From: Paracoccaceae bacterium
GTDB taxonomy: Bacteria > Pseudomonadota > Alphaproteobacteria > Rhodobacterales > Rhodobacteraceae
NCBI GenBank assembly: GCA_029243395.1
Contig: JAQWSE010000012.1
Coordinates: 1-64,000, forward strand
Direction of reading: 5' to 3'
Length of the DNA: 64,000 nt
Part shown: positions 1 to 64,000 of the stretch, in pieces
Numbering within the stretch: the stretch's first letter is position 1
How the letters are laid out: every line of letters begins with the position of its first letter
Made by a program: the position numbers and the translations under genes
Notes under the pieces: generated by a model
What the model saw: the letters and a program-made list of their open reading frames with translations, nothing else
Databases searched by the model: none
Told to the model about the DNA's origin: nothing

Positions 1-2
1 TT

Positions 3-992
3 CCTTGCATCTTCCAGAAATGTAATAAATCTATGAATACCCAGTTTTCAGTTAGCTTTTCTCCCTTCCTGCGATACATGTCAATGACTCTCATATCACC
101 TGGTATTTCACTTGCAGGCATTCCCATAAAACCTCCTGCTGATCTAAAAATGTTTCCAGGATTTCTAAAGCGTTTAGCTGATGATGGTGGAACGCCACAA
201 TATGCCAGACCGATGTGTACGTCAAAGGTTACCTCAAAAGGGCAAGACGAGTTAAAAAAAGATATTCGTAATTTGAAATCAGGCATGGAGGAGCACGGAG
301 CTTCACGAGGTTTTATGAATGCAGCTTCACCTGGTGTAATTTCCTTGTTTCTACAAAATGATTTTTATAATTCTAGAGAAGAATATTTAGCTGCACTGGC
401 TGATGTCATGAGCGACGAGTATGAAACCATTGTGGGCTCTGGTTTGGACTTACAATTAGACTGTCCTGATTTAGCACTCAGTCGTCACATGCTTTTCAAT
501 GATCTAACAGATGATGAATTTTTAAAAGTGGCAGATATGCATGTAGAAGCATTGAATAGTGCACTAAAAAATGTCCCACAGGAGAAAGTACGTGTCCATA
601 TTTGTTGGGGTAATTACGAGGGTCCGCATTGTTGTGATATAGATATGAACAAAGTTTTTTCTACACTAATGAGGGTTAAAGCGCATTATCTTCTTTTTGA
701 AACATCTAACCCAAGGCATGCTCATGAATGGGTAGTCTTTCGTGATAGAGCTTCAGAGATCCCAGATGATAAAGTTCTTGTTCCTGGCGTAGTCGATACG
801 ACAACCAATTTTGTAGAGCATCCCGAATTAGTCAAACAAAGGCTAGAGCGATTTATTAATATTGTTGGCAAAGATAGGGTTTTAGCTGGTTCTGATTGTG
901 GTTTTGGTACTTTTGCTGGATTTGGAGCTGTAGATCCGGATATTGCTTATGCCAAGCTAAAAACATTATCGGAAGGCGCAGCCTTAGTTTAA
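3..992 (+). CDS. MetE-like (cobalamin-independent methionine synthase II family) protein, 5'-partial
   Basis: The reading frame is open to the left edge of the window, and the first ATG is at position 33. Full-length relatives have about 370 residues, so the N-terminal substrate-binding part is probably missing. The visible part resembles the C-terminal Zn-barrel half of MetE and of epoxyalkane:coenzyme M transferases. It has an H-x-C-W-G stretch around nt 595-610, an S-N-P-R-H stretch, and a closing A-G-S-D-C-G-F-G-T-F stretch whose His and Cys residues are the expected thiol-activating Zn ligands. The family transfers alkyl groups to thiols. The true acceptor cannot be told from the sequence. 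Confidence 0.75.
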   Translation, partial: PCIFQKCNKSMNTQFSVSFSPFLRYMSMTLISPGISLAGIPIKPPADLKMFPGFLKRLADDGGTPQYARPMCTSKVTSKGQDELKKDIRNLKSGMEEHGASRGFMNAASPGVISLFLQNDFYNSREEYLAALADVMSDEYETIVGSGLDLQLDCPDLALSRHMLFNDLTDDEFLKVADMHVEALNSALKNVPQEKVRVHICWGNYEGPHCCDIDMNKVFSTLMRVKAHYLLFETSNPRHAHEWVVFRDRASEIPDDKVLVPGVVDTTTNFVEHPELVKQRLERFINIVGKDRVLAGSDCGFGTFAGFGAVDPDIAYAKLKTLSEGAALV

Positions 993-1326
993 TTAGTATT
1001 TTGGACTTTTAAAATCAAATTCAATAATGCCATAGACAAAATTTGTAAAAATTTTTTTGGTTAAAAGAAAGGGCAAGAAATTTTGTGTGCAGCTTATGAT
1101 TATACCTGCTTTAGTTGTGTAAGTACATGTGCGGATAGTAAGAATGATTCCTTAAGCGTTTTTCAAAATTATAACCTTGGCTCTTAGTGCATATTAGTGA
1201 AATTGATGTGGGATACTTTAAAGTTTCTCAAGAGTAATTTTCGTAGTTAACTTTAAACTGCTCGATTAATGTATAATATCGCTTTATGTATAATAAAGTT
1301 GTAGATTTGTTCTAGGATTCCTTAAA
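993..1326. other. Intergenic region with tandem TATAAT boxes
   Basis: No open frame or structured RNA is evident in this AT-rich gap. Just before the TauE/SafE gene the 9-mer ATGTATAAT occurs twice, at 1269-1277 and 1286-1294, giving two perfect -10 boxes (1272-1277 and 1289-1294). No good -35 box accompanies either. These may be the promoters of the downstream gene, but that is inference from base composition and position. Confidence 0.3.
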
Positions 1327-2094
1327 GTGCTTCACAGTTCCCTTGATATAAACTCTTACTTTATATTGTTTTGTGCTTTTGCACTGGGAGGCATTTTAAA
1401 AGGTGCAACTGGTGCTGGCAGTCCTCTGGTAACAATTCCAGTACTTGCTATTTTCTTTGATGCCAAGCTGGCGGTAATATTAATGAGCATACCAAATTTA
1501 TTTTCAAATAGTGCTCAAATAGTTCAATACAGGCAATCCTCTGTAGACATGGGTTTTTCAGTTAAGTTTGCAGTATATGGGGGAATTGGTTGTATCGGAG
1601 GCACTATAGCTCTTGCTTCAGTTGATACGAGGATCATTGAATTTCTTGTCGGCACACTAACTATGCTGTACGTCGTCTTTCGGTTACTCAAAGCAAAAAA
1701 AAGCTTGTCATCATCTTTGACGCGTAAATTGCTCCCAACGGTAGGATTGATCGGAGGATTAGTTCAAGGTTCGTGTGGAATTTCCGCGCCAATAGCTTTA
1801 AGCTTTCTTAATGCGTTAAATTTAAAACGAGAAAGCTTTATATTTTCTATATCGTGTTTCTTTTTTTCTATGGCTTGTATTCAAATTTTAACGGTATTTG
1901 TTTTTGATTTGTTAACGTTAACAATTTTCCTTTTAGGCATCTTGGCATTGATTCCACAAATAAGCTTCATGCCAGTGGGAAATTACTTAATTAAGAGGGT
2001 ATCAGCACAAATCTTTGATAAAGTGGTGTTGGTCGTTTTAGTAATCTTGTCTGCGAAAATATTTTTTGATTTATTTGCAGTGTCATTTTTCTGA
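1327..2094 (+). CDS. Sulfite exporter TauE/SafE family membrane protein
   Basis: A 255-residue, strongly hydrophobic protein with about eight predicted membrane segments. It has the two glycine-rich family motifs: G-G-x-L-K-G-x-T-G-A-G near residue 22 and G-G-x-V-Q-G-x-x-G-I-S/A near residue 143. TauE/SafE proteins (Pfam PF01925) export small anions such as sulfite or sulfoacetate. The start is GTG with only a weak ribosome binding site, so an internal start is possible. It lies upstream of the ABC importer operon on the same strand but is separated from it by 323 bp and its own promoter region, so co-function is a guess. Confidence 0.8.
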   Translation: MLHSSLDINSYFILFCAFALGGILKGATGAGSPLVTIPVLAIFFDAKLAVILMSIPNLFSNSAQIVQYRQSSVDMGFSVKFAVYGGIGCIGGTIALASVDTRIIEFLVGTLTMLYVVFRLLKAKKSLSSSLTRKLLPTVGLIGGLVQGSCGISAPIALSFLNALNLKRESFIFSISCFFFSMACIQILTVFVFDLLTLTIFLLGILALIPQISFMPVGNYLIKRVSAQIFDKVVLVVLVILSAKIFFDLFAVSFF

Positions 2095-2310
2095 AAGTTT
2101 ACAAAAATAAATTGGATTAGTTTATCCAACCTATAACTTTAGAATCACTTGTCAGTATAGAAAACTATTGTGACTTTATTTAATTAACTTTGATAATCTA
2201 AGGTAAGATTAAGGATGTATTTTTCTTATTTTCTAAGTGAATTCCTTTATTTTATGATTTTGTGTCAAATTATAGTTATAATAATCTTAAAAGGATTTTT
2301 TCTTTTTTTC

Positions 2311-2340
2311 TTGACGCAACGGTGGTTTTTATAGTGATAT
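2311..2340 (+). promoter_or_regulatory. Candidate promoter of the ABC importer operon
   Basis: TTGACG at 2311-2316 matches the -35 box in 5 of 6 positions. TGATAT at 2335-2340 with an 18-bp spacer is a weak -10 box. The LacI-type palindrome at 2356-2367 would then fall just downstream of the transcription start. The weak -10 box keeps the confidence low. Confidence 0.35.
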
Positions 2341-2355
2341 TCAGATAACGTTTAT

Positions 2356-2367
2356 GCAAACGTTCGC
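2356..2367. promoter_or_regulatory. LacI-family operator, site 1 (importer operon)
   Basis: GCAAACGTTCGC is a near-palindrome with the central CG typical of LacI/GalR operators. It differs by one base from the window consensus GCAANCGNTTGC. Including the outer T and A the symmetry runs over 14 bp, 2355-2368. It lies 50 bp in front of the importer operon start codon. Confidence 0.6.
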
Positions 2368-2417
2368 ATGGATTTTTTGAGACATCTTGGAATTTAGAGT
2401 GTGGAGAACAGATTGGG

Positions 2418-3227
2418 ATGACTAAAAGTGACCCTATTATTGTGGCGAATGATCTAACTATCGCTTACGAACTTCACCGAGAAAGAAAAAAACTAGTAGC
2501 TTTACAAAACATCACTTTAGAGGTGGATCCCGGAGAATTTGTAGTCTTAGTTGGTCCTTCTGGTTGCGGTAAAACCAGCTTTATAAATGCGATTTCTGGG
2601 TTAGTTCCTAAGGCAAGTGGAAGTGTTACTGTGAGGGGTAGTGAAGTAACTGGTCCTGGACCTGATCGGGCGATGGTATTCCAAGATTATGCGCTGCTTC
2701 CGTGGCGAACGGTCGAGTCAAACGTCAGAATGCCATTTGAATTTCAGAACTTGGGTTTATCTGAAGCAGAAAAAAATAAACGCGTAAAGGAATGCCTTGA
2801 ATTAGTTGATTTGACAGGTTTTGAGAAATCTTACCCATACGAGTTATCCGGAGGTATGAAACAACGAGTAGGAATTGCTCGGGCATTGATAACGAGTCCT
2901 GATATCCTACTTGCGGATGAACCTTTTGCGGCTATTGATGCAATGACTCGAGAAGCAATGCAGGCCGAAATGGAGCGGATTGTAATGGAGACGGGTCAAA
3001 CTTGCGTTTTCATTACGCACTCCATCGATGAGGCAATCTTGCTGGGAGATAGAGTTATTGTTATTTCTTATAGGCCTGGAAAAATAAAAGAAATTGTTCA
3101 TGTAAATTTTCCCCGACCACGAATGAATAATTCAGATGTTAAAACGTCAAAAGAATATGCAGAACTTCGAGATCATATATGGAATTTAGTGAAAGATGAG
3201 GCCTCGCAAACCAATAGAGGAGAGTAA
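2418..3227 (+). CDS. ABC transporter ATP-binding protein, NitT/TauT family
   Basis: A 269-residue nucleotide-binding subunit of the nitrate/sulfonate/taurine import family. Walker A (G-P-S-G-C-G-K-T) is at about residues 46-53, the Q-loop at Q89, the signature L-S-G-G-M-K-Q-R at about 143-150, Walker B with A-D-E-P-F at about 166-170, and the H-loop near residue 200 (I-T-H-S). It powers uptake together with the next two genes. The stop codon is 2 bp before the permease start, so the genes form an operon. A LacI-type operator lies upstream. The substrate is not readable; family members carry taurine, alkanesulfonates, nitrate, pyrimidine precursors or aromatic acids. Confidence 0.9.
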   Translation: MTKSDPIIVANDLTIAYELHRERKKLVALQNITLEVDPGEFVVLVGPSGCGKTSFINAISGLVPKASGSVTVRGSEVTGPGPDRAMVFQDYALLPWRTVESNVRMPFEFQNLGLSEAEKNKRVKECLELVDLTGFEKSYPYELSGGMKQRVGIARALITSPDILLADEPFAAIDAMTREAMQAEMERIVMETGQTCVFITHSIDEAILLGDRVIVISYRPGKIKEIVHVNFPRPRMNNSDVKTSKEYAELRDHIWNLVKDEASQTNRGE

Positions 3228-3229
3228 GA

Positions 3230-4111
3230 ATGGCGGCTACAAAAAATAAGTCCCTTCAGCAATTTGATACCGATGATCCAAATCGTATCCAAGATATAGG
3301 TTGGACTTTTAAGGAGGTATGGCGTCGCACGCGCGGCACGGTAGTTGTCTCGATAAATCTTATTACTTTCTTCATTTTGTGGGAACTAATAGTGATCTAT
3401 GGTGATATTAATCCATTATTTTTGCCAAAAGCTTCTGATATGTTTGCAGAGTTGTGGGTTGGTTTGACGACACGAGCTCCGGAAGGAGCAGTATTTTCAG
3501 GGAGCATATTAGATCATTTTTTACATAGTTTTAATAATTTAATGTTTGGACTTGCTATCGCTTGTTTAATTGGCATTCCTGGCGGGTTGTTAATGGGGGG
3601 AAACAAATATATCGAGTCCATTCTAAGTCCTTACGTATGGGCATTAGCTTCATTGCCAAGAATTGCGCTTGTACCGTTATTCATCTTGTTTCTTGGTTTC
3701 ACGACAAAAATGCAAGTTACGATAATAGTGATTTCAGCAGTTTTTCCAATTATGATTAATTCTTGGGCCGGTGTTAAAACAACCGAGAAGTCCTTGTTAG
3801 CTGCTGCACGCGTTTTTGGGGCAAATAGAGTGCAATTATATGTCAAAGTTGTTTTGCCTTACACATTACCATTTATTATTTCTGGTATCCAACAGGGTAT
3901 CGGTAGAGGTTTGATTGGGGTTGTTATTGCAGAGTTGTTTGGTGGTTCGAACGGCTTAGGTTACCTCATTCAAAGATCCGCGGACACATTTAATACCGCC
4001 ATGACTTTCGCTGTTTTGTTACTACTTATTGTGATGTCACTGTCACTAATAAATTTCACAAGATGGTTGGAAGCATACGTGGCTCCGTGGCGAAACGTGA
4101 ACCATATTTAG
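3230..4111 (+). CDS. ABC transporter permease, NitT/TauT family
   Basis: A 293-residue integral membrane protein of the TauC/SsuC type (BPD_transp_1 fold) with about six membrane segments. The EAA-like coupling loop is seen as A-A-R-V-F-G-A-N-R-x-x-x-x-x-K-V-V-L-P around residue 190. It forms the inner-membrane channel that works with the ATPase directly upstream. Start ATG 3230 follows a GGAGAG ribosome binding site lying in the last codons of the ATPase gene. The N-terminus of about 40 polar residues before the first membrane helix is typical of the family. Confidence 0.9.
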   Translation: MAATKNKSLQQFDTDDPNRIQDIGWTFKEVWRRTRGTVVVSINLITFFILWELIVIYGDINPLFLPKASDMFAELWVGLTTRAPEGAVFSGSILDHFLHSFNNLMFGLAIACLIGIPGGLLMGGNKYIESILSPYVWALASLPRIALVPLFILFLGFTTKMQVTIIVISAVFPIMINSWAGVKTTEKSLLAAARVFGANRVQLYVKVVLPYTLPFIISGIQQGIGRGLIGVVIAELFGGSNGLGYLIQRSADTFNTAMTFAVLLLLIVMSLSLINFTRWLEAYVAPWRNVNHI

Positions 4112-4147
4112 CGTGAACTAAATTCACAAATCCATAGGGAGAAAAAA

Positions 4148-5212
4148 ATGGCACTTAAAAAACAAAAAACACAAATATTATTACCTAGGAGAGAAGTCTT
4201 ACTTTCTGGCTCTCTCGGAGCATTAGGAATGGCAATCGGCGCTTCTGCTTTTTCTTATAAGGGAGCATTCGCTATGGATGCTGCAGCGGTGCAATCTAAT
4301 GTGAGCAAAATTCGCATGGCTGATTGGAACCCTAATTATGCAGCCCAGTGGTCTTGGAGACTCGCTCAGTTCAAAGGCTTTTTTGAGAGTGGGGGGATAA
4401 ATGAAATCGAATTTTTCCTTACTGATACATACTTTCCTGGTTTAATTGGAGGCAGTTTAGATGTTGCTCACTCTGATGTTGATATTTTATTCGGATCAGC
4501 AGCAGCAAGTGGCGCTCCCCTAAAATTGTTAAGTGTTTATCGAGATAAAGAATGGTGGATAATGGGCGTTGGCAAAGGCATTGACACTTTTGAAGATCTA
4601 AAGGGAGGAAAGATATCAGGCGGAGGCCTCGGAGGACGTAACACTTGGATCCAGCGTCAAATCTTAATTGAGAACGGTATTGATCCCGATAAAGATGTTG
4701 AAATGGTTCCGATGAAAGGTGGTTCCGATGGTCGCATGAAGGCCATCATTGCCGGAGTTATCCAGGGTGGATCTGTATTTCCACGCCACGAAAAAGGGAT
4801 AAAGGACAATGGGGGTAAATTCATTTCTGCCTATATTAAGGAAGTTCCGCAGGAAGGATTTATTACAAATATGGAGTGGGGTGCAAAAAATGAAGACGCC
4901 TTGTATGCTTGGCAATACGCCGAATTAAAAGCGCGACAATGGCTACACGATCCTGCAAATAAAGATTCAGCTTATGCTGAGATGCGGGCTAAAGGCTTTG
5001 ACATTCCTCCTGAATTTGAAGCTCAATATGAGACTGAGTTAAACCAGATATGCAAAGATGGCGGATTTACTGAAGCTTCCATGGATAGCTTTGCCCAAGG
5101 TGTTAGGGATTTGGGTCAGGTGCCACCAGATTTTGACTGGCGTACTGCGGTTGATTTGCGTTTCTTACATGCAGCTCAAGATGCATTAGGGATTCCACGT
5201 AGACCTGCATAA
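4148..5212 (+). CDS. ABC transporter substrate-binding protein, NitT/TauT (NMT1/TauA-like), Tat signal
   Basis: A 354-residue periplasmic solute-binding protein. The N-terminus carries a twin arginine (R14-R15) followed by a hydrophobic stretch and an A-F-A cleavage site near residue 42, so export by the Tat route is likely. The mature part resembles NMT1/TauA-like type-2 binding proteins, which trap the ligand between two lobes. It is the third gene of the importer operon, 36 bp behind the permease, with a GGGAG ribosome binding site. A strong terminator follows it. The ligand is unknown; the neighbouring GST and decarboxylase genes point to an organic acid rather than nitrate, which is inference. 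Confidence 0.85.
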   Translation: MALKKQKTQILLPRREVLLSGSLGALGMAIGASAFSYKGAFAMDAAAVQSNVSKIRMADWNPNYAAQWSWRLAQFKGFFESGGINEIEFFLTDTYFPGLIGGSLDVAHSDVDILFGSAAASGAPLKLLSVYRDKEWWIMGVGKGIDTFEDLKGGKISGGGLGGRNTWIQRQILIENGIDPDKDVEMVPMKGGSDGRMKAIIAGVIQGGSVFPRHEKGIKDNGGKFISAYIKEVPQEGFITNMEWGAKNEDALYAWQYAELKARQWLHDPANKDSAYAEMRAKGFDIPPEFEAQYETELNQICKDGGFTEASMDSFAQGVRDLGQVPPDFDWRTAVDLRFLHAAQDALGIPRRPA

Positions 5213-5227
5213 ATTTAGAAAAAAGGT

Positions 5228-5260
5228 CGGGGTCAAAGCATTTTGACCCCGATTTTCTTT
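5228..5260 (+). terminator. Rho-independent terminator after the importer operon
   Basis: A perfect 10-bp stem, CGGGGTCAAA (5228-5237) and TTTGACCCCG (5242-5251), closes a GCAT loop and is followed by ATTTTCTTT. It separates the importer operon from the GST genes, so these either have their own promoter or depend on read-through. Confidence 0.9.
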
Positions 5261-5299
5261 GTAGGGATGCTGACACTTCCTTAGAATGAAAGAATAGTT

Positions 5300-6235
5300 A
5301 TGGGTATATTAATAGATGGAAAGTGGGACCCAGACGCGAAAGGTATTACAGCTTCGGATGGCAGTTTCGTCAGACCTGAATCCCCTTATCGACATTTCAT
5401 TACAAGCCCAAAGAGTGGAAGATATCCTGCTGAAAAAAATAGATATAATTTAATTGTTTCTTTTGCCTGTCCGTGGGCGCATAGAAGTTTAATTTATCGA
5501 TCTATCTTAAACCTAGAGGATTGTATTGATGTATCAGTAGTTAATCCAATTAGCTACCCGAATGGATGGACTTTTGAGAGTTTTAAAGACGTGGTAAACA
5601 ATACTGGACAAGAGTTAAGGTATTTACGCGATCTTTACCTCTCTATCGATAAAAACTTCACGGGGAAAGTAACTGTACCCGCGTTGTGGGATAAAAAGAC
5701 CCGAACCATTGTAAACAATGAATCCTCTGAGATTATCAGAATGCTAGATGGTCCGTTTTGTGAACTCTTAGGAGAGAGTAGAGGTAGAATGTTTGGCGGA
5801 TACCCTCTTCCTGAAATTGATGAAATGAACGAATTTGTATACAAGGGGATCAATAACGGTGTTTATAGAGTGGGTTTTGCAACCAGCCAAAGCGCTTATG
5901 AGAATAGTGTTGACCTTCTTTTCAAAACCTTAGATCAGTTAGAGCAAGTTTTGGGAAAATCTGATTTTCTACTAGGAAAAGAAACGTGTGAATGTGATTG
6001 GCGTCTTTTGCCCACCTTAATTCGTTTCGATACAGTTTATTATTATCACTTCAAATGTAACCTTAGAAAATTAAAAAGTTACGAAAATTTGTCAAAATAT
6101 ATGGACCGACTTTTAAGTTTTCCTAAAGTTCGTAAGACCGTATTCCAGGATCACATTATTGATCATTATTACTTGTCACATTTAAAGATAAATCCTTTTG
6201 GGATCATACCAATTGGAGTAAGAAATCTTGCATAA
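5300..6235 (+). CDS. Glutathione S-transferase, glutathionyl-hydroquinone reductase (Xi class, YqjG/ECM4-like)
   Basis: A 311-residue protein with the Xi-class signature: a long N-terminal lead, then F-A-C-P-W-A-H-R with the catalytic cysteine at residue 57, and an all-helical C-terminal domain. Family enzymes (PcpF, YqjG, ECM4) remove glutathione from glutathionyl-hydroquinones, returning the free phenol and glutathione disulfide. The reaction is related to glutathione lyase steps in aryl-ether breakdown. It is the first of three consecutive GST genes behind the importer operon, which suggests a pathway with glutathione conjugate intermediates. The start ATG is followed by the family-typical G-x-L-x-D-G-x-W segment. 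Confidence 0.85.
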   Translation: MGILIDGKWDPDAKGITASDGSFVRPESPYRHFITSPKSGRYPAEKNRYNLIVSFACPWAHRSLIYRSILNLEDCIDVSVVNPISYPNGWTFESFKDVVNNTGQELRYLRDLYLSIDKNFTGKVTVPALWDKKTRTIVNNESSEIIRMLDGPFCELLGESRGRMFGGYPLPEIDEMNEFVYKGINNGVYRVGFATSQSAYENSVDLLFKTLDQLEQVLGKSDFLLGKETCECDWRLLPTLIRFDTVYYYHFKCNLRKLKSYENLSKYMDRLLSFPKVRKTVFQDHIIDHYYLSHLKINPFGIIPIGVRNLA

Positions 6236-6250
6236 AATAGGGGTAAAATC

Positions 6251-7054
6251 ATGCTGACTTTATATCATTACGATAGATCGACGGCTGCACAAAGAGTTCG
6301 CCTGGGACTTGAGGAAAAGAAAATAGAGTGGCATAGTGAGATCGTGGATACTGCCATGGGAGACGCGAGCAAAAGGCCGGAGGGGTTTCACGAGTTAAAC
6401 CCAAAAGGCCTTATTCCTCTATTGGTTCATGATGGATTTGCTTTGCCTGAGTCAACATTAATTCTTGAATATTTGGAAGAAGCATTCCCAGACAACATTA
6501 GGCTAACGCCTCACTCCCCTCAGGATCGAGCGAGAATGCGACTATGGATGCGTCGCATAGAAGATGGAATTCATGTGGCTAGTCGAACCATCGGAGTTTG
6601 TATCGTTAATCGCTTCATTTATAAAGAGGCAGATAAATCAAAACTTGAGGATTATTATAAAAAAATGCGTGACACAACACGCAAAAATAATGATCAAATT
6701 AATATAGAATTGGGCTTAGATTCTCCGCTTCTAAAGCCCTCTATTGATGCATTTAAGAAGCTTTTCAGAGATATGAATGATCAGCTTTCGGAAACACCAT
6801 GGTTATCCGGTAAAGACTATTCTATCGCTGATATTTCTTTGGTTGTATATTTAACCAGAATGTCATCTTTTCAAATGGCACCTCTGTGGCATGATTTTTC
6901 TTATTTACAAAGTTGGTTTGAAAAGATTAAGGCTCGAGATGCCTACAAAAGGGCTGTTGATGATTGGGGTGATATAACTGCGGATAAAAGAAAGGTCGAG
7001 GGACAAGCCGCTTTTGAAACGATAAAATTGCTTTGGGAGGCGCCCCCGCAATAA
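6251..7054 (+). CDS. Glutathione S-transferase family protein
   Basis: A 267-residue protein with an N-terminal thioredoxin-like GST domain (residues 1-80). It contains R-S-T-A-A-Q-R-V-R, a cis-proline motif in N-P-K-G-L-I-P-L-L, and P-E-S-T-L-I-L-E-Y-L-E-E, the glutathione gamma-glutamyl binding motif. A helical C-terminal domain has the I-A-D-I N-capping motif near residue 190. There is a 15-bp gap to the preceding GST and a GGGGT ribosome binding site, so the genes are probably cotranscribed. The general shape and length resemble the bacterial beta-etherase type GSTs, less clearly than the next gene does. Substrate unknown. Confidence 0.8.
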   Translation: MLTLYHYDRSTAAQRVRLGLEEKKIEWHSEIVDTAMGDASKRPEGFHELNPKGLIPLLVHDGFALPESTLILEYLEEAFPDNIRLTPHSPQDRARMRLWMRRIEDGIHVASRTIGVCIVNRFIYKEADKSKLEDYYKKMRDTTRKNNDQINIELGLDSPLLKPSIDAFKKLFRDMNDQLSETPWLSGKDYSIADISLVVYLTRMSSFQMAPLWHDFSYLQSWFEKIKARDAYKRAVDDWGDITADKRKVEGQAAFETIKLLWEAPPQ

Positions 7055-7083
7055 GGTGCCTTATTCATTGAAAGGATAAAGCA

Positions 7084-7893
7084 TTGTCAATCGAATTATA
7101 CAATTTTTCCCAATCGACATGCAGTATAAAGGTTAGGCTTCTACTTGCTGAGAAAAAACTGCCTTGGATTGATAAATGCCTAGTTTCGTCTGAAAATCAG
7201 CATTTGTCAGATTGGTATCTCAAACTTAATCCTAATGGAGTGGTCCCAACTTTAATAGATGGTGGGCAATCTATTTTTGAATCGACTGCAATATTAGAGT
7301 ATCTTGAGGACAAATATGATAAGATTAATTTTCGCCCCAAAGATCCATTCTTGTGCAGTCAAGTAAGAGCATGGTTGGTTTTCACAGACGTGTGGCCAAC
7401 CCCAGCCGTACGAGTACCCTCGTTCCAATATGGTGGGTTAAGGGAAAAATTTAAGGTTATGAGCGATCAAACTTTTAAAGCTCTCAGAAAAAAGCGTCCC
7501 CTGAAGGTAGATTTCTACGAGTCTTTTGATAAAAATGATGGGTTTCATTTGAGTGAAGTTTACAATTCTTTCAAAGTATTATTACGCTCTTTTAAAAGGA
7601 TGGAACTATTACTGGAAAAATTTAGTGGGCCTTGGTTATTTGGCAAAAAATACACGATTGGAGATATAGCTATCCTTCCAACGGTAGACCGATTAGAGGA
7701 TCTTGGTTTTGATGCGCTCTGGAGATTAGCTTATCCTAGAGTTTCTGATTGGCTAAGAAATGCTCAAGAACGTAATGCAACAAAAAAGACTTTCTACCAT
7801 GGAAGTAGACTTTCCCATCAATTCCCCAACTTAGTACGAGGAGCAGGAAGTCACGATAAAATCGTAAGGGAATTCTTAAATTCAATAGATTAA
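7084..7893 (+). CDS. Glutathione S-transferase, LigF/beta-etherase-like
   Basis: A 269-residue GST that starts at TTG 7084 behind a good AAAGGA ribosome binding site. The N-terminal domain has S-Q-S-T-C-S-x-K-V-R, N-P-N-G-V-V-P and E-S-T-A-I-L-E-Y-L-E-D. The long helical domain ends with F-Y-H-G-S. It is clearly a paralogue of the GST at 18779-19612, sharing S-T-C-S-x-x-V-R, N-P-N-G-V-V-P, the V/I-R-x-P-S-x-x x-tract and the F-Y-H-G-S terminus. Layout and length fit LigF-type beta-etherases, which attack ether or leaving-group-bearing carbons with glutathione. The assignment to a true beta-etherase is inference from motif layout. Confidence 0.75.
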   Translation: MSIELYNFSQSTCSIKVRLLLAEKKLPWIDKCLVSSENQHLSDWYLKLNPNGVVPTLIDGGQSIFESTAILEYLEDKYDKINFRPKDPFLCSQVRAWLVFTDVWPTPAVRVPSFQYGGLREKFKVMSDQTFKALRKKRPLKVDFYESFDKNDGFHLSEVYNSFKVLLRSFKRMELLLEKFSGPWLFGKKYTIGDIAILPTVDRLEDLGFDALWRLAYPRVSDWLRNAQERNATKKTFYHGSRLSHQFPNLVRGAGSHDKIVREFLNSID

Positions 7894-7989
7894 ACTTGAA
7901 TATTAAATCGGAACAGTTTTTTTATTTTGTAGGGTGATAGAGATTATCAATAATGTTAGAAGGCAATTTTATAATTGTTTAGAGAATGT

Positions 7990-8018
7990 TTGACACCAAG
8001 GCATTTAACTTAAATAAT
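7990..8018 (+). promoter_or_regulatory. Sigma-70-type promoter of the FAD oxidoreductase gene
   Basis: A perfect -35 box TTGACA (7990-7995), a 17-bp spacer and AATAAT (8013-8018, 5 of 6 matches to TATAAT). The start point would lie near 8025, inside the LacI-type operator at 8022-8033, which is a classic repressible arrangement. Confidence 0.75.
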
Positions 8019-8021
8019 TGG

Positions 8022-8033
8022 GCAAACGGTTGC
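8022..8033. promoter_or_regulatory. LacI-family operator, site 2 (FAD oxidoreductase gene)
   Basis: GCAAACGGTTGC fits the window consensus GCAANCGNTTGC exactly. It begins 3 bp after the -10 box of a near-consensus promoter and ends just before the ribosome binding site, so bound repressor would block initiation. Confidence 0.75.
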
Positions 8034-8046
8034 AGGGAAATAAAAA

Positions 8047-9624
8047 GTGCAATTTGACTTTATTATCGCCGGTGCAGGGCACAATAGTCTGATTACTGCC
8101 TGTTACTTATCAAAAGCGGGGTATTCTTGTAAAATAATCGATGCTCGTGCCATTCCAGGAGGTGGATGCGCGACGGAAGAGGTCTTAGGGCCTGGGTATA
8201 AAATTGATACCTGTTCAACAGGACACACTTTGATTCTTCAAAATCCAATAATAAAGTTAGATGAGTTAGGAATTGTCGAAAAGTATGGACTTTCATACTT
8301 GCAGCCAGATCCTGTAGCTCATGTTGCTTTGCCAGATGGTGAACAGATTACTATGTTTCTCGATGTAAAAAAAACAGTCAAAGAACTAGAAAGGTACTCT
8401 AAGTCCGATGCCCTAAATTATGCACGACTGATTGAAGAATTTAATGAGTTACGACCGCTCCTTGGTAAAGCTCGATCTGGTCCCATTGGCCTTGCTCCAA
8501 GTCTACAAGATTTATTGAAAGATCATCCTCGTGGCGGCATTTGGTTGCGTAGAATGGCGATGAGCGCAAAAGATGTGATCTTGCATGCATTTGAAAGCCC
8601 CCATGTTAGGGCATTTATGGGCTGGATGACTTTTCAAACTGCTGTACCAATAGATCAGGCAGGAACAGGCTTATTACCGTATCAAATAACTGCACCTAGG
8701 CAATCAAATAGCTGGTCTATTCCAAAGGGCGGTTCAGGAAAGTTAACAGAGGCATTAGTAAATTTTCTCAAAGATAACGGAGCAGAATTCACTTATGATA
8801 CTGTCGTAGAGAATTTAATTATAGACAATGGGCGCTGCATAGGCGTTAGAACTCTTGATAATAAAGAATATTATGGAAAAAAAGGCGTTATTTCCACAAT
8901 ACATATTAAACATTTGGTAGATATGGCGCCTAAAGAGCTCTGGGGTGAAAGTTTTCTTTTTGGTGTAGAGACTTACAACGTTGGCGTACCTTTTTTCTCA
9001 ACATATCTTTCGACTTCAGAACCTCCCATTTTTAAAACTCCAAGGGGCCCAAGATCAGCTGTATCAGCTGGTTATGCCGGCTGGTTTGAAGACCTCGTCC
9101 AGTCGGGGAGAGACATCTATGATGGTAAATTGTCTGAAAAGGTTACATGGTTGCTAGTAGCAACCCCTACACTTGTTGACCCATCGAGAGCACCTCATGG
9201 TCATCATACAGTTAAGTTTTTAACGCATACGATCTATGATTTGCCTGAAACAGGACCTAATGGATGGAGCGATCTAAAAACAAAATTTGGAGAAAACTTA
9301 CTGAGAAAAATTCAAGAGTTCTGTCCAACCTTTACTGATGACATTATTTTAGATCGCATGGTTAAATCCCCTGTGGATATTGAAATCTGGAATCGGCATA
9401 TGATAAATGGTGCTCCTCATGGAGGAGATAGATCTGTTACATTTTCTGGAGCTCAGAGGCCTGCTCCAGGATGGGCACAGCACAGAATGCCAATAGAAGG
9501 GCTATGGCAAACAGGCGGGACAACCCACCCAGGAGGTTCAATTACAGGTTATCCAGGCCGAAATGCGGCGATCGTAATTCTTCAAGATCTTGGTGTAGAC
9601 CCAGCCAATACGATGGTTTTTTAA
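8047..9624 (+). CDS. FAD-dependent oxidoreductase, phytoene desaturase-like
   Basis: A 525-residue protein of the NAD(P)/FAD-dependent oxidoreductase family related to carotenoid desaturases and isomerases (COG1233). The FAD dinucleotide-binding motif G-A-G-H-N-S-L is at residues 8-14, followed by the E/D-x-x-x-x-x-G-G-G segment near residue 40 (P-G-G-G-C-A-T). The C-terminal FAD-contact segment G-G-T-T-H-P-G-G-S-I-T-G-Y-P-G-R-N-A is near residue 490. Starts at GTG with GGGAA upstream. No other carotenoid gene is near, and a LacI operator sits on its promoter, so a catabolic redox role is more likely than pigment synthesis. The 3' end meets the oppositely directed hydrolase gene with one base between them. 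Confidence 0.8.
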   Translation: MQFDFIIAGAGHNSLITACYLSKAGYSCKIIDARAIPGGGCATEEVLGPGYKIDTCSTGHTLILQNPIIKLDELGIVEKYGLSYLQPDPVAHVALPDGEQITMFLDVKKTVKELERYSKSDALNYARLIEEFNELRPLLGKARSGPIGLAPSLQDLLKDHPRGGIWLRRMAMSAKDVILHAFESPHVRAFMGWMTFQTAVPIDQAGTGLLPYQITAPRQSNSWSIPKGGSGKLTEALVNFLKDNGAEFTYDTVVENLIIDNGRCIGVRTLDNKEYYGKKGVISTIHIKHLVDMAPKELWGESFLFGVETYNVGVPFFSTYLSTSEPPIFKTPRGPRSAVSAGYAGWFEDLVQSGRDIYDGKLSEKVTWLLVATPTLVDPSRAPHGHHTVKFLTHTIYDLPETGPNGWSDLKTKFGENLLRKIQEFCPTFTDDIILDRMVKSPVDIEIWNRHMINGAPHGGDRSVTFSGAQRPAPGWAQHRMPIEGLWQTGGTTHPGGSITGYPGRNAAIVILQDLGVDPANTMVF

Positions 9625-9625
9625 T

Positions 9626-10768
9626 TTATTTCCGAAGGTTTTCTGCCAGCCATTTAAATGAGGCTGGCCCCCATTCTAAATTGTGCTCAAAGGCACAATG
9701 ACCTGAGTCTTTATATATTTTAGCACTTCTTAATCCCGGCACTCCATGTTCCAACATAAAATGAATATTGCTGATTGGTGCTAGCCCATCAGTATCGCCA
9801 TTGATTAAGAGTATTGGCATTGACATTTTTTCTACCAGGCCAAGCGACTGTAGCGACCAGGATTTAGAGATTTCGTTTTCTTTTTCTGGAGACCAACGAG
9901 GGACCCAGGTGGGACCATTTTGATCTCCAAATTTTAATTGAGCTCTTTCATTCCTAGTTTTAACAATTAGAGCCATATCCTGTTTTGAAGGCGAGTTATG
10001 AAACGGGTGTCCAGCAATTGCTACAACCGCTTTGACTTTATTCGGAGCTGTTCCAGCTAATTGTAGAACTGAATAACCGCCCCGGCTAACGCCAAAAGCA
10101 CCTACACGATTTGAGTCGATTTCGGGCCTTTCCATTAATGTATTGATTGCTGCTTCCCAGGCTTTTACAGACTCTGGTTCCCAGGGAAATGGATTTTCAC
10201 CAGTTCCAGGTGCATCCATCACCAATGCTGCCATTCCTTCATTCAAAGCCATGTCGGAAGCCCAACCACGGTCTTCTTTAAAAACATCTGCCCCACACAT
10301 AACCAATACAGCAGGGACTTTAGTTGTAGATTGTGGCGTTCTAAAATGGGCCTTAATAGTCAACCCTTCACAATTGATTTCTAATTCCTGAATCGGTGGT
10401 ATAATATGCTTACAGGCTTTTTTATATGCGCGTACGCAATCTTCACTCACTTGAGTCTTTAAAGCAGATACTTCTGCGGGAAATCTACCTATTGAGTAAT
10501 ATGTTTTTGCTTGCAAAAAATATGAGCGGGCTTCTTTTTCGTTACCTCTGAGCTCTGCAGAATCGCCAAGATTTTCGTATTTTTTTCCAACTTCTCTCCA
10601 AATGGGTACCCATTTTTCATCTATTGTCGAGGTGAGTGACATCACGATTTCTTCAAACAAATCTAAGTCATCAATCATCTGAAGCCAACGCCGATAGAAA
10701 CCACCCCGGGCAACCGTAAACGGATTTTCACCAGGTTTGTGTGGAAAATCGGAGACTTTTTTTGGCAT
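9626..10768 (-). CDS. Alpha/beta hydrolase, FrsA / pseudooxynicotine C-C hydrolase-like
   Basis: A 380-residue hydrolase with an N-terminal helical cap of about 130 residues and a C-terminal alpha/beta hydrolase core. The nucleophile elbow is G-V-S-R-G-G, the acid lies in G-D-T-D-G-L-A-P, and the catalytic His is in S-G-H-C-A-F. The architecture matches the FrsA/DUF1100 and 2,6-dihydroxypseudooxynicotine hydrolase group, which cleaves a C-C bond next to a ketone. It is a paralogue of the protein at 19706-20782. ATG 10768 is preferred over the TTG three codons upstream. It is divergent from the next hydrolase gene, and a LacI-type site lies between them. Confidence 0.8.
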   Translation of the reverse strand: MPKKVSDFPHKPGENPFTVARGGFYRRWLQMIDDLDLFEEIVMSLTSTIDEKWVPIWREVGKKYENLGDSAELRGNEKEARSYFLQAKTYYSIGRFPAEVSALKTQVSEDCVRAYKKACKHIIPPIQELEINCEGLTIKAHFRTPQSTTKVPAVLVMCGADVFKEDRGWASDMALNEGMAALVMDAPGTGENPFPWEPESVKAWEAAINTLMERPEIDSNRVGAFGVSRGGYSVLQLAGTAPNKVKAVVAIAGHPFHNSPSKQDMALIVKTRNERAQLKFGDQNGPTWVPRWSPEKENEISKSWSLQSLGLVEKMSMPILLINGDTDGLAPISNIHFMLEHGVPGLRSAKIYKDSGHCAFEHNLEWGPASFKWLAENLRK

Positions 10769-10847
10769 ATTTAACAATCTTTATAGGATTTAAAGTATTA
10801 ATTTTATCATTGTAGACACAAATATATTCTTTTGCTAGCATTTTTAC

Positions 10848-10859
10848 GAAAACGATTGC
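10848..10859. promoter_or_regulatory. LacI-family operator, site 3 (between divergent hydrolase genes)
   Basis: GAAAACGATTGC differs from the consensus GCAANCGNTTGC by one base in the left half. It lies in the 189-bp divergent gap between two hydrolase genes, so one repressor dimer could act on both. No convincing -35/-10 pair was found around it. Confidence 0.5.
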
Positions 10860-10957
10860 ATACTTTATGCAAGGCTGAGAAGAATCCACTGAGGTAACAA
10901 GGAATCCCCGATTCCGGGAGTATTTTGAGGCCAAAAAAATTTCCTAAGGAGTAAGAT

Positions 10958-11866
10958 ATGGAAATAAACCCTGGAAATATAGTTTTGACCGAAACTGTCA
11001 ATGGGCACACTGTGAATCTTATGATGATAGAGGTTTGGGATGGTTTATACGCTCCGGTTGGAGTTCGAAAACCAGATGGGGATGGTCCGTTCCCAATGGT
11101 TCTTTTGGCTTCGGGCAATGGTGGTGAAGGGATGGAATGGATTAAAGATTCAATGCGCAACAGGTCTTACACCGTGGATAAATTGGTAGAGGCAGGTTTT
11201 GCATGTGCTTGGACGAGATATCGGACAGAAGTTGAGCTCGGTTATAACAACGGAGGAAAATTGATCCGTGATGTTAGGCAAGGGAGAGAAATGTTTAATC
11301 GATCCCCGTTAGAGTACGAGGATGAAATTGCCATTGCTGATTATTTTAAAACTGTGCCATGGGTGGATGCAAAAAGATTGTCAATGATAGGTATGAGCCA
11401 TGGTGGAGAGATGGTTTTAAAAATGACATCGGAATACCATGGATTGGCAGCAGCCATCGCAAGTGAGCCTGCTAGCCATGAATTTCTTGCCTTAAAACCT
11501 GATGATACGGCGTTTGTTAATGAGGAAACTGGGTTGCGAAATATTGAAGAAATGCAAATGGCAGAGGTTGACAAGGTACGTAGGCGCATAGACCTAACTG
11601 TAGCGATGAGACGAATAGAAAACATAAATACGCCTATTCTCGTAATGGGTCGGGATGAAGATCATTTACAAGGCATTTTTAGAACCTCCTACGATCTTCT
11701 GGTGGAGAGTGGCAAAAATGTAGACTGGGTTTCATATGATCACGACTATCATGGGTATATTTTCCCAATTCGCGGTAAGGATGGGAAGTATATTTTAAAT
11801 GAAGTTCAGGAAGAGGCCATAGCATTTGTAATTGCATGGTTAAAAGAGAAACTCAGTGTATCGTAA
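10958..11866 (+). CDS. Alpha/beta hydrolase, dienelactone hydrolase / prolyl oligopeptidase-like
   Basis: A 302-residue cytoplasmic hydrolase. The nucleophile elbow G-M-S-H-G-G is near residue 147, the acidic residue lies in G-R-D-E-D-H near residue 232, and the catalytic His is in Y-H-G-Y near residue 267. The fold resembles dienelactone hydrolases and S9-type esterases. It starts at ATG 10958 behind AAGGAG. Its position, divergent from the C-C hydrolase and with the shared LacI-type operator, suggests a role in the same catabolic route, such as opening a lactone or ester. The specific substrate is unknown. Confidence 0.75.
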   Translation: MEINPGNIVLTETVNGHTVNLMMIEVWDGLYAPVGVRKPDGDGPFPMVLLASGNGGEGMEWIKDSMRNRSYTVDKLVEAGFACAWTRYRTEVELGYNNGGKLIRDVRQGREMFNRSPLEYEDEIAIADYFKTVPWVDAKRLSMIGMSHGGEMVLKMTSEYHGLAAAIASEPASHEFLALKPDDTAFVNEETGLRNIEEMQMAEVDKVRRRIDLTVAMRRIENINTPILVMGRDEDHLQGIFRTSYDLLVESGKNVDWVSYDHDYHGYIFPIRGKDGKYILNEVQEEAIAFVIAWLKEKLSVS

Positions 11867-11984
11867 CAAAATGACGATAACCAAAGGTTAAAACAATCAT
11901 AACGAACAAATAAGTATAAGGTATGTTAAGTTTTAAGAGTTAATTATATTTTAAATCTAACATTTAAGCATGGGGGTTTATCAA

Positions 11985-13043
11985 ATGGATAAATTAAAGG
12001 TTGGTATTGTTGGATTAGGTCGTTGGGCAAGAGTCCTAACACGAGCATCGACTTTGTCTGAGAAAGTTGAAATTGTCGTTGGCTTTAGTAGATCAGCTGA
12101 TACTAGATCCAAATTTGAGGAGGAAACTGGAATACCTTCAGTTTCTTCATTAGACGAGATGTTGTCTAGAGATGATATAAAAGGTGTGATTTTAACAGTA
12201 CCGAACGAGCAACATTATCCGGTTGCTCTTCAAGTCGCAAAAGCTGGAAAACATGTTTATACGGAAAAGCCTATTGCACATAATTTAGAACACGGTTTAG
12301 CAATTGAAAAATTACAGTCTGAGTTTGGGATAACGGTCACGGTGGGTCATTCTGCACGACTTTTGGGAGGAGTCCAAGAAATTAAGAAAAGAATTACTGC
12401 TGGGGAACTTGGAAAAGTAGGTTTTTTTGAAGCAAACTTTTCTAACGAGAGAGCACTGGAACTGACACCAGATACTTGGCGGTGGTATAAAGATCGTGCT
12501 CCTGGTGGACCTTTGTCTCAGCTTGCGATACATATGTTTGATGTAGTGAATTACCTTGGTGCAGATATCGTGGAAGCGTCATCGATTGCTTCTAAGCTTT
12601 CTCCTGTCGGTGCTGAGGTGGACGATCAGTCCATGACCTTACTCAAATTCTCTGATGGTGCTATTGCTTATATTGGTACCTGTTGGACATCACCTGGAAT
12701 ATTCTCGTTGCGTGTTTTTGGTTCAAAAGGCCTAATACACTATGAAATAGATTTTGGTACTTGGGATACGCCGGAAGAAATAAAGAATAGCTCTACTTTT
12801 TATATTCAAAGAGGAAAAGATGGTTTCGGAAAACGTGAAGTGCTGTCGGAGCCTGAAACTAATATGTTCACCGCAGAGCTAGATATCTTTGCTGATAGTT
12901 GCAGATCTGGAAAAACTTCTGTTTTATCTGCTGAAAACGGAAATGAAGCCGTTGCCTGTGTTTATGCAGCTCTGTCTTCAATAGAACGAAATGGGGCGGG
13001 GGTAAAATTGTCAGAGGTCGTGGAGGCTGCGAGCAAAAAATGA
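11985..13043 (+). CDS. Gfo/Idh/MocA family oxidoreductase
   Basis: A 352-residue NAD(P)-dependent dehydrogenase. The Rossmann motif G-I-V-G-L-G-R-W-A is at residues 7-15, the family motif E-K-P-I is near residue 95 (T-E-K-P-I-A), and the C-terminal alpha/beta domain has G-G-P-L-S-Q-L-A-I-H-M-F-D carrying the catalytic His. ATG 11985 with GGGG upstream is preferred over ATG 11970, which has no ribosome binding site. First gene of a tight four-gene operon (Gfo/Idh, creatininase, cupin, D-hydroxyacid dehydrogenase) whose frames overlap. Family members oxidise sugars, inositols or related hydroxy compounds. Confidence 0.85.
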   Translation: MDKLKVGIVGLGRWARVLTRASTLSEKVEIVVGFSRSADTRSKFEEETGIPSVSSLDEMLSRDDIKGVILTVPNEQHYPVALQVAKAGKHVYTEKPIAHNLEHGLAIEKLQSEFGITVTVGHSARLLGGVQEIKKRITAGELGKVGFFEANFSNERALELTPDTWRWYKDRAPGGPLSQLAIHMFDVVNYLGADIVEASSIASKLSPVGAEVDDQSMTLLKFSDGAIAYIGTCWTSPGIFSLRVFGSKGLIHYEIDFGTWDTPEEIKNSSTFYIQRGKDGFGKREVLSEPETNMFTAELDIFADSCRSGKTSVLSAENGNEAVACVYAALSSIERNGAGVKLSEVVEAASKK

Positions 13044-13810
13044 AAATAAAAACTAGGCTTTTTTCTGAACTAACACAACCTGAGATTAAGTTCCAGCTAG
13101 AGAAAAATCCACTCGTTTTATTTCCTACTGGTTCGGTTGAGCAACACTCCGCACATCTTCCTGCAATCACGGACACAATAGCTGCCACAACAGTGTGTGA
13201 GTTGGTAGCTGCCAAAATGGATGGTTTAGTATTACCAGCTCCTGCCGTGGGTGTTACACCCATGCACATGCCTTATGAAGCTACTTTAACTTTGAGTCCC
13301 ACAACTTTCCAACGAGTTGTGATTGAAATTTGTGAGAGTGCAGCTCAGCATGGTGCACAAAATCTCATGATCGTTAATTGGCACGAGGGAAATATTGCAT
13401 CCTTGAGCATTGCCGCAGAAGAACTTCACCGCAGAGTAGGGTATAGAGTGATCGTTGTTCAGGCTTGCTACGTTGCTGAGGAATTATGGGGAGATAATTG
13501 TGGCGGGTTAACACATGCTGGTGAGATTGAAGCTTTAGCAGTAATGGCCACCCGACCAGATCTCGTTCATTTAGATCGGATTACAGGTGGTTCTGACAAG
13601 CGACAGGGTCAGCATATGGACAAGCTTCGACGCACGCGATCTTTTCAGCCTGTACTTACAGATATTCGGAATATAGCTCCATCTGGATGGTATGGAGATC
13701 CAGAACCGGCAACCGAAAAAAGAGGACAGGGTATGATGAAAGATATTGCTGAGTATATTGCCTGTGAGGCGACTGAACTATTTAATCAATTAAAGACGGT
13801 TCTTCGCTGA
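13040..13810 (+). CDS. Creatininase family amidohydrolase
   Basis: A 256-residue metal-dependent amidase. The family metal-binding motifs are present: P-T-G-S-V-E-Q-H-S-A-H-L with Glu and His, D near residue 45, N-W-H-E-G-N near residue 112, and H-A-G-E-I-E-A near residue 160. Family enzymes hydrolyse cyclic or linear amides such as creatinine or formamidopyrimidines. The start ATG overlaps the stop of the preceding gene by 4 nt, and its own stop shares a base with the cupin start, so translation is coupled. The substrate is open. Confidence 0.85.
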   Translation: MKIKTRLFSELTQPEIKFQLEKNPLVLFPTGSVEQHSAHLPAITDTIAATTVCELVAAKMDGLVLPAPAVGVTPMHMPYEATLTLSPTTFQRVVIEICESAAQHGAQNLMIVNWHEGNIASLSIAAEELHRRVGYRVIVVQACYVAEELWGDNCGGLTHAGEIEALAVMATRPDLVHLDRITGGSDKRQGQHMDKLRRTRSFQPVLTDIRNIAPSGWYGDPEPATEKRGQGMMKDIAEYIACEATELFNQLKTVLR

Positions 13811-14187
13811 TGGTAAGTTTAGTCAGGTCAAAAGAAAGAAAGCAGCTTAACTTACCTGGTAGAAATTCTTTGGAGTTAATGTCGAAGTCATTTGGTTCGT
13901 CCTCAACTACAGTTCGAATAGTGGAGATCGAACCTGGAGCAATCAATCGGGGGCCACATTTGCACGATACCTTTGAGGAGGTAATTCACGTATTAGAAGG
14001 TAGCGGTCTGCTAAAAACGAGTGAAGGCGAGTTCATACTTAGTAAAGGTGATACGGTTTGTATACCCGCCGGTGTGTTGCATCAGACCATAAATAATACA
14101 GATACAATTGTTCGTCTAATTTGTTTGTTTCCAGTTCATGACATAAAGTTTGGAACTAAAGAGTTAGAAAGTTGGAGTAATGCCTAA
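13810..14187 (+). CDS. Cupin domain-containing protein
   Basis: A 125-residue single-domain cupin. Cupin motif 1 is seen as G-x-x-x-x-P-H-x-H-D-x-x-E-E-V-x-x-V-L-E-G-S-G near residues 45-75, and motif 2 as G-D-x-x-x-I-P-A-G-V-x-H near residues 82-95. The His/Glu set can bind a metal ion. It lies in the four-gene operon, sharing one base (TGATG) with the creatininase gene and overlapping the dehydrogenase gene by 8 nt. Small cupins in such operons are often isomerases or dioxygenases, but no function can be assigned here. Confidence 0.8.
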   Translation: MVSLVRSKERKQLNLPGRNSLELMSKSFGSSSTTVRIVEIEPGAINRGPHLHDTFEEVIHVLEGSGLLKTSEGEFILSKGDTVCIPAGVLHQTINNTDTIVRLICLFPVHDIKFGTKELESWSNA

Positions 14188-15133
14188 AGTTTTATCTCTT
14201 CGGCCATTGAAAGATTTTTATGATCTAGGTGTTTACCCATCAGAAAAACTTTTCGTTTCTGATTTGGATCCTTTACATCCTTCCTTGCGTGAGAAAATTT
14301 CTAGTGTTGATGCGGTTATATTACCGGCTGTGGGAATAAAAATAGATAGTTCATTATTTCAAGCCAGTGAAGTTAAATTGATTCAAATCACTGGAGCTGG
14401 TTTTGACAGGCTAAATGTAATAGAACTGCGGGCGTTAGGTATTCCAGTTGCAAATATTCCTGGCGGATCTGCAAGCGCCGTTTCCGAATACGTTTTAACA
14501 GTAACGCTATCTCTATTAAGCAATTTAAGCTATAGCACTTCTCGTATTATCGAGGGAAAGTATAGTAGTTTAAGACATGAACTTATCTCTAAAGGCATAA
14601 ACCAACTTTCGGGTTTGACTATAGGAATTATCGGCTATGGTATTATCGGTAAAGCTGTCAAAAGGGCCTTTGAATTTTTTGAAGCAAAAGTTAATTTTTA
14701 CGATCCTTGGGTAGAAGGCAGTTTAGAATTACCCGATATTTTGTCAGGATCAGATGTCGTTACCATACATGTTCCTCTAAATGACAAAACTAGGAACCTG
14801 GTTGGTATTAATGAATTAAAATCTATGAAACCCGGTTCGCTATTAATTAATGCTTCACGTGGTGGCGTCGTAGACGAGGATTCATTAGTGAAAATGTTGA
14901 ATGAGGAACATCTTTGGGGTGCAGCTATAGATGTATTCTCTCAAGAACCTTTAACCAGCCAAAACCCTTTTTTACAGTTGAGTAAGAAAGCTGCTCAACG
15001 AGTGATACTTACTCCCCACGTAGCGGGTATATCTCGTCAGGCTTGGACCGCATTATTTAAAGACTCATGGAAAAATATTGAGCGAGTGCTCTTAAATGAT
15101 GAATTTCCCAAATTTGTTGTAAACAAGGACTGA
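14180..15133 (+). CDS. D-isomer-specific 2-hydroxyacid dehydrogenase
   Basis: A 317-residue NAD-dependent dehydrogenase. The Rossmann motif G-I-I-G-Y-G-I-I-G is near residue 152, an Asp that binds the NAD ribose follows in F-Y-D-P-W, and the catalytic Arg (S-R-G-G), Glu and His (P-H-V-A-G) lie in N-A-S-R-G-G-V-V-D-E, F-x-x-E-P-L and T-P-H-V-A-G. It interconverts a 2-oxoacid and a D-2-hydroxyacid. Last gene of the coupled operon starting at 11985; its ATG lies within the end of the cupin gene. It ends 35 bp before the converging amidohydrolase gene. Confidence 0.9.
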   Translation: MPKVLSLRPLKDFYDLGVYPSEKLFVSDLDPLHPSLREKISSVDAVILPAVGIKIDSSLFQASEVKLIQITGAGFDRLNVIELRALGIPVANIPGGSASAVSEYVLTVTLSLLSNLSYSTSRIIEGKYSSLRHELISKGINQLSGLTIGIIGYGIIGKAVKRAFEFFEAKVNFYDPWVEGSLELPDILSGSDVVTIHVPLNDKTRNLVGINELKSMKPGSLLINASRGGVVDEDSLVKMLNEEHLWGAAIDVFSQEPLTSQNPFLQLSKKAAQRVILTPHVAGISRQAWTALFKDSWKNIERVLLNDEFPKFVVNKD

Positions 15134-15168
15134 TACACTTATCAAAATTTACCAAAATTGATTTGAAA

Positions 15169-16125
15169 TCATATTCTTAGCAGTTTCTTTGCATTTTCAA
15201 AAAAAATGGCAGCTTTGATCTCATTGTCTATTTGAGAGTTTTTTAGCCAATTTACTCCAGATTGATTACTTGCGTACGGCCAATCTACGGCAAATAAGAT
15301 ACGATCCCTATCTAACACTTTTAAGCAAAGTTCTAATGCAGTATCAGAGAAAAACCCACTGGTGGTAATCCAAAAATTAGATTTAAATATTTGCTCAAAA
15401 TTTATCTTTTGACCATTTCCTCTCGAAAGACTTTCTTGGATCCGTGGCAACCAAAAGGGTAGAGCCTCACCTAAGTGTCCTAAGATAATTTTTAGGTTTG
15501 GGTGCTTGTCAAAAATACCAGAAAGTATCATTCGAATTGCCTGTGTTCCAGCTTCTACTCCAAATCCCCATGCGGCTCTTGTCAACATTGGATGACTTTC
15601 GTCATAAGGAGAATAGTATTTTGCTGTGACAGCTTTATCTGGTAATGCGGGATGCAAATATATAGGAACATTCAGTTTTTCCGCTTGAGAAAATACTGGC
15701 CAGAAGAACTTTTCATCAACCATTCTTCCTGCACTAAGACCATGAATCATAGCACCTTTTAAACCTAGCTCTTCCACGGATCTTTTCAATTCATCTGCCG
15801 CAGCGATTGGTAAATTTGTAGGTAACATTGAAAAACCAAGAAATCTACTTGAATTTTCTTTAATAACTTTAGCTAGAGCATTGTTAACATTTTTACAGGC
15901 CTCAAGGGCTACCTCGTCAGGAAGACGTTGGCTTCCTGGTGATTGATGCGATAGTATTTGAACGTCAATGCCTGCGTTATCCATCTGGGAAATCCTTATT
16001 CCGGTAAAATCAAATAATCTATCTCTTATGTTTTTGGGTTGTTTAGCAGCGTGCCCTAAATGATTTGCTAGAGCTGGATGCATGAAATGCTCCTCTACCG
16101 CCATTATTTTTTGCATGTTGTTCAT
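15169..16125 (-). CDS. Amidohydrolase family decarboxylase, ACMSD/gamma-resorcylate decarboxylase-like
   Basis: A 318-residue TIM-barrel protein of COG2159. In place of the usual H-x-H it has E-E-H at residues 11-13, the hallmark of gamma-resorcylate and related aromatic acid decarboxylases. Further metal or catalytic residues are visible in Y-L-H-P-A (about 158-162), L-G-H-L-G-E (about 213-218) and F-A-V-D-W-P-Y near residue 280. Family enzymes remove CO2 from aromatic or muconate-like acids without an organic cofactor. It lies 33 bp downstream of the LacI gene on the same strand and is probably cotranscribed with it. Confidence 0.8.
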   Translation of the reverse strand: MNNMQKIMAVEEHFMHPALANHLGHAAKQPKNIRDRLFDFTGIRISQMDNAGIDVQILSHQSPGSQRLPDEVALEACKNVNNALAKVIKENSSRFLGFSMLPTNLPIAAADELKRSVEELGLKGAMIHGLSAGRMVDEKFFWPVFSQAEKLNVPIYLHPALPDKAVTAKYYSPYDESHPMLTRAAWGFGVEAGTQAIRMILSGIFDKHPNLKIILGHLGEALPFWLPRIQESLSRGNGQKINFEQIFKSNFWITTSGFFSDTALELCLKVLDRDRILFAVDWPYASNQSGVNWLKNSQIDNEIKAAIFFENAKKLLRI

Positions 16126-16158
16126 ACGATTTTGTATCCTGATTGAAAAGAAAATAAT

Positions 16159-17181
16159 CTAATTCTTGGGCGGGCACACACTTCCTCTTTCTACCACAGT
16201 GACTGGCATGATTGTAGTTTCTGGAACTGGGATACTTGTCTCCTTCATTTTCTTCAGCAAGATTTCAGCAGCTATCCGTCCAACGTCAAATTGTAATATT
16301 TTAACAGTAGTTAATCCTGGAGGAATCCGTTCTAAAAAAGGTATGTCATTAAATCCCGTGAGAGAGATATCTTCAGGGCATTTTAAACCTCGATCTTGTA
16401 ATGCGTCTATCGCACCGATTGCTAAACGATCATTTGCGCATAAAATGGCTGTTATGGATTGGCAACCATCCAAGATTTGCTCAGTTGCGGCTTTCCCAGC
16501 TTCTTCTGAATAAGCTGCCGCCGACACCACAGTACTTTTTTGGGGCTTTATACCATGTTGCGACATAGAAGTAAAAAAGGCATCTTTTCTAGTGATTCCA
16601 GTGTAAGAATGCTCAGGTCCAGCCAAATGCCCAATTCTGTGATGTCCTGCTTTGATAAGCAATTTCACCATAGAATGAATTCCTCCCTTGTCATCGTTGA
16701 CTACGGCAGGAATACCAGAACCAATAGCCATACGGTTAGCAGTGACAATTGGAATTTCAGATGAGTAACTTACAGCATTATGATCATGAGCTGCTACCGC
16801 AACATCGATAATCCCGTCGACCCCGCGCTCCATTAACACTTGGAGAAACTTTTTTTCTTTATGTGGATCGTTATCGGTATTTACAAGAATAGAAGCGTAA
16901 CCTGCAGGCTCTAAAATGCTTTCTACACCGCGAACTATAGGAGGAAATACTGCATTTCCGATATCTGGAATGATTACTCCTATAGACATAGTTCTTCTAG
17001 TTCTAAGGCCCAATGCGACGCGGTTGGGTCGATAACCCATTTGATCTGCTGTTGCTCTGATCTTTTCTACAACTATTTTTGAAAGAGAAGAACTTGCATT
17101 TTTCGATAGAGCACGGGACACGGTCGAAACGTGCACTCCTGTTTCTCTAGCAACATCTTTAATTGTAATATTCTTTCTCAT
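16159..17181 (-). CDS. LacI-family transcriptional regulator
   Basis: A 340-residue repressor. The N-terminal helix-turn-helix is I-K-D-V-A-R-E-T-G-V-H followed by S-T-V-S-R-A-L, and a hinge helix region lies around residues 50-60 (R-P-N-R-V-A-x-G-L-R). A periplasmic-binding-protein-like effector domain follows (V-I-I-P-D-I-G-N near 70, and S-L-T-G-F-N-D-I-P near 280). It is divergent from the OsmC gene, and two operator-like palindromes lie in the gap, so it probably represses itself. Matching palindromes at 2356, 8022 and 10848 make it the likely master repressor of the catabolic island. The inducer is unknown. Confidence 0.9.
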   Translation of the reverse strand: MRKNITIKDVARETGVHVSTVSRALSKNASSSLSKIVVEKIRATADQMGYRPNRVALGLRTRRTMSIGVIIPDIGNAVFPPIVRGVESILEPAGYASILVNTDNDPHKEKKFLQVLMERGVDGIIDVAVAAHDHNAVSYSSEIPIVTANRMAIGSGIPAVVNDDKGGIHSMVKLLIKAGHHRIGHLAGPEHSYTGITRKDAFFTSMSQHGIKPQKSTVVSAAAYSEEAGKAATEQILDGCQSITAILCANDRLAIGAIDALQDRGLKCPEDISLTGFNDIPFLERIPPGLTTVKILQFDVGRIAAEILLKKMKETSIPVPETTIMPVTVVERGSVCPPKN

Positions 17182-17224
17182 ACAAACCTTTCCAGAGTTT
17201 CTTATAGTTGATTCTAATTTATGT

Positions 17225-17236
17225 GCAAACAGTTGC
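17225..17236. promoter_or_regulatory. LacI-family operator, site 4a (lacI side of the divergent gap)
   Basis: GCAAACAGTTGC differs from GCAANCGNTTGC by one central base. It lies 44 bp upstream of the LacI gene start and is the site best placed for autoregulation. Confidence 0.6.
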
Positions 17237-17245
17237 GTAAAACTG

Positions 17246-17274
17246 TTGACCCTATGATTCCCTTTAGTTAAGCT
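17246..17274 (+). promoter_or_regulatory. Candidate promoter of the OsmC operon
   Basis: TTGACC (17246-17251, 5 of 6) with a 17-bp spacer to TAAGCT (17269-17274, 3 of 6). The distance from the -35 box to the centre of operator 4b is about 38 bp, the same as for promoter and operator site 2, which supports it despite the poor -10 box. Confidence 0.4.
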
Positions 17275-17278
17275 ATTT

Positions 17279-17290
17279 GCAATCGTTTGC
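17279..17290. promoter_or_regulatory. LacI-family operator, site 4b (OsmC side of the divergent gap)
   Basis: GCAATCGTTTGC is an exact fit to the consensus GCAANCGNTTGC. It lies 25 bp before the OsmC start codon and would overlap the transcription start of the candidate promoter. Confidence 0.7.
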
Positions 17291-17315
17291 AGAATTTATT
17301 GCAGGACTAGCTTTT

Positions 17316-17804
17316 ATGGCAACAGTTGTTGATGAAAAAGATTTCACTAAACCAATAATCCGAAGGAAAAGTTTGTCGGCAAGCAATGATGGTTCGCTAG
17401 CAACTGTAGTGAGATTTGGAGAGCAAGGATTTTTTACGTTTGATGAACCATCCGCACATGGCGGTGGAGATCAGGGACCTACTCCTCTTACCGGTGTTCT
17501 AGCAACTCTTTGTGCTTGTGAAAGCGTCACATTTAGCCGTACTGCAAAAGAAATGGAGTTCGATTACAAGGGAATTGAATACGAGGCCGCGTTCACCATT
17601 GATATTAGAGGAAGGTTGGGAGTAAGAGGTGTGGTTCCACACTTCCAAACAGTCAAAGTGGAAGCACGTGTTTCTACCGAAGAAAGCGAAGAGCGCCTTA
17701 GTGAAGTGGTAGAGGAAACTGAGGCGCGATGCCCGGTATTCAATCTGATTAAGGATGCGGGTGTTCGAATTAACATGGTTTGGATACGAGCATCTGAAGA
17801 GTAG
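17316..17804 (+). CDS. OsmC family protein
   Basis: A 162-residue protein with the OsmC/Ohr fold. The two redox cysteines are visible in L-C-A-C-E-S-V-T-F (near residue 63) and A-R-C-P-V-F-N-L (near residue 140). Family members are thiol peroxidases acting on organic hydroperoxides; others have roles in sulfur or thiol metabolism. ATG 17316 with an AGGA upstream is chosen because the longer open frame, from TTG 17277, would run through the operator. First gene of the unit 17316-19612, directly under the LacI operator. In this setting it may detoxify reactive intermediates. Confidence 0.8.
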   Translation: MATVVDEKDFTKPIIRRKSLSASNDGSLATVVRFGEQGFFTFDEPSAHGGGDQGPTPLTGVLATLCACESVTFSRTAKEMEFDYKGIEYEAAFTIDIRGRLGVRGVVPHFQTVKVEARVSTEESEERLSEVVEETEARCPVFNLIKDAGVRINMVWIRASEE

Positions 17805-17834
17805 GAACAAAGATTTATAAGAGGAGGTAAAAGA

Positions 17835-18782
17835 ATGAATACATCTGATGTTGGATGGATAGGAATGGGTCGTATGGGTTCCCCTATGGCTGAGAGGCTG
17901 GCTAAGGCAGGTATTAATTTAAAGATTTGGAATAGAACTCGTTCTAAGGCGGAGCCTCTTGAAAAAATAGGAGCTTCAATTGTGGAAAGCCCTGCTGATT
18001 TGTCAGGTGTAGATGTTCTTGCAACCATGGTTTCGACTGGCAGTGATGTTGAAGCTGTGTATTTTGGCGAGAATGGTGTGTTGTCAGGCTCAGGTGTGCC
18101 AAAAATATTTGTGGACTTTTCATCTATTGGGGTTGACCAGTCTGCTAACATAAGAGCACGCCTAGCGGAGCTAGGTGCCGATTTAGTTTGCGCTCCAGTT
18201 TCCGGTAATGGCAAATGCGTTAAAGCAGGAAAGTTATCAGCAGTTGCGTCAGGGCCGAAGAAAGCGTTTGATCAAGTTAAAGATATTATCTCTACTGTAG
18301 CTGGCAGAGGTGTCTCTTATGTAGGGGAGGGTGAACTTGCACGATTTTGTAAGATTGCTCATAATGTGATGCTTGGCGCAGTGACCCAAAATTTAGCTGA
18401 GATCACAGTTCTCGCTCAAAAAGCAGGAGTTCCAAGACGAGCATTTTTGGATTTCATGAACAACTCAGTTATGGGTTCCATTTTTACCAGATACAAAACA
18501 AATGCTTTTGTGAATTTGGATTGGACTACTACTTTTACTCCAACGTTATTAAGAAAAGATTTAGATCTTGGACTTGCGGCAGGAAGAGAATTGGAAGTTC
18601 CAATGCCCGTGACGGCTGCAACCCGAGAGGCCCTTCAGACACATTTTGGAGCAGCATCGCTGAAAGATGATCCGGAAGGATATCTTCAAGGAGATTTTGC
18701 TGCCCTGCTAGAAACGGTAGCCCTAGCAGCTGGGGAGAAATTGGAAAGTGAGAATGATCCATATCCTACAGGGCTAGAGTGA
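17835..18782 (+). CDS. NAD(P)-dependent beta-hydroxyacid dehydrogenase (HIBADH/tartronate semialdehyde reductase-like)
   Basis: A 315-residue dehydrogenase. The Rossmann motif G-W-I-G-M-G-R-M-G-S-P-M-A is at residues 8-20, the substrate-binding segment A-P-V-S-G-N-G-K-C-V-K-A-G lies near 122-134, and the catalytic Lys is in C-K-I-A-H-N near residue 174. It reduces a semialdehyde or oxidises a 3-hydroxyacid. A GAGGAGG ribosome binding site precedes ATG 17835. The next gene, a GST, starts in a GTGA overlap with its stop, so the two are translationally coupled. Confidence 0.85.
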   Translation: MNTSDVGWIGMGRMGSPMAERLAKAGINLKIWNRTRSKAEPLEKIGASIVESPADLSGVDVLATMVSTGSDVEAVYFGENGVLSGSGVPKIFVDFSSIGVDQSANIRARLAELGADLVCAPVSGNGKCVKAGKLSAVASGPKKAFDQVKDIISTVAGRGVSYVGEGELARFCKIAHNVMLGAVTQNLAEITVLAQKAGVPRRAFLDFMNNSVMGSIFTRYKTNAFVNLDWTTTFTPTLLRKDLDLGLAAGRELEVPMPVTAATREALQTHFGAASLKDDPEGYLQGDFAALLETVALAAGEKLESENDPYPTGLE

Positions 18783-19612
18783 TTGAAAATTTCAATATTT
18801 ATGTAAAACCGGTACCTTGTACAAATAATATGGAAAATTTTATTCTTTACAATGCTTCACAGTCAACCTGTAGTCAGAGAGTCAGGTACGCTCTTCACGC
18901 AAAAAAAATAACATTTGAGGATAAAAAACTCGATTTATTTTCAGGAGACCAACTCGCGCCTGAATATCTTAAGATAAATCCAAACGGTGTCGTACCTGCT
19001 TTGGTGCACCAGGGGCAATCGATTACAGATAGTGCTGTAATCTTAGAGTATTTAGAAGATATTTTTCCCGAAGTATTCCCAATGCGTCCCAAGAAACCGG
19101 AGATTGTAGCTAGAGTAAGGGCTATGATGAGGTTTGTAGATGAGGTCCCAGGGCCAGCAATTAGGATTCCGTCTTACAACTTAGCTTTTCTTCCGCATTA
19201 TCAATCAATGACGGAAGATGAATTTCAGTCACTTTGTGACAGCAAACCGCTCCGACGCGAGTTTTTAATGAAAATGGGTCGTACTGGTTTTTCGGAAGCG
19301 GATATGAATGAATCTCTGACAAGGCTTAAACGTGGGATTGAACGGATGGCTGAATGGCTAGATTACAGTAAAGGTCCATGGCTAACCGGGGATCAGTTTA
19401 CGATTGCAGATCTAGCAATTATGCCGGTAATTGTTAGAATGGCCGATATTAATCTTGGCTATATATGGGACAAATTACCAGTTATTGAAGGTTGGTTATC
19501 AAGAATTCAATCCTCAGAAAATTATAATGCAACATTTTATCATGGCTCATTGTTGACCGAGAAGTATCCCCACTTAGCAAATATGAAAAAAAATCAATCA
19601 GCTGGATTTTAA
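18779..19612 (+). CDS. Glutathione S-transferase, LigF/beta-etherase-like
   Basis: A 277-residue GST if started at GTG 18779, which overlaps the previous stop as GTGA. The alternative ATG 18830 gives 260 residues and matches the start of its paralogue at 7084. It has Q-S-T-C-S-Q-R-V-R, N-P-N-G-V-V-P, D-S-A-V-I-L-E-Y-L-E-D, a helical domain with M-T-E-D-E-F, F-T-I-A-D-L-A-I, and the terminal F-Y-H-G-S. The layout matches LigF-type beta-etherases. Coupling to a beta-hydroxyacid dehydrogenase suggests sequential oxidation and glutathione-dependent cleavage, as in beta-aryl ether breakdown; this is inference. Confidence 0.75.
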   Translation: MIENFNIYVKPVPCTNNMENFILYNASQSTCSQRVRYALHAKKITFEDKKLDLFSGDQLAPEYLKINPNGVVPALVHQGQSITDSAVILEYLEDIFPEVFPMRPKKPEIVARVRAMMRFVDEVPGPAIRIPSYNLAFLPHYQSMTEDEFQSLCDSKPLRREFLMKMGRTGFSEADMNESLTRLKRGIERMAEWLDYSKGPWLTGDQFTIADLAIMPVIVRMADINLGYIWDKLPVIEGWLSRIQSSENYNATFYHGSLLTEKYPHLANMKKNQSAGF

Positions 19613-19705
19613 AATGTATCCATATTGGACTTAATTAAAATTAAAACTTCTTAGTTTCCTGGTTATAAGAATAAAGGTTACTTTAGTTGTTTTTGAAGGA
19701 AAAAA

Positions 19706-20782
19706 ATGGCCCGTAATGAAGAGAAAGATTCAAAGATTGTAGCAGCTGCCACCCATTGGGCACACCGAATGGTGACTAATGGTGTTCCATTAGCAGATTT
19801 CCAAGACGTTACAAATAATCTGTCTAGTTGGGAGAACTGGTGTGAAGCTTGGATGAAAAGAGGTGAAATTCATGCATTGATGGGTGAAGGCTCATTTTTT
19901 GCTGGGCAGTTAATATCAGCCTCGGAACATTTTAGAACGGCGGCAGTTTGTTTCCATTTTGGAAAATTTTTATTTGTTCATAATTTAATCCAAATGAAAG
20001 AAGCGCACAATTTAACGATATCCAATTATAATAAAGCATTACCAATCATGACCCCTCCAGGAGAGCGAGTCAAAATTCCATTTGAAGGGAGGGTGCTGTA
20101 TGGTAATCTACGAAAACCAAATGGAATAGAGAATCCACCAATCGTTATAATGTGTATGGGTTTAGATAGTACTAAAGAAGAGATGTATACTAATGAAGCA
20201 CCATTCTTGATGAGAGGTATGGCTACTCTAGCTTTTGACGGTCCCGGACAAGGTGAAGCTGAATTCGAAATGCCTATTCGGTTTGACTATGAGGTGCCAG
20301 TAGGCGCTGTCATAGATTTTTTGGAATACAGGAATGATATTGATCTAAATAACATAGGGATTTGGGGTGTTAGTCTGGGAGGCTATTATGCGCCTCGTGC
20401 AGCTGCTTTCGAAAAACGCATTAAAGCTTGTATTTCCTTAACGGGTCCCTTTGATTTTGCTGAAGCTTTTGAGCGAGCACCCGCATTGACAAGAGAGGCA
20501 TTCATTTTCAGAAGTCATAGTGAAGATTTGTCCTCGGCACAAAATGCGGCTAAGAAAATGAATTTAAGCTCTGTGGCGGATAAAATTACTTGCCCGTTGT
20601 ATATTGTGGGTGGCGCTCTAGACAGAGTAATTCCACCCGATCATGCACAAAAGTTAACAAATGCTACTTCCGGTGATGTGACCTTGAATATGGTGGAAGA
20701 CGGAACACATGTAGTAAATAATCGTCCCTATAAATATAGATCACAGAGTGCTGACTGGATGGCAGAAAATCTTACTAGATAA
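19706..20782 (+). CDS. Alpha/beta hydrolase, FrsA / pseudooxynicotine C-C hydrolase-like
   Basis: A 358-residue hydrolase with a helical N-terminal cap and an alpha/beta core. The nucleophile elbow is G-V-S-L-G-G near residue 222, the acid is in G-G-A-L-D-R-V-I-P-P near 312, and the His is in D-G-T-H-V-V-N near 340. It belongs to the same group as the protein at 9626-10768 and is probably a paralogue with a different substrate. The start ATG 19706 follows GAAGGA. The M24-family gene follows at once, so they form an operon. Related enzymes cleave beta-diketone-like C-C bonds. Confidence 0.8.
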   Translation: MARNEEKDSKIVAAATHWAHRMVTNGVPLADFQDVTNNLSSWENWCEAWMKRGEIHALMGEGSFFAGQLISASEHFRTAAVCFHFGKFLFVHNLIQMKEAHNLTISNYNKALPIMTPPGERVKIPFEGRVLYGNLRKPNGIENPPIVIMCMGLDSTKEEMYTNEAPFLMRGMATLAFDGPGQGEAEFEMPIRFDYEVPVGAVIDFLEYRNDIDLNNIGIWGVSLGGYYAPRAAAFEKRIKACISLTGPFDFAEAFERAPALTREAFIFRSHSEDLSSAQNAAKKMNLSSVADKITCPLYIVGGALDRVIPPDHAQKLTNATSGDVTLNMVEDGTHVVNNRPYKYRSQSADWMAENLTR

Positions 20783-20794
20783 ATGGAGAAAATC

Positions 20795-22102
20795 ATGAAT
20801 TCTAAGACACTAGCTCTTACACCGAATGTATTAACCCCTCAAGATTTAGAAACGAATTGGAGATGGGAAGGTCGACTCCCAGCATGGGGTCACACCAGTG
20901 TTGATTTTGAACGCCGTGTTGATCATGACAGATTGCGTCGTTACCGACTGAGCAGAACAAGGCAAGCTTTACAAAACTCACCTGCAGGTACATTACTTTT
21001 ATTTGACGTTAATAATATTCGTTATGTTTCGGCTACGAAAATTGGTGAATGGGAACGAGATAAAATGTGTCGTTTTTGTCTGTTGACCGGTGATGATAGT
21101 CCATACGTTTGGGATTTTGGTTCAGCAGCAGTGCATCATCAAAAATATTCAGATTGGCTTGAACCAGATCATTGTTTGGCTGGTGTCGTTGGTATGCGAG
21201 GTACTATTCCACCAGAGTTTGGTCTCATGAGGAAGTATGCAAAGCAAATCGCCGATCTCATCCGCGACGCTGGAATGGCTGATATGCCAGTAGGCGTAGA
21301 TTATGCTGAAACTGCGATGTTCCATGCTTTGCAAGAAGAGGGTATCAAAGTAATTGACGGACAACAAATTATGTTGGCAGCTCGAGAAATAAAAAATTGG
21401 GACGAAATTCAATTACTTACGCAAGCAGCCAGTATGGTAGATGGTGTTTATCATATGATTTACGAAGAATTAAAACCTGGAATTAGGGAAAATGATATCG
21501 TGGCCCTTTCAAATAAAATGCTCTACGAAATGGGCTCTGATGATGTTGAAGCTATCAATGCTATTTCTGGAGAGCGTTGTAATCCGCACCCACACAATTT
21601 TACCGATCGTTATTTCAGACCAGGTGACCAAGCTTTCTTTGATATTTTACAGTCCTATCAAGGGTATAGAACTTGTTATTATAGGACATTTAATATTGGT
21701 CGAGCTACGACAGAACAAAATGATGCATATATAAGGTGCAGGGAATGGTTGGATGCTTCGATTGCAATGATTAAGCCAGGGGTCACAACTGACAAAGTTG
21801 CAAAAGTGTGGCCAACAGCCGAAAGTTTGGGTTTTCCTAATGAGGACGCAGCTTTTGGATTGCAGTTTGGTCATGGTCTTGGCTTAGCTTTGCATGAGAG
21901 ACCAATTATCAGTCGAGCAATTTCATTGGAACATCCAATGGAAATTAAAACTGGGATGGTTTTTGCTTTAGAGACTTACTGTCCGGCGGCCGACGGTTAT
22001 TCTGCTGCTCGAATAGAAGAAGAAGTAGTCGTGACAGACAAAGGGTGCGAGGTGATTTCATTATTTCCTGCTGAAGAGCTCCCGATAGCTAACCGCTATT
22101 AG
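20795..22102 (+). CDS. M24-family (creatinase/prolidase/DddP-like) protein with an altered metal site
   Basis: A 435-residue pita-bread protein. ATG 20795 with GGAG six bases upstream is preferred over ATG 20783, which directly follows the previous stop. An N-terminal creatinase-like domain (about 1-200) is followed by the M24 domain. Layout and several segments (L-L-F-D-V-N-N-I-R-Y, H-G-L-G-L) recall DMSP lyase DddP and creatinase. The usual ligands Asp, Asp, His, Glu, Glu appear as D283, C294, H360, E393 and E408/E409, so the second Asp is a Cys. The reaction is therefore uncertain; DMSP lyase activity should not be assumed. Confidence 0.75.
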   Translation: MNSKTLALTPNVLTPQDLETNWRWEGRLPAWGHTSVDFERRVDHDRLRRYRLSRTRQALQNSPAGTLLLFDVNNIRYVSATKIGEWERDKMCRFCLLTGDDSPYVWDFGSAAVHHQKYSDWLEPDHCLAGVVGMRGTIPPEFGLMRKYAKQIADLIRDAGMADMPVGVDYAETAMFHALQEEGIKVIDGQQIMLAAREIKNWDEIQLLTQAASMVDGVYHMIYEELKPGIRENDIVALSNKMLYEMGSDDVEAINAISGERCNPHPHNFTDRYFRPGDQAFFDILQSYQGYRTCYYRTFNIGRATTEQNDAYIRCREWLDASIAMIKPGVTTDKVAKVWPTAESLGFPNEDAAFGLQFGHGLGLALHERPIISRAISLEHPMEIKTGMVFALETYCPAADGYSAARIEEEVVVTDKGCEVISLFPAEELPIANRY

Positions 22103-22167
22103 GCATCTTAACTTCTCATAATTAATTGATTTTGAATTGTTAAATTCATAATTTTATTGGGTGAATA

Positions 22168-23148
22168 GTGAAAGAAAAAAAACACAACACAGAGTTTTAT
22201 CTCAGAATGTACACGCAGATGGCAAAAATCCGCGTTTTTGAGGATAATGCGAACCAGCTTTATCTGGATGCTAAAATGCCTGGATTGACACATATGTATT
22301 CGGGTGAGGAAGCAGTGGCAGTAGGAATATGCGAAGCTTTAAAAGTGACCGATAAAATAACCTCTACCCACAGAGGTCATGGGCATTGCATGGCGAAAGG
22401 TGCAGACTTTAGGCAAATGTTTTGTGAACTTTTAGGAAAGGTTAATGGTTATTGCAGAGGCAAGGGTGGCTCTATGCATATTGCAGATCAGACGAATGGT
22501 AATCTGGGTGCGAATGCTATTGTAGGAGGATCCATGGGTATCGCAACGGGTTCCGCTCTGCGTGCTAAGTTACAAAAGTCTGATGATGTGACTGTATGTT
22601 TTTTTGGCGACGGTGCAACTGCTCAGGGTTTAATGTATGAGGTCATGAATATGGCAGCTTTGTGGAAACTACCGGTTATATATGCATGTGAAAATAATGG
22701 ATATTCTGAGTATACCTCTACAGATGAAATTGCAGCGGGTGAAATTCTGGAGAGAGCTCGTGCTTTTGGTATAGAAGCGTTTAGTGTGGATGGACAAGAC
22801 GTGATTGCAGTTAACAGATTGGCCTCTGAACTCGTAGAAAAAGCTCGAAAAGGTAAAGGTCCATTTTTCATAGAGTTGATGACTTATCGATATCATGGGC
22901 ATCATGTCGGTGACATTAATAGGACTTATTATAGATCTAAAGAGGAAGAAACGGAATGGAAAAAAAATAGGGATCCAATTGAAATATTGGGTACTTTTTT
23001 AAAAACGGAAGGTATCGCTAATGATGATGAGCTTCGAGAACTTTATTTGAAGGTACGTAGTGAAGCTAGTGAAGCCGTCGATTACGCCATTAATGCAGAT
23101 TATCCAGATATCTCGGAAGTAGATATGCACGTTTTTCAAGAGGGTTAA
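22168..23148 (+). CDS. ThDP-dependent dehydrogenase E1 component, alpha subunit (AcoA/PdhA-like)
   Basis: A 326-residue E1 alpha subunit. The thiamine-diphosphate motif runs from G-D-G-A-T-A-Q-G (about residue 150) to E-N-N-G-Y (about residue 175). The early region H-R-G-H-G-H (about 72-77) is typical of acetoin and pyruvate dehydrogenases. It decarboxylates or cleaves a 2-oxo compound and passes the acyl group to a lipoyl domain. Starts at GTG 22168. The beta subunit follows after 3 bp, then a lipoyl protein, giving an E1-alpha/E1-beta/E2-like operon. No E3 gene is present in the window. Confidence 0.85.
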   Translation: MKEKKHNTEFYLRMYTQMAKIRVFEDNANQLYLDAKMPGLTHMYSGEEAVAVGICEALKVTDKITSTHRGHGHCMAKGADFRQMFCELLGKVNGYCRGKGGSMHIADQTNGNLGANAIVGGSMGIATGSALRAKLQKSDDVTVCFFGDGATAQGLMYEVMNMAALWKLPVIYACENNGYSEYTSTDEIAAGEILERARAFGIEAFSVDGQDVIAVNRLASELVEKARKGKGPFFIELMTYRYHGHHVGDINRTYYRSKEEETEWKKNRDPIEILGTFLKTEGIANDDELRELYLKVRSEASEAVDYAINADYPDISEVDMHVFQEG

Positions 23149-23151
23149 AAA

Positions 23152-24147
23152 ATGCCAGAAATTACACTGTCACAAGCAGTTAACCAAGCGATAGCTGAAG
23201 AGATGCGGCGGGATGAGACCGTGTTTCTTATCGGAGAAGACGTTGCAGAGGCTGGCACGCCTTTTAAGGTAACCTCTGGTTTGGTTGAAGAATTCTCTAC
23301 TGATAGGATTATAGATACACCTATTTCTGAGCCAGGTTTTATGGGACTGGCAGTAGGCGCTGCCATGACTGGCTCAAGACCTATTGTAGATTTAATGTTC
23401 GGGGATTTTTTATTCTTAGTTATGGATCAATTGTGTAATCAGGCGGCAAAGATACACTACATGTCAGGGGGTAAATTAAATGTCCCACTTGTATTAAGAA
23501 CAAATCTTGGAGCCACCAGACGTTCAGCTGCGCAACATAGCCAGTCTTTACATGCTCTAGTTGCCCATATTCCTGGGTTAAAGGTTGCGATGCCGTCGTC
23601 TGCCTATGAAGCTAAAGGATTATTAAAAACGGCAATAAGAGATGACAACCCCGTTGTAATTTTTGAAGATAAACTCATGTACCAGGATAAGGCTTTTGTT
23701 CCAGAAGAAGAATATCGTCTACCATTTGGTAAAGCGGCTATACTGAGAGAGGGGACTGACGTGACTTTAATTGGAACGTCTTCAATGCGTCAGGTTTGTG
23801 AAAAGGCTGCGCTGCTTTTGGAACAAGATGGGATTAACGCCGAAGTTATTGATCCTAGAACCCTAGTCCCTTTAGATGAAAGTACCATTTTGGATTCTGT
23901 TAAAAGAACATCAAGAGCAATCGTTGTTGACGAGGGGCATCAAAATTTTGGAACTACGGCAGAGATTGCCTCACGAATTAGCGAAAAGGCATTCTATTTC
24001 TTGGATGCTCCAGTTGTTAGAATGGGAGCGATGGATGTTCCTATCCCTTTCAGTCCAGTGCTAGAGGATATTACGGTACCAACCGCAGAGGGTGTTGCGG
24101 ATAAAGCCAGAAAACTTGTTGCTGGAGAATTAATACATGCCCTTTGA
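23152..24147 (+). CDS. ThDP-dependent dehydrogenase E1 component, beta subunit (AcoB/PdhB-like)
   Basis: A 331-residue E1 beta subunit of a 2-oxoacid or acetoin dehydrogenase. Family segments are present: G-E-D-V-A at about residues 25-29, the D-T-P-I-S-E region near 56, and the C-terminal transketolase domain with V-D-P-R-T-L-V-P-L-D near 235. It pairs with the alpha subunit to form the alpha2beta2 E1. Its 3' end overlaps the start of the lipoyl protein gene by 11 nt, so the three genes are translated as a unit. Confidence 0.85.
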   Translation: MPEITLSQAVNQAIAEEMRRDETVFLIGEDVAEAGTPFKVTSGLVEEFSTDRIIDTPISEPGFMGLAVGAAMTGSRPIVDLMFGDFLFLVMDQLCNQAAKIHYMSGGKLNVPLVLRTNLGATRRSAAQHSQSLHALVAHIPGLKVAMPSSAYEAKGLLKTAIRDDNPVVIFEDKLMYQDKAFVPEEEYRLPFGKAAILREGTDVTLIGTSSMRQVCEKAALLLEQDGINAEVIDPRTLVPLDESTILDSVKRTSRAIVVDEGHQNFGTTAEIASRISEKAFYFLDAPVVRMGAMDVPIPFSPVLEDITVPTAEGVADKARKLVAGELIHAL

Positions 24148-25114
24148 AATTAAAATGCCACAGCTTGGAATGAATCAAGATAGTGCAACAATTGTTACTT
24201 GGCTCAAAAATGTAGGTGACAAAGTAACAAAAGGTGAGGCAATTTTTGAGGTAGAGACTGACAAGGCGACTATGGAGGTAGAGGCACAGTCAGAGGGTTA
24301 TTTATCATGTATACAAGTTGAATTAGGTGTTGAGATTCCAGTTGGAGAATTGATCGCAACAATTGTAGAAAACAAAAAAGATGTCGTTAAAAGCGTCAGA
24401 GCGCCAGTATTAACAAATGAAGAAGATTCAAAATTAGATGAAGAACAAAAAAGCTCAATTGAAAAGGAAGTTGCTGCTGGGAAAAATGATGTGCCTACAA
24501 GTGAGGAGGAAAATAGCTCTAAAAGCCAAGAACTTGTTTCTCCAAGTTCTGCTAGCAAAAAAGTCTTAGCATCACCGAAAGCTAAAGTTATAGCAGCAGA
24601 GAGAGGAATTCAGGTTTCCAGGCTTCGGTCTTTAGGCCTTTCTGAGCCAATCCATGCATCTGACATGATGGGGTTGCCTGTTGGGGGCCAATCTAACTTA
24701 ATGGCCGTTGTTGATGATGGGTTGTTTCTGGAGCTAGTTGAAGGATCAGATAAAATCGACAAAAAAACAATCTTTGTATCTTTTGTGCGTGGTGCTTGGC
24801 GTTTTTTATTTCCCGAAAAAGCGTTAAGCGTGCAGATTATAAATTTGGACGGCTCGGTATCGTCATCGGGTGATACAGACTCTAGAAACCATGAGGCCCC
24901 TGCGGTTTCAATTTCACTATTTGACTTGCGTAAAACGAAGTTATTTAGCTATGGTTCAGGAAGCAGCGGAAATATTCTCAGTATAGGTCATCACAATGGT
25001 ACTTTTATATTAAATTTTTCATATAGTGATGCGGACATTCAATTATCTGATGCCACTAAATTAATTAACGAGATAGCGGCAAGGGTAGAGAACCCTATTC
25101 TCCAACTACTATAG
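24137..25114 (+). CDS. Lipoyl-domain E2-like protein with a degenerate acyltransferase domain
   Basis: A 325-residue protein. The N-terminal lipoyl domain (1-80) has the target lysine K43 in E-T-D-K-A-T. An acidic linker (85-140) leads to a peripheral subunit-binding domain (about 145-178, S-P-K-A-K-V-I-A-A-E-R-G-I). Normal E2 proteins then have about 230 residues of catalytic domain ending with H-x-x-x-D-G. Here only about 140 residues remain. The C-terminal strand aligns with the E2 end (F-S-Y then E-N-P-I-L-Q-L-L), but the His and Asp-Gly are replaced by S-D-A-D-I-Q-L-S-D-A. It can carry a lipoyl-bound acyl group but probably cannot do classical acyl transfer to CoA. Confidence 0.8.
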   Translation: MPFEIKMPQLGMNQDSATIVTWLKNVGDKVTKGEAIFEVETDKATMEVEAQSEGYLSCIQVELGVEIPVGELIATIVENKKDVVKSVRAPVLTNEEDSKLDEEQKSSIEKEVAAGKNDVPTSEEENSSKSQELVSPSSASKKVLASPKAKVIAAERGIQVSRLRSLGLSEPIHASDMMGLPVGGQSNLMAVVDDGLFLELVEGSDKIDKKTIFVSFVRGAWRFLFPEKALSVQIINLDGSVSSSGDTDSRNHEAPAVSISLFDLRKTKLFSYGSGSSGNILSIGHHNGTFILNFSYSDADIQLSDATKLINEIAARVENPILQLL

Positions 25115-25122
25115 GATTAAAG

Positions 25123-26559
25123 ATGAAAGAGTTAAAAAACCAGTTATATATTAATGGTGAATGGCGTCCCGCTTCAGATGGTGGAACTTTTCAAGTATTG
25201 GATCCAGCCACAGAAAAAGTCATAACTAATGTCGCTAGCGGAACTGTCGATGACGCGATGTTATGCCTAAAAGCGGCAGAAGATGCCTTTCCCTTATGGG
25301 CATCGAAAAGTCCTCGTGAAAGGGGAGAAATATTAAGAAAAGCTTTTGAATTAATTACAGAGAAATTAGATATTATATCCAACCTAATCACATTAGAGAA
25401 CGGCAAAGGAGCTTCTGACGCAATTGGTGAGGCAAGATATGCAGCTGAATTTTTTCGTTGGTATGCTGAGGAGGCGGTTCGTTCAGAAGGACATCTAGGG
25501 ATGGCCCCATCGACAGGTGCTCGTGTGCTAGTACATCAGAAACCAGCGGGAATTTCAGTTCTCGTAACTCCCTGGAATTATCCCGCAGCTATGGGTGCTA
25601 GAAAAATTGGTCCCGCCCTTGCTGCAGGTTGTCCAGTAATTATAAAGCCAGCGTCAGAGACTCCTCTGACAATGTTAGCATTGATGCCAATTTTAGAAAA
25701 AGCAGGAGTGCCTCCGGGCGTAGTAAATGTTTTGCCGTCTCGCTCTTCCGGTAGTGTTGTGGGTGCGATTCTAAGAGATCGTCGAACAAAAGTTGTTAGT
25801 TTTACAGGGTCAACAGAAGTTGGGCGACAAATCTTACACGCAGCGGCTGATAATGTTATCAAGCCTGCAATGGAGTTGGGCGGAAACGCTCCATTTATTG
25901 TTTGTGAGGATGCTAACTTGGAGGCGGCAGCAGATGGGTTAATGGTCGCAAAAATGCGTAATTTAGGTGAAGCCTGTACTGCCGCAAATAGAATTTACGT
26001 GCACGAGAACGTGGAATTAGAATTTGTCGAACGATTTATTAAGAAAATGGCCAAGCTTAAGATGGGTAACGGAAGTGACGCTAGTATTGATGTTGGTCCT
26101 TTAGTTAATGCGGAGACAAGAGATAAAGTTGATTACTTTGTTCGTGACGCGGTTTCCAAAGGTGCAAAGATTAATTTAGGTGGGAAAAAACCTGAAGGTA
26201 AAGGTTTTTTCTATCCACCCACAGTTTTAACAAATGTTCCTGACAGTGCTGATTGTCTCTCTGACGAAATATTTGGGCCGGTTGCTGCTATTCAAACATT
26301 TAATAGCGAAATGGAAATTATCGAACGGGCAAATAATACGGAATATGGATTAGTGGCATATGTTTACACGACCGACCTAAAGAGAGGTATGAATATATCA
26401 GAAAATTTAGAATTTGGTATGATCGGTTTAAATCGAGGCCTTGTTTCGGACCCAGCAGCTCCCTTTGGAGGCGTAAAACAATCGGGATTGGGTAGGGAAG
26501 GCAGTAAAGAGGGAATGTTAGAGTTTCAGGAAACTCAATACATTTCAACTGAATGGTAA
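25123..26559 (+). CDS. NAD(P)-dependent aldehyde dehydrogenase family protein
   Basis: A 478-residue aldehyde dehydrogenase. The coenzyme-binding region T-P-W-N-Y-P is at 149-154, F-T-G-S-T-E-V-G at 227-234, the general base is E251 in E-L-G-G-N, and the nucleophile is C285 in G-E-A-C. Length and motifs fit the succinate-semialdehyde dehydrogenase-like group, but residue-level specificity cannot be read. It follows the E2-like gene by 8 bp and precedes a 57-codon small gene by 4 bp, so it belongs to the long operon 22168-29340. It would oxidise an aldehyde released earlier in the pathway. Confidence 0.9.
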   Translation: MKELKNQLYINGEWRPASDGGTFQVLDPATEKVITNVASGTVDDAMLCLKAAEDAFPLWASKSPRERGEILRKAFELITEKLDIISNLITLENGKGASDAIGEARYAAEFFRWYAEEAVRSEGHLGMAPSTGARVLVHQKPAGISVLVTPWNYPAAMGARKIGPALAAGCPVIIKPASETPLTMLALMPILEKAGVPPGVVNVLPSRSSGSVVGAILRDRRTKVVSFTGSTEVGRQILHAAADNVIKPAMELGGNAPFIVCEDANLEAAADGLMVAKMRNLGEACTAANRIYVHENVELEFVERFIKKMAKLKMGNGSDASIDVGPLVNAETRDKVDYFVRDAVSKGAKINLGGKKPEGKGFFYPPTVLTNVPDSADCLSDEIFGPVAAIQTFNSEMEIIERANNTEYGLVAYVYTTDLKRGMNISENLEFGMIGLNRGLVSDPAAPFGGVKQSGLGREGSKEGMLEFQETQYISTEW

Positions 26560-26563
26560 GCAA

Positions 26564-26737
26564 ATGGAAATAGACCCTTTCTGGTATGGTGAAAAATACA
26601 TTTATACTGCGAGGGTTCCCCTTGATTTAATTTTTAAGCGTCGCGTTATAAATGGAGTTGATGCAACTCACTTCACCTCACACTATAGAAGCCTCCTCGC
26701 GAGACCCGATGAACTGGTGATTGACCGACTTGAATGA
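26564..26737 (+). CDS. Small protein of unknown function, 57 residues, in operon
   Basis: A short open frame exactly fills the gap between the aldehyde dehydrogenase (stop 26557-26559) and the iron-sulfur subunit. The ATG lies 4 bp after one stop, and its TGA ends 1 bp before an ATG in frame with the next gene. The product starts M-E-I-D-P-F-W-Y-G-E-K-Y and ends D-E-L-V-I-D-R-L-E. It is hydrophilic, with a basic middle (F-K-R-R) and no membrane segment or metal motif. I do not recognise the family. The tight spacing on both sides is the main argument that it is a gene. Confidence 0.55.
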   Translation: MEIDPFWYGEKYIYTARVPLDLIFKRRVINGVDATHFTSHYRSLLARPDELVIDRLE

Positions 26738-26750
26738 GATGGGAAAGACG

Positions 26751-27233
26751 ATGTCTAAGGCAAAAGATTCGATATCTTTGACCATTAATGGATCAAAATA
26801 TAAGATAAAAGCGGATCAGGATACTCCTCTTTTGTTTGTGCTTAGAGACAATATAGGTTTGTGCGCGACTCGTTATGGTTGCGGTGAAGCAACTTGTGGA
26901 GCGTGTACTGTGATTATTGATGGCCAAGCAGTAATGTCTTGCGATATTTCATTGGGTGCTGTTGCGGGAAAATCAGTTCAAACAGCTGAAGGAATGCAAA
27001 CCAAGCCTAGTCACCCTTTGTTAGAGGCTTTCATTAAACATCAAGCTGGTCAGTGTGGATATTGCTTAACAGGTATATTAATGGCGTCAAAAGCTCTCTT
27101 AGAAAAAGAGCCTTTCGCGACGAGAAAAAGAATAGCAGAAGTTTTGGACTCAAATCTATGCCGTTGTGGAGCTCATTCAAGAATATTAGATGCAGTTGAA
27201 GAAGCTGGGAAGTTTATGAGTAAGGAGCAATGA
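26751..27233 (+). CDS. (2Fe-2S)-binding subunit of a xanthine dehydrogenase-family molybdenum hydroxylase (IorA/CoxS-like)
   Basis: A 160-residue small subunit. The plant-ferredoxin-type cluster ligands are in C-G-E-A-T-C-G-A-C near residue 45, and the second cluster ligands are in C-G-Y-C-L-T-G near residue 100 and C-R-C-G-A-H near residue 137. It passes electrons from the molybdenum site to an acceptor. The start at ATG 26751 has GGGAAAG upstream; ATG 26739 and TTG 26721 are in the same frame and possible. The large subunit starts 1 bp after its stop. No FAD-binding medium subunit gene is next to it. Confidence 0.9.
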   Translation: MSKAKDSISLTINGSKYKIKADQDTPLLFVLRDNIGLCATRYGCGEATCGACTVIIDGQAVMSCDISLGAVAGKSVQTAEGMQTKPSHPLLEAFIKHQAGQCGYCLTGILMASKALLEKEPFATRKRIAEVLDSNLCRCGAHSRILDAVEEAGKFMSKEQ

Positions 27234-27234
27234 A

Positions 27235-29340
27235 ATGATCCCTCCATCTCCACTTGTAGCTGCGCCACATCTACAGAATTGGTTGAAACTTTCAGAGGAA
27301 AAAAAATTAATTTTTTTCACAGGTCGTGTTGAATTAGGTCAAGGCAATACCACAGCACTTTTAATGATGATAGCCGATGAGTTAGACGTTCTGCCTTCCT
27401 CAATAATTTTAGAAACTGCCCGCACAGATCTAACACCAAATGAAGGTATCACTGCAGGGAGTATGTCTATAACCATTGGAGGCCAGGCACTACGTTGGGT
27501 GGCATCTGCCTTAAGGGTTCAGATTTTAGACATTGCTTCAAAACAATTGAAAGTTAATTCCAAAGATTTTTCTATTTGTGAAGGTTATATCTTTGATCGA
27601 GGAAAGAAAACGGAGTTTTCTTTGAATGATTTTTTTGATGGACTTGATTTAACTAGAAAAATTGTTGATGACGCCAAACCAAAGAGTTTCAAAGAAAGAC
27701 GGAAGAGCTTTAGAGACATAAATAGAATTGATTTAGAATCTCGACTCTTTGGAGCTCCATTCATCCATGATTTGAAATTCGATGGTATGGTCTACGGTGC
27801 TCCAGTTCACCCCCCTAATACTCATTCTCATTTAGTTAGTTTAGATCTTGAAATGTTAAAAGGCCGCCCTGGTGTCATAAAGGTAGTCAAGAACGGTTCG
27901 TTTGTGGGCATAATAGCATCAACTTCTTACCACGCAAAAAATGCTGCAAACTGGGCTAGAAATAATGGAAAATGGGAAAGTAATATCAAAGAGCCGTTTA
28001 ATCTCTTTGAAAACCTAAAGAATTTAAATACAAAGCCAGAGACAGTGATTGAGTCAAGAGACGTAAATAAGAATTCCGGAACTTGGTTTGAAATTACCGC
28101 ATCACGGCCATTTATTTATCACGGTTCAATAGGTCCAGCTACTGCTATCGCAAAGGCTGAGAAAGACAAGATCACCATTTTCACGCATAGTCAGGGAGTA
28201 TTTCAATTAAGACAAGCTATTGCAAAAGTCTTAAATACAGCAGAGGAAAAGATTTGCGTAATACATAAACCCGGTTCAGGTTGCTATGGGCACAATGGAG
28301 CGGATGATGTAGCGTTCGATGCTGTTCTAATGGCTAAATCTGTAACTGGAAGATTTCTAAAGGTTGTCTGGTCCAGATTTGATGAATTTCATTCATCACC
28401 AATGGGAGCTTCCATGGTAACAAAATCAAGAGCCCTACTTTCTTCTAATAACCGACTTGTTGCTTTCGATGTGGACGTAAGTTCCACACCTCATACCAAT
28501 AGGCCCAATGCTAACTTCCCAAATTTGCGGGCGGCAGGATATTTGGCCAATCCTATTTCCCCTTCGCGGACTCCTGATGTGCCAGTGGAGAGAGGGGGAG
28601 GAGCCGATAGAAATGCGATTCCATCTTATGAAGTGGGGGGTGTAAGGGTTAGAAAGCGGATTATATATGATACTCCATACAGAACATCTGCGCTGCGCTC
28701 TTTGGGGGCGTATTGCAATGTAGTCGCCAATGAGGCGCTTTTAGATAGTATTGCGAAACAAATTGAGGTTGAACCTATTGCTTTTCGTCTCGATCACACA
28801 ACCGACCCGCGAGCTAGGGAAATACTGGAGCGTCTCGATTATGAAACCAAGAAAGATAGGGCAGTCTCCAATGAAGAGGGTATTGGCTGGGGCATTGGTT
28901 TTGCGCGCTATAAAGGTTCAGGAGGCTACTGTGCGGTAATGGTTAAAGTTCATGTAGGTGAAAATGTAAGCGTTACAGATGCAATATCCGTGTCCGATGT
29001 GGGAGAAGCTGTCAGCTCAGATGGAGTAAAAAATCAGGTTGAGGGTGGAATTATTCAATCAATTAGTTGGACTTTAAAGGAGTGTGTGCCAGTGGATGGA
29101 TTTTCGGCAACTGCTGAATCATGGACAGATTATCCTATTCTTAAATTTAGTGAAATTCCAAATTTGCGCACAATTCTTATTGATAGACCTGAGGAAAAGC
29201 CTCTTGGAGCAGGAGAAATTTCTCAAGGTCCTACAGGCGCTGCTATAGTTAATGCTGTGGCCGATGCTATCGGATGTCATGTGACAAATTTACCAATTAC
29301 AAGAGATGCGATAATTGGCACCATAAATGCTGAAGATTAG
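27235..29340 (+). CDS. Molybdopterin-binding large subunit of a xanthine dehydrogenase-family hydroxylase (IorB-like)
   Basis: A 701-residue catalytic subunit of the isoquinoline-1-oxidoreductase/aldehyde oxidase type. Visible are G-R-V-E-L-G-Q-G-N near residue 30, molybdopterin-contact segments such as G-G-A-D-R-N-A-I-P near 455, and the catalytic Glu (E661) in G-A-G-E near the C-terminus. Such enzymes hydroxylate N-heterocycles or oxidise aldehydes with water as the oxygen source. With the 2Fe-2S subunit it forms a two-subunit enzyme. The gene ends the island, and its last 3 bases overlap the converging pckA stop. No XdhC-like maturation gene is in the window. Confidence 0.85.
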
Positions 29341-30941
29341 CCAATTGCAGCAGCTTTTGTTTTTTCATCTACAAAAGGTAAATATTGTTCAAAATTATCA
29401 GCGAATAATTTAACTAATTTAGTAGCTGCTTTATCGTAAGAAACTTTATCCAACCAATTTTCTCTTGGATTTAGGAATTTGTTATCTACGCCTTGAAGAG
29501 AAATAGGTACCTCAAAACCAAAGTTTGAATCTTTACGAAAAGAACAACGATCTAAACGCCCCTCTAGTGCGGCATCCAAGAGTGCTCTAGTTATATGAAT
29601 TGGCATACGTTTCCCAATTCCAAAGCCGCCCCCTGTCCACCCAGTATTTAGTAGCCAACACCTCGTATTGTACTTTGTGATTTTTTCTCTTAATAATTCT
29701 CCATATACCTCTGGTCGGAGAGGTAAAAACGGCGCACCGAAACAAGTTGAAAACGTTGGCTCAGGCTCAATTACTCCTCGTTCAGTGCCCGCCACTTTTG
29801 ATGTAAAGCCTGACAAAAAATGATACATAGCTTGAGCTGCTGAAAGAGAAGCTATGGGTGGCATGACCCCATATGCGTCACAAGTTAACATAACAAGATC
29901 CTTAGGATGTTTTGCTAAGCCATCTTGAGCTGAATTAGCTATATAATGCATTGGATAGGCAGCACGCATATTCACCGTCAAGCTATCATCTTGAAAATCC
30001 AACTGTTTAGTGTGTTCATTACACATCATATTTTCGATCACAGTGGAAAATTTCGATGTTGTAGCGTATATATCTGGTTCATTTTCACGAGACAGATTAA
30101 TAGTTTTAGCATAACACCCACCTTCGAAATTAAAAATCCCATTAGCGGACCATCCATGCTCATCATCGCCGACCAAAACTCTTTTACCATCAGCTGAAAG
30201 TGTAGTTTTTCCTGTCCCCGATAAACCAAAAAAAATTGCCGAGTCCGATAAAGTATCAGAAATCCTATTTGCTGAACAATGCATTGGCATTATACTTTTT
30301 TGCGGAAGGAGATAATTAAGCAATGTGAACACGCTTTTTTTGTTTTCTCCTGCATACTCAGTTCCTGCTATTAGCACAATTTTTTCATCAAAATTAATCG
30401 CGATAACAGTTTCGGATCTGCATCCATGCCTAACCGGGTCGGCAAAGAAAGTTGGTAGGTTTATAATTGTAAAGTCGGCGATAAAGTCTACAACTTCAAA
30501 TTCATTTGGGCGGATTAGTAAATGTCTTATGAACAAGTTATGCCATACAAGTTCAGATATGACTCGGATATTAATTCGATGGTCTTTTTCTGCACCTGCA
30601 AATAAATCTTGTACGTAAAGATTTTTACTTTTCATGTGACGAAGCATGTCAGCATATAAAACATCGAATGAAGCCTTTTCCATTCTAGCGTTTTGCTCCC
30701 ACCAAATTTTGCTCGCAGTACTGGGCGAGACTACAACATGTTTGTCTTTCGGGGATCGTCCAGTGAACTTTCCTGTATTAACAACCAAAGTGCCGCCAAG
30801 ACCTAATTCCCCCTCATTTCTTTTGATTGCTTGCTCCATCAAGCTAGGCTCAGTCAAATTATAGAAAGCTTCATTAAAACCAGTTATGTTTTGGTCGCTG
30901 AGCTTAAAAGATGGGTTAAATAAACCACATTCTCTTTCCAT
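29337..30941 (-). CDS. pckA: Phosphoenolpyruvate carboxykinase (ATP)
   Basis: A 534-residue enzyme converting oxaloacetate and ATP to phosphoenolpyruvate, CO2 and ADP in gluconeogenesis. The kinase P-loop [11 protein letters not shown] is near residue 235, the metal-binding region G-D-D-E-H-G-W lies shortly after, and the PEPCK signature N-F-E-G-G-C-Y-A-K is near residue 273. Length and motifs fit the bacterial ATP type. It starts at ATG 30941. It converges on the molybdenum hydroxylase gene with a 3-bp overlap of the 3' ends. An inverted repeat about 60-80 bp upstream may bind a regulator. Confidence 0.95.
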
Positions 30942-31000
30942 CGATTTGATTCCAATCTAAATGACTCTTAGGATAGTTTAACTCATTTTTTTTTCGAGAA

Positions 31001-31020
31001 AACAGTCGACTTAAACTGTT
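31001..31020. promoter_or_regulatory. Inverted repeat upstream of pckA, possible operator
   Basis: AACAGT (31001-31006) and ACTGTT (31015-31020) form perfect 6-bp arms around an 8-bp spacer, 60-80 bp before the pckA start. Spacing and symmetry would suit a dimeric regulator. In this AT-rich gap a chance occurrence is quite possible. Confidence 0.3.
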
Positions 31021-31146
31021 AACAAAATATTTTTTTCAGTTCAATCATTACGTTAAAAATTTTTTGTGTAAAGTTGAACTCTTTTATTTTCTAGTCAAAA
31101 ATGAGGAAATATACAATTCCATGTTATGATAAAATCATATAATTAG

Positions 31147-31395
31147 TTAATGTTTGTTTCTTAAATCAGTAAGTATAACTTGTGTCGCAGTCAGCGAAGA
31201 TACCGTATATGGCACAAAAAATGTTAAGATCATCCGTATCCATGTATCGCCAGAAATCGAAAGAGTTAACAGTTCGTTTCCATGATTAATGAAAGCTAGA
31301 ATTAACCCGACTATTAGTGCAATCTTAATTGCTTTTTTTCTGACGCGATAACTAAAAAAAATTCTTATAGCTATTTTTATATCTGGAAATGTCAC
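31147..31395 (-). CDS. nrtS: NrtS-like small nitrate/nitrite transporter
   Basis: An 82-residue protein with two predicted membrane helices, about residues 22-42 and 52-72. The sequence around the first helix (K-K-A-I-K-I-A-L-I-V-G-x-I-L-x-x-I-N-x-G) and the second (F-F-V-P-Y-x-V-S-S) fits the NrtS family, two-helix proteins shown in marine bacteria and cyanobacteria to support nitrate or nitrite transport. It starts at GTG 31395 with AAAGG upstream. No nitrate or nitrite reductase genes lie in the window, so the transported ion here is uncertain. The symbol is by family resemblance. Confidence 0.65.
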   Translation of the reverse strand: MTFPDIKIAIRIFFSYRVRKKAIKIALIVGLILAFINHGNELLTLSISGDTWIRMILTFFVPYTVSSLTATQVILTDLRNKH

Positions 31396-32029
31396 TAAAA
31401 TCTGCCTTTCAACTTAAATTATTAATTAGCTTATTTAATTACATATGAGAGGTAAAACATTGCTTGCCCAATCTTACAAAAAAAGACTAACAGTATCAAA
31501 TAAGAAGTTGCATAGATAGCCATGGACATCAATTCTAAACTTTTCCCAAGCTATTATAAAGCCTGTGCTTGTCAGATTTGCGATTGACCCATACGGTTTA
31601 TCTTCAAAAGAACTTACTCTCTTGAATTGGTATACTGAAAACTTTAAGCATTGCGCAGATTTAGAGCTAATTCGAATAAATTAAGAGATTTTTTCGACCT
31701 AAATTGGGACATATTTTGAATCCACTAAAGCAGCAGACAAAAATAAAAAAATAAAAATTAATAGCACTCGTTCACACTGTGGCTATAATTACCTATTTAG
31801 GTTAGAATTCCGTTATTATAGAATAACGCTATTTCCTTTCAACCTCTGCCCATTTTCTAATGGTTTCTATCGAAGCTATTGATACTCTACAAACTATGAA
31901 ATTAATTCTCTTATAATCATTCAGTAATTTTATTTTATCGTATACTAGAGATAAGTATGTTCCATACAGGGTTATTCACTCCAAATATATGGTGTGCTAT
32001 GTATTGGTCATTATTTAACGAGGTTGATT
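31396..32029. other. Long AT-rich intergenic region, possible decayed coding remnant
   Basis: No gene could be supported here. A stop-free stretch at 31520-31684 on the plus strand translates to a protein-like sequence (for example P-V-L-V-R-F-A-I-D-P-Y-G-L-S-S-K-E-L) but has no ATG, GTG or ribosome binding site at its start and matches nothing I know. It may be a relic of a lost gene. The rest shows only scattered stops and A/T runs. Confidence 0.3.
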
Positions 32030-32602
32030 ATGAGTTCACCCAAGAAAATTATGGCTTTAGATTTGCAGGTAGTTGATCCCCTACCAGAATCCACAAAAAA
32101 ATATTTTGATATTTGCCAGGAAAAACTCGGAATGATACCAAATGTATTGAAAGCCTATGCTTTTGATATATCTAAGTTGGAGGCATTTACAGGTTTTTAT
32201 AATGAGCTCATGTTGGCAGATAGTGGGCTAACTAAGATTGAACGTGAAATGATAGCAGTAACTGTTTCATCTATTAATAAATGCTTCTACTGTCTGGTCG
32301 GGCATGGAGAAAATCTTCGGCAGTTATCAAAGGACTCCATTTTGGCTGAGATGATAGCGACAAATTATAAGGTAGCCAACCTTAATCAACGTCAACGCGC
32401 AATGCTTGAGTTTGCAGAAAAAATAACCTTGAATAGTTTAAATATTGAAGAATCAGATCGGAAAGTCTTGCGAGAAGTTGGTTTTAATGATCATGAAATT
32501 TGGGATGTAGCAAACGTAGCTGGGTTTTTTAACATGACTAATCGCATTGCCAGCGCAGTCGATATGCGTCCAAATGATGAATATTTCCAAAAACAGCCAT
32601 AG
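32030..32602 (+). CDS. Peroxidase-related enzyme / carboxymuconolactone decarboxylase (AhpD-like) family
   Basis: A 190-residue all-helical protein of the CMD/AhpD superfamily. The redox motif appears as C-F-Y-C-L-V-G-H near residue 83, matching the AhpD C-x-x-C followed by His. The preceding L-T-x-x-E-R-E-M-I-A-V and the later W-D-V-A-N-V-A-G-F-F-N-M-T-N-R-I segments are typical of the uncharacterised peroxidase-related subgroup. ATG 32030 behind AACGAGG is preferred over the in-frame start 12 codons upstream. It stands alone between intergenic gaps. Confidence 0.85.
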   Translation: MSSPKKIMALDLQVVDPLPESTKKYFDICQEKLGMIPNVLKAYAFDISKLEAFTGFYNELMLADSGLTKIEREMIAVTVSSINKCFYCLVGHGENLRQLSKDSILAEMIATNYKVANLNQRQRAMLEFAEKITLNSLNIEESDRKVLREVGFNDHEIWDVANVAGFFNMTNRIASAVDMRPNDEYFQKQP

Positions 32603-32715
32603 TTGCAATCATTTCACGAGAAATGCGTTTGACTTAAAACGAACAAAGTTATTAATTGACAGAGACCCAATATCCTTCAACTAAACAAATTCAACTCTAT
32701 ACTGGGTAGATCATC

Positions 32716-33633
32716 TTGTTTTCAAGAATATATTCAGATACTTCCTTAAGCTTATTAATTGTATTAAGCGGTTCCGCTTGGGGTTTGTACTGGCTGCCTT
32801 TGAGGACAATTGAGCAGGCTGGAATGGCTGGTTCATGGAGTATTGTGTTGGTTAATGCGTGTCCACTAATAGTTCTTTTTCCATTATTAATATTCCACCT
32901 TAAAGGGTTGAAAGTTCATCCAGTACCCATGACATGTGCTGGTTTCATGATAGGTGCCGCATTTACATTATATGCAAATGGGTTGGTTGAAACCACCATT
33001 ATAAGAGCCACACTCCTATTTTACCTGAGCCCTATCTGGTCCACTATTTTAGGCGGTATTTGGCTCTCAGAGCGTCTAACTAAGGCTAGAATATTTTCAA
33101 TTCTTGTCGCCGTTATTGGGCTCTTTCTATTGCTAACAGACCTCAATAATTCAGAAAGTACCAAACTTAATATCGGTGATCTTTTCGGTTTTTTATCAGG
33201 GATATTTTGGGCAATAGGAGCAACTATTATAAATAGGTGGCCAAATGCTCCTACTTTGCCATTAACAACTATAGTTTATGTTGCAACAACAATCCTTTCT
33301 GTACTCTTTGCCATATTTCTTTATCAGGATCCAATGCCAAATATGGGTATTATAGAGGATAGTTTTTTGACTGCGGCCATATGGTCTATTATAATCTTGC
33401 TGCCAGGTTTTTGGATTATTTTTAGGGTATCTCAGTTACTGTTTCCAGGAAGGGTTGGAATTCTCATGATGTCAGAAGTCGTTGTGGCCATCGTTAGTGC
33501 AAGCATTTTAGTTCCCGAGGAAACTATGGCTTTCTTACAATGGGTAGGTGCTGGGGCTATTTTATTTGCAGGAGTTATAGAAGTCTTCTTTGGCTATAGT
33601 AAGATAGGAAAAAACCCTAAATCACTGAGATAG
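32716..33633 (+). CDS. EamA/DMT family transporter
   Basis: A 305-residue membrane protein with about ten predicted helices arranged as two EamA repeats (roughly 10-145 and 155-295). The first repeat opens with S-G-S-A-W-G-L-Y-W, a typical start for this family of metabolite exporters. The second has F-L-S-G-I-F-W-A-I-G. It starts at TTG 32716 with no strong ribosome binding site. Substrate unknown. It is followed by a convergent broken kinase gene. Confidence 0.8.
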   Translation: MFSRIYSDTSLSLLIVLSGSAWGLYWLPLRTIEQAGMAGSWSIVLVNACPLIVLFPLLIFHLKGLKVHPVPMTCAGFMIGAAFTLYANGLVETTIIRATLLFYLSPIWSTILGGIWLSERLTKARIFSILVAVIGLFLLLTDLNNSESTKLNIGDLFGFLSGIFWAIGATIINRWPNAPTLPLTTIVYVATTILSVLFAIFLYQDPMPNMGIIEDSFLTAAIWSIIILLPGFWIIFRVSQLLFPGRVGILMMSEVVVAIVSASILVPEETMAFLQWVGAGAILFAGVIEVFFGYSKIGKNPKSLR

Positions 33634-33668
33634 TTTCCATCTCGATAACAGTTATGGCGATCAACATT

Positions 33669-34298
33669 TTAATTTTTCCTGGTTTCATACAAGAATTCAC
33701 TATTAAGACTATTCTCCAAAATGTATTTTGCGTTGGGTAAGTCATTTTCAAAAATCTTTTTTTCCCTTACTTCTTTAGTGAGAGATTTCCAACGATGTTC
33801 AAGTCTTTTTCTGATAACATTTGGTGAAACATTTATAAAAATTGTAGTATCATAAAACTTCAGCAAATCTGCCCATGGTTTATCTTTCAACATAAGATAA
33901 TTCCCTTCAACTATTAAATGTCGAGCAGACGCATCAATGATGTTAGCGCTGTTTCGGGAAATCTCTAGCTGTCGGTCAAATACTGGAACAGCTACGGCGG
34001 TTTCGCTGTTTTCGGATAATCTTTTTAGGATGGAGGTGAAGCCTGCAACGTCAAAAGTATTGGGAGACCCCTTTTTGCCTAACAGGTCAAGGTTCTCTAA
34101 GACAATATCATCATAATGAAACCCATCCATTTGGAAAACATCCGCACTATTGAGTTCATAGCTATTAATTCGCGCGTACAAATCCATGGCAAGCGTTGAT
34201 TTCCCTGAACACGGAGGTCCTGCTATTGCCGTGATGCTACGATGTTTTTTCCCTCAGTCTAAGATGATGGAAACTAGCTTATCAAAATTCACAGTCAT
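33669..34298 (-). pseudogene. FrcK/nucleoside-kinase-like P-loop kinase with an in-frame TGA near the N-terminus
   Basis: The minus-strand frame runs from ATG 34298 to the stop at 33669 and would encode about 209 residues, the family length. A TGA at 34256-34254 interrupts it after 14 codons. Downstream of the stop comes I-T-A-I-A-G-P-P-C-S-G-K-S-T, a perfect Walker A P-loop for the uridine kinase/FrcK group. Later come D-G-F-H-Y-D-D and V-E-G-N-Y. The first ATG after the stop (34187) lies beyond the P-loop, so a protein from it would lack the ATP site. There is no ATG, GTG or TTG between. TGA is the normal stop in neighbours, so this is a nonsense mutation, a sequencing error or an unusual start. 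Confidence 0.65.
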
Positions 34299-34369
34299 TT
34301 TTGCTATCAATTTAATGCAGTCTGTCAACCAAGTTCCAAGCAAATAGGATGCTTAATCATTCTCGGTCA

Positions 34370-35614
34370 TTAATTTTCAGTTTCCGCTGCTAGGCTTGCA
34401 ATATTAAGTAGCAATTCAGCAGCGACATTCATATCTTTTGTGGAAATCCATTCTAGTGGACCATGAACGTTTTGCATCCCAGTAAAAAGATTTGGTGTTG
34501 GTACACCCATTTCGGTTAACAGAGAACCATCTGTACCGCCACGTATTGGTTTTTTTATCGGTTTAATGCCCAATTTTTTAATCGCAGTTTCAGCTAATTC
34601 AATTGGTTTGGGATCTTTGTCTAGCCAATATCGCATGTTTCTGTATTGGGGACGAATATGACATAATATTTCTGACCTTGGCTCTGACGCTTGCACAGTT
34701 TCACAGATTCTCGAGAGCAAATGACCTTTATCTTTTAATCCTTGTAATTCGAAGTCTCTTAGAATGAACTTAAGTCTCATTTCAGATGAACCCCCAACCA
34801 TATCTGTGGCATGGATAAACCCATCGCGTCCATCGGTAACTTCTGGTGTCATGGTAGTCTGAGGCAGATTATTTATTATTCTTGACGCTAGATGGATGGC
34901 ATTAACCATTTCACCTTTTGCTTCTCCAGGATGTATTGATACGCCTTGAATGGTCACTTCGGCTAAATCTGCCGAAAAAGTTTCAGCATCTAGTTCACCA
35001 ACTTTTCCACCATCAAAGGTGTAGGCAAAATTAACCCCTAAATCTTTTGGCAATTTCTTGTGCACACCCTTTGCGATTTCTTCATCAGGATTAAAGGCCA
35101 ATCTAATTTTCCCATGAGGTATATTGGAATTTTGTAGCAAATGCCGTGCTGCAGTCATGATTATTGCTATTCCTGCTTTGTCGTCTGCACCTAGTAGGGT
35201 TTTACCAGATGCTGTAATTATGTTGTGGCCTTGTTTCTCATCTAAATAGGGAAAATCTTTAGGGGAAAGTATTAGAGAAGGGTCATCTGGAAAAGTAATT
35301 TCTCCACCATTGTAACCTTTTATTATTCTTGGTTTTACGCCCTTTGCATTAAATTGTGGTGCTGTATCGACATGGGCAAGAAAACCTATTGTAGGCCCTT
35401 TTGTATTTGCTGGTATTGTGGCTAGTACTACTCCATAATTGGTAATTTGAACATCGTGGGCTTTCATATCTTTAAGTTCTTTTTCCAGAATTCTAAGCAT
35501 ATCATATTGGATATTTGTACTAGGTGTTGAGGAGGAGTCCTCTTCACTTTGACTGTCAATAGCAGCATACCTTATAAGGCGATCCCCAAGTTCTTTTTCA
35601 AATTGATTTTCCAT
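34370..35614 (-). CDS. pepT: Peptidase T (tripeptide aminopeptidase)
   Basis: A 414-residue M20-family di-zinc peptidase that removes N-terminal residues from tripeptides in the cytoplasm. Metal and catalytic residues are visible in F-L-A-H-V-D-T-A-P (near 80), G-A-D-D-K-A-G (near 143), D-E-E (near 178) and a late His near residue 385. The terminal R-G-G-T-D-G-S segment near 365 and N-L-F-T-G near 380 are typical of PepT. ATG 35614 has GGAAA upstream. Monocistronic by position, and 343 bp separate it from the next gene. Confidence 0.92.
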   Translation of the reverse strand: MENQFEKELGDRLIRYAAIDSQSEEDSSSTPSTNIQYDMLRILEKELKDMKAHDVQITNYGVVLATIPANTKGPTIGFLAHVDTAPQFNAKGVKPRIIKGYNGGEITFPDDPSLILSPKDFPYLDEKQGHNIITASGKTLLGADDKAGIAIIMTAARHLLQNSNIPHGKIRLAFNPDEEIAKGVHKKLPKDLGVNFAYTFDGGKVGELDAETFSADLAEVTIQGVSIHPGEAKGEMVNAIHLASRIINNLPQTTMTPEVTDGRDGFIHATDMVGGSSEMRLKFILRDFELQGLKDKGHLLSRICETVQASEPRSEILCHIRPQYRNMRYWLDKDPKPIELAETAIKKLGIKPIKKPIRGGTDGSLLTEMGVPTPNLFTGMQNVHGPLEWISTKDMNVAAELLLNIASLAAETEN

Positions 35615-35957
35615 AATTTTTCCTATTGCTTAGGTCGGTTGATAATGAGAAGAACAACATTCTATAAAATTAAATATTGTGCGGATAATATCTAGATCGT
35701 GTATCGTTATGACATTCTAATTCCTACAAATAATAAGGAATATTGCATGGAAAGGAAGATAGTAAATGAATATTTGCGATAAGTTATTTGATGCTTTTAA
35801 TAATGTGAATTCAGACACTGCGCTATAATGTTAACATCCTGATTATCTCATGCTAGTTGGGAAAAATTTTGGTAGATATTTTTGTTAAATTAAGATTATA
35901 CTTCAATTTTGAACTATTAGGTCAGCATTATGAGACACACTATTTGGGATAAGCCAG
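35615..35957. other. Intergenic region, nothing recognised
   Basis: This divergent gap between pepT and the enolase-superfamily gene is AT-rich. I see no open frame, strong hairpin, operator-like palindrome or tRNA. It must contain the promoters of both genes, but no clear -35/-10 pair stands out. Confidence 0.3.
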
Positions 35958-37094
35958 ATGAAAATAAAAGACTTTAGGGTAACGCCACTTTTTTGCAGAT
36001 TTAAGCAACCATATTTTTGGGCTCAGGGCAGACATGATGGTGCCCACATTGCTTTGGTTCATATTGAAACTGAAGAGGGCATTTTAGGTTTGGGTGAAAC
36101 CCCGGCAACTATGATGCCAATCCACCCTATACTATCATTTTTGAATACGGTTAAACCATTATTAATTGGTCAGTCAATATGTGACATCTCCCATTTGATA
36201 AGAGAAATTTATACTAGAAGTTTTGGGATAGAGACCGCCAGTCACTCATCTCCCAGAATTGCTAATCAAATCTTTGCTGGGGTCGAACTTGCCTTGTGGG
36301 ATGCCTTAGGCAAGACTGTTAATCTACCTGTGTATGATATTTTAGGCGGAAAAATCCATAAAGAGATAAGTTATTTTGGGTTTATCCAAGGTGACACGGT
36401 GGATGAGCTTTCGAGTCATGCAAAAGAATTGTCGGATGACGGATTTGAAGTCCTCTATCTTAAGGTAGGGAGGGGTGAAGATTTCGATTTTCAGGCTACT
36501 AAAGCTGTAAGAGAATCCATAGGAGGAAAAAGGTTGCGTGTTGATCCAAATGAAGCCTGGAGTTCACTCCAGGCGGAGAATATGATTAGAAAGCTTTCTC
36601 AATTTGACCTTGAAATGGTAGAGCAACCTATATCGGCATTATCTGGTGTTAATGGATTAAAATCACTAAAAACAAATTGCTCCATACCTTTGGCAGCTGA
36701 CCAGTCAGTCTTTACCCCTGAAGAAGCTGAAACAATGTGCTCCAGTGGTGCAGTTAATTTGGTTACGGTAGGTCTTCATGAAACTGGTGGTATATTAGGG
36801 TTTAAAAAAGTTGCTTCCATAGCTGAGGTGTTTGGTATTGACATTTGCTTACATGGCGTTTTTGAGACTGGTATCACCACTTGTGCTTCGTTACAGGCTG
36901 CATCTACAATTCCAAATCTTGATGATGGTAACCAGATCATGTTTCAATTATTGGAAGAAGATTTGGTTTTAAAACCAGACTTGAGACCAAACTCTGGCAA
37001 AATTAAAGTTCTAACTGGTCCGGGCTTGGGTTTTGAACTTAATGAGGACGCAGTAAAGCGGGCCACAGACGCTTACAAAAATTTACCGCGTTAG
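35958..37094 (+). CDS. Mandelate racemase/muconate lactonizing enzyme family protein (enolase superfamily)
   Basis: A 378-residue enzyme with an N-terminal capping domain and a TIM barrel. Family residues: catalytic Lys in L-Y-L-K-V-G (near 170), metal ligands in V-D-P-N-E-A-W (Asp near 195), V-E-Q-P (Glu near 221) and A-D-Q-S (Asp near 246), and a terminal H-G-V-F-E-T-G segment near 300. The superfamily abstracts a proton alpha to a carboxylate, giving racemisation, dehydration or cycloisomerisation. The substrate cannot be named. It lies upstream of the BisC-type gene on the same strand, with 182 bp between. Confidence 0.85.
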   Translation: MKIKDFRVTPLFCRFKQPYFWAQGRHDGAHIALVHIETEEGILGLGETPATMMPIHPILSFLNTVKPLLIGQSICDISHLIREIYTRSFGIETASHSSPRIANQIFAGVELALWDALGKTVNLPVYDILGGKIHKEISYFGFIQGDTVDELSSHAKELSDDGFEVLYLKVGRGEDFDFQATKAVRESIGGKRLRVDPNEAWSSLQAENMIRKLSQFDLEMVEQPISALSGVNGLKSLKTNCSIPLAADQSVFTPEEAETMCSSGAVNLVTVGLHETGGILGFKKVASIAEVFGIDICLHGVFETGITTCASLQAASTIPNLDDGNQIMFQLLEEDLVLKPDLRPNSGKIKVLTGPGLGFELNEDAVKRATDAYKNLPR

Positions 37095-37276
37095 GGGGGA
37101 GGATTCTAGATCGAATGACAAAGGCAGTAAGTGAAAGAAGAAGTCAGGCTTTGGGATTGGACATTAAATAATTAAACATTGAATTTCATAAAACTATTTG
37201 CATTTGACAAAATTTAGCAAATCCTTAAACACAGTCCCAACCTTGATTTTCAGTCTGCCTTCAATAGGAAAATGAC

Positions 37277-39598
37277 ATGAACCAAAAGAAAAAATTGCCA
37301 TTAACGAGCAGTCACTGGGGTACCTATCGTGCTAGAGTAAGTAATGGTAGGGTGCAGGAATTATTGAGTTTTGAGTATGACCAGGACCCTTCACCCATCG
37401 CTTCAGGAATAATTGATATTCAGGATGGGCCTTCAAGAATAAAGGCTCCAGCTGTTCGAAAGAGTTGGTTGGAGAATGGGCCAGGGAGTAAGACCGACCT
37501 GAGGGGGGTAGATCCTTTTGTTGAGGTAAGTTGGTCAGAGGCGGAAAAATTAGTGGCTGGTGAATTAAATAGAGTTCGTAATGAGTATGGTAACTCAGCT
37601 ATTTATGCTGGTTCTTATGGTTGGTCCAGCGCTGGTCGTTTTCACCATGCACAAAGTCAACTACACCGTTTTTTAAATTGTATCGGAGGCTATACTAAAT
37701 CAAAGTTCACCTATAGTTTTGCTGCAGCAGAAACGATGATTCCCCATATTTTAGGAAGTTATAGAGAGTTTCTTGATACGTGTACTAGTTGGGAATCCAT
37801 ATTGGAAAATACAGAACTGTTTGTGTGTTTTGGAGGAATACCTCTAAAAAATGGACAAATAAGCCAAGGGGGAGTTGGTAGTCATTACCAGCGAGAAAAT
37901 CTAATTGCAGCGACCAAATCCAGCATATCATTTGTAAATATCAGCCCTGTAAAAGCTGATTTACTCGAAAACGTAGGGGGGGAATGGCTTTCACCTCGAC
38001 CCAATACCGATACAGCCCTTCTTCTAGGTATCGCGTATACACTTCACGAACATGGACTTACTGACAGTGCTTTTCTTAAGAAATATACGGAAGGTTATGA
38101 AAAGTTTTTGGCTTATGTTCTTGGTGAGATCGATGGAATACCAAAAACAGCTAACTGGGCATCTAATATTTGTGAATTAGATGCTGAAAAGATCAAAGAT
38201 CTTGCAAAGAAAATGGCTGCTAATCGAACTATGATTTCCGTCAGTTGGTCCTTGACGAGACAAGATCATGGGGAGCAACCATTTTGGATGGCCATCACAG
38301 TGGCTGCAATGTTAGGTCAGATTGGATTACCAGGTGGGGGAATTGGTTTTGGGTATAGTGCAACGAACTTTATCGGAGGGCAATTTACTATTCCACCTGC
38401 AGTAGCTTTGCCTCAAGGTAAGAACCCTGTCAGATCCTTTATTCCAGTTGCAAGGATTAGTGACCTTCTGTTGTGTCCAAATGAAAAGTTTGATTTTGAT
38501 GGCAAAGCATACACCTATCCGGATACAAAAATAGTCTATTGGGCGGGTGGAAATCCATTTCATCATCACCAAGATTTGGGACGCCTTATGCAAGCATGGC
38601 AGAAACCAGACACAATAATTTGTAATGAATGGTGTTGGAATTCACTAGCAAAAAGGTCAGACATAGTCTTACCTTGTAGCACTCCTCTTGAACGTGAAGA
38701 CGTGGCTCTTACACCTAGAGATCCGTATGTTGTAAAGATGTCAAAATTAACTGAGCCATATGGTGAAAGTAAAAGTGATTTTGAAATTTTTAAAGGGATA
38801 GCTTGCGCGATGGGTGTCGAAACGGAGTTTACAGCAGAGAAAAATTCTGATGATTGGATTAAATGGCTCTATATGGAGACACGTAAGAACGCAGTTACGC
38901 TTGGCTTGGAAATGCCTAGTTACGAAGAGTTTGATGACAAGGGCTGGTTCAAATTTAGTGATCCAAAAGAAAAAATTGTCATGTTGGAGGATTTTAGAAA
39001 GGATCCAATTAAGAATCGATTAAAGACACCTAGTGGCAGGATCGAGATATATTCTGAAGTGGTAGCCAATTTTGGTTATCAAGACTGCCCTGGGCATGCT
39101 GTTTGGAGAGAACCTTGTGAGTGGTTGGGAAATAATCAAACAAAATTTCCTTTGCACTTAATTTCTAATCAACCGGATAACAAGCTTCATTCCCAACTGG
39201 ATCATGGTAGCTATAGTAGAGCTTCTAAAATTGACGGGCGGGAACCTATTCGTATTAACAGTTTGGACGCCACCAAACGAAATTTGAAGCCCAATGATCT
39301 GGTACTTGTTTTTAATGATAGAGGGTCTTGCCTTGCAGCCGTTGTTGTTGATGATGGTATACGATCAGGAGTGGCCTTAATGAGTACAGGTGCTTGGTAT
39401 GATCCGCTAGATCCAAGCATTGTCAATAGTACATGCAAGAATGGGAACCCTAACGTGTTGACCCCAGATAAAGGAACTTCAAGTCTAGCACAAGGACCTA
39501 TTGCGCACACATGTCTTGTTGAAATAAAATTAGTCAACGAACCGATGCCTAAGGTAACGGCTTATGATCCACCGAAAATCGTTAGGAAAGATGGCTAG
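37277..39598 (+). CDS. Cytoplasmic molybdopterin S/N-oxide reductase, BisC/TorZ-like
   Basis: A 773-residue member of the DMSO reductase family. The opening S-S-H-W-G-T-Y and the segment S-Y-G-W-S-S-A-G-R-F-H-H-A-Q (about 113-126) are typical of biotin sulfoxide/TMAO reductases, with S118 as the probable molybdenum ligand. The C-terminal molybdopterin-dinucleotide domain follows. There is no Tat signal or iron-sulfur motif at the N-terminus, so it is cytoplasmic, like BisC. It reduces methionine or biotin sulfoxide or N-oxides. The GcvT-like gene follows after 40 bp on the same strand, suggesting linked methylated-compound metabolism (inference). Confidence 0.85.
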   Translation: MNQKKKLPLTSSHWGTYRARVSNGRVQELLSFEYDQDPSPIASGIIDIQDGPSRIKAPAVRKSWLENGPGSKTDLRGVDPFVEVSWSEAEKLVAGELNRVRNEYGNSAIYAGSYGWSSAGRFHHAQSQLHRFLNCIGGYTKSKFTYSFAAAETMIPHILGSYREFLDTCTSWESILENTELFVCFGGIPLKNGQISQGGVGSHYQRENLIAATKSSISFVNISPVKADLLENVGGEWLSPRPNTDTALLLGIAYTLHEHGLTDSAFLKKYTEGYEKFLAYVLGEIDGIPKTANWASNICELDAEKIKDLAKKMAANRTMISVSWSLTRQDHGEQPFWMAITVAAMLGQIGLPGGGIGFGYSATNFIGGQFTIPPAVALPQGKNPVRSFIPVARISDLLLCPNEKFDFDGKAYTYPDTKIVYWAGGNPFHHHQDLGRLMQAWQKPDTIICNEWCWNSLAKRSDIVLPCSTPLEREDVALTPRDPYVVKMSKLTEPYGESKSDFEIFKGIACAMGVETEFTAEKNSDDWIKWLYMETRKNAVTLGLEMPSYEEFDDKGWFKFSDPKEKIVMLEDFRKDPIKNRLKTPSGRIEIYSEVVANFGYQDCPGHAVWREPCEWLGNNQTKFPLHLISNQPDNKLHSQLDHGSYSRASKIDGREPIRINSLDATKRNLKPNDLVLVFNDRGSCLAAVVVDDGIRSGVALMSTGAWYDPLDPSIVNSTCKNGNPNVLTPDKGTSSLAQGPIAHTCLVEIKLVNEPMPKVTAYDPPKIVRKDG

Positions 39599-39638
39599 TG
39601 ATAGATAAACACTCCAAGCAAATTAATGAGGATTAGAT

Positions 39639-40838
39639 ATGGTTAACTTGCAGGAAGAAGAGGACCTTTTCAAGACAGTCAGGGTAAGTGCTCGGAGGTT
39701 TGAAGAGTCTCCTTTTTTAAAGAGACAAAACACTGAAAAAATGATCAGGGGAGTTTATGCTAACCGATTTTTTGCCGTTTATAATGGCGAAGACCCCTTG
39801 GAAAAATATTGGACACTAAGGCGCAAGGCCTTACTTTTCGATGTCCCTGAAAAACCCATCGAGATAAGTGGGTCAGATGCTGTTCCTTTTTTAGAAAAAA
39901 TTTTAACCCGTAGGGTAAAGGATATGAGAATAGGTCGGGGATATTATGCTATAGCCTGTACGCCCCAGGGTTGTATATTCATGGATGGGGTAGTTTTTCG
40001 GTTTGACGAAAATCATTTTTGGTATGTTCAAGCTGACGGAGCATTAGAAACTTGGCTTGTCGCGCATAGTGAAAATTTTGATGTAAATATCTCGGACCCT
40101 CATTCCAGAGTCTTACAAATTCAGGGTCCTGCCTCTATAGAAATCATGAAAGCTGCATCTCATGGTCAAATCGATGAAACTATAAAATATTTTCAGTCCG
40201 GTTTTTTTGATATTGGTGGACAAAGCCTATATGTATCGCGGACTGGTTTCACGGGCGAGTTGGGATTTGAAATTTATTGCGATGCTGCCAAAACTGATCA
40301 TCTTTCTCTTTGGGATCATTTAATAAATTCAGGTGAAATATTTGGTATGGAGGTGTCCTCAACTAGAGCAATGACGATGAGAAGAATAGAAGCTGGAATT
40401 CTTGGAAATACCACCGACATGGATATTCAAATGACACCTTTTGAAGTTGGATTCTCTCAATTTGTTGATCTGGATAAGGAAGGTTTTGTAGGACGAGATG
40501 CATTAGTTAAGAAAAAAAAGGACATACGTCTCTTGGGCGCAACATGCGAAACTAGAATTCCAGCTGCTGAAAGCAAGATCATAGATAGAAATAAGATTGT
40601 AGGTCAAATTCGGGCAGGGGTTCCATCACCAACATTAGGCTTGGGAATAGGCTATGCACACTTTTATGATTCGGGGGAATGGTGTGGTAAGAACTTAGAA
40701 TTACGTTTTCAGGATGGAACAAGACATAGAATTGAAATTGTTGACCTCCCATTTTTTGATAAAACCAAGAAAATAGTTAAGGGTGATAATTTAGAGATTC
40801 CAGAAATTAATAATAGCATTTTACGATTGATTCAGTAA
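39639..40838 (+). CDS. Aminomethyltransferase (GcvT/DmdA-like) family protein
   Basis: A 399-residue folate-binding protein of the GcvT superfamily. The N-terminal region (Y-x-x-x-x-D-P-L-x-x-Y-W-T-L-R) and the middle section with R-T-G-F-T-G-E-L-G-F-E-I-Y (near 205) are family hallmarks, the second binding tetrahydrofolate. The overall plan recalls DMSP demethylase DmdA and other demethylases more than GcvT itself, since no glycine cleavage genes are near. It probably moves a methyl or methylene group from a small substrate to tetrahydrofolate. It sits 40 bp behind the BisC-type reductase and ends at a terminator. Confidence 0.75.
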   Translation: MVNLQEEEDLFKTVRVSARRFEESPFLKRQNTEKMIRGVYANRFFAVYNGEDPLEKYWTLRRKALLFDVPEKPIEISGSDAVPFLEKILTRRVKDMRIGRGYYAIACTPQGCIFMDGVVFRFDENHFWYVQADGALETWLVAHSENFDVNISDPHSRVLQIQGPASIEIMKAASHGQIDETIKYFQSGFFDIGGQSLYVSRTGFTGELGFEIYCDAAKTDHLSLWDHLINSGEIFGMEVSSTRAMTMRRIEAGILGNTTDMDIQMTPFEVGFSQFVDLDKEGFVGRDALVKKKKDIRLLGATCETRIPAAESKIIDRNKIVGQIRAGVPSPTLGLGIGYAHFYDSGEWCGKNLELRFQDGTRHRIEIVDLPFFDKTKKIVKGDNLEIPEINNSILRLIQ

Positions 40839-40866
40839 AGCTAAGATCTCCCTTAGCTTCATTTAA
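40838..40866 (+). terminator. Rho-independent terminator after the GcvT-like gene
   Basis: Arms AAGCTAAG (40838-40845) and CTTAGCTT (40852-40859) form a perfect 8-bp stem with a 6-base loop, overlapping the stop codon and followed by CATTTAAA. The T-run is short, so efficiency may be moderate. Confidence 0.65.
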
Positions 40867-40919
40867 AGCATTTTAGTAGACTAAATCATTAACAGTCTTA
40901 ACAAATTAGAGAGTTTAAA

Positions 40920-41117
40920 ATGATTGGATATGTGATGGTTGGATCTAATGATATAGATAAGTCAACATGCTTTTACGACTCTATTTTATGTCATTCGGGT
41001 TTACAGAAGCAAGAGATTACTGAGGATTACATTGGTTGCGCTCAAAGCAAAAAAAATGCTCAAGTTGAATTTTATTTTACTTTGCTGTCTACTAGATCTT
41101 CTAAACGTAGGGCATAA
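40920..41117 (+). pseudogene. Truncated VOC/glyoxalase-family remnant
   Basis: A 65-codon frame whose first 50 residues fit the start of a bleomycin-resistance/glyoxalase (VOC) protein: M-I-G-Y-V-M-V-G-S-N-D-I-D-K-S-T-x-F-Y-D. Normal members have about 120-130 residues. Here the frame departs from the family after V-E-F-Y-F-T and runs into the 3' end of the converging sensor gene (stop at 41072). Half of the fold and its metal ligands are absent, so it is probably a relic cut by a deletion. Confidence 0.65.
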
Positions 41118-41536
41118 ACCAAACGCTCCTCTTTTGTCATATTTTCAATATGAGTAACCAGCGCTATGCGCGCCAAACTCTGTCTTGATTTTGAGTATTT
41201 TGCTTGTTCATTAAGCAAATTTTCAAATGCACTCCGGTCAAAGGGGTGGTTTTTTAGGATACCAACCGCAGAACTAAAACTTGCTTGATTTCGAGCCTTA
41301 ACTAATTTTCTACCATCTTTGTTTCTTGATATTTCCTTTCGAAGTACCTTCTTGTCCTGAAAGTCCAGTGCTTGTATGTAAAGAAAACCAGAAGCGAGAT
41401 GATTTGCCATTGGCCCCTTGCCTTTTCGCATCAATGCACCGCCTAGCGCACCAACTATCAGAAGGTTTAAGGCAAGTGATACACCAAATAGGATTTTCCA
41501 AAGATTTCTTGATTTCTGATCTGTTGAATCTGTCAT
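41072..41536 (-). CDS. Periplasmic heavy-metal sensor-like (Spy/CpxP-type) membrane protein
   Basis: A 154-residue protein with one N-terminal membrane helix (about residues 15-37) and a helical, charged periplasmic part. This plan fits the alphaproteobacterial periplasmic heavy-metal sensor family related to Spy/CpxP. ATG 41536 is chosen: it follows the previous stop by one base and has GAGGA upstream, inside the end of the preceding gene. It is third in the sigma-factor operon and may sense envelope or metal stress. The exact ligand is unknown. Confidence 0.65.
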   Translation of the reverse strand: MTDSTDQKSRNLWKILFGVSLALNLLIVGALGGALMRKGKGPMANHLASGFLYIQALDFQDKKVLRKEISRNKDGRKLVKARNQASFSSAVGILKNHPFDRSAFENLLNEQAKYSKSRQSLARIALVTHIENMTKEERLVYALRLEDLVDSKVK

Positions 41537-41537
41537 T

Positions 41538-41906
41538 TTAAGTATCCTCAAAAATTTCGTTCATTCCAAAAAATGAACTGGTGAAGTCTACCTCATCAAA
41601 GGTATCAATCTGAAAAACACTTGCTAGAACCTCTGACCAATCAGGAGAATAAAAACCAATACAAACTCCTGCCGCGAGAGACGCTGTAAATCCGACCGCT
41701 GAGGGGAACCCTCCCAACTCCTTTAAACAATCCAGGGCACGGTCTAACCATGTTCGGTTTTGCACCAAATCGAGTTCATCACGTGTTTTATCTGCATCTC
41801 TTAGAATACGCACCTTTAAGTCTGGATGAACCTCTGGGGTGGAGCTTTTGGCTACTTCAAAAAAGATAGAAAGATCGTCTTTGGGGTTTTGTTTGTTTTT
41901 AACCAT
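41538..41906 (-). CDS. Hypothetical membrane protein, possible anti-sigma factor
   Basis: A 122-residue protein with a soluble N-terminal half and one moderately hydrophobic segment (about residues 68-88, G-F-P-S-A-V-G-F-T-A-S-L-A-A-G). I do not recognise a named family. Its frame overlaps the end of the ECF sigma gene by 8 nt, and its size, single membrane helix and position are those of many anti-sigma factors. That role is inferred from context. No zinc-binding H-x-x-x-C-x-x-C motif is present. Confidence 0.6.
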   Translation of the reverse strand: MVKNKQNPKDDLSIFFEVAKSSTPEVHPDLKVRILRDADKTRDELDLVQNRTWLDRALDCLKELGGFPSAVGFTASLAAGVCIGFYSPDWSEVLASVFQIDTFDEVDFTSSFFGMNEIFEDT

Positions 41907-42477
41907 CGCTATATCCTAATTCTGATTTATGAGTTTGCAAAATTTTTATCAATTTGCGTTTACCTCGTGCCGTGAGGCTTTCAACTGCTTCAACACTCAG
42001 ATCCATGATTTCAGCAATTTGTGAATTGGTAAGTTCATCAATATGTCGTAACTGAACAGCAAGACGCTGATTTTCTGGTAACATTGACATCGCGTCGTAA
42101 AGAGCCTTTTGACGGTACTGCTCATCAATTTTATCAGAAGGGGACTGGGTTCCATCAGTTGGTTCTTGAGCATTACCTAGATCTTCGAGCGTTGCTAGCC
42201 GGTACCGATCTTTACATAAATTACTAACCACACGATAGAGCCAAGTAGAAACTTGCGCCCTATCTTGTTTCCATTTTGGCGCAAATTTCCATAGTTTCAA
42301 AAAAACCTCTTGTGTCACATCTTCAGCATCCGCAATGTTTCCTAACCTATAATAAGCATGCGCATATATTTTTGGCATAAGTCGTCCCGTCAGTTGCTGG
42401 GCTGCCCTACGATCTCCATTTGCAAAAGCGACTAACAAAACATTATCAGTCTCTTTTTTTTGCAACCCATTAAACAT
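41899..42477 (-). CDS. ECF-type RNA polymerase sigma factor
   Basis: A 192-residue sigma-70-family factor. Region 2 has A-E-D-V-T-Q-E-V-F-L-K-L-W (near 60), and region 4 carries a helix-turn-helix with L-P-E-N-Q-R-L-A-V-Q-L-R-H near 140 and T-N-S-Q-I-A-E-I-M-D-L-S-V-E-A-V-E-S near 160. Regions 1 and 3 are absent, as in ECF factors. It leads an operon with a putative anti-sigma and a Spy/CpxP-like sensor, and the EF-hand gene lies just upstream on the same strand. This suggests envelope or metal stress control. Confidence 0.9.
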   Translation of the reverse strand: MFNGLQKKETDNVLLVAFANGDRRAAQQLTGRLMPKIYAHAYYRLGNIADAEDVTQEVFLKLWKFAPKWKQDRAQVSTWLYRVVSNLCKDRYRLATLEDLGNAQEPTDGTQSPSDKIDEQYRQKALYDAMSMLPENQRLAVQLRHIDELTNSQIAEIMDLSVEAVESLTARGKRKLIKILQTHKSELGYSDG

Positions 42478-42535
42478 TAAGGAGCCTCAAACAATTCTTG
42501 AATTAGAGTGATCTACAAATCTATAGAATAAGTAC

Positions 42536-42991
42536 CTATCTTGTTAAGAGATTTATCATATTTTTTTTCACTCGTACGACTTCATCTTTACTGATATATC
42601 CATCATCATCTTTATCCAATCGATCAAACATTCTGCTTAAGTTTCCAACGCGCTGACTTTTTTTGAGTTCTACAAAACTCAGACTGCCATCGCCGTTTGA
42701 ATCTAATTTTTTGATCATTCGTTTAACGGAAAATTCTGCACGCTTAGCGTGTTGTTGCATTAACTCTTCTGCACTCACTTTTTCATCACCATTTAGATCC
42801 ATAGACCTAACCGCAATTTCTCTTTGCTTTCCTATTTCCTCTTTTGATACTTTTCCATCATTATTGATATCTAAATCTTCAAAGCCTGGCATACCAAGCA
42901 TTTTCATGCCTTTGGGGTTTTTTGCAATCGCCGGGGTTCCTATCGTAAGCGCTAATAACACTGCAACTGAATATTTTAGTTTATTTGACAT
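42536..42991 (-). CDS. Secreted EF-hand calcium-binding protein
   Basis: A 151-residue protein with a signal peptide (residues 1-23, ending A-I-A) and several EF-hand loops of the D-x-N/D-x-D-G pattern. These include D-I-N-N-D-G-K near 40, D-L-N-G-D-E-K near 63, D-S-N-G-D-G-S near 97 and D-K-D-D-D-G-Y near 127. It is probably a periplasmic calcium-binding protein. ATG 42991 follows AAGGAG. It lies upstream of the sigma factor gene on the same strand, 58 bp apart. Similar pairings occur in other alphaproteobacteria, where the EF-hand gene may be a target of the sigma factor (inference). Confidence 0.85.
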   Translation of the reverse strand: MSNKLKYSVAVLLALTIGTPAIAKNPKGMKMLGMPGFEDLDINNDGKVSKEEIGKQREIAVRSMDLNGDEKVSAEELMQQHAKRAEFSVKRMIKKLDSNGDGSLSFVELKKSQRVGNLSRMFDRLDKDDDGYISKDEVVRVKKNMINLLTR

Positions 42992-43434
42992 TTATAACTC
43001 CTTAATACGTTCTGAACTGCCAACATTTTTTTTAAAGATGATTGTTAAACGCATGAAGGTCGAATTTCCGTCGCGACTTTGTTAAATTTTTTTAAAATTT
43101 TATATTTAGATTATATCAGATAGAAGCAAATTAGATCCCCAATCTATCCAGAACTCCCAAGAAAAATGACCAACTTTTAGGATCTGGTCATTTCATTGGT
43201 GAAATTGATAGTGAGATACAAAATCATAGCAGGAGTAAGTAACATTTCTTTGATTAGCAGGACGTTTGTTTTATAGTTTTGACCACTGAGAAATTATTTA
43301 TTTGATTGTTTATTCAATGTACTTTAATAGTAAAAGTACATAAAAAGTACAAAGATGTAACAATCATAAACCTCATGTTATATACAACCCAATTAGCGAT
43401 AATTTTTGAGTGCAAGGTAGCGGAGAGTGGCTAC

Positions 43435-44178
43435 ATGTTACTCAATTCAAAGAACAATGATCAAAAGTTGGTTCATAATAATTTGATCAATGCTGTATTT
43501 CCAAAAAGAAAAGCTCTCAAAAATGATGTGGGCAGGAACTTGCTAGTTCAGCGCGTAAAAGATCAAACTCCTAGGGTCAAACCTTTTAGTTATGAGGTTG
43601 TTCAAGATTTCTTAGCGCTTGGTGAGTACTATAACGATCAGCAGTTTTATGATGCACGAATATCTTTTTGTGATAAATGGGGACCTTTAATCAAGATCAG
43701 AGAAGATGAGGTAATGTTTAAAAAATCATTAAATATTCTACTGGATTGCGAAGATGCTAAACAAAAATCAGAGTTTCCGGCTTTTAGTTTTGGCACTGAC
43801 CCCATAAAGCAAGACTTTCAAATACTGAATTGGGACTATGATAGTGCGGAAAGACTTGTTCCTGCTTTTAAGCCTACCTCCCTTTTCAATGCCATTTATT
43901 TAGCATGGGGACTGACAGCCCAGTCTAGAAAAGCAAAAAAAATATGTAAATATTTCAAGTTTTATGGTTCAAGGAAAAATTGCAGTCACTACTTCCAGGA
44001 CACACGAGGAGATAGAGAATTCTGTTCTAGAAACTGTAGTAATGCTTTTAGACAGAAACCTGATTGGCAAGAAAAAGTTCGCAGAGATATAGGCATCAGA
44101 ATAAAAAAATCTAGGATCAAGTTCGAAAGAGTTAGTAACGAGAGTATTAAAAATAGTGAGCGCCCTACTTTAGACTGA
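43435..44178 (+). CDS. Hypothetical protein with a C-terminal CGNR-like zinc finger
   Basis: A 247-residue protein if started at ATG 43435, behind a CGGAGAG; the open frame extends 43 codons further up without a better start. The last 70 residues contain a cysteine/histidine cluster (K-I-C-K, N-C-S-H-Y-F, E-F-C-S-R-N-C-S-N-A-F-R) that resembles the CGNR zinc finger of ABATE-domain proteins. These are suspected to bind nucleic acid and act as stress regulators. The N-terminal 170 residues are not recognised. It stands alone between divergent and convergent neighbours. Confidence 0.6.
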   Translation: MLLNSKNNDQKLVHNNLINAVFPKRKALKNDVGRNLLVQRVKDQTPRVKPFSYEVVQDFLALGEYYNDQQFYDARISFCDKWGPLIKIREDEVMFKKSLNILLDCEDAKQKSEFPAFSFGTDPIKQDFQILNWDYDSAERLVPAFKPTSLFNAIYLAWGLTAQSRKAKKICKYFKFYGSRKNCSHYFQDTRGDREFCSRNCSNAFRQKPDWQEKVRRDIGIRIKKSRIKFERVSNESIKNSERPTLD

Positions 44179-44191
44179 AGACCTTTATTAC

Positions 44192-45784
44192 TTATGTTAC
44201 AATTACACCAGGATTTAAGATGCCTTTAGGATCTAGGTATTCTTTGGATCTATTCAAAACCTTTCCAAATAATAAAGGTCTTTGTTTTTTGTACCACTTA
44301 CTATGGTCACGTCCAATCGCATGGTGGTGAGTAATCGTACCACCATTTGCGATGATTGCATCAGATGCAGCATTTTTTATTGCTAACCAGTCTTCAATCA
44401 TTCTATTGGGTTCACTATTGGCATGGAATGCAAAATAAGGTGCGGGGCCATCCGGATATGCATGGCTAAATCGACACGATACTGCTCCTTTATGACCAGT
44501 AGTTTGGAGTATAGCCAGCTCTGTGGCCTGTTTTACATTTTGAAAAAAATTTTCAAACTTGTCCCAGGTGATAGCTGTTTCAAATGTGTCAGAAATAATA
44601 CCTCTGGGTGTTAATTTTTCGCGATTATAGGGCATACGAATAAAGGCTTCTCTCCAGGCTCCAACCAGACTTTCCTGGTTTGTACTTGGGTTGTTGCGCC
44701 AATCCACATCTATAACGCCTCCGTTATCCAAACAGCATTGCTCCGCCCTAGTGATCCAAGCATCCACAGGGTGATCAGAGTTTTCAAAAGACACTATCAT
44801 CAGTGTCGATGAGCCATTGCTCGCATTATTGATTTTGAGTTCCACATTATCCACAATCCGAACATTAGCAGGATAAAGGCCAGCTTGAGAAATAGCTTTA
44901 ACAGATTTGGCAGCTACCAAAAAATTTGAAAAGAGAAATCCTGCTGTTGCCTTGAAAGTTGGCTTTTTTTGAAGTCGCACCCAAGCCTCAGTGATGATCC
45001 CTAATGAACCTTCTGACCCTAGCATTAAGCGATCCGGGCTTGGGCCTGCGCCGGAACCTGGAACCCGCAATGATTGAATTTTTCCAACTGGGGTTGCCAT
45101 AGTTATATTTTGCACTAGATCATCAATATGGGTATAAAGAGTAGCAAAATGGCCACCTGATCGGGTAGCAATCCAGCCTCCTAAGGTAGAGTGCTCAAAA
45201 CTTTGCGGAAAATGGCGGAGTGTAAAGCCCGAAGGTTTTAGGCCAGCCTCAAGTTCTGGGCCACGGGCCCCTCCTTGTATCCTGGCAGCTTGGCTTTGTT
45301 CATCAATCTCTAAAACTTTGTTTAATAATGATAGATCTATAGTCACTGTGCCGTTATATTGTTCACCAACGTCGCTGGTTACTCCTCCTACAACAGATGA
45401 TCCAGCCCCGTAGGGAATAAGGGCAGCATTGATCTCGCCACACCATTCAAAAAGGTTGACGATGTCTTCTTCATTTTTTGGATAAGCGATAAGGTCAGGA
45501 GCATTACTAAAGTCACCAAGAAAGGTTCTTATAGAATCTGGTTGAGATTGACCGAAGGTATGTAAGACCCTTTCATATTTGTCTTTTGTGCATATGGTTT
45601 CAAGTGACTTTGGAGGCGTCAATCTAGATTCACTTAGAGAAATAGAATCTAATGAAGGGAATTTGGCTTTATCAGATCCCGATATTCCAAATGTAGTCAG
45701 AGATTTTAAGAGATTACTGGTTTCCTTATCTGATAAAGATTTGTCTTCGTAACCCCAACCCCAATATTTGAGCTTTCTTTTCAT
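44192..45784 (-). CDS. FAD-binding oxidoreductase, alkyldihydroxyacetonephosphate synthase (AGPS)-like
   Basis: A 530-residue flavoprotein of the vanillyl-alcohol-oxidase fold. The N-terminal W-G-W-G resembles the AGPS start, and the FAD-binding PCMH domain has P-Y-G-A-G-S-S-V-V-G-G near 120-130 and G-G-W-I-A-T-R-S-G-G-H near 205. The cap domain follows, ending in the H-H-H/H-H-A-I-G-R-D segment near 490. AGPS makes the ether bond of ether lipids, but most bacterial members have no proven substrate, and no lipid genes are near. The 3' end is 13 bp from the converging zinc-finger gene. Confidence 0.8.
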   Translation of the reverse strand: MKRKLKYWGWGYEDKSLSDKETSNLLKSLTTFGISGSDKAKFPSLDSISLSESRLTPPKSLETICTKDKYERVLHTFGQSQPDSIRTFLGDFSNAPDLIAYPKNEEDIVNLFEWCGEINAALIPYGAGSSVVGGVTSDVGEQYNGTVTIDLSLLNKVLEIDEQSQAARIQGGARGPELEAGLKPSGFTLRHFPQSFEHSTLGGWIATRSGGHFATLYTHIDDLVQNITMATPVGKIQSLRVPGSGAGPSPDRLMLGSEGSLGIITEAWVRLQKKPTFKATAGFLFSNFLVAAKSVKAISQAGLYPANVRIVDNVELKINNASNGSSTLMIVSFENSDHPVDAWITRAEQCCLDNGGVIDVDWRNNPSTNQESLVGAWREAFIRMPYNREKLTPRGIISDTFETAITWDKFENFFQNVKQATELAILQTTGHKGAVSCRFSHAYPDGPAPYFAFHANSEPNRMIEDWLAIKNAASDAIIANGGTITHHHAIGRDHSKWYKKQRPLLFGKVLNRSKEYLDPKGILNPGVIVT

Positions 45785-45993
45785 TGCTTTTCTATTTCAT
45801 TCTTTATTACTTGACCGGCTAGGCATTAGGGTAGTCAAATATATGCTAATTGCAAGTTTCTTGATTAGAAATTAATCTCATTCCTTTTAACACTAAATTG
45901 AGTTTAAAATATTACTCCACAAATAATTAGGTGTTCATTTCACAATATTTTTCTTTCAATTTCAGTATAAATTCTTTACATAGAACGAGAATT

Positions 45994-46068
45994 GCGGGCG
46001 TAGCTCAGGGGTAGAGCGTTACCTTGCCAAGGTAAATGTCGTGAGTTCGAATCTCATCGCCCGCTCCA
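45994..46068 (+). tRNA. tRNA-Gly(GCC)
   Basis: A complete cloverleaf: acceptor arm GCGGGCG pairs with CGCCCGC, the D-loop contains GGGGTAG, the anticodon loop TTGCCAA gives anticodon GCC at 46026-46028, and the T-arm has GTTCGAATC. An encoded CCA end is at 46066-46068. The decoded codon is GGC/GGU, glycine. Confidence 0.97.
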
Positions 46069-46186
46069 ATTCCCTGTGAATGATTTGTGCAGCGAATTTG
46101 AGAAAATAATTAATCACATCCAAACATGATAGGGTTATTCTTAAGGTTTGAATTGTTTAGAATCTTCCATTCACTAAATTATTAAT

Positions 46187-46783
46187 ATGTTTTTAAGTAT
46201 AATCATACCTTTGGCTCCAGATGACAGCGCTGATGATTTAATAAAACAACTTCAGAGGCTAGGCTATGATCCTATTGTGGTCAGTGAAGAGACTAGAGCC
46301 AAGAGCCTAAATCGAGGCGTAATGCTTGCCAACGGAGAGTACCTTATTTTTCTTCATGCCGACACCAAACTTGATGATTCTAGCTTGGAGAAATTACCAG
46401 GCATTTTGGAGGGAAACACTGAAATAATGTATCATTTTAAACTCAAGTTTGATCGAAGTGGGTTAGTATATTTTAATTCGTTAGCTGCAAATTTAAGATG
46501 TTATTTGTTTTCTATTCCGTATGGAGATCAGGGATTTTGTATTTCCAAAAAACTATTCATTGAGGTAGGAGGATTTTCAGAAAACATGGCCTATGGAGAG
46601 GACATGCATTTTGTGCTAAAATTAAAGCACTTAGGAAAGTCCATTAGGCAGCTACCATTTTCTATAACTACCAGCGCAAGGAAATATCATAAAAAAGGTT
46701 GGTTCAAAGTAACACTAATGCACCAATGGAGATTCTGGAAAATTCTTTATGGTTTCAGTTTTGGAAAAGGTAAGCAGAGATGA
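46187..46783 (+). CDS. Glycosyltransferase family 2, rSAM/selenodomain-associated transferase 2 type
   Basis: A 198-residue GT-A protein. The start S-I-I-I-P and the nucleotide-binding Asp in H-A-D-T (near residue 63) are classical, and Y-G-E-D near residue 144 holds the probable catalytic acid. The size and its overlap with a DUF2064 gene match the TIGR04283/TIGR04282 pair that in many genomes sits near a radical SAM gene; no such gene is in this window. The sugar donor and acceptor are unknown. The next gene overlaps by 4 nt (ATGA). Confidence 0.8.
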   Translation: MFLSIIIPLAPDDSADDLIKQLQRLGYDPIVVSEETRAKSLNRGVMLANGEYLIFLHADTKLDDSSLEKLPGILEGNTEIMYHFKLKFDRSGLVYFNSLAANLRCYLFSIPYGDQGFCISKKLFIEVGGFSENMAYGEDMHFVLKLKHLGKSIRQLPFSITTSARKYHKKGWFKVTLMHQWRFWKILYGFSFGKGKQR

Positions 46784-47418
46784 AAAAGTGTTTGGTGATT
46801 TTAGCAAAGACGCCAGAGATGTCTTTTATTAAAACCAGACTAGCTAGAGAAATCGGCAAAGATAAAGCACTTGAATTTTACCAGCTTTGTAAAGCTTGTT
46901 TGAATCGGTTTTTAAACTTGGGGGAACATTCCACATATATTGCTACTGCAGAAAAAAATGGGATTAAACATCCTTTTTGGAAAGATTTCTCTACATTCCA
47001 TGCAGAGGGAGAATCTTTAGGAGACAAGCAGTATTTCATATTTAAAAATTTGTTGGTTAAGTACGATGCAGTGGTTTTAGTTGGTATGGATATACCCCAA
47101 ATTGATCAAACCTTGATCAGAGAGGCGTTTGACAATTTAGTAACGTCTGATTTTGTCCTAGGCCCATCCCAGGATGGAGGTTTTTATCTATTTGGAAGTA
47201 GAAGAAGGATGTCGAAGTTGATCTGGTCTGAAACACCTTGGAGCACTTCAGAAACAGCGGAGGAATTTGTCAAATTGTTGAAACAAGAGCCAGTTTATTT
47301 AAGGACATTAACAGACGTGGATAATTTTTCAGACCTAAAGGTTTTAATAGGGGAAATGCCAAAAGAAATGTCTACTGCTCAGGAAAAAATTGTTGGTTGG
47401 ATAGGAGAGAATACATGA
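46780..47418 (+). CDS. DUF2064 glycosyltransferase, rSAM/selenodomain-associated transferase 1 type
   Basis: A 212-residue protein of the TIGR04282/DUF2064 family, with a nucleotidyltransferase-like GT-A fold. Family segments are A-K-T-P at 9-12 followed by K-T-R-L-A at 20-24, and G-P-S-Q-D-G-G-F-Y near residue 127 with the metal-binding Asp. It overlaps the preceding glycosyltransferase by 4 nt, so they are cotranslated. The reaction remains unknown in most organisms; a role in sugar or cofactor modification is proposed for the family. Confidence 0.8.
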   Translation: MKKCLVILAKTPEMSFIKTRLAREIGKDKALEFYQLCKACLNRFLNLGEHSTYIATAEKNGIKHPFWKDFSTFHAEGESLGDKQYFIFKNLLVKYDAVVLVGMDIPQIDQTLIREAFDNLVTSDFVLGPSQDGGFYLFGSRRRMSKLIWSETPWSTSETAEEFVKLLKQEPVYLRTLTDVDNFSDLKVLIGEMPKEMSTAQEKIVGWIGENT

Positions 47419-47460
47419 TATTATGGATTACTCTGTAATAGTTTTTTTAAAGGTAATGAC

Positions 47461-47790
47461 GTGAGTTATCATTGTAGAACAGTAAAATTCACTTTTGTTA
47501 GTATATTTGCAAAAAAAAGTTTTGTCTCTCAGCTAAATGCATCGGTTAACCAAACAGATTTTGACCGAGGCATGATCCAGCGGATTTTTTTTGACACATC
47601 AGAAAACCAAATTGTCCAAATCTTCGTGTAGCCTAATAAAGAGACTGCTGATAAAAGAATGAAAGAAATTGGGGACGATTTGCTCAGAAACTTGAAGGAA
47701 TCTAATGTTAAGATAGAACGGTTTGAGGGCACTATTAGCGAATTTGCAATTAATCCATCGCATAAGATTCCCACACCCACAATTAGCTGA
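47461..47790 (+). pseudogene. Small ORF interrupted by an in-frame TAG
   Basis: From GTG 47461, behind an AAAGGT ribosome binding site, a frame of 56 codons ends at TAG (47629-47631). The same frame then continues for 52 more codons to TGA 47788-47790, and both halves read like protein (M-I-Q-R-I-F-F-D-T-S-E-N and N-L-K-E-S-N-V-K-I-E-R-F-E-G). One stop in an otherwise open 109-codon frame, in an AT-rich gap of 484 bp, suggests a gene broken by a point mutation. I do not recognise the family. Confidence 0.35.
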
Positions 47791-47902
47791 TAAAAAACTT
47801 CTAGGATGAGCTTAACGTAACGTAAAAATATTATTTTGTTGAAATTTCTATCTGGAAAGTGATAGGCATCTAGCTTGATTTCAATTAAATTTCAGGAACA
47901 TC

Positions 47903-50239
47903 ATGCATAATTTTCCCGCTGGATATGCGCTGGCAGTTATCAATAACAGGATTAAGATTCTGTTAGCTAGCTTGTTATTGGTTGTTATTTCTATAGCAGT
48001 AATCGTAGCTAAACCTCTTGGTTATAATAATTCAAATGAAATGTGGTTCTTGCCTGGCGATCCAAATTTGGTTTCTTTTGAAAAATTGCAGGACCTATTT
48101 GGGGATTCTGAATATTTAGTTGTTGGAATATCTGCTAGAGATCAAGATCTTGATGTTTTTGAGTTAGATACTTTGGTCATGATTGATGAAATATCCACGA
48201 TGCTTGAGGACCATGAAGTTGTCACACAAGTCAGAAGTTTATCAAAATACCAGCGAACTTATAATAAAAATGGGATGGTCGCTACGGATAACTTAATAGA
48301 GGATTTTGATGATATAAAAACTGATTCTGATCTTATCAATTCTGCACGTGAGATAATGAAGGGTGAGGAACTAGCCCTAGATTCTATAATCACTAAAGAT
48401 TTCAAGGACACTAGGATTATGGCTCGGACGGAATATCGAGCTAATGACAACGCTCATAAAGTAAAGGTTGTCACAGATCTTAAGAATTTCATGGCTGAAA
48501 AAGGTTATGAGAAGAATGGTTATAATATTCGATTGGGTGGTGTACCTTTGGTAGGGGAACGATTTGAAACATTAAGTAATACTGATTTTGGTTGGATAGT
48601 TCCATTAATGTCATTTGTAATGTTTTGTATTTTGGGTCTAATGTTTAGATCTATTGTTGGAATGATTGTGCCTTGGGTGATTATTGCAATAAGTGTTGTT
48701 GTTTTTCAAGGTATTCAATCAGGCATTGGCTTTCCTATTACAGTTGTTAATCAGACATTGACCCCAATAGCTATGCTAATTGGGATGGCAACCACTGTTC
48801 ATGTTCTTTCTGAATTTTACGGTTTAAGAACTGTCGGACTTGATTCTAAAGAAGCGAGTATTCGTCTTATAGAGAACCTTTTAAAACCGGTCTTTTTTAC
48901 TAGTTTCACCACAACTATAGGATTTTCAGCTTTGTATGTAACTAAACTAGTGCCCGTGAGGGAGTTTGCTATTGTAGCAGCAACAATACCAGTAATTGTT
49001 TTTGTTTTTACTATGACGGCTTTACCAGCCGCTCTGAGCTTTTTTTCTACTTTGCCTAGGAGAACAGAAAATGCCTTTAAGCGAGATTGGTTAACTAAAT
49101 TCACTAATGCACTTCCTGATTTCAATTACAAATACAGAAAAGTGATAACAGCTCTGGGATTCTTCTTATTAATTTTCAGCTTTTATGGTGTTTCTCAAAT
49201 TAATGTTGATACCAACATTTTTAAATATTTCAGATCTGATCTGAAGGTCACTGATGACATGATTTACTTTGATGATAGGTTTAAGGGAATGGGTAGCATT
49301 GAGTATTTAGTAACATCTAAAGATAAATTTTCAGGAGAAGGTTTAGTGAAGGAGCCAGATTTTCTTAGGGATGTTGGAGTATTAGAGGATTTTCTGGAAA
49401 ATAAAAAGGAAACCGGTAATGCACTGACGGTAGCGGATTTTTTAAAGCAGACAAGACAAGCATTTTCGGGCGATGACCCAGAATATTATATTTTACCAGA
49501 TACAAAACAGATGACTGCACAGCTATTATTATTGTTTGAAAACTCAGGTCCAGAGGAAGATTTATCGGATTTAAAAGATTTCGATGAAATAAACCTTAGA
49601 ATAAATGTTCCGACAGTTAACATGGATGCAAGTGAGTTCAATGGTTTTGTTAAAACACTCAAATCAGAGATCGATGCACAGTTTCCTACTCTTGCGGTGG
49701 AAGCAACAGGGCCAATGGTAATGTTTCAGGCACAAAGTGAATATACGGACAAAGGTATAACGAGCTCCTTTACAGTTTCCTTAATATTAATAAGTTTAGC
49801 TTTCTTTATTGTATTTAGATCAGTCAAGTTTGGAGCTATCGCCATAGTTCCAAGTGTTATACCAATACTACTTGCTGGAGGCATAGCCGCCCTAATGGGA
49901 AAAGACCTGAATTTGGGATCCCTGATAGTAGGTGCGATGACAATGGGAATCGCTGTTGATGACAGTATACATATAATCAGCCGTTATAGGTTAGCGCGAC
50001 AAGAAGGCAGCAATGTTCACCAAGCGATGCAAAGAGCGATGAACGAATCTGGTAGAGCTATTATAACTACTTCAATCATTTTGGTCATTGGTTTTAGTAT
50101 GTTCTTAATGGGTCGTCTAGTTCCAATGATTGATACGGGTAGATTTGCTGCAATCATTTTTCTTTTGGCATTATTTGGAGTACTTTTCTTTATTCCATCA
50201 ATTCTTTATATTACTGATGAAGATCAGAAAAAGGCTTAA
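47903..50239 (+). CDS. MMPL/RND-family exporter
   Basis: A 778-residue inner-membrane protein with two repeats, each of a periplasmic domain and a bundle of about six helices (helix 1 near 20-40, bundle 1 about 215-385, bundle 2 about 620-770). The proton-relay region is visible as G-I-A-V-D-D-S-I-H near residue 690. Members export lipids or hydrophobic compounds using the proton gradient. The next two genes encode a LolA-like protein and an outer-membrane barrel, a known trio, so a lipid or lipoprotein transport role across the envelope is likely. Confidence 0.85.
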   Translation: MHNFPAGYALAVINNRIKILLASLLLVVISIAVIVAKPLGYNNSNEMWFLPGDPNLVSFEKLQDLFGDSEYLVVGISARDQDLDVFELDTLVMIDEISTMLEDHEVVTQVRSLSKYQRTYNKNGMVATDNLIEDFDDIKTDSDLINSAREIMKGEELALDSIITKDFKDTRIMARTEYRANDNAHKVKVVTDLKNFMAEKGYEKNGYNIRLGGVPLVGERFETLSNTDFGWIVPLMSFVMFCILGLMFRSIVGMIVPWVIIAISVVVFQGIQSGIGFPITVVNQTLTPIAMLIGMATTVHVLSEFYGLRTVGLDSKEASIRLIENLLKPVFFTSFTTTIGFSALYVTKLVPVREFAIVAATIPVIVFVFTMTALPAALSFFSTLPRRTENAFKRDWLTKFTNALPDFNYKYRKVITALGFFLLIFSFYGVSQINVDTNIFKYFRSDLKVTDDMIYFDDRFKGMGSIEYLVTSKDKFSGEGLVKEPDFLRDVGVLEDFLENKKETGNALTVADFLKQTRQAFSGDDPEYYILPDTKQMTAQLLLLFENSGPEEDLSDLKDFDEINLRINVPTVNMDASEFNGFVKTLKSEIDAQFPTLAVEATGPMVMFQAQSEYTDKGITSSFTVSLILISLAFFIVFRSVKFGAIAIVPSVIPILLAGGIAALMGKDLNLGSLIVGAMTMGIAVDDSIHIISRYRLARQEGSNVHQAMQRAMNESGRAIITTSIILVIGFSMFLMGRLVPMIDTGRFAAIIFLLALFGVLFFIPSILYITDEDQKKA

Positions 50240-50248
50240 AGTGACTTA

Positions 50249-51076
50249 ATGAGAGGGAAGTATCAGATGACCTTATCTATCAAACCAAATCTTTTCGGGT
50301 CAATCATTCTTGTAGTATTTTTTGTTGTTAAACCAGCCTTTGCGCTTACGGCATTTGAGATTATGTCAAAAGTTGATGCTAGATATACTGGAGATTCAGC
50401 AATATCTACCACAAGAATGATTTTAATTGATAAGAAGGATAGAAAACGCACAAGAGAAATAGAAATTCTTAGCAAGGATTATGCAGACGTTGACAAGTCA
50501 ATATCGTTTTTTAAGAACCCAGCTGATGTCAAAGGTACTGCTTACATGTCATTCAATTGGGACCTTCCATCAAAAGAAGATGATTCATGGCTTTATTTGC
50601 CGGCGTTGCAGAAGGTTAATCGGATAGCCTCTTCGGACCGATCTGGTTCATTCATGGGTAGTGATTTCACCTACACAGACATAGATGGGTTTGAATTAGG
50701 CGACTATAATTATGTACTCAAAAAGAAAAGTGATTTAGTTGACGGAAAGGATTGTTGGGTCATAGAATTAACACCAAAAAATAAGACAGTCATTGATAAA
50801 ACAGGTTATTTAAGAAGCTTACAGTGGATTAGGAAAGACATCTTTATTCCAGTTAAAGGCAGAATTCTTGTAAAAAAAGGAAAAAAGATAAAGCTTTTTT
50901 CTGCTAAAGACATCACAAAAATTGATGGTATTTGGACAGCAAAAACTTTACAAATGATCACCACAAAAAATAAGAAATTAGTGCATAAAAGTGTCTTTCA
51001 GCTTAAAAGTATAAAATACAATGCTGATGTTGGCGATAAAATTTTTAGTACTGAGGTCATGCAGCGTGGTCTCTAA
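50249..51076 (+). CDS. Outer-membrane lipoprotein-sorting (LolA-like) protein
   Basis: A 275-residue protein. It has a signal-peptide-like hydrophobic stretch (about residues 14-32, ending A-F-A-L) and a LolA/LolB-like half-barrel in the remainder. The segment D-D-S-W-L-Y-L-P-A-L-x-K-V-N-R-I near 110-125 is typical of the group annotated as outer-membrane lipoprotein-sorting protein. It is the second gene of the trio, 9 bp behind the MMPL exporter, and overlaps the barrel gene by 11 nt. It may carry a lipid or lipoprotein through the periplasm. Confidence 0.8.
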   Translation: MRGKYQMTLSIKPNLFGSIILVVFFVVKPAFALTAFEIMSKVDARYTGDSAISTTRMILIDKKDRKRTREIEILSKDYADVDKSISFFKNPADVKGTAYMSFNWDLPSKEDDSWLYLPALQKVNRIASSDRSGSFMGSDFTYTDIDGFELGDYNYVLKKKSDLVDGKDCWVIELTPKNKTVIDKTGYLRSLQWIRKDIFIPVKGRILVKKGKKIKLFSAKDITKIDGIWTAKTLQMITTKNKKLVHKSVFQLKSIKYNADVGDKIFSTEVMQRGL

Positions 51077-52544
51077 ATTAGTTAACAAGATTTCCAATAA
51101 GATTTTGTGCGCCTTATTTTTAGCTTTCATATGTTTTCTTCCAGGGGTCACCTATTCTGAAGAAAACAGCATTGATTTGATGTCTGACGATTTTGATTTA
51201 TTAGAAGATTCCTCATTAGAAGATTTGGAAACGGAGTTGGATCTCGACGGAGAAGGGGAGGTAGAGACACTCGACAAGAATGAAGTCTCTGAGGAAGAGA
51301 AAATTGGCAGATTTGGAATTGAAGGCCTTTCCGGTTCTATCAATCAAAGTTTCGTTTTTGGCATAGAAGATCCTGGGGTTAGCTTCGATCGGCAAAAAAG
51401 TGGCTTAGAAAGAATTCGTACAGCCTTTAATTTTAATTATAAGGGTGAAATTTCATCTAATGTTAAATATAAGGTAGGTGGGTTGCTTCGGTATGACTGG
51501 GGCAAATTAGATAATGATCAATATCGGATGGGTGGAAATTCTGTATACCTTAAATTAAAAGATGCTTACTTAGATATGTATCCATCCGAGAACATTTGGT
51601 TGAGAATAGGGAATCAAATTATTGCCCGAGGTCAATTTGATGGACTATCAATTACCGATACAATTAACCCAAGAGATCTATCGATTCCGGCACAAGGTGA
51701 ATTATCTGAGTTTAGGCAACATGTCCCAGCAGCGCTGATCAGTATCCCAATACAAAACGCTAAACTGGAACTCATCCTAACTTATGATGCTGGTGCCAAT
51801 AATGTCGGTCAACCAGGGAGCAGCTTTGATCCTCTGGTACTTTTCCAAAATTATCCCCTTCCGGAACTTAGTTCCTTATCTGCTAAGCATATAAAACCAA
51901 GTAATCGAACCGAGCTATTTGCAAGGCTGAACTATGCATTTAATGGTGGAGATTTCGCAGTAGTTTTTTCAGATGAAAACTTGAATCAAAGAAACTTAAA
52001 GTCAGTGATTACATCTTCATTCTTAAGTGAACTTCATTTTGGGTTTGATCGGGTCCAAAAATTTGGTTTTAGCGGTAATTTGGCTCGAGGAAACTATTTA
52101 TTTAAATATGAGGGAGCACAGATTGCAGGAGTGCCAATTCCAGGAAAGGATCCTACAATACTACCATGGAAGAAAAAAAATCAATCCGTTATGGGGTTTG
52201 GGTTGGATTATAGCGGCATTAACAACTTAACTATTGGTTTTGAGAGTGATATAAAACTTGTTCAAGAATATTCCGAAGATTTAAGTGGTTCCAAAACATC
52301 AGTTGGACAAGGATTCCAAGTGAGATGGACTGGATTAAATGATCTTTTGAACATTAGTGGAAGTGTTAGCAAATTGAATGGCGAGAAAAGTACCATTTCT
52401 AGTCTTGCTGCGAATTATAATGTGAAGGATGGTTTATCCCTTGGAGCTAGAGTTGTTCGCTATCAAGCTAGTTCTGTCTCAGATAGTTTTTACCCCTATC
52501 AAAATCAGGACGTAATCATGCTTTCCACTGAATATAGTTTTTAG
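51066..52544 (+). CDS. Outer-membrane beta-barrel protein (DUF1302-like)
   Basis: A 492-residue protein. GTG 51066 with GAGG eight bases upstream is chosen over an earlier in-frame start, because it gives a clean signal peptide ending near residue 32 (V-T-Y-S-E). An acidic stretch (about 35-75) is followed by alternating strands and a C-terminal aromatic residue, M-L-S-T-E-Y-S-F, which fits an outer-membrane barrel ending in Phe. Third gene of the MMPL/LolA-like trio, with an 11-nt overlap. It may form the outer-membrane end of the transport path; the substrate is unknown. Confidence 0.7.
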   Translation: MVSKLVNKISNKILCALFLAFICFLPGVTYSEENSIDLMSDDFDLLEDSSLEDLETELDLDGEGEVETLDKNEVSEEEKIGRFGIEGLSGSINQSFVFGIEDPGVSFDRQKSGLERIRTAFNFNYKGEISSNVKYKVGGLLRYDWGKLDNDQYRMGGNSVYLKLKDAYLDMYPSENIWLRIGNQIIARGQFDGLSITDTINPRDLSIPAQGELSEFRQHVPAALISIPIQNAKLELILTYDAGANNVGQPGSSFDPLVLFQNYPLPELSSLSAKHIKPSNRTELFARLNYAFNGGDFAVVFSDENLNQRNLKSVITSSFLSELHFGFDRVQKFGFSGNLARGNYLFKYEGAQIAGVPIPGKDPTILPWKKKNQSVMGFGLDYSGINNLTIGFESDIKLVQEYSEDLSGSKTSVGQGFQVRWTGLNDLLNISGSVSKLNGEKSTISSLAANYNVKDGLSLGARVVRYQASSVSDSFYPYQNQDVIMLSTEYSF

Positions 52545-52584
52545 ATAAATTGAGAGGTGCCTTTCTATCTATGATTAAAAGTCA

Positions 52585-52839
52585 TTACTCTTGTTTGCCT
52601 TCTAAAACATTGACCTTAGCCATTGCTTGTTCTTTGAATTTTTGAAGAATTTCTAAAGCCCTTAATTCTTTGCCGGCTATTTTTATGTCTGAAAATAATT
52701 CAACAATAACACCTGAATTATCGGATGATTTAAATAGAAGTACAGTATGCCCTTTGGATGTTTCAGCTGATGTTACAGCTTGCACTACTGTCCATAGAGA
52801 CGGAGCCAACAAAGTAAAATTTATAACTCGTGCATACAT
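52585..52839 (-). CDS. Small hypothetical protein, 84 residues
   Basis: An 84-residue soluble protein with a hydrophobic core and an amphipathic C-terminal helix (about 58-80). The sequence (V-V-Q-A-V-T-S-A-E-T-S-K-G-H near 19-32, F-K-S-S-D-N-S-G-V near 36) is not a family I know. It shares one base with the stop of the GYD-like gene upstream (TAATG), so the two are translationally coupled and probably work together. Confidence 0.55.
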   Translation of the reverse strand: MYARVINFTLLAPSLWTVVQAVTSAETSKGHTVLLFKSSDNSGVIVELFSDIKIAGKELRALEILQKFKEQAMAKVNVLEGKQE

Positions 52840-53195
52840 TACTCATCTTCCCCGAATGATTTGGCAGAAACATATTCAGTCATTTTTGTAGAGGCCAATT
52901 CATAAATTTGTTTTAACTCTGATGAGTCAAAAGCCCGATACCAATTGAGATCATCAAACATTCCACTAGCCTTGATAATGCCAGTCATTGAGGCAACGGC
53001 TTCATCATTTGGTCCCTCAACTAGAGCCACAGCACTTATTTCAGGATGATTAAGATATAACATTTCCAAAAGATTCCCCCCCAGGCTTTCGACGAAAGGA
53101 GCCACAATATCTTTTCGATTTTGAGGTTTGCTAACCATAGAAGAACTAAATTCCGTATTTGTTTTTCCGAGAACAATATATTTGTGCATATTCAT
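52839..53195 (-). CDS. GYD domain-like protein
   Basis: A 118-residue ferredoxin-fold protein resembling the GYD family. The start M-H-K-Y-I-V-L-G, the middle V-A-L-V-E-G-P-N-D-E-A-V-A-S-M near 55-70 and the later F-D-S-S-E-L near 90 match the usual K-Y-I-V, V-x-x-E-A-P-D-D-E-A and T-x-E-E-M pattern. GYD proteins are small and of unknown role, possibly ligand binding. ATG 53195 follows AAGAGG. It forms a two-gene unit with the 84-residue gene downstream. Confidence 0.65.
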   Translation of the reverse strand: MNMHKYIVLGKTNTEFSSSMVSKPQNRKDIVAPFVESLGGNLLEMLYLNHPEISAVALVEGPNDEAVASMTGIIKASGMFDDLNWYRAFDSSELKQIYELASTKMTEYVSAKSFGEDE

Positions 53196-53299
53196 ACCTC
53201 TTATTAATTTTTCATTGAGTTGAAATAGATTGAGATGGGTCTAGTTTCTTTGACATTTACTTTATATTCAACGTATAATTTCCTTAAAGGAAGAATATA

Positions 53300-54091
53300 C
53301 TGAGTCAAGATCAGCTACATTACGATACTACACATATTGATTTCTTAGAGAAGTTGTGGGGTGATGGATTTATGTCACCTGGCGGACATGGAGAGATCCA
53401 AAGACTTTTAATGAAAACTAGCTTGTTGGATCGCAAAGTTCTGGATATTGGGTGTGGAGCTGGTGGAATAACAATTAGCCTTCTTAGAGATTTTCAAGCC
53501 AAGATGGTTATAGGCGTGGATGTTGAATCTGATGTTTTAAAGAAAACAAAGGATAAAATTAAGAGAGCGAATTTGGAAGAGAAAATAAAGGTCTTCCTTG
53601 TGGGTGAGGGTAAATTACCTTTCAAGGTAGACACATTTGATATAGTTTTCTCCAAGGATTCAATTGTGCACGTTCCTGATAAGGAAGCAATTTTTAATGA
53701 AGTATCAAGGGTCTTAGTTCCAGGTGGGATCTTTGTTTTCTCGGATTGGCTAATCTCACATGATGATGAACCGTCCCAAGAGATGAAAAATTATTTGGAA
53801 CTTGAGGATCTTGGATTTAGTATGGCCTCGCCAGTCAGATATGAAGAAGCCTTGAAGAATTGTGGATTTATCGCTATCGAAGTAAGAAACCGTAATTCAT
53901 GGTATAGAAATGAGGCGCGCCGGGAAGTAAATATCCTATCAGGATCAGACCGAAAGTCATATGAAAAACTAACTTCTAAGGAATTTATAAAAAACCAAAT
54001 AATGACCTGGGAGGCTATGATAAGGGTATTAGATTCAGGAGAACACTGTCCTCATCATTTTAGAGCAATTAAGCCAAATAAAAATAAATAA
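53300..54091 (+). CDS. Class I SAM-dependent methyltransferase, phosphoethanolamine N-methyltransferase-like; unusual start
   Basis: The methyltransferase fold is clear: motif I V-L-D-I-G-C-G-A-G-G at about residues 48-57 from CTG 53300, then G-V-D-V, then D-I-V-F-S-K-D-S-I-V-H-V typical of PMT-like enzymes. Relatives conserve the segment W-G-D-G-F-M-S-P-G-G and residues before it, and those codons are present upstream of the first TTG (53354). Between the stop at 53285-53287 and 53354 there is no ATG, GTG or TTG. CTG 53300, or ATA 53297, with AAAGGAAG a few bases upstream, is the likely start. Product 263 residues; the substrate is inferred only loosely. Confidence 0.7.
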   Translation: MSQDQLHYDTTHIDFLEKLWGDGFMSPGGHGEIQRLLMKTSLLDRKVLDIGCGAGGITISLLRDFQAKMVIGVDVESDVLKKTKDKIKRANLEEKIKVFLVGEGKLPFKVDTFDIVFSKDSIVHVPDKEAIFNEVSRVLVPGGIFVFSDWLISHDDEPSQEMKNYLELEDLGFSMASPVRYEEALKNCGFIAIEVRNRNSWYRNEARREVNILSGSDRKSYEKLTSKEFIKNQIMTWEAMIRVLDSGEHCPHHFRAIKPNKNK

Positions 54092-54285
54092 GTTAATTTG
54101 ATGCTGCTATTCACAAAAAGCCATTCAAATTTATCATTATACTTGCTGGAGCTATGAGAACATAAGTCTAAGTATTCACAATTACAAAAACAACTTGCTT
54201 TCTGTACGGTATCCAGTATTTATCTCCCGATATTATAAAGCCTATAACAGGCCCTAGTTAGTTAGAATATTGCAAAGGTGCTGAG

Positions 54286-55851
54286 ATGAAAATAGTAGCT
54301 CCCAAAGAATTAGATCAAGGTGAAAGCCGTGTAGCGATAACTCCACAATCAGCTAAGTTTCTAATAAATTTGGGCCATGAAGTTATTGTACAGTCTGGAG
54401 CCGGGAAGGGTTCACGCTTTTCTGATTCTGATTACAAAATGAACGGATGTCGCCTAGTTAAATCACCCGCAAGCATGTGGAAAGAGGCGGACGTTATCGT
54501 GAAAGTAAATCCACCTACTGATACAGAACAAAAAAAACTTAGGAAGGGACATATTTTAATAGGGTTCATTTGGCCTGGACAAAATAAGGTATTATTAGAA
54601 AGTCTCCAGAAAAAGGGAGTTACAACAATAGCCATGGATATGGTGCCGAGGATAAGTCGGGCCCAGAAGATGGATGCACTTTCTTCCATGTCCAATATTG
54701 CTGGCTATAGAGCTGTAATTGAGGCAACAAATAACTTCGATCGCTTTCTGACGGGGCAAATCACTGCAGCTGGCAAAGTTCCACCTGCAAAAGTATTAGT
54801 AATAGGTGCAGGTGTTGCAGGATTAGCAGCTATAGGTACTTCAGTGAGTCTTGGAGCTATCGTGAGAGCATTTGATGTCAGACCTGAAGTTGGGGAGCAA
54901 ATTGAATCTATGGGTGCACAATTTTTAATGCTTGATTTTGACGAAGGCGCTGACGGGTCAGAGACTGGCGGATATGCAGCTCCATCCAGCCCAGAATTTA
55001 GAGAAAAGCAGTTGCAATGTTTTAGTGAACAAGCTCCCGAAATCGATATTGTTATTACTACGGCCCTCATACCGGGTAGGGATGCCCCGAAGTTATGGCT
55101 TAAAGAATTTGTTAAGAATATGAGACCTGGTTCTGTTGTGGTAGATTTAGCTGCTGAAAAGGGTGGCAATTGTGATTTAACCGTACCTGGTGAAAAAGTA
55201 GTGACTGATAACGATGTCACTATCATTGGGTATACTGATTTCCCGAGTCGCATGGCTTCGCAGGCTTCGGCGCTTTACGCTACTAATATCAGACATATGT
55301 TGGATGATTTAACTCCTGAGAATGATGGAAAAATAAATGTCGATATGAATGATGATGTGATCCGGGGTAGTACAGTTACTCATAATGGGAAATTAACCTT
55401 TCCCCCTCCTCCGCCAAAGATTCAAGCTATAGCCAAGCAGGCTCCCAAAATTGAAACTAAGACTCCCGAACAAATCAAAGCTGAAGAACGTGAAATCTTT
55501 AAGAAGAATACAATGCAGCAAACAGTCTTGCTATCCATAGGGGCAATTCTTATGTTTTTCATTGGGAGCTATGCACCACCAGATTTCATGCAACACATGA
55601 TAGTATTTGCTTTAGCTTGTTTTGTAGGTTTCCAAGTTATTTGGAATGTTAGCCATGCTTTACATACGCCCTTGATGGCAGTAACTAATGCAATATCTGG
55701 TATAATAATTATTGGTGCAGTGTTGCAAATGGCCTCTGAAAGCTGGTTTGCTATATTTCTAGCATCAATCTCGGTTCTAATTTCAACCATCAATATCGTT
55801 GGAGGTTTTATGGTTACTCGGCGTATGTTGGCTATGTTTCAAAAATCCTGA
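54286..55851 (+). CDS. pntA: NAD(P) transhydrogenase subunit alpha, fused form
   Basis: A 521-residue protein combining the NAD(H)-binding domain I (about 1-380; Rossmann V-I-G-A-G-V-A-G-L-A near 172-181; R-A-F-D-V-R-P near 192) and the first membrane part of domain II (about 405-515, four helices). In other alphaproteobacteria this is often split into PntAA and PntAB; here it is fused, as in E. coli. It couples hydride transfer between NADH and NADP+ to proton flow. It is followed by pntB after 16 bp. ATG 54286 with GGTGCTGAG upstream. Confidence 0.93.
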   Translation: MKIVAPKELDQGESRVAITPQSAKFLINLGHEVIVQSGAGKGSRFSDSDYKMNGCRLVKSPASMWKEADVIVKVNPPTDTEQKKLRKGHILIGFIWPGQNKVLLESLQKKGVTTIAMDMVPRISRAQKMDALSSMSNIAGYRAVIEATNNFDRFLTGQITAAGKVPPAKVLVIGAGVAGLAAIGTSVSLGAIVRAFDVRPEVGEQIESMGAQFLMLDFDEGADGSETGGYAAPSSPEFREKQLQCFSEQAPEIDIVITTALIPGRDAPKLWLKEFVKNMRPGSVVVDLAAEKGGNCDLTVPGEKVVTDNDVTIIGYTDFPSRMASQASALYATNIRHMLDDLTPENDGKINVDMNDDVIRGSTVTHNGKLTFPPPPPKIQAIAKQAPKIETKTPEQIKAEEREIFKKNTMQQTVLLSIGAILMFFIGSYAPPDFMQHMIVFALACFVGFQVIWNVSHALHTPLMAVTNAISGIIIIGAVLQMASESWFAIFLASISVLISTINIVGGFMVTRRMLAMFQKS

Positions 55852-55867
55852 TCGGTAGGAGAAGTTA

Positions 55868-57298
55868 ATGGAATATGGATTAGTATCAGCGGCATATATA
55901 TCAGCAAGTGTGTTATTCATTCTATCGCTTGGTGGGCTGAGCAATCAAGAGAAGGCTAAGAGAGCCGTTTGGTTTGGTATAGCAGGCATGGCCTTATCAG
56001 TCATTTTTACTATTTTCAGCGGTAATTCAGGTAATTTTTGGCTTCTTTTACCTATGATAATCGCAGGATCCATCATCGGTTATTATGTGGCAAAGAAAGT
56101 AGAAATGACAGAGATGCCGCAATTAGTAGCAGCGCTCCATAGCTTTGTTGGTTTAGCAGCTGTTTTTATTGGGTTTAATGCACAGCTAGAGTTGGCATTG
56201 ATAGAAAACTTTAGTGGAAATTTAGATGATCTAAAGGGATTTTCGAAGAAAATAGCAAATAAAAATGCAACAGAGATATCAATCATGACTGTAGAAATCT
56301 TTCTTGGTGTTTTTATTGGGGCAGTCACTTTCACTGGTTCAGTCGTGGCTTTTGGAAAGTTATCGGGAAAAATTGGTGGTAAGGTGTTCAAATTGCCTGG
56401 TGGCCATGGTTTAAACCTAGCTGCTCTAATTTGTTCCTTAGGTTTAGGGTTGCTTTATTTCAATGGATCAGGGATGTGGACATTGATATTACTTTCCATT
56501 TTGGCAGGCTTTATTGGATGGCATCTAATTATGGGCATAGGTGGTGCTGATATGCCTGTTGTAGTCTCTATGCTTAACTCGTACTCGGGTTGGGCCGCAG
56601 CCGCGATTGGATTCACTTTAGGGAATGACTTACTGATAGTTACGGGAGCATTAGTTGGTTCATCGGGAGCCATTCTAAGCTATATTATGTGCAAGGCGAT
56701 GAATCGACATTTTGTCAGTGTTATACTCGGAGGGTTTGGATCCCAACCAGTTACCCAGTCCGAGATTGAGGGGGAACAAGTTGCTATTGATGCTGATGGA
56801 GTGGCTACCCTGTTAAATGATGCTGATGAAATAATAATAGTTCCTGGATATGGAATGGCTGTGGCTCAAGCCCAGCAAGCTGTCTCTGAATTGACTCGGA
56901 GATTGAGGTCAAAATCAAAGACTATAAGGTTTGGGATCCATCCTGTTGCAGGACGTCTTCCGGGTCATATGAATGTCTTACTTGCTGAAGCCAAGGTTCC
57001 ATATGACATAGTTCTTGAAATGGATGAAATAAATGATGATTTCCCGAAAACAGACGTGGTAATTGTTATTGGCTCAAATGATATTGTTAACCCGGCAGCC
57101 CAAGAAGATCCTGATAGTCCTATAGCTGGAATGCCGGTGCTTGAAGTTTGGAAAGCAAAGCATGTGATAGTCTCAAAGAGAGGACAAGGGACCGGTTATT
57201 CAGGAATTCAAAATCCTCTATTTTATAAAGAAAATACTCGGATGTTTTATGGTGATGCCAAAAATTCTTTGGATAGTTTGCTCTCAAAAATTGAGTAA
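55868..57298 (+). CDS. pntB: NAD(P) transhydrogenase subunit beta
   Basis: A 476-residue partner of PntA. The N-terminal half has about nine membrane helices (domain II), and the C-terminal part (about 295-476) is the NADP(H)-binding domain III with [10 protein letters not shown] near 317 and D-D-F-P-K-T-D-V near 380. Together with pntA it makes the proton-translocating transhydrogenase that supplies NADPH for biosynthesis and glutathione reduction. The 3' end faces the converging MttB-type gene, with 21 bp between them. Confidence 0.95.
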
Positions 57299-57319
57299 AT
57301 ACTTTCTAGTTCAAACTTA

Positions 57320-58882
57320 CTAGAAGTCAGTAGGGGCCCCTCCTTCCTTTATCCTTCGATCTACAAAACTGGCTAATTCTTCCTTAATTCCTTCATCCAT
57401 TGGCGGTGGTTCAAATTCAGTCAGAATTGCTTTCCATATTTTATTTGCTCTAACATGGGTCCACTCTTCTCCTGCTTCGGCCCAGGCTTCGTAATTTCTC
57501 CAATCAGATAGAAATGGAGAATAGAAAGCACTGGCATAACGGTCTTGGGTATGCTGACAACCAAAAAAGTGCCCTGTAGGACCTACTTCAGAAATGGCCT
57601 CAAAAGCTAAGTCATCCTCATTAACACTACACAATTCTGGTTCAAAGTATCTTTTGAATTGTTGTAGAACTTCGCAATCCATTACAAATTTTTCATAAGA
57701 GGCAATTAAGCCTCCATCCAGCCATCCTGCCCCGTGATAAACTAAATTTGTTCCTGAAGTTGTTGAAGCCCAAAGGCTATTTAGACTTTCCCACATTGCT
57801 TGACCATCGGGGGCATTAGAAGCACAAGCGTTTGATGACCTCAGAGGCAAATTATAATAGCGGGCCATCTGGCCAGTAATTTGTGTTGCACGAATATATT
57901 CCGGAGTACCAAAGGCAGGTGCGCCAGATTTCATATCCACATTTGAAGTAAAGGTACCCAGAATCACCGGACAACCTGGATTAATATATTGAAGTAAGGC
58001 AATAGCTGCCAAACCTTCAGCTATGGATTGGGCTACAGCTCCTGATAAAGTAACTGGAGCCATTGCGCCTGCCAAGGTAAAAGGAGTTACACTCACAGGT
58101 TGATTTTTTCTAGCAAAACGCATGGCTCCATCAAGCATAGGCCAGTCGTGTTTGAGTGGTGAAGAGGAGTTAATATTTGTGTAAAGTCTCGCCTCTTTAA
58201 TGAAATCTTCTTCTTTTAATCCACTTGCAATCCGCACCATTTCAATAGCATCTTCAACCCGTTCAGTTCCTAGAGAATACGCATGGCAAACTTTGTCGGT
58301 TAAGGTTAGTTTTTCATACAAACATTTAAGATGTCTTATTGAAGAGTGAATATCAACAGGTTCTACAGGATATCCTCCTGCAATATGTATGCAGTTAAAA
58401 TATTGGGTGAATTTAATGAGATCCTTAAAGCTTTCAAAGTCACCAGGCCTTCTTCCTCTATCTAGATCCATTACATTTGGAGGAGAAGAAACATTAACAA
58501 AAGTCATGTGCCTTCCTCCAATGGTTACCTTCCTTTCTCGATTTCTAGGGATAATATCAAATTTACTGGGCGCATGCTTGACCATTTCCATCACCCAGCT
58601 CTTATCCATTTTCACGTTGTCAGAGTTTGGATCAACACGGCAACCAGCCTCTTTAAGAAGTAATTTTGCCTCCTCATTGATGAAATCAATACCAATTTCT
58701 TCTAGCACACGCATTGCAGTATCATGGATTTTTTCAATCCCTTCCTGAGATATAGGCTCAACAAAATTATCGCAATTTACAGGCAATGACCAAGGGGTTT
58801 GAGAAATTGCAGCAGCACTCTTTCGCCGAGCATTTCCAGAGCGTCCCCCAGATCGAGATCTACGATCAGCTTTCATAGGCAT
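57320..58882 (-). CDS. Trimethylamine methyltransferase (MttB) family protein, non-pyrrolysine type
   Basis: A 520-residue TIM-barrel methyltransferase of the MttB superfamily, with no in-frame amber codon, so it is not the pyrrolysine-containing archaeal form. A basic N-terminal lead (R-R-S-R-S-G-G-R) precedes the barrel; later segments N-S-L-W-A-S near 375 and E-V-G-P-T-G-H-F-F near 455 are typical of alphaproteobacterial members. Non-Pyl relatives demethylate glycine betaine, proline betaine or carnitine onto a corrinoid protein. No corrinoid-protein gene or RamA is adjacent, so the methyl acceptor is not visible here. ATG 58882 follows AAAGGAAA. Confidence 0.85.
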   Translation of the reverse strand: MPMKADRRSRSGGRSGNARRKSAAAISQTPWSLPVNCDNFVEPISQEGIEKIHDTAMRVLEEIGIDFINEEAKLLLKEAGCRVDPNSDNVKMDKSWVMEMVKHAPSKFDIIPRNRERKVTIGGRHMTFVNVSSPPNVMDLDRGRRPGDFESFKDLIKFTQYFNCIHIAGGYPVEPVDIHSSIRHLKCLYEKLTLTDKVCHAYSLGTERVEDAIEMVRIASGLKEEDFIKEARLYTNINSSSPLKHDWPMLDGAMRFARKNQPVSVTPFTLAGAMAPVTLSGAVAQSIAEGLAAIALLQYINPGCPVILGTFTSNVDMKSGAPAFGTPEYIRATQITGQMARYYNLPLRSSNACASNAPDGQAMWESLNSLWASTTSGTNLVYHGAGWLDGGLIASYEKFVMDCEVLQQFKRYFEPELCSVNEDDLAFEAISEVGPTGHFFGCQHTQDRYASAFYSPFLSDWRNYEAWAEAGEEWTHVRANKIWKAILTEFEPPPMDEGIKEELASFVDRRIKEGGAPTDF

Positions 58883-58950
58883 TAGTTTCCTTTCGTGATC
58901 CGTTATTGACTGAGTAAATTAGAGGGGAGAATAAATTTTTTGTAAAGGTT

Positions 58951-59637
58951 TTATCTTAGCCAGGAAGGTATAGTTTCTATGGAATCTAATATTTTGTCAG
59001 CATAGGGTATCAGCTCCTTTTCTTCTGCAACCCCTGTCAATACTCCTACTGAATAGATTCTTGCCTTTTGGGCTGCCTTAAGGTCATGTGTGCTATCGCC
59101 TATCATGGCGACTTCATGTGACTTTAAATCAAAAATATTGAGAAATTCAATCATTTGACCTGTTTCAGGTTTTGCGCCATAGCCACTATCACAACCAACA
59201 ACAAAATCAAAATAATCAAGAATTTTTGCTGACTCTAATTGTGATTTCGCGGGTTCTTCACAGTCATTGGTGACGATGCCCAATAAAATATTCTGTGATT
59301 TAAGCTGTGCGAACAATTTAGGTAGATTGGTTACTGGAACTTGGATCAGTTTGACAGACTTACTAGTAATAAATTCTCGCAGAGTATCTCCTTTTAATCT
59401 GCTTGAGTAGGGTTCAATTATAGAGAGAAACTCCCCAGCAACACCTGCGATGAATACACTGTCTTTAAGGAAAGTTTTTTGTGTCAAATCAAAACCAAGA
59501 ACTTTTGCCATCATCTTCTTATCTCTTGTAGAACCAGCTGTTAGATCGTTTATGATTTGACTCATCCACTCCCCCCAGCTTTCTTGAAAATGAAATAAGG
59601 TACCATCTTTATCAAAAAGTAATCCTTTAAAAGTCAC
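58951..59637 (-). CDS. HAD-family hydrolase, phosphoglycolate phosphatase-like
   Basis: A 228-residue phosphatase. HAD motif I is F-D-K-D-G-T-L at residues 8-14, motif II I-V-T-N-D near 115, a Lys in A-K-P-E near 150, and motif IV G-D-S-T-H-D near 180. GTG 59637 is chosen because AGGAGG lies seven bases upstream. The longer open frame, to 59775, overlaps the divergent thioesterase gene and lacks the motif. It removes phosphate from small phosphoesters, possibly phosphoglycolate. The two HAD genes here flank the thioesterase on opposite strands. Confidence 0.85.
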   Translation of the reverse strand: MTFKGLLFDKDGTLFHFQESWGEWMSQIINDLTAGSTRDKKMMAKVLGFDLTQKTFLKDSVFIAGVAGEFLSIIEPYSSRLKGDTLREFITSKSVKLIQVPVTNLPKLFAQLKSQNILLGIVTNDCEEPAKSQLESAKILDYFDFVVGCDSGYGAKPETGQMIEFLNIFDLKSHEVAMIGDSTHDLKAAQKARIYSVGVLTGVAEEKELIPYADKILDSIETIPSWLR

Positions 59638-59688
59638 TTGTCGCCCTCCTAAACTTTTGTATCCTGTAATTGGAAAGGAATTAATATA

Positions 59689-60123
59689 ATGAGAATAAAA
59701 CAAACTTCGAAACAAGATTATGCCTATTTTGAAAAAATGACCACCCGATGGCGTGATAATGATGTTTATGGGCACATGAACAATGTGGTTTTTTACGAAT
59801 ATGTGGATACAGTAGTGAATAGCTGGTTAATTAAAACCAATTCATTAGTGATACCTAGGGGACGAATAATTGGTCTAGTAGTTGAAACTAAATGCACATA
59901 TTTTTCAGAAATCGGTTTTCCTGGCGTTATAACTGCCGGTCTTAAAGTCAACCGCATTGGGAAATCTTCCGTACAATACGAAGTTGGTTTATTTTCCAAC
60001 CAAGAAGATAAAACTGCAGCCCGCGTCCTTTTCACTCACGTGTGTGTGGATTCTAATTCTAGAAAACCAGTTAAAATACCTAAGGAACTACTTAAAGCCC
60101 TTAAAACTATAAATAAAGATTAA
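59689..60123 (+). CDS. Acyl-CoA thioesterase, 4-hydroxybenzoyl-CoA thioesterase-like hot-dog protein
   Basis: A 144-residue single hot-dog-fold thioesterase. The family segment R-W-R-D-N-D-V-Y-G-H-M-N-N (about 21-33) carries the catalytic Asp and His, as in 4-hydroxybenzoyl-CoA thioesterases and YbgC. It hydrolyses short-chain or aromatic acyl-CoA. ATG 59689 is followed by basic residues. The last bases overlap the 3' end of the converging HAD gene. Confidence 0.85.
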   Translation: MRIKQTSKQDYAYFEKMTTRWRDNDVYGHMNNVVFYEYVDTVVNSWLIKTNSLVIPRGRIIGLVVETKCTYFSEIGFPGVITAGLKVNRIGKSSVQYEVGLFSNQEDKTAARVLFTHVCVDSNSRKPVKIPKELLKALKTINKD

Positions 60124-60779
60124 AGCAACAGCTCTTTGCACAGATGTACTAATTCTTTCCAGGATTTCGGGTTATGTGTGTATGCATCTGTAATTGGCAT
60201 CTGGGTACGTACTAAGTCACATCCAGAGAAATAAAATCTGTAAAGGTCTGGTGCAAATTTCTTGGCACTAGCTATCTGTGATGCATTATCGTCAATAAAA
60301 ACTGCAGGCTTTTTGACTTGGTCGCAAATTTGTTTTAATGCGGGCCCCTTCTGCCCTTCATTACTTACAAAAGGAAATGGAAGATTCAATTCTTGGAAAT
60401 TTTTTAATCGAGCCTCGTGGGCATATCGGGGTACGTTGCTAATTATGATTATTTGTGCAGATTTAGAAATATCATGCACTGATTCAACGGCACCTTCCGT
60501 AGCTGGTTGTCGATGAGTTTCCTCTTTTATGAAACTAACTACAAGGTCCCGTGCAGTTTGGGGGTCAACGAAAAGGTTTGATTCTTTGTCCAGAATTACA
60601 TCATGGAGAGTGTACCCATTGAGCTCAAGCCCAAAACCTCTCTGTCTTAGGTAATTCCTAAATGGAACGGCAAAGTGTACTAATACTTCATCTGCATCAA
60701 TTAATACTAATGGTTGATCAGGAAAAATATTTATGTTTTCAATTTGTTCATGAACTGGTGGTATCATCGACATTCTCAA
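60120..60779 (-). CDS. HAD-superfamily hydrolase, 5'-nucleotidase (NT5C)-like
   Basis: A 219-residue HAD protein with motif I as I-D-A-D-E-V-L near residue 28, I-I-S-N-V-P near 112, and F-I-D-D-N near 160. The helical cap after motif I suggests the NT5C/haloacid type. The substrate is unclear; a nucleotide or sugar phosphate is likely. It converges on the thioesterase gene with a 4-bp overlap. Confidence 0.75.
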   Translation of the reverse strand: MRMSMIPPVHEQIENINIFPDQPLVLIDADEVLVHFAVPFRNYLRQRGFGLELNGYTLHDVILDKESNLFVDPQTARDLVVSFIKEETHRQPATEGAVESVHDISKSAQIIIISNVPRYAHEARLKNFQELNLPFPFVSNEGQKGPALKQICDQVKKPAVFIDDNASQIASAKKFAPDLYRFYFSGCDLVRTQMPITDAYTHNPKSWKELVHLCKELLL

Positions 60780-60875
60780 AAATAAAAAGCTTAGATAAAG
60801 TTAATTATTTTTTTTCCTTTTACCATCTTTTAGATTAAAATTTGTGAGGATTATTTTAATATAGAGAGATTAATT

Positions 60876-61568
60876 GTGAGCAGTGAAAAACTTGATGGTA
60901 TACCAGTAAAAGATGCAGCAACAGTGGTTCTTATTAGGAAGATGGGTTCCCAACATAATGTCCTGATGGGGCAGAGGGGAAAGGAGGCTGTATTTATGCC
61001 AAGCAAGTTTGTTTTTCCTGGTGGAGCATATGAAGAGAATGATAGCAAGGTGCCTTTTTTTTCTACTTTATCAATCCATGATGAAGCCCTATTAACTCTT
61101 GAGTCCATAAGAAATATAAGTTTAGGTTTGGCGGCGACTGTAATTCGGGAACTGTGGGAAGAGACCGGATTGAAGTTGGTAAAACCCTTGAAGTGGAATG
61201 TAACAGCGATTGAAGGGTGGGAATTTTTTCATAAACAGGGTCTTTGTCCAAATGCATCCGAATTGACTTTTTTTTTCCGCGCTATAACTCCTGTAGGACG
61301 ACCCAGAAGATTTGATGCAAGGTTCTTCCTTTGTGATGCACAGGCAATAGTTGATGATTTAGATGATTTTTCAGGAGCTTCGTCTGAACTTAGTCATTTA
61401 CAATGGATTAGTATTGAAGAATCTAGAGGGCTTGACCTGCCAATAATAACAAGAATTGTCCTGCAGGAAGTTTCTCGATTTTTAAAGGAAGGTGTTAACG
61501 CCAATGGAGTTCCTTTCTACAATGAAGGTTCTAGTACTTCAAACTTTTCCCATCTCACTATTGATTAG
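60876..61568 (+). CDS. Nudix hydrolase with an extended Nudix box (NUDT19/CoAse-like)
   Basis: A 230-residue protein. The Nudix box is present but stretched: the G-G-A-Y-E-E start (about residue 49) and the R-E-L-W-E-E-T-G-L end (about residue 92) are separated by about 35 residues instead of 7. Such an insertion is known from NUDT19-type acyl-CoA diphosphatases. It cleaves a nucleoside diphosphate linked to another group, perhaps CoA. Starts at GTG 60876. The downstream rpmG gene follows after 74 bp. Confidence 0.8.
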   Translation: MSSEKLDGIPVKDAATVVLIRKMGSQHNVLMGQRGKEAVFMPSKFVFPGGAYEENDSKVPFFSTLSIHDEALLTLESIRNISLGLAATVIRELWEETGLKLVKPLKWNVTAIEGWEFFHKQGLCPNASELTFFFRAITPVGRPRRFDARFFLCDAQAIVDDLDDFSGASSELSHLQWISIEESRGLDLPIITRIVLQEVSRFLKEGVNANGVPFYNEGSSTSNFSHLTID

Positions 61569-61642
61569 AGGGATGATGTTGGCTTGACACTATTTTTTTT
61601 CGGTGTAGAACATTCGTCAGACTTTCATTTTGGGAGAACCTA

Positions 61643-61810
61643 ATGGCCAAACCAACTACTATAAAGATCCGTTTAAATTCAACGGCTGACACCGGGCATT
61701 TTTATGTAACAAGAAAGAATGCTAGGACAATGACCGAAAAGATGATTGTCAAGAAATACGATCCAGTGGCCAGAAAACATGTCGAATACAAGGAAGGAAA
61801 GATAAAGTAA
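61643..61810 (+). CDS. rpmG: 50S ribosomal protein L33
   Basis: A 55-residue basic protein. The start [11 protein letters not shown] and the end [12 protein letters not shown] match alphaproteobacterial L33. It lacks the four zinc-binding cysteines of the other L33 type, so it is the C-minus form. It is a component of the large ribosomal subunit near the exit site. ATG 61643 has GGGAG upstream. A terminator follows directly. Confidence 0.95.
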
Positions 61811-61811
61811 A

Positions 61812-61840
61812 AAAGGCCACACTGTCTGCGGCCTTTCTAA
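61812..61840. terminator. Terminator between rpmG and the Bax-inhibitor-1 gene
   Basis: Arms AAAGGCC (61812-61818) and GGCCTTT (61830-61836) form a 7-bp stem. The A-run before it and T-run after it make it usable in both directions, which suits two converging genes. Confidence 0.8.
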
Positions 61841-61869
61841 ATCCTATATGTATTCAGATTTCTAAATTG

Positions 61870-62598
61870 CTATTCCCTACTTCCCATAAAATGCAGCAAA
61901 AACATAAACATATTTAAGAAGTTAATGTAAAGTGATAGGGCACCTAGTATTCCAGCTTTGGCTGCAATTTCTTCCCCGTTTGGAGCGCTCCTAAAACTAA
62001 GATATGTATTTTTAATATTCTGCGTGTCGTAGGCGGTAAGTCCAGCAAAAATTAGAACTCCCAAGACGTTAATAGCAAACTCTAATCCGGGGCTTTGAGT
62101 AAACCAATTAATAATCATCGCAACTATTAATCCTATCACTCCCATGAAAAGAAATCGTCCCATCCCAGACAAGTCTTTCTTGGTTGTATAGCCAAATAAG
62201 CTCATTGCCCCAAATGCTATTGCTGTAGTAAAAAATGCATTTGCTATTGACGCTCCAGTATACACTACAAAAATGGTTGATAATGAAAGACCCATTAAAG
62301 CCGAAAATAGCCAGAAAGCCAATTGACCACTCGCATAACTCATTTTCATTACCTTAGCAGACAAAAAGAATACGAATCCTAAAGGTGCGAACATAATTAC
62401 TAGTGAGATGATTTGATTGCTGAAAAGCGCATACACTAACTGTGGTGATGTTCCAATAGACCAAGCAACAGATCCTGTGATGACCATTGCTACAGCCATT
62501 AAACCATACACCTTGTTCATATGAGCTCTAAGGCCGCTATCAATGCTTGCGCGAGCATCTGATTGTGTGGTTGATCTAATCGAATCGAATTCTGCCAT
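61870..62598 (-). CDS. Bax inhibitor-1/YccA family membrane protein
   Basis: A 242-residue protein with seven predicted membrane helices after a polar N-terminus of about 28 residues. The family ending is seen as D-T-Q-N-I (near 190) followed by I-L-G-A-L-S-L-Y-I-N-F-L-N-M-F near the C-terminus. Bacterial YccA binds FtsH and modulates membrane protein quality control; others leak calcium. ATG 62598 has AAGGAG upstream. Single gene. Confidence 0.9.
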   Translation of the reverse strand: MAEFDSIRSTTQSDARASIDSGLRAHMNKVYGLMAVAMVITGSVAWSIGTSPQLVYALFSNQIISLVIMFAPLGFVFFLSAKVMKMSYASGQLAFWLFSALMGLSLSTIFVVYTGASIANAFFTTAIAFGAMSLFGYTTKKDLSGMGRFLFMGVIGLIVAMIINWFTQSPGLEFAINVLGVLIFAGLTAYDTQNIKNTYLSFRSAPNGEEIAAKAGILGALSLYINFLNMFMFLLHFMGSRE

Positions 62599-62695
62599 AA
62601 ATATCTCCTTAAATCTTACAGATTAACTGATATTAATATCGGTGTTTTTCTCATGAAATTCAAGGCTTTTTTAGATATTTTTAAATTGCGCTAGG

Positions 62696-64000
62696 TCAAT
62701 CCTCGGTTCGTAGGATCCTTGCAGGTTTCGATTTTAGTGGTCCAATTGCAAATAGAGCGCTTGTCAGGACAGTTATAGAGATTCCAATTAGTACAATCCA
62801 AATTCCTGAATTAAGGTCAAAGGAGTAAGTGCTTTTTAGAAAATATGATATTACAACCCAAGCCATAATGACGCTAATACTTAATGAAACTAGTCCAGCA
62901 ATACTACCAATAATTAGTGACCTTAAGCCAAAGCTAAATAAAACTACACTTTTTCTCGCACCCAATGTTTTCAAAATAGAAGCTTCAAATGCTCTGCTTT
63001 GCTCGGATGCCGCCAATGCTCCCATGATTACAAAGAAACCCATGCAGATTATCAGAAGAGCACACCATTTCATTGCAAGGGAAATCTTAATTAGCATCTC
63101 TTGAATTTTATTAATAGTTTCCCTAACAGATACGGACGTTATATTCGGAAAATTCCTAGTGATAATTTTTATTATACTGGCTTCAGATTGTGGTGATGCA
63201 TAAACTGTGGCAATATGCGTGTGCGGTGCAGATGATAATGAATGAGGATTAAAAACCATTAAGAAATTAATTCCCATTGTAGCAAAATTCACTTCCCTGA
63301 AACTGGTAATGGTTCCAGTCAAATCTCTGCCCAGAATATTTACCGTTAAAGTATCCCCAAGGTCTAGGCCAAGTTCTTGACCTTCATTTTGGGAAAAACT
63401 AATTTGGGGTGAACCTTTATAGTTGGGAGGCCACCATTCACCTCGTGTCACATTTTGTGCCGTTGTTGGAGTATCCTCATAAGTAATGCCTCTATCTCCC
63501 CTCAATGCCCAATGGTCTATATTGAGATTGGAAACTTCAATATCGTTAATTTTCGTAATGAAACCCCTTAACATTGGAGCCATTTTGAGGTCAGTAATAA
63601 GGTTTTGTTCTTGTAAAATGTCGATAAGTGGTCTCTTCTGAACAGATTGTATGTCTATCAAAAAGAAAGCAGGTGCTATTGCTGGTAAATCTTTCTCTAA
63701 GGAGGTTTCAATGTTCTTTTCTATTTGTCCCATGGTAGATAGTACTATGAGACCAATTCCAATAGAAATTAGAACTGACTTGTTTTCCCTACTTCCATTC
63801 CCAATAGAGGCAAATGCTAGTTTTAAGGGAAGTAGGCTCGGCATTTTTTCTGATGAACTTAATTTCAAAGAAACTTTTTGAGTTAGAAACGAAATCATAT
63901 GTAAAACTAAGAATGAGAATATTGTTCCAATTATAAACCACATTGCTAATTTTTTTTCTGGAGCCATAATGATTATTAGTAATATTAAGACGGCTATCAA
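62696..64000 (-). CDS. FtsX-like ABC transporter permease (YbbP-type), 5'-partial
   Basis: At least 434 residues of a large permease; the frame runs out of the right edge, so the N-terminal part is missing. Relatives have about 830 residues with ten membrane helices. Visible are two helices at the start, a long extracytoplasmic segment (about 100-310) and the C-terminal FtsX helices with S-I-L-K-T-L-G-A-R-K near 345. It would work with a YbbA-type ATPase, probably encoded beyond the edge, on lipoproteins or lipids. Confidence 0.85.
   Translation of the reverse strand: MIAVLILLIIIMAPEKKLAMWFIIGTIFSFLVLHMISFLTQKVSLKLSSSEKMPSLLPLKLAFASIGNGSRENKSVLISIGIGLIVLSTMGQIEKNIETSLEKDLPAIAPAFFLIDIQSVQKRPLIDILQEQNLITDLKMAPMLRGFITKINDIEVSNLNIDHWALRGDRGITYEDTPTTAQNVTRGEWWPPNYKGSPQISFSQNEGQELGLDLGDTLTVNILGRDLTGTITSFREVNFATMGINFLMVFNPHSLSSAPHTHIATVYASPQSEASIIKIITRNFPNITSVSVRETINKIQEMLIKISLAMKWCALLIICMGFFVIMGALAASEQSRAFEASILKTLGARKSVVLFSFGLRSLIIGSIAGLVSLSISVIMAWVVISYFLKSTYSFDLNSGIWIVLIGISITVLTSALFAIGPLKSKPARILRTED

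Follow-up and report, generated by a model that had tools for sequence, protein, structure and literature searches.

The sphingomonad pathway for beta-aryl ethers comprises LigDLNO, LigE/LigF/LigP or BaeAB, and LigG, and the nicotine pathway of Paenarthrobacter pAO1 includes a 2,6-dihydroxypseudooxynicotine (DHPON) hydrolase. PMC6369299 places BaeAB and LigF in the sphingomonad pathway and describes a serine of LigF as important. Here we compare with these systems a 27-kb island of 26 genes in a bacterium related to the roseobacters. The island lies in a window of 64,000 nucleotides, the whole stretch of DNA analysed, and its host genome (2.49 Mb) is small relative to most family members scanned. 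The 26 genes appear to be jointly controlled by one repressor for the import and breakdown of a compound that probably contains a ring. On sequence grounds the island is a conserved, apparently undescribed catabolic regulon, with a mechanism that we in part infer; no published description of such a pathway was found in the literature searched.

Table 1. Genes and predicted operators of the island, with positions in the window.
Feature	Position	Strand	Basis
Predicted LacI operator, importer-GST operon promoter	2356..2367	+	GMAAACRNTYGC match
ABC importer: ATPase, permease, NMT1-type binding protein	2418..5212	+	PF00005, PF00528, PF09084
Xi-type (glutathionyl-hydroquinone reductase-like) GST	5300..6235	+	PF13409/PF13410 (GST_N_2/GST_C_2), CPWA motif
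GST2	6251..7054	+	Pfam
GST3, STCSxxVR N-terminal motif	7084..7893	+	Pfam, structure match
Predicted LacI operator before flavoprotein gene	8022..8033	+	Motif match
CrtO/phytoene-desaturase-like FAD oxidoreductase (flavoprotein)	8047..9624	+	Pfam; NCBIfam 260 bits, cut-off 1000
ABH1, FrsA/DHPON-hydrolase-like alpha/beta hydrolase	9626..10777	-	Pfam; GVSRGG nucleophile motif
Predicted LacI operator between divergent ABH1 and ABH2	10848..10859	+	Motif match
ABH2 hydrolase	10958..11866	+	Pfam
Gfo/Idh/MocA dehydrogenase, creatininase-family protein, cupin, D-2-hydroxyacid dehydrogenase	11970..15133	+	Pfam, NCBIfam
Amidohydrolase_2, hydroxybenzoate-decarboxylase type	15169..16125	-	Pfam, structure match
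LacI-family repressor	16159..17181	-	Pfam, NCBIfam
Predicted LacI operator pair, 54 bp apart	17225-17236 and 17279-17290	.	Motif match
OsmC-family protein	17277..17804	+	Pfam; listed start TTG
Beta-hydroxyacid dehydrogenase (HIBADH family)	17835..18782	+	Pfam, NCBIfam
GST4	18779..19612	+	Pfam, structure match, model
ABH3, FrsA-like, C-C hydrolase of DHPON hydrolase family	19706..20782	+	Structure match
M24-fold enzyme, new subfamily	20783..22102	+	Asp to Cys at metal-ligand position
E1 alpha and beta, 2-oxoacid/acetoin-type dehydrogenase	22168..24147	+	Pfam, NCBIfam
Lipoyl protein: lipoyl domain, E3-binding-like stretch, degenerate E2-like domain without DHR motif	24137..25114	+	
Aldehyde dehydrogenase (ALDH), succinate-semialdehyde type	25123..26559	+	NCBIfam 511 bits, cut-off 646
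Remnant, 3' end of lost E2 acyltransferase gene (~52 codons)	26567..26722	+	
Molybdenum hydroxylase small (2Fe-2S) and large (molybdopterin) subunits	26721..29340	+	Pfam, NCBIfam

The gene classes named in the first-pass annotation are all present at the positions in Table 1 (open reading frames, Pfam, NCBIfam), and the dehydrogenase that it coupled to a GST indeed overlaps GST4 by 4 bp. Its E1/lipoyl pair needs amending insofar as E1 is two genes, and its list was too short, since the flavoprotein, ABH2 and the Gfo operon also belong to the system.

Two lines of evidence support its proposal that the stretch is one candidate catabolic system governed by a LacI repressor of its own. First, the same operator-like site stands at four promoter regions. 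With operon extents taken from strand and spacing, region 1 serves the importer, the Xi-type GST, GST2 and GST3, and region 2 the flavoprotein; regions 3 and 4 are divergent, serving ABH1 and ABH2-Gfo-creatininase-cupin-dehydrogenase, and lacI-decarboxylase and OsmC-HIBADH-GST4-ABH3-M24-E1-lipoyl-ALDH-Mo-hydroxylase, respectively. The LacI-type motif GMAAACRNTYGC has 8 matches in the host genome, 5 of them at these four regions within less than 15 kb (binomial 4e-10 for a fixed stretch, 7e-8 for any stretch, with the motif derived from the same window). The reversed pattern gives 6 matches, close to the 8 of the operator, so the evidence is the location of the sites and not their number. Counterparts of the importer-operon site precede the ABC operon in four other loci, the flavoprotein site recurs before the same gene in four, and the place between ABH1 and ABH2 is occupied in five. 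A pair spaced by 50-57 bp lies upstream of lacI in 15 of 17 LacI hits (18 loci scanned), in 13 distinct genomes, Rhizobiaceae included, against 7 of 3400 shuffles. Sites also stand at the corresponding promoters in G004, G147, G151 and G154, where under looser scoring (12 of 14) non-promoter sites made up 1 of 6, 1 of 6, 4 of 10 and 6 of 11, respectively. The island thus has what marks a LacI-controlled regulon, a palindromic predicted operator at the target promoters that is conserved together with lacI. Because the second site of the pair overlaps the listed TTG start of the OsmC gene, the true start is probably the ATG near 17316. When the compound is absent, a loop between the two operators would keep LacI on its own promoter. 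The inducer of this one protein would reveal the compound, and the shared operator is a direct handle on it.

Secondly, linkage of the genes is conserved in other lineages. We scanned 29 window genes, the 26 of the island and the flanking metE-like, TauE and PEPCK genes. Two other lineages, G147 and G151, carry 27 and 28 of the 29, each on one contig and in rearranged order, and G154 carries 21, split over two loci. Identity at pooled four-fold sites (expectation from composition in brackets) is 37% (30%) for G147, 30% (30%) for G151, 21% (20%) for G154 and 19% (18%) for G155; values at or near random indicate that the divergence is old. Judged by these comparisons, the linkage is beyond chance. 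Linkage of GST3, GST4, ABH1, ABH3 and M24, which had been suggested as a check, is seen in G004, G147 and G151, and for all except GST3 in G154. Neither homologues scattered without linkage nor distinct known substrates for each operon, the outcomes that would have spoken against one system, were encountered in what was searched. Further copies of the set are found in records titled Rhodobacteraceae isolates AG-343, AG-359, AG-390 and AG-422, which we take to be single cells from the surface ocean.

The M24-E1-lipoyl-ALDH module is common to many roseobacters without GST4; of the best 80 M24 loci, 9 carry GST4 and 71 lack it. Since the sequence upstream of M24 is 6 kb or longer in 63 of the 71, truncation explains few of the absences. 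This distribution speaks against a wholly glutathione-based pathway. An SDR is carried by 65 of the 71, four annotated roseobacter plasmid copies have a sugar-type importer alongside, and in G118 the module lies amid inositol-type genes. Such neighbours fit a non-aromatic origin of the M24 half, and from its distribution among genomes the block is a reusable module. They also favor the view that the island holds two or three separate co-regulated pathways, with M24-E1-lipoyl-ALDH and Gfo-creatininase serving polyols or sugar acids and a second set serving glutathione detoxification. In line with this, the Gfo protein is weakly inositol-like (iolG, 122 bits, cut-off 355), as is the creatininase-family protein (IolN, 43.5 bits, cut-off 245), which scores higher as MftE (104.5 bits, cut-off 172). 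However, all island promoter regions share the operator, the linkage has long been kept, and the importer-GST operon of G154 keeps a near-consensus operator before it on a separate contig; we regard separate pathways as unlikely. The Gfo operon has the identical four-gene order in three other loci, and in G147 ABH2 lies downstream of an Opp/Dpp-type importer.

In M24 metallopeptidases the metal is bound by five ligands (D, D, H, E, E). In the island protein Cys298, invariant in 16 aligned sequences, stands at the second metal-ligand Asp, so the metallopeptidase set is incomplete, and the DddP equivalog model gives 109.1 bits against a cut-off of 600. At least 80 genome loci carry the subfamily, as do some actinobacterial plasmids, where database records label it an Xaa-Pro peptidase; fixing its function would correct many annotations. 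The E2 remnant is 40% identical to residues 241-292 of the E2 of another locus, L149 (E 5e-11 in a 261-base target). No intact E2 gene is found in the locus, and elsewhere in the host genome there are only 31% and 33% matches; E2 is present in 55 of the best 80 M24 loci. Genes for E1, E2 and E3 do not stand together as for a pyruvate/acetoin dehydrogenase complex, and with the dedicated E2 gene lost the E1-lipoyl step would be incomplete unless another E2 serves. No FAD subunit gene adjoins those of the molybdenum hydroxylase.

One GST had been assigned to the glutathionyl-hydroquinone-reductase type, and its CPWA motif and GST_N_2/GST_C_2 domains agree with this Xi class; no NCBIfam model matched it. 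It is 68-95% identical to the island copies in G004, G005, G147 and G151, only 46% to that in G154, and at most 51% to other copies listed. Matches to GST2 above 50% identity occur in 3 of 147 genomes (its own included), all island-bearing. GST4 is matched at 64-70% identity by 14 plasmid records out of 15, every one of the 14 from Rhizobiaceae. LigF is the best solved-structure match for GST2, GST3 and GST4 (62.6, 71.4 and 74.4 bits) and the best structural match for the predicted model of GST4 (26% identity). The LigF serine described in PMC6369299, presumably Ser14, aligns with a Ser in GST4. The label LigF-like is apt at this level, but the beta-etherase model NF042997 reaches just 25.3 bits for GST2 and 25.7 for GST4 (cut-off 440; GST3 not listed), and no island GST attains a curated functional cut-off in NCBIfam. 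A true lignin-type beta-aryl ether pathway, to which the three LigF matches might point, is very improbable given these scores and the lack of an SDR dehydrogenase in the island. With no SDR C-alpha dehydrogenase among the Pfam assignments and beta-etherase scores far below cut-off, the earlier analogy is not supported as a sign of pathway membership.

GST4 could instead be a glutathione-dependent cis-trans isomerase with ABH3 as the following C-C hydrolase, in the logic of maleylacetoacetate isomerase and fumarylacetoacetase and with glutathione cleaving no bond. Among NCBIfam models, GST3 and GST4 score best with maleylacetoacetate isomerase, the STCSxxVR motif aligns with the zeta-class SSCAHRVR, a 45% identical homologue of GST4 in Pseudosulfitobacter adjoins a fumarylacetoacetate-hydrolase gene, and six loci place GST4 beside an intradiol dioxygenase. 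We nevertheless find this reading rather doubtful, as the model scores (GST4 89.8, GST2 73.5, GST3 69.3 bits) stay below the cut-off of 171.05, the Xi-type GST would have nothing to do, GST4 is closest to LigF among solved structures, and Pfam recognises no ring-cleavage dioxygenase in the island, the small cupin and the molybdenum hydroxylase left aside. It shares ground with the reading that we prefer, which also allows for isomerisation. Pfam likewise recognises no flavin or Rieske ring hydroxylase among the island proteins, and both absences count against the preferred reading too.

The six loci, on plasmids of Shinella, Rhizobium, Ensifer and Sinorhizobium and in G082 and G078, pair LacI and GST4 with the dioxygenase, which suggests an aromatic substrate, and also hold a branched-chain-type binding protein, an SDR (elsewhere in the locus in Ensifer), BKACE and a zinc-type dehydrogenase. 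They share with the island LacI (48-51%), GST4 (65-68%) and the operator pair, an ABH3-like hydrolase in Shinella and Ensifer, and a molybdenum hydroxylase in Shinella, but they differ in the downstream half, which relies on a ring-cleavage dioxygenase and BKACE. No HIBADH, M24 or E1 was found in them, nor was a description of their function in the literature searched. Among named solved structures the amidohydrolase is best matched by decarboxylases of 5-carboxyvanillate and gamma-resorcylate, with bit scores of 189.6 and 179.4, and this homology, with metal-ligand motifs that we take to be those of hydroxybenzoate decarboxylases, makes it a putative member of that group. ABH3, with 157.6 bits to 2jbw over 339 residues and a GVSLGG motif, is a predicted DHPON-type C-C hydrolase; ABH1 is 24% identical to it. 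A Paenarthrobacter M24 locus holds an HsaA-like phenol-hydroxylase component (286 bits, cut-off 450). The decarboxylase and DHPON-hydrolase families, the six intradiol loci and this HsaA-like neighbour argue for an aromatic context.

We put the probability at about one half that the island is one LacI-controlled catabolic regulon with glutathione-aided breakdown steps, a role for glutathione being suggested by the three LigF matches and the aligned serine. The imported compound, aromatic or hetero-aromatic and bearing an oxygenated side chain, would be oxidised by HIBADH, the flavoprotein and the molybdenum hydroxylase. At an activated carbon, a LigF/zeta-type GST would let glutathione displace a leaving group, or would isomerise that carbon, and the Xi-type GST would remove glutathione reductively. 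ABH1 and ABH3 would hydrolyse a C-C bond adjacent to a ketone by the retro-Claisen chemistry of DHPON hydrolase, the decarboxylase would trim a ring acid, and the M24-E1-lipoyl-ALDH module would turn a side-chain fragment into a CoA ester or acid. The importer resembles Sao/nitrate/taurine types in its best NCBIfam models, all those listed being below cut-off, and a TauE/SafE gene adjoins its operon in the window and in G004, G005, G147, G151 and G154. Both would suit a desulfonation in which a GST attacks a keto-sulfonate and TauE/SafE exports the departing sulfite, but the sulfonate model gives the binding protein 28.6 bits (cut-off 163.5), TauE proteins form a broad family, and in the window the TauE gene precedes the operator and is not part of the operon. 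To our knowledge such a glutathione-dependent reaction has no biochemical precedent, and we consider it highly improbable. Returning to the glutathione-aided regulon, we tentatively suggest, with the odds against us, a new aerobic pathway class of streamlined, probably open-ocean Rhodobacteraceae, in which LigF/zeta-like GSTs and the Xi-type reductase would act on a common dissolved organic compound by breaking a C-O, C-S or C-halogen bond, and the Cys-site M24 enzyme would process the fragment, feeding an E1-lipoyl pair without its own E2. That a 2.49-Mb genome keeps 26 genes under one predicted repressor, with the set in AG isolates, suggests a substrate worth having.

In conclusion, the island resembles the sphingomonad ether pathway in combining a dehydrogenase with several GSTs, one expected to remove glutathione. 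However, its dehydrogenase is of the HIBADH and not the SDR family, an Xi-type GST replaces LigG, GST3 and GST4 align Cys-Ser with the Asn-Ser of BaeA, and C-C hydrolases, M24, E1-lipoyl, the molybdenum hydroxylase and LacI control are added. With the pAO1 nicotine pathway it shares a molybdenum hydroxylase, a DHPON-type C-C hydrolase and a succinate-semialdehyde-type dehydrogenase, but it adds glutathione enzymes, a decarboxylase and M24, and its only flavin oxidase-like gene is CrtO-like. Like the DMSP lyase DddP, which is similar in length to the island M24, and the ectoine hydrolase DoeA, it places a non-peptidase M24 fold in a catabolic cluster, though with Cys for the metal-ligand Asp and among different neighbours.

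The 26 genes between 2418 and 29340 of the window are predicted, from their promoter regions, to stand under one LacI-type repressor, and this is the strongest result of the analysis. A recurring palindrome with the pattern GMAAACRNTYGC was seen in the intergenic sequence of the island, and it matches the window five times against 0.22 expected (100 dinucleotide shuffles, none of which reached five). This count is circular since the motif was read by eye from the window, and the fair test is therefore the location of matches across the genome and in relatives. The source genome (2.49 Mb, 13 contigs, 97.9% complete; the window is bases 1-64000 of contig 5, with a GC content of about 40%) contains eight matches, five of which lie inside 0.6% of the sequence, corresponding to a binomial probability of 4e-10 for a fixed stretch and about 7e-8 for any stretch of 15 kb. 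The number of matches proves nothing alone, because a reversed-pattern control gave six in the same genome; it is their location that carries the argument. The OsmC start as listed, which the operator at 17279 overlaps, is taken to be too early.

Predicted operators and other features of the window
Feature	Position	Location or remark
Predicted operator	2356	before importer-GST operon
Predicted operator	8022	before flavoprotein gene
Predicted operator	10848	between divergent ABH1 and ABH2 (alpha/beta hydrolases)
Predicted operators	17225 and 17279	between lacI and OsmC
lacI	16159-17181 (-)	predicted island repressor
M24 gene	20783-22102	M24-fold enzyme
Lipoyl protein gene	24137-25114
E2 3'-end remnant	26567-26722	in 161-bp gap after ALDH
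TauE/SafE exporter gene	1327-2094
Palindrome TTGTTAACGTTAACAA	1909-1924	perfect, 16 bases, within TauE gene
Hairpin	5213-5275	between binding-protein and Xi-GST genes
PEP carboxykinase gene	29337-30941	flanking

In relatives, with palindromes counted once, G004 (same genus) has 5 of its 8 matches inside the island, G147 5 of 16, G151 5 of 17 and G154 3 of 26, with reversed-pattern controls of 3, 10, 13 and 12, respectively. With a looser 12/14 score, sites at corresponding promoters made up 5/6, 5/6, 6/10 and 5/11 of those in the fetched stretches, and the remaining sites fell elsewhere. The relocated GST3 operon and Gfo operon (Gfo, creatininase, cupin and D-2-hydroxyacid dehydrogenase) of G151 have one operator-like site in common between them, and a near-consensus site precedes the importer-GST operon of G154 on its separate contig. 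Upstream of lacI, two sites 50-57 bp apart were found for 15 of 17 LacI hits, in 13 distinct genomes (L070 and L176 lie on the same contig, as do L107 and L179); such a pair arose in 7 of 3400 shuffles, which preserved base composition only and not dinucleotides. The pair was absent upstream of the Streptomyces and R. bangladeshense hits (2/17), and is kept in Rhizobiaceae though LacI is only 48-49% identical there.

The first-pass annotation had proposed a glutathione-assisted catabolic system and named conserved co-occurrence of its genes as the check, and co-occurrence is what we found. When 29 window genes (the metE-like gene, TauE, the 26 island genes and PEP carboxykinase) were compared by tblastn with fetched stretches, a hit requiring 33% identity or more and coverage of 40% of the query or more, 28, 27 and 28 of them were linked on one contig each in G004, G147 and G151. 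The metE-like gene was missed in all three, as was PEP carboxykinase in G147, where the contig stops. In G154, contig 3 carries 13 genes and contig 9 carries 9, which amount to 21 different genes. Closest loci were in records titled Rhodobacteraceae or Paracoccaceae.

Two lines of evidence indicate that this linkage is old and has outlived rearrangement. First, gene order and orientation differ between the relatives' islands; G151 has the flavoprotein and ABH1, then a block from LacI to the Mo-hydroxylase and PEP carboxykinase; these are followed by GST3, the Gfo operon and, last, the importer-GST2 operon, in varying directions. Secondly, four-fold degenerate sites are near random (8-46% identity per gene across four genomes, for 21 genes of which some are missing from some genomes), alongside 92-96% identity of the M24 protein. 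Recent horizontal transfer could also account for a common linkage, and pooled four-fold identity in G147 is slightly above the composition expectation (37% against 30%); we reject it for G151 (30%, 30%), G154 (21%, 20%) and G155 (19%, 18%), where these sites equal that expectation.

Within the genus the island is accessory. Among 11 other members scanned, M24 is present in G003, G004 and G005 and was not found in the remaining eight, whose completeness is 66-83%. Across 147 genomes, our own (G000) included, GST2 (identity above 50%) and the creatininase protein (E 1e-40) are each confined to G000, G004 and G005. ABH3 is found in G000, G003, G004, G005 and G076, and G051 has a match at 36%. 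The beta-hydroxyacid dehydrogenase (HIBADH) is found at E 1e-60 in seven genomes, all seven with an M24 orthologue. Contig 3 of G154 (L184/L179) carries beside ABH2 a second Gfo-creatininase copy, apparently split into several frames, and contig 9 an intact pair. The TauE/SafE gene recurs beside the importer-GST operon in L050, L174, L175, L177 and L185, with two copies each in L174 and L175.

All gene classes named in the first-pass annotation, from importer and GSTs to molybdenum hydroxylase, were recovered with Pfam and NCBIfam, which added a CrtO-like flavoprotein, the hydrolase ABH2, an OsmC protein and the Gfo operon. With 391 bits against a cut-off of 321, E1 beta qualifies for a broad pyruvate-dehydrogenase-like subfamily model, and the other 25 of 26 proteins reach no NCBIfam cut-off among the matches listed (the best 25 models for the ABC ATPase and the succinate-semialdehyde-type aldehyde dehydrogenase, ALDH). 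Family assignments are thus sound, and substrate assignments are not.

The downstream half of the island (M24-E1-lipoyl-ALDH) is a reusable module. Among the best 80 named M24 loci of 364 relatives (89-100% identity), the genes near M24 include E1 alpha (69 loci), E1 beta (65), the lipoyl protein (63), ALDH (62) and a separate E2 (55), but GST4 in only nine loci and ABH3 in eight; these are lower bounds, as some loci stop at contig ends, and in GC-rich loci genes were called by a simple script whose starts can be wrong. In the same set, 65 of the 71 loci without GST4 contain an SDR whose sequence is close to that of a Phaeobacter one, and 10 of the 11 without E1 have M24 followed by one or two SDR genes; in L104 the next gene after M24 and SDR resembles FMN lactate dehydrogenase (288 bits against a cut-off of 376). 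A sugar-type importer is also present in all four annotated roseobacter plasmid copies examined. On plasmids of Streptomyces and Paenarthrobacter, M24 (61% and 53%) is accompanied by a HIBADH-family dehydrogenase, a fused E1 and an E2, and in Paenarthrobacter also by an HsaA-like phenol-hydroxylase component; alkanesulfonate monooxygenase was rejected for the nearby Streptomyces LLM protein (29.8 bits, cut-off 518).

Six of the 80 loci (L072-L075, L079, L133) have PEP carboxykinase beside the module; this may reflect an insertion site, or the gene may be a gluconeogenic partner. M24 is 92% identical in L133 (titled Acidobacteria MAG) and 95% in L071 (titled SAR202 MAG), contigs that are probably mis-binned. 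In roseobacters (66 of the 80 loci, and L149, L150, L160 and L161) an SBP_bac_1-domain protein precedes M24. The L149 copy (583 aa) has this domain at residues 224-490, and its first 200 residues, without a Pfam family, read like a winged helix-turn-helix; it may act in the cytoplasm as a regulator with a solute-binding sensor domain.

Six other loci parallel the upstream half (LacI, GST4), on plasmids of Shinella, Rhizobium, Ensifer and Sinorhizobium and in two further members of the family, G082 and G078. In each, LacI and GST4 are accompanied by a branched-chain-type binding protein, an intradiol dioxygenase, BKACE and a zinc-type dehydrogenase; an SDR is adjacent in five of the six. The Shinella and Ensifer loci have an ABH3-like hydrolase, and that of Shinella an island-like Mo-hydroxylase. 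The GST4 half is represented in Shinella sp. HZN7, and a Roseibium strain has a LacI-OsmC-HIBADH-GST4-M24 version. By association only, the neighbouring genes of the six loci suggest that the substrate of the LacI/GST4 pair is aromatic.

GST3 and GST4 are 40% identical, and GST2 is 28-29% identical to each. The best solved-structure match of all three is LigF (GST2 62.6, GST3 71.4, GST4 74.4 bits), which is also the closest fold to the GST4 AlphaFold model (26% identity, TM 0.70-0.79), a soft ranking given moderate model confidence (pLDDT 71.6). The N-terminal motif STCSxxVR of GST3 and GST4 aligns its last Ser with a LigF Ser, which we take to be Ser14, and its Ser-Thr-Cys with the zeta-class Ser-Ser-Cys. 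Ser14 is named as important in LigF in PMC6369299. Since the motif aligns with both, the sequence leaves cleavage versus isomerisation undecided; GST2 has Ala-Ala at that position. The first island GST contains CPWA, the Xi-class motif. Xi-type relatives occur in 82 of 147 genomes, so that only the island copies of 68-95% identity are informative and the marker value is weakened; the G154 copy (46%) is indistinguishable from ordinary ones. The hairpin preceding this gene, with GGGGTCAAA and TTTGACCCC in its arms (-24.6 kcal/mol, z -4.8, 0/200 shuffles as good), is likely an attenuator or 3'-end protector that would reduce GST expression relative to that of the binding protein.

The lipoyl protein contains a single lipoyl domain, and its residues 139-325, an E3-binding-like stretch and a C-terminal domain, align with E2 (hhalign probability 86%, E 5e-6) with the DHR motif absent. 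In other loci ALDH is followed by a lipoyl-free E2 gene, and the corresponding gap in the window contains only a remnant of 52 codons (40% identity, E 5e-11 against a small target). Elsewhere in the source genome E2-like hits are 31% and 33% only, on other contigs; E2 is kept in the G147 and G155 loci and was not found in that of G151. Another E2 may serve the E1-lipoyl pair, or the pair may work differently. A split E2, with a lipoyl-bearing protein with a degenerate E2-like domain (similar in this to E3-binding protein X) and a lipoyl-free E2, is seen in L149 at 15355-16641 and 18098-18976.

The M24 protein is, judged by its sequence, a distinct subfamily. It scores 109 bits against the DddP model (cut-off 600), and in alignments with DddP and a prolidase the second metal Asp position is Cys, in the motif RTCYYRTF; this comes from alignment alone, as the AlphaFold model is unusable (pLDDT 36.6). 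RTCYYRTF and SGERCxPHPH show no variation across 16 sequences (52-100% identity), actinobacteria included.

In conclusion, the island is real and long conserved, a single regulon as its predicted operators have it, and without a described counterpart in the literature searched. That search covered titles and abstract starts, with subscription papers and preprints mostly outside it, so absence of a description of this gene set is not proof. Homarine catabolism was considered first and dropped, as the literature search gave no link to the island genes. An aromatic, glutathione-assisted reading fits best, on the basis of similarity to known families and of the neighbouring genes. The beta-aryl ether analogy drawn in the first-pass annotation holds as logic only, and not as membership of that pathway.
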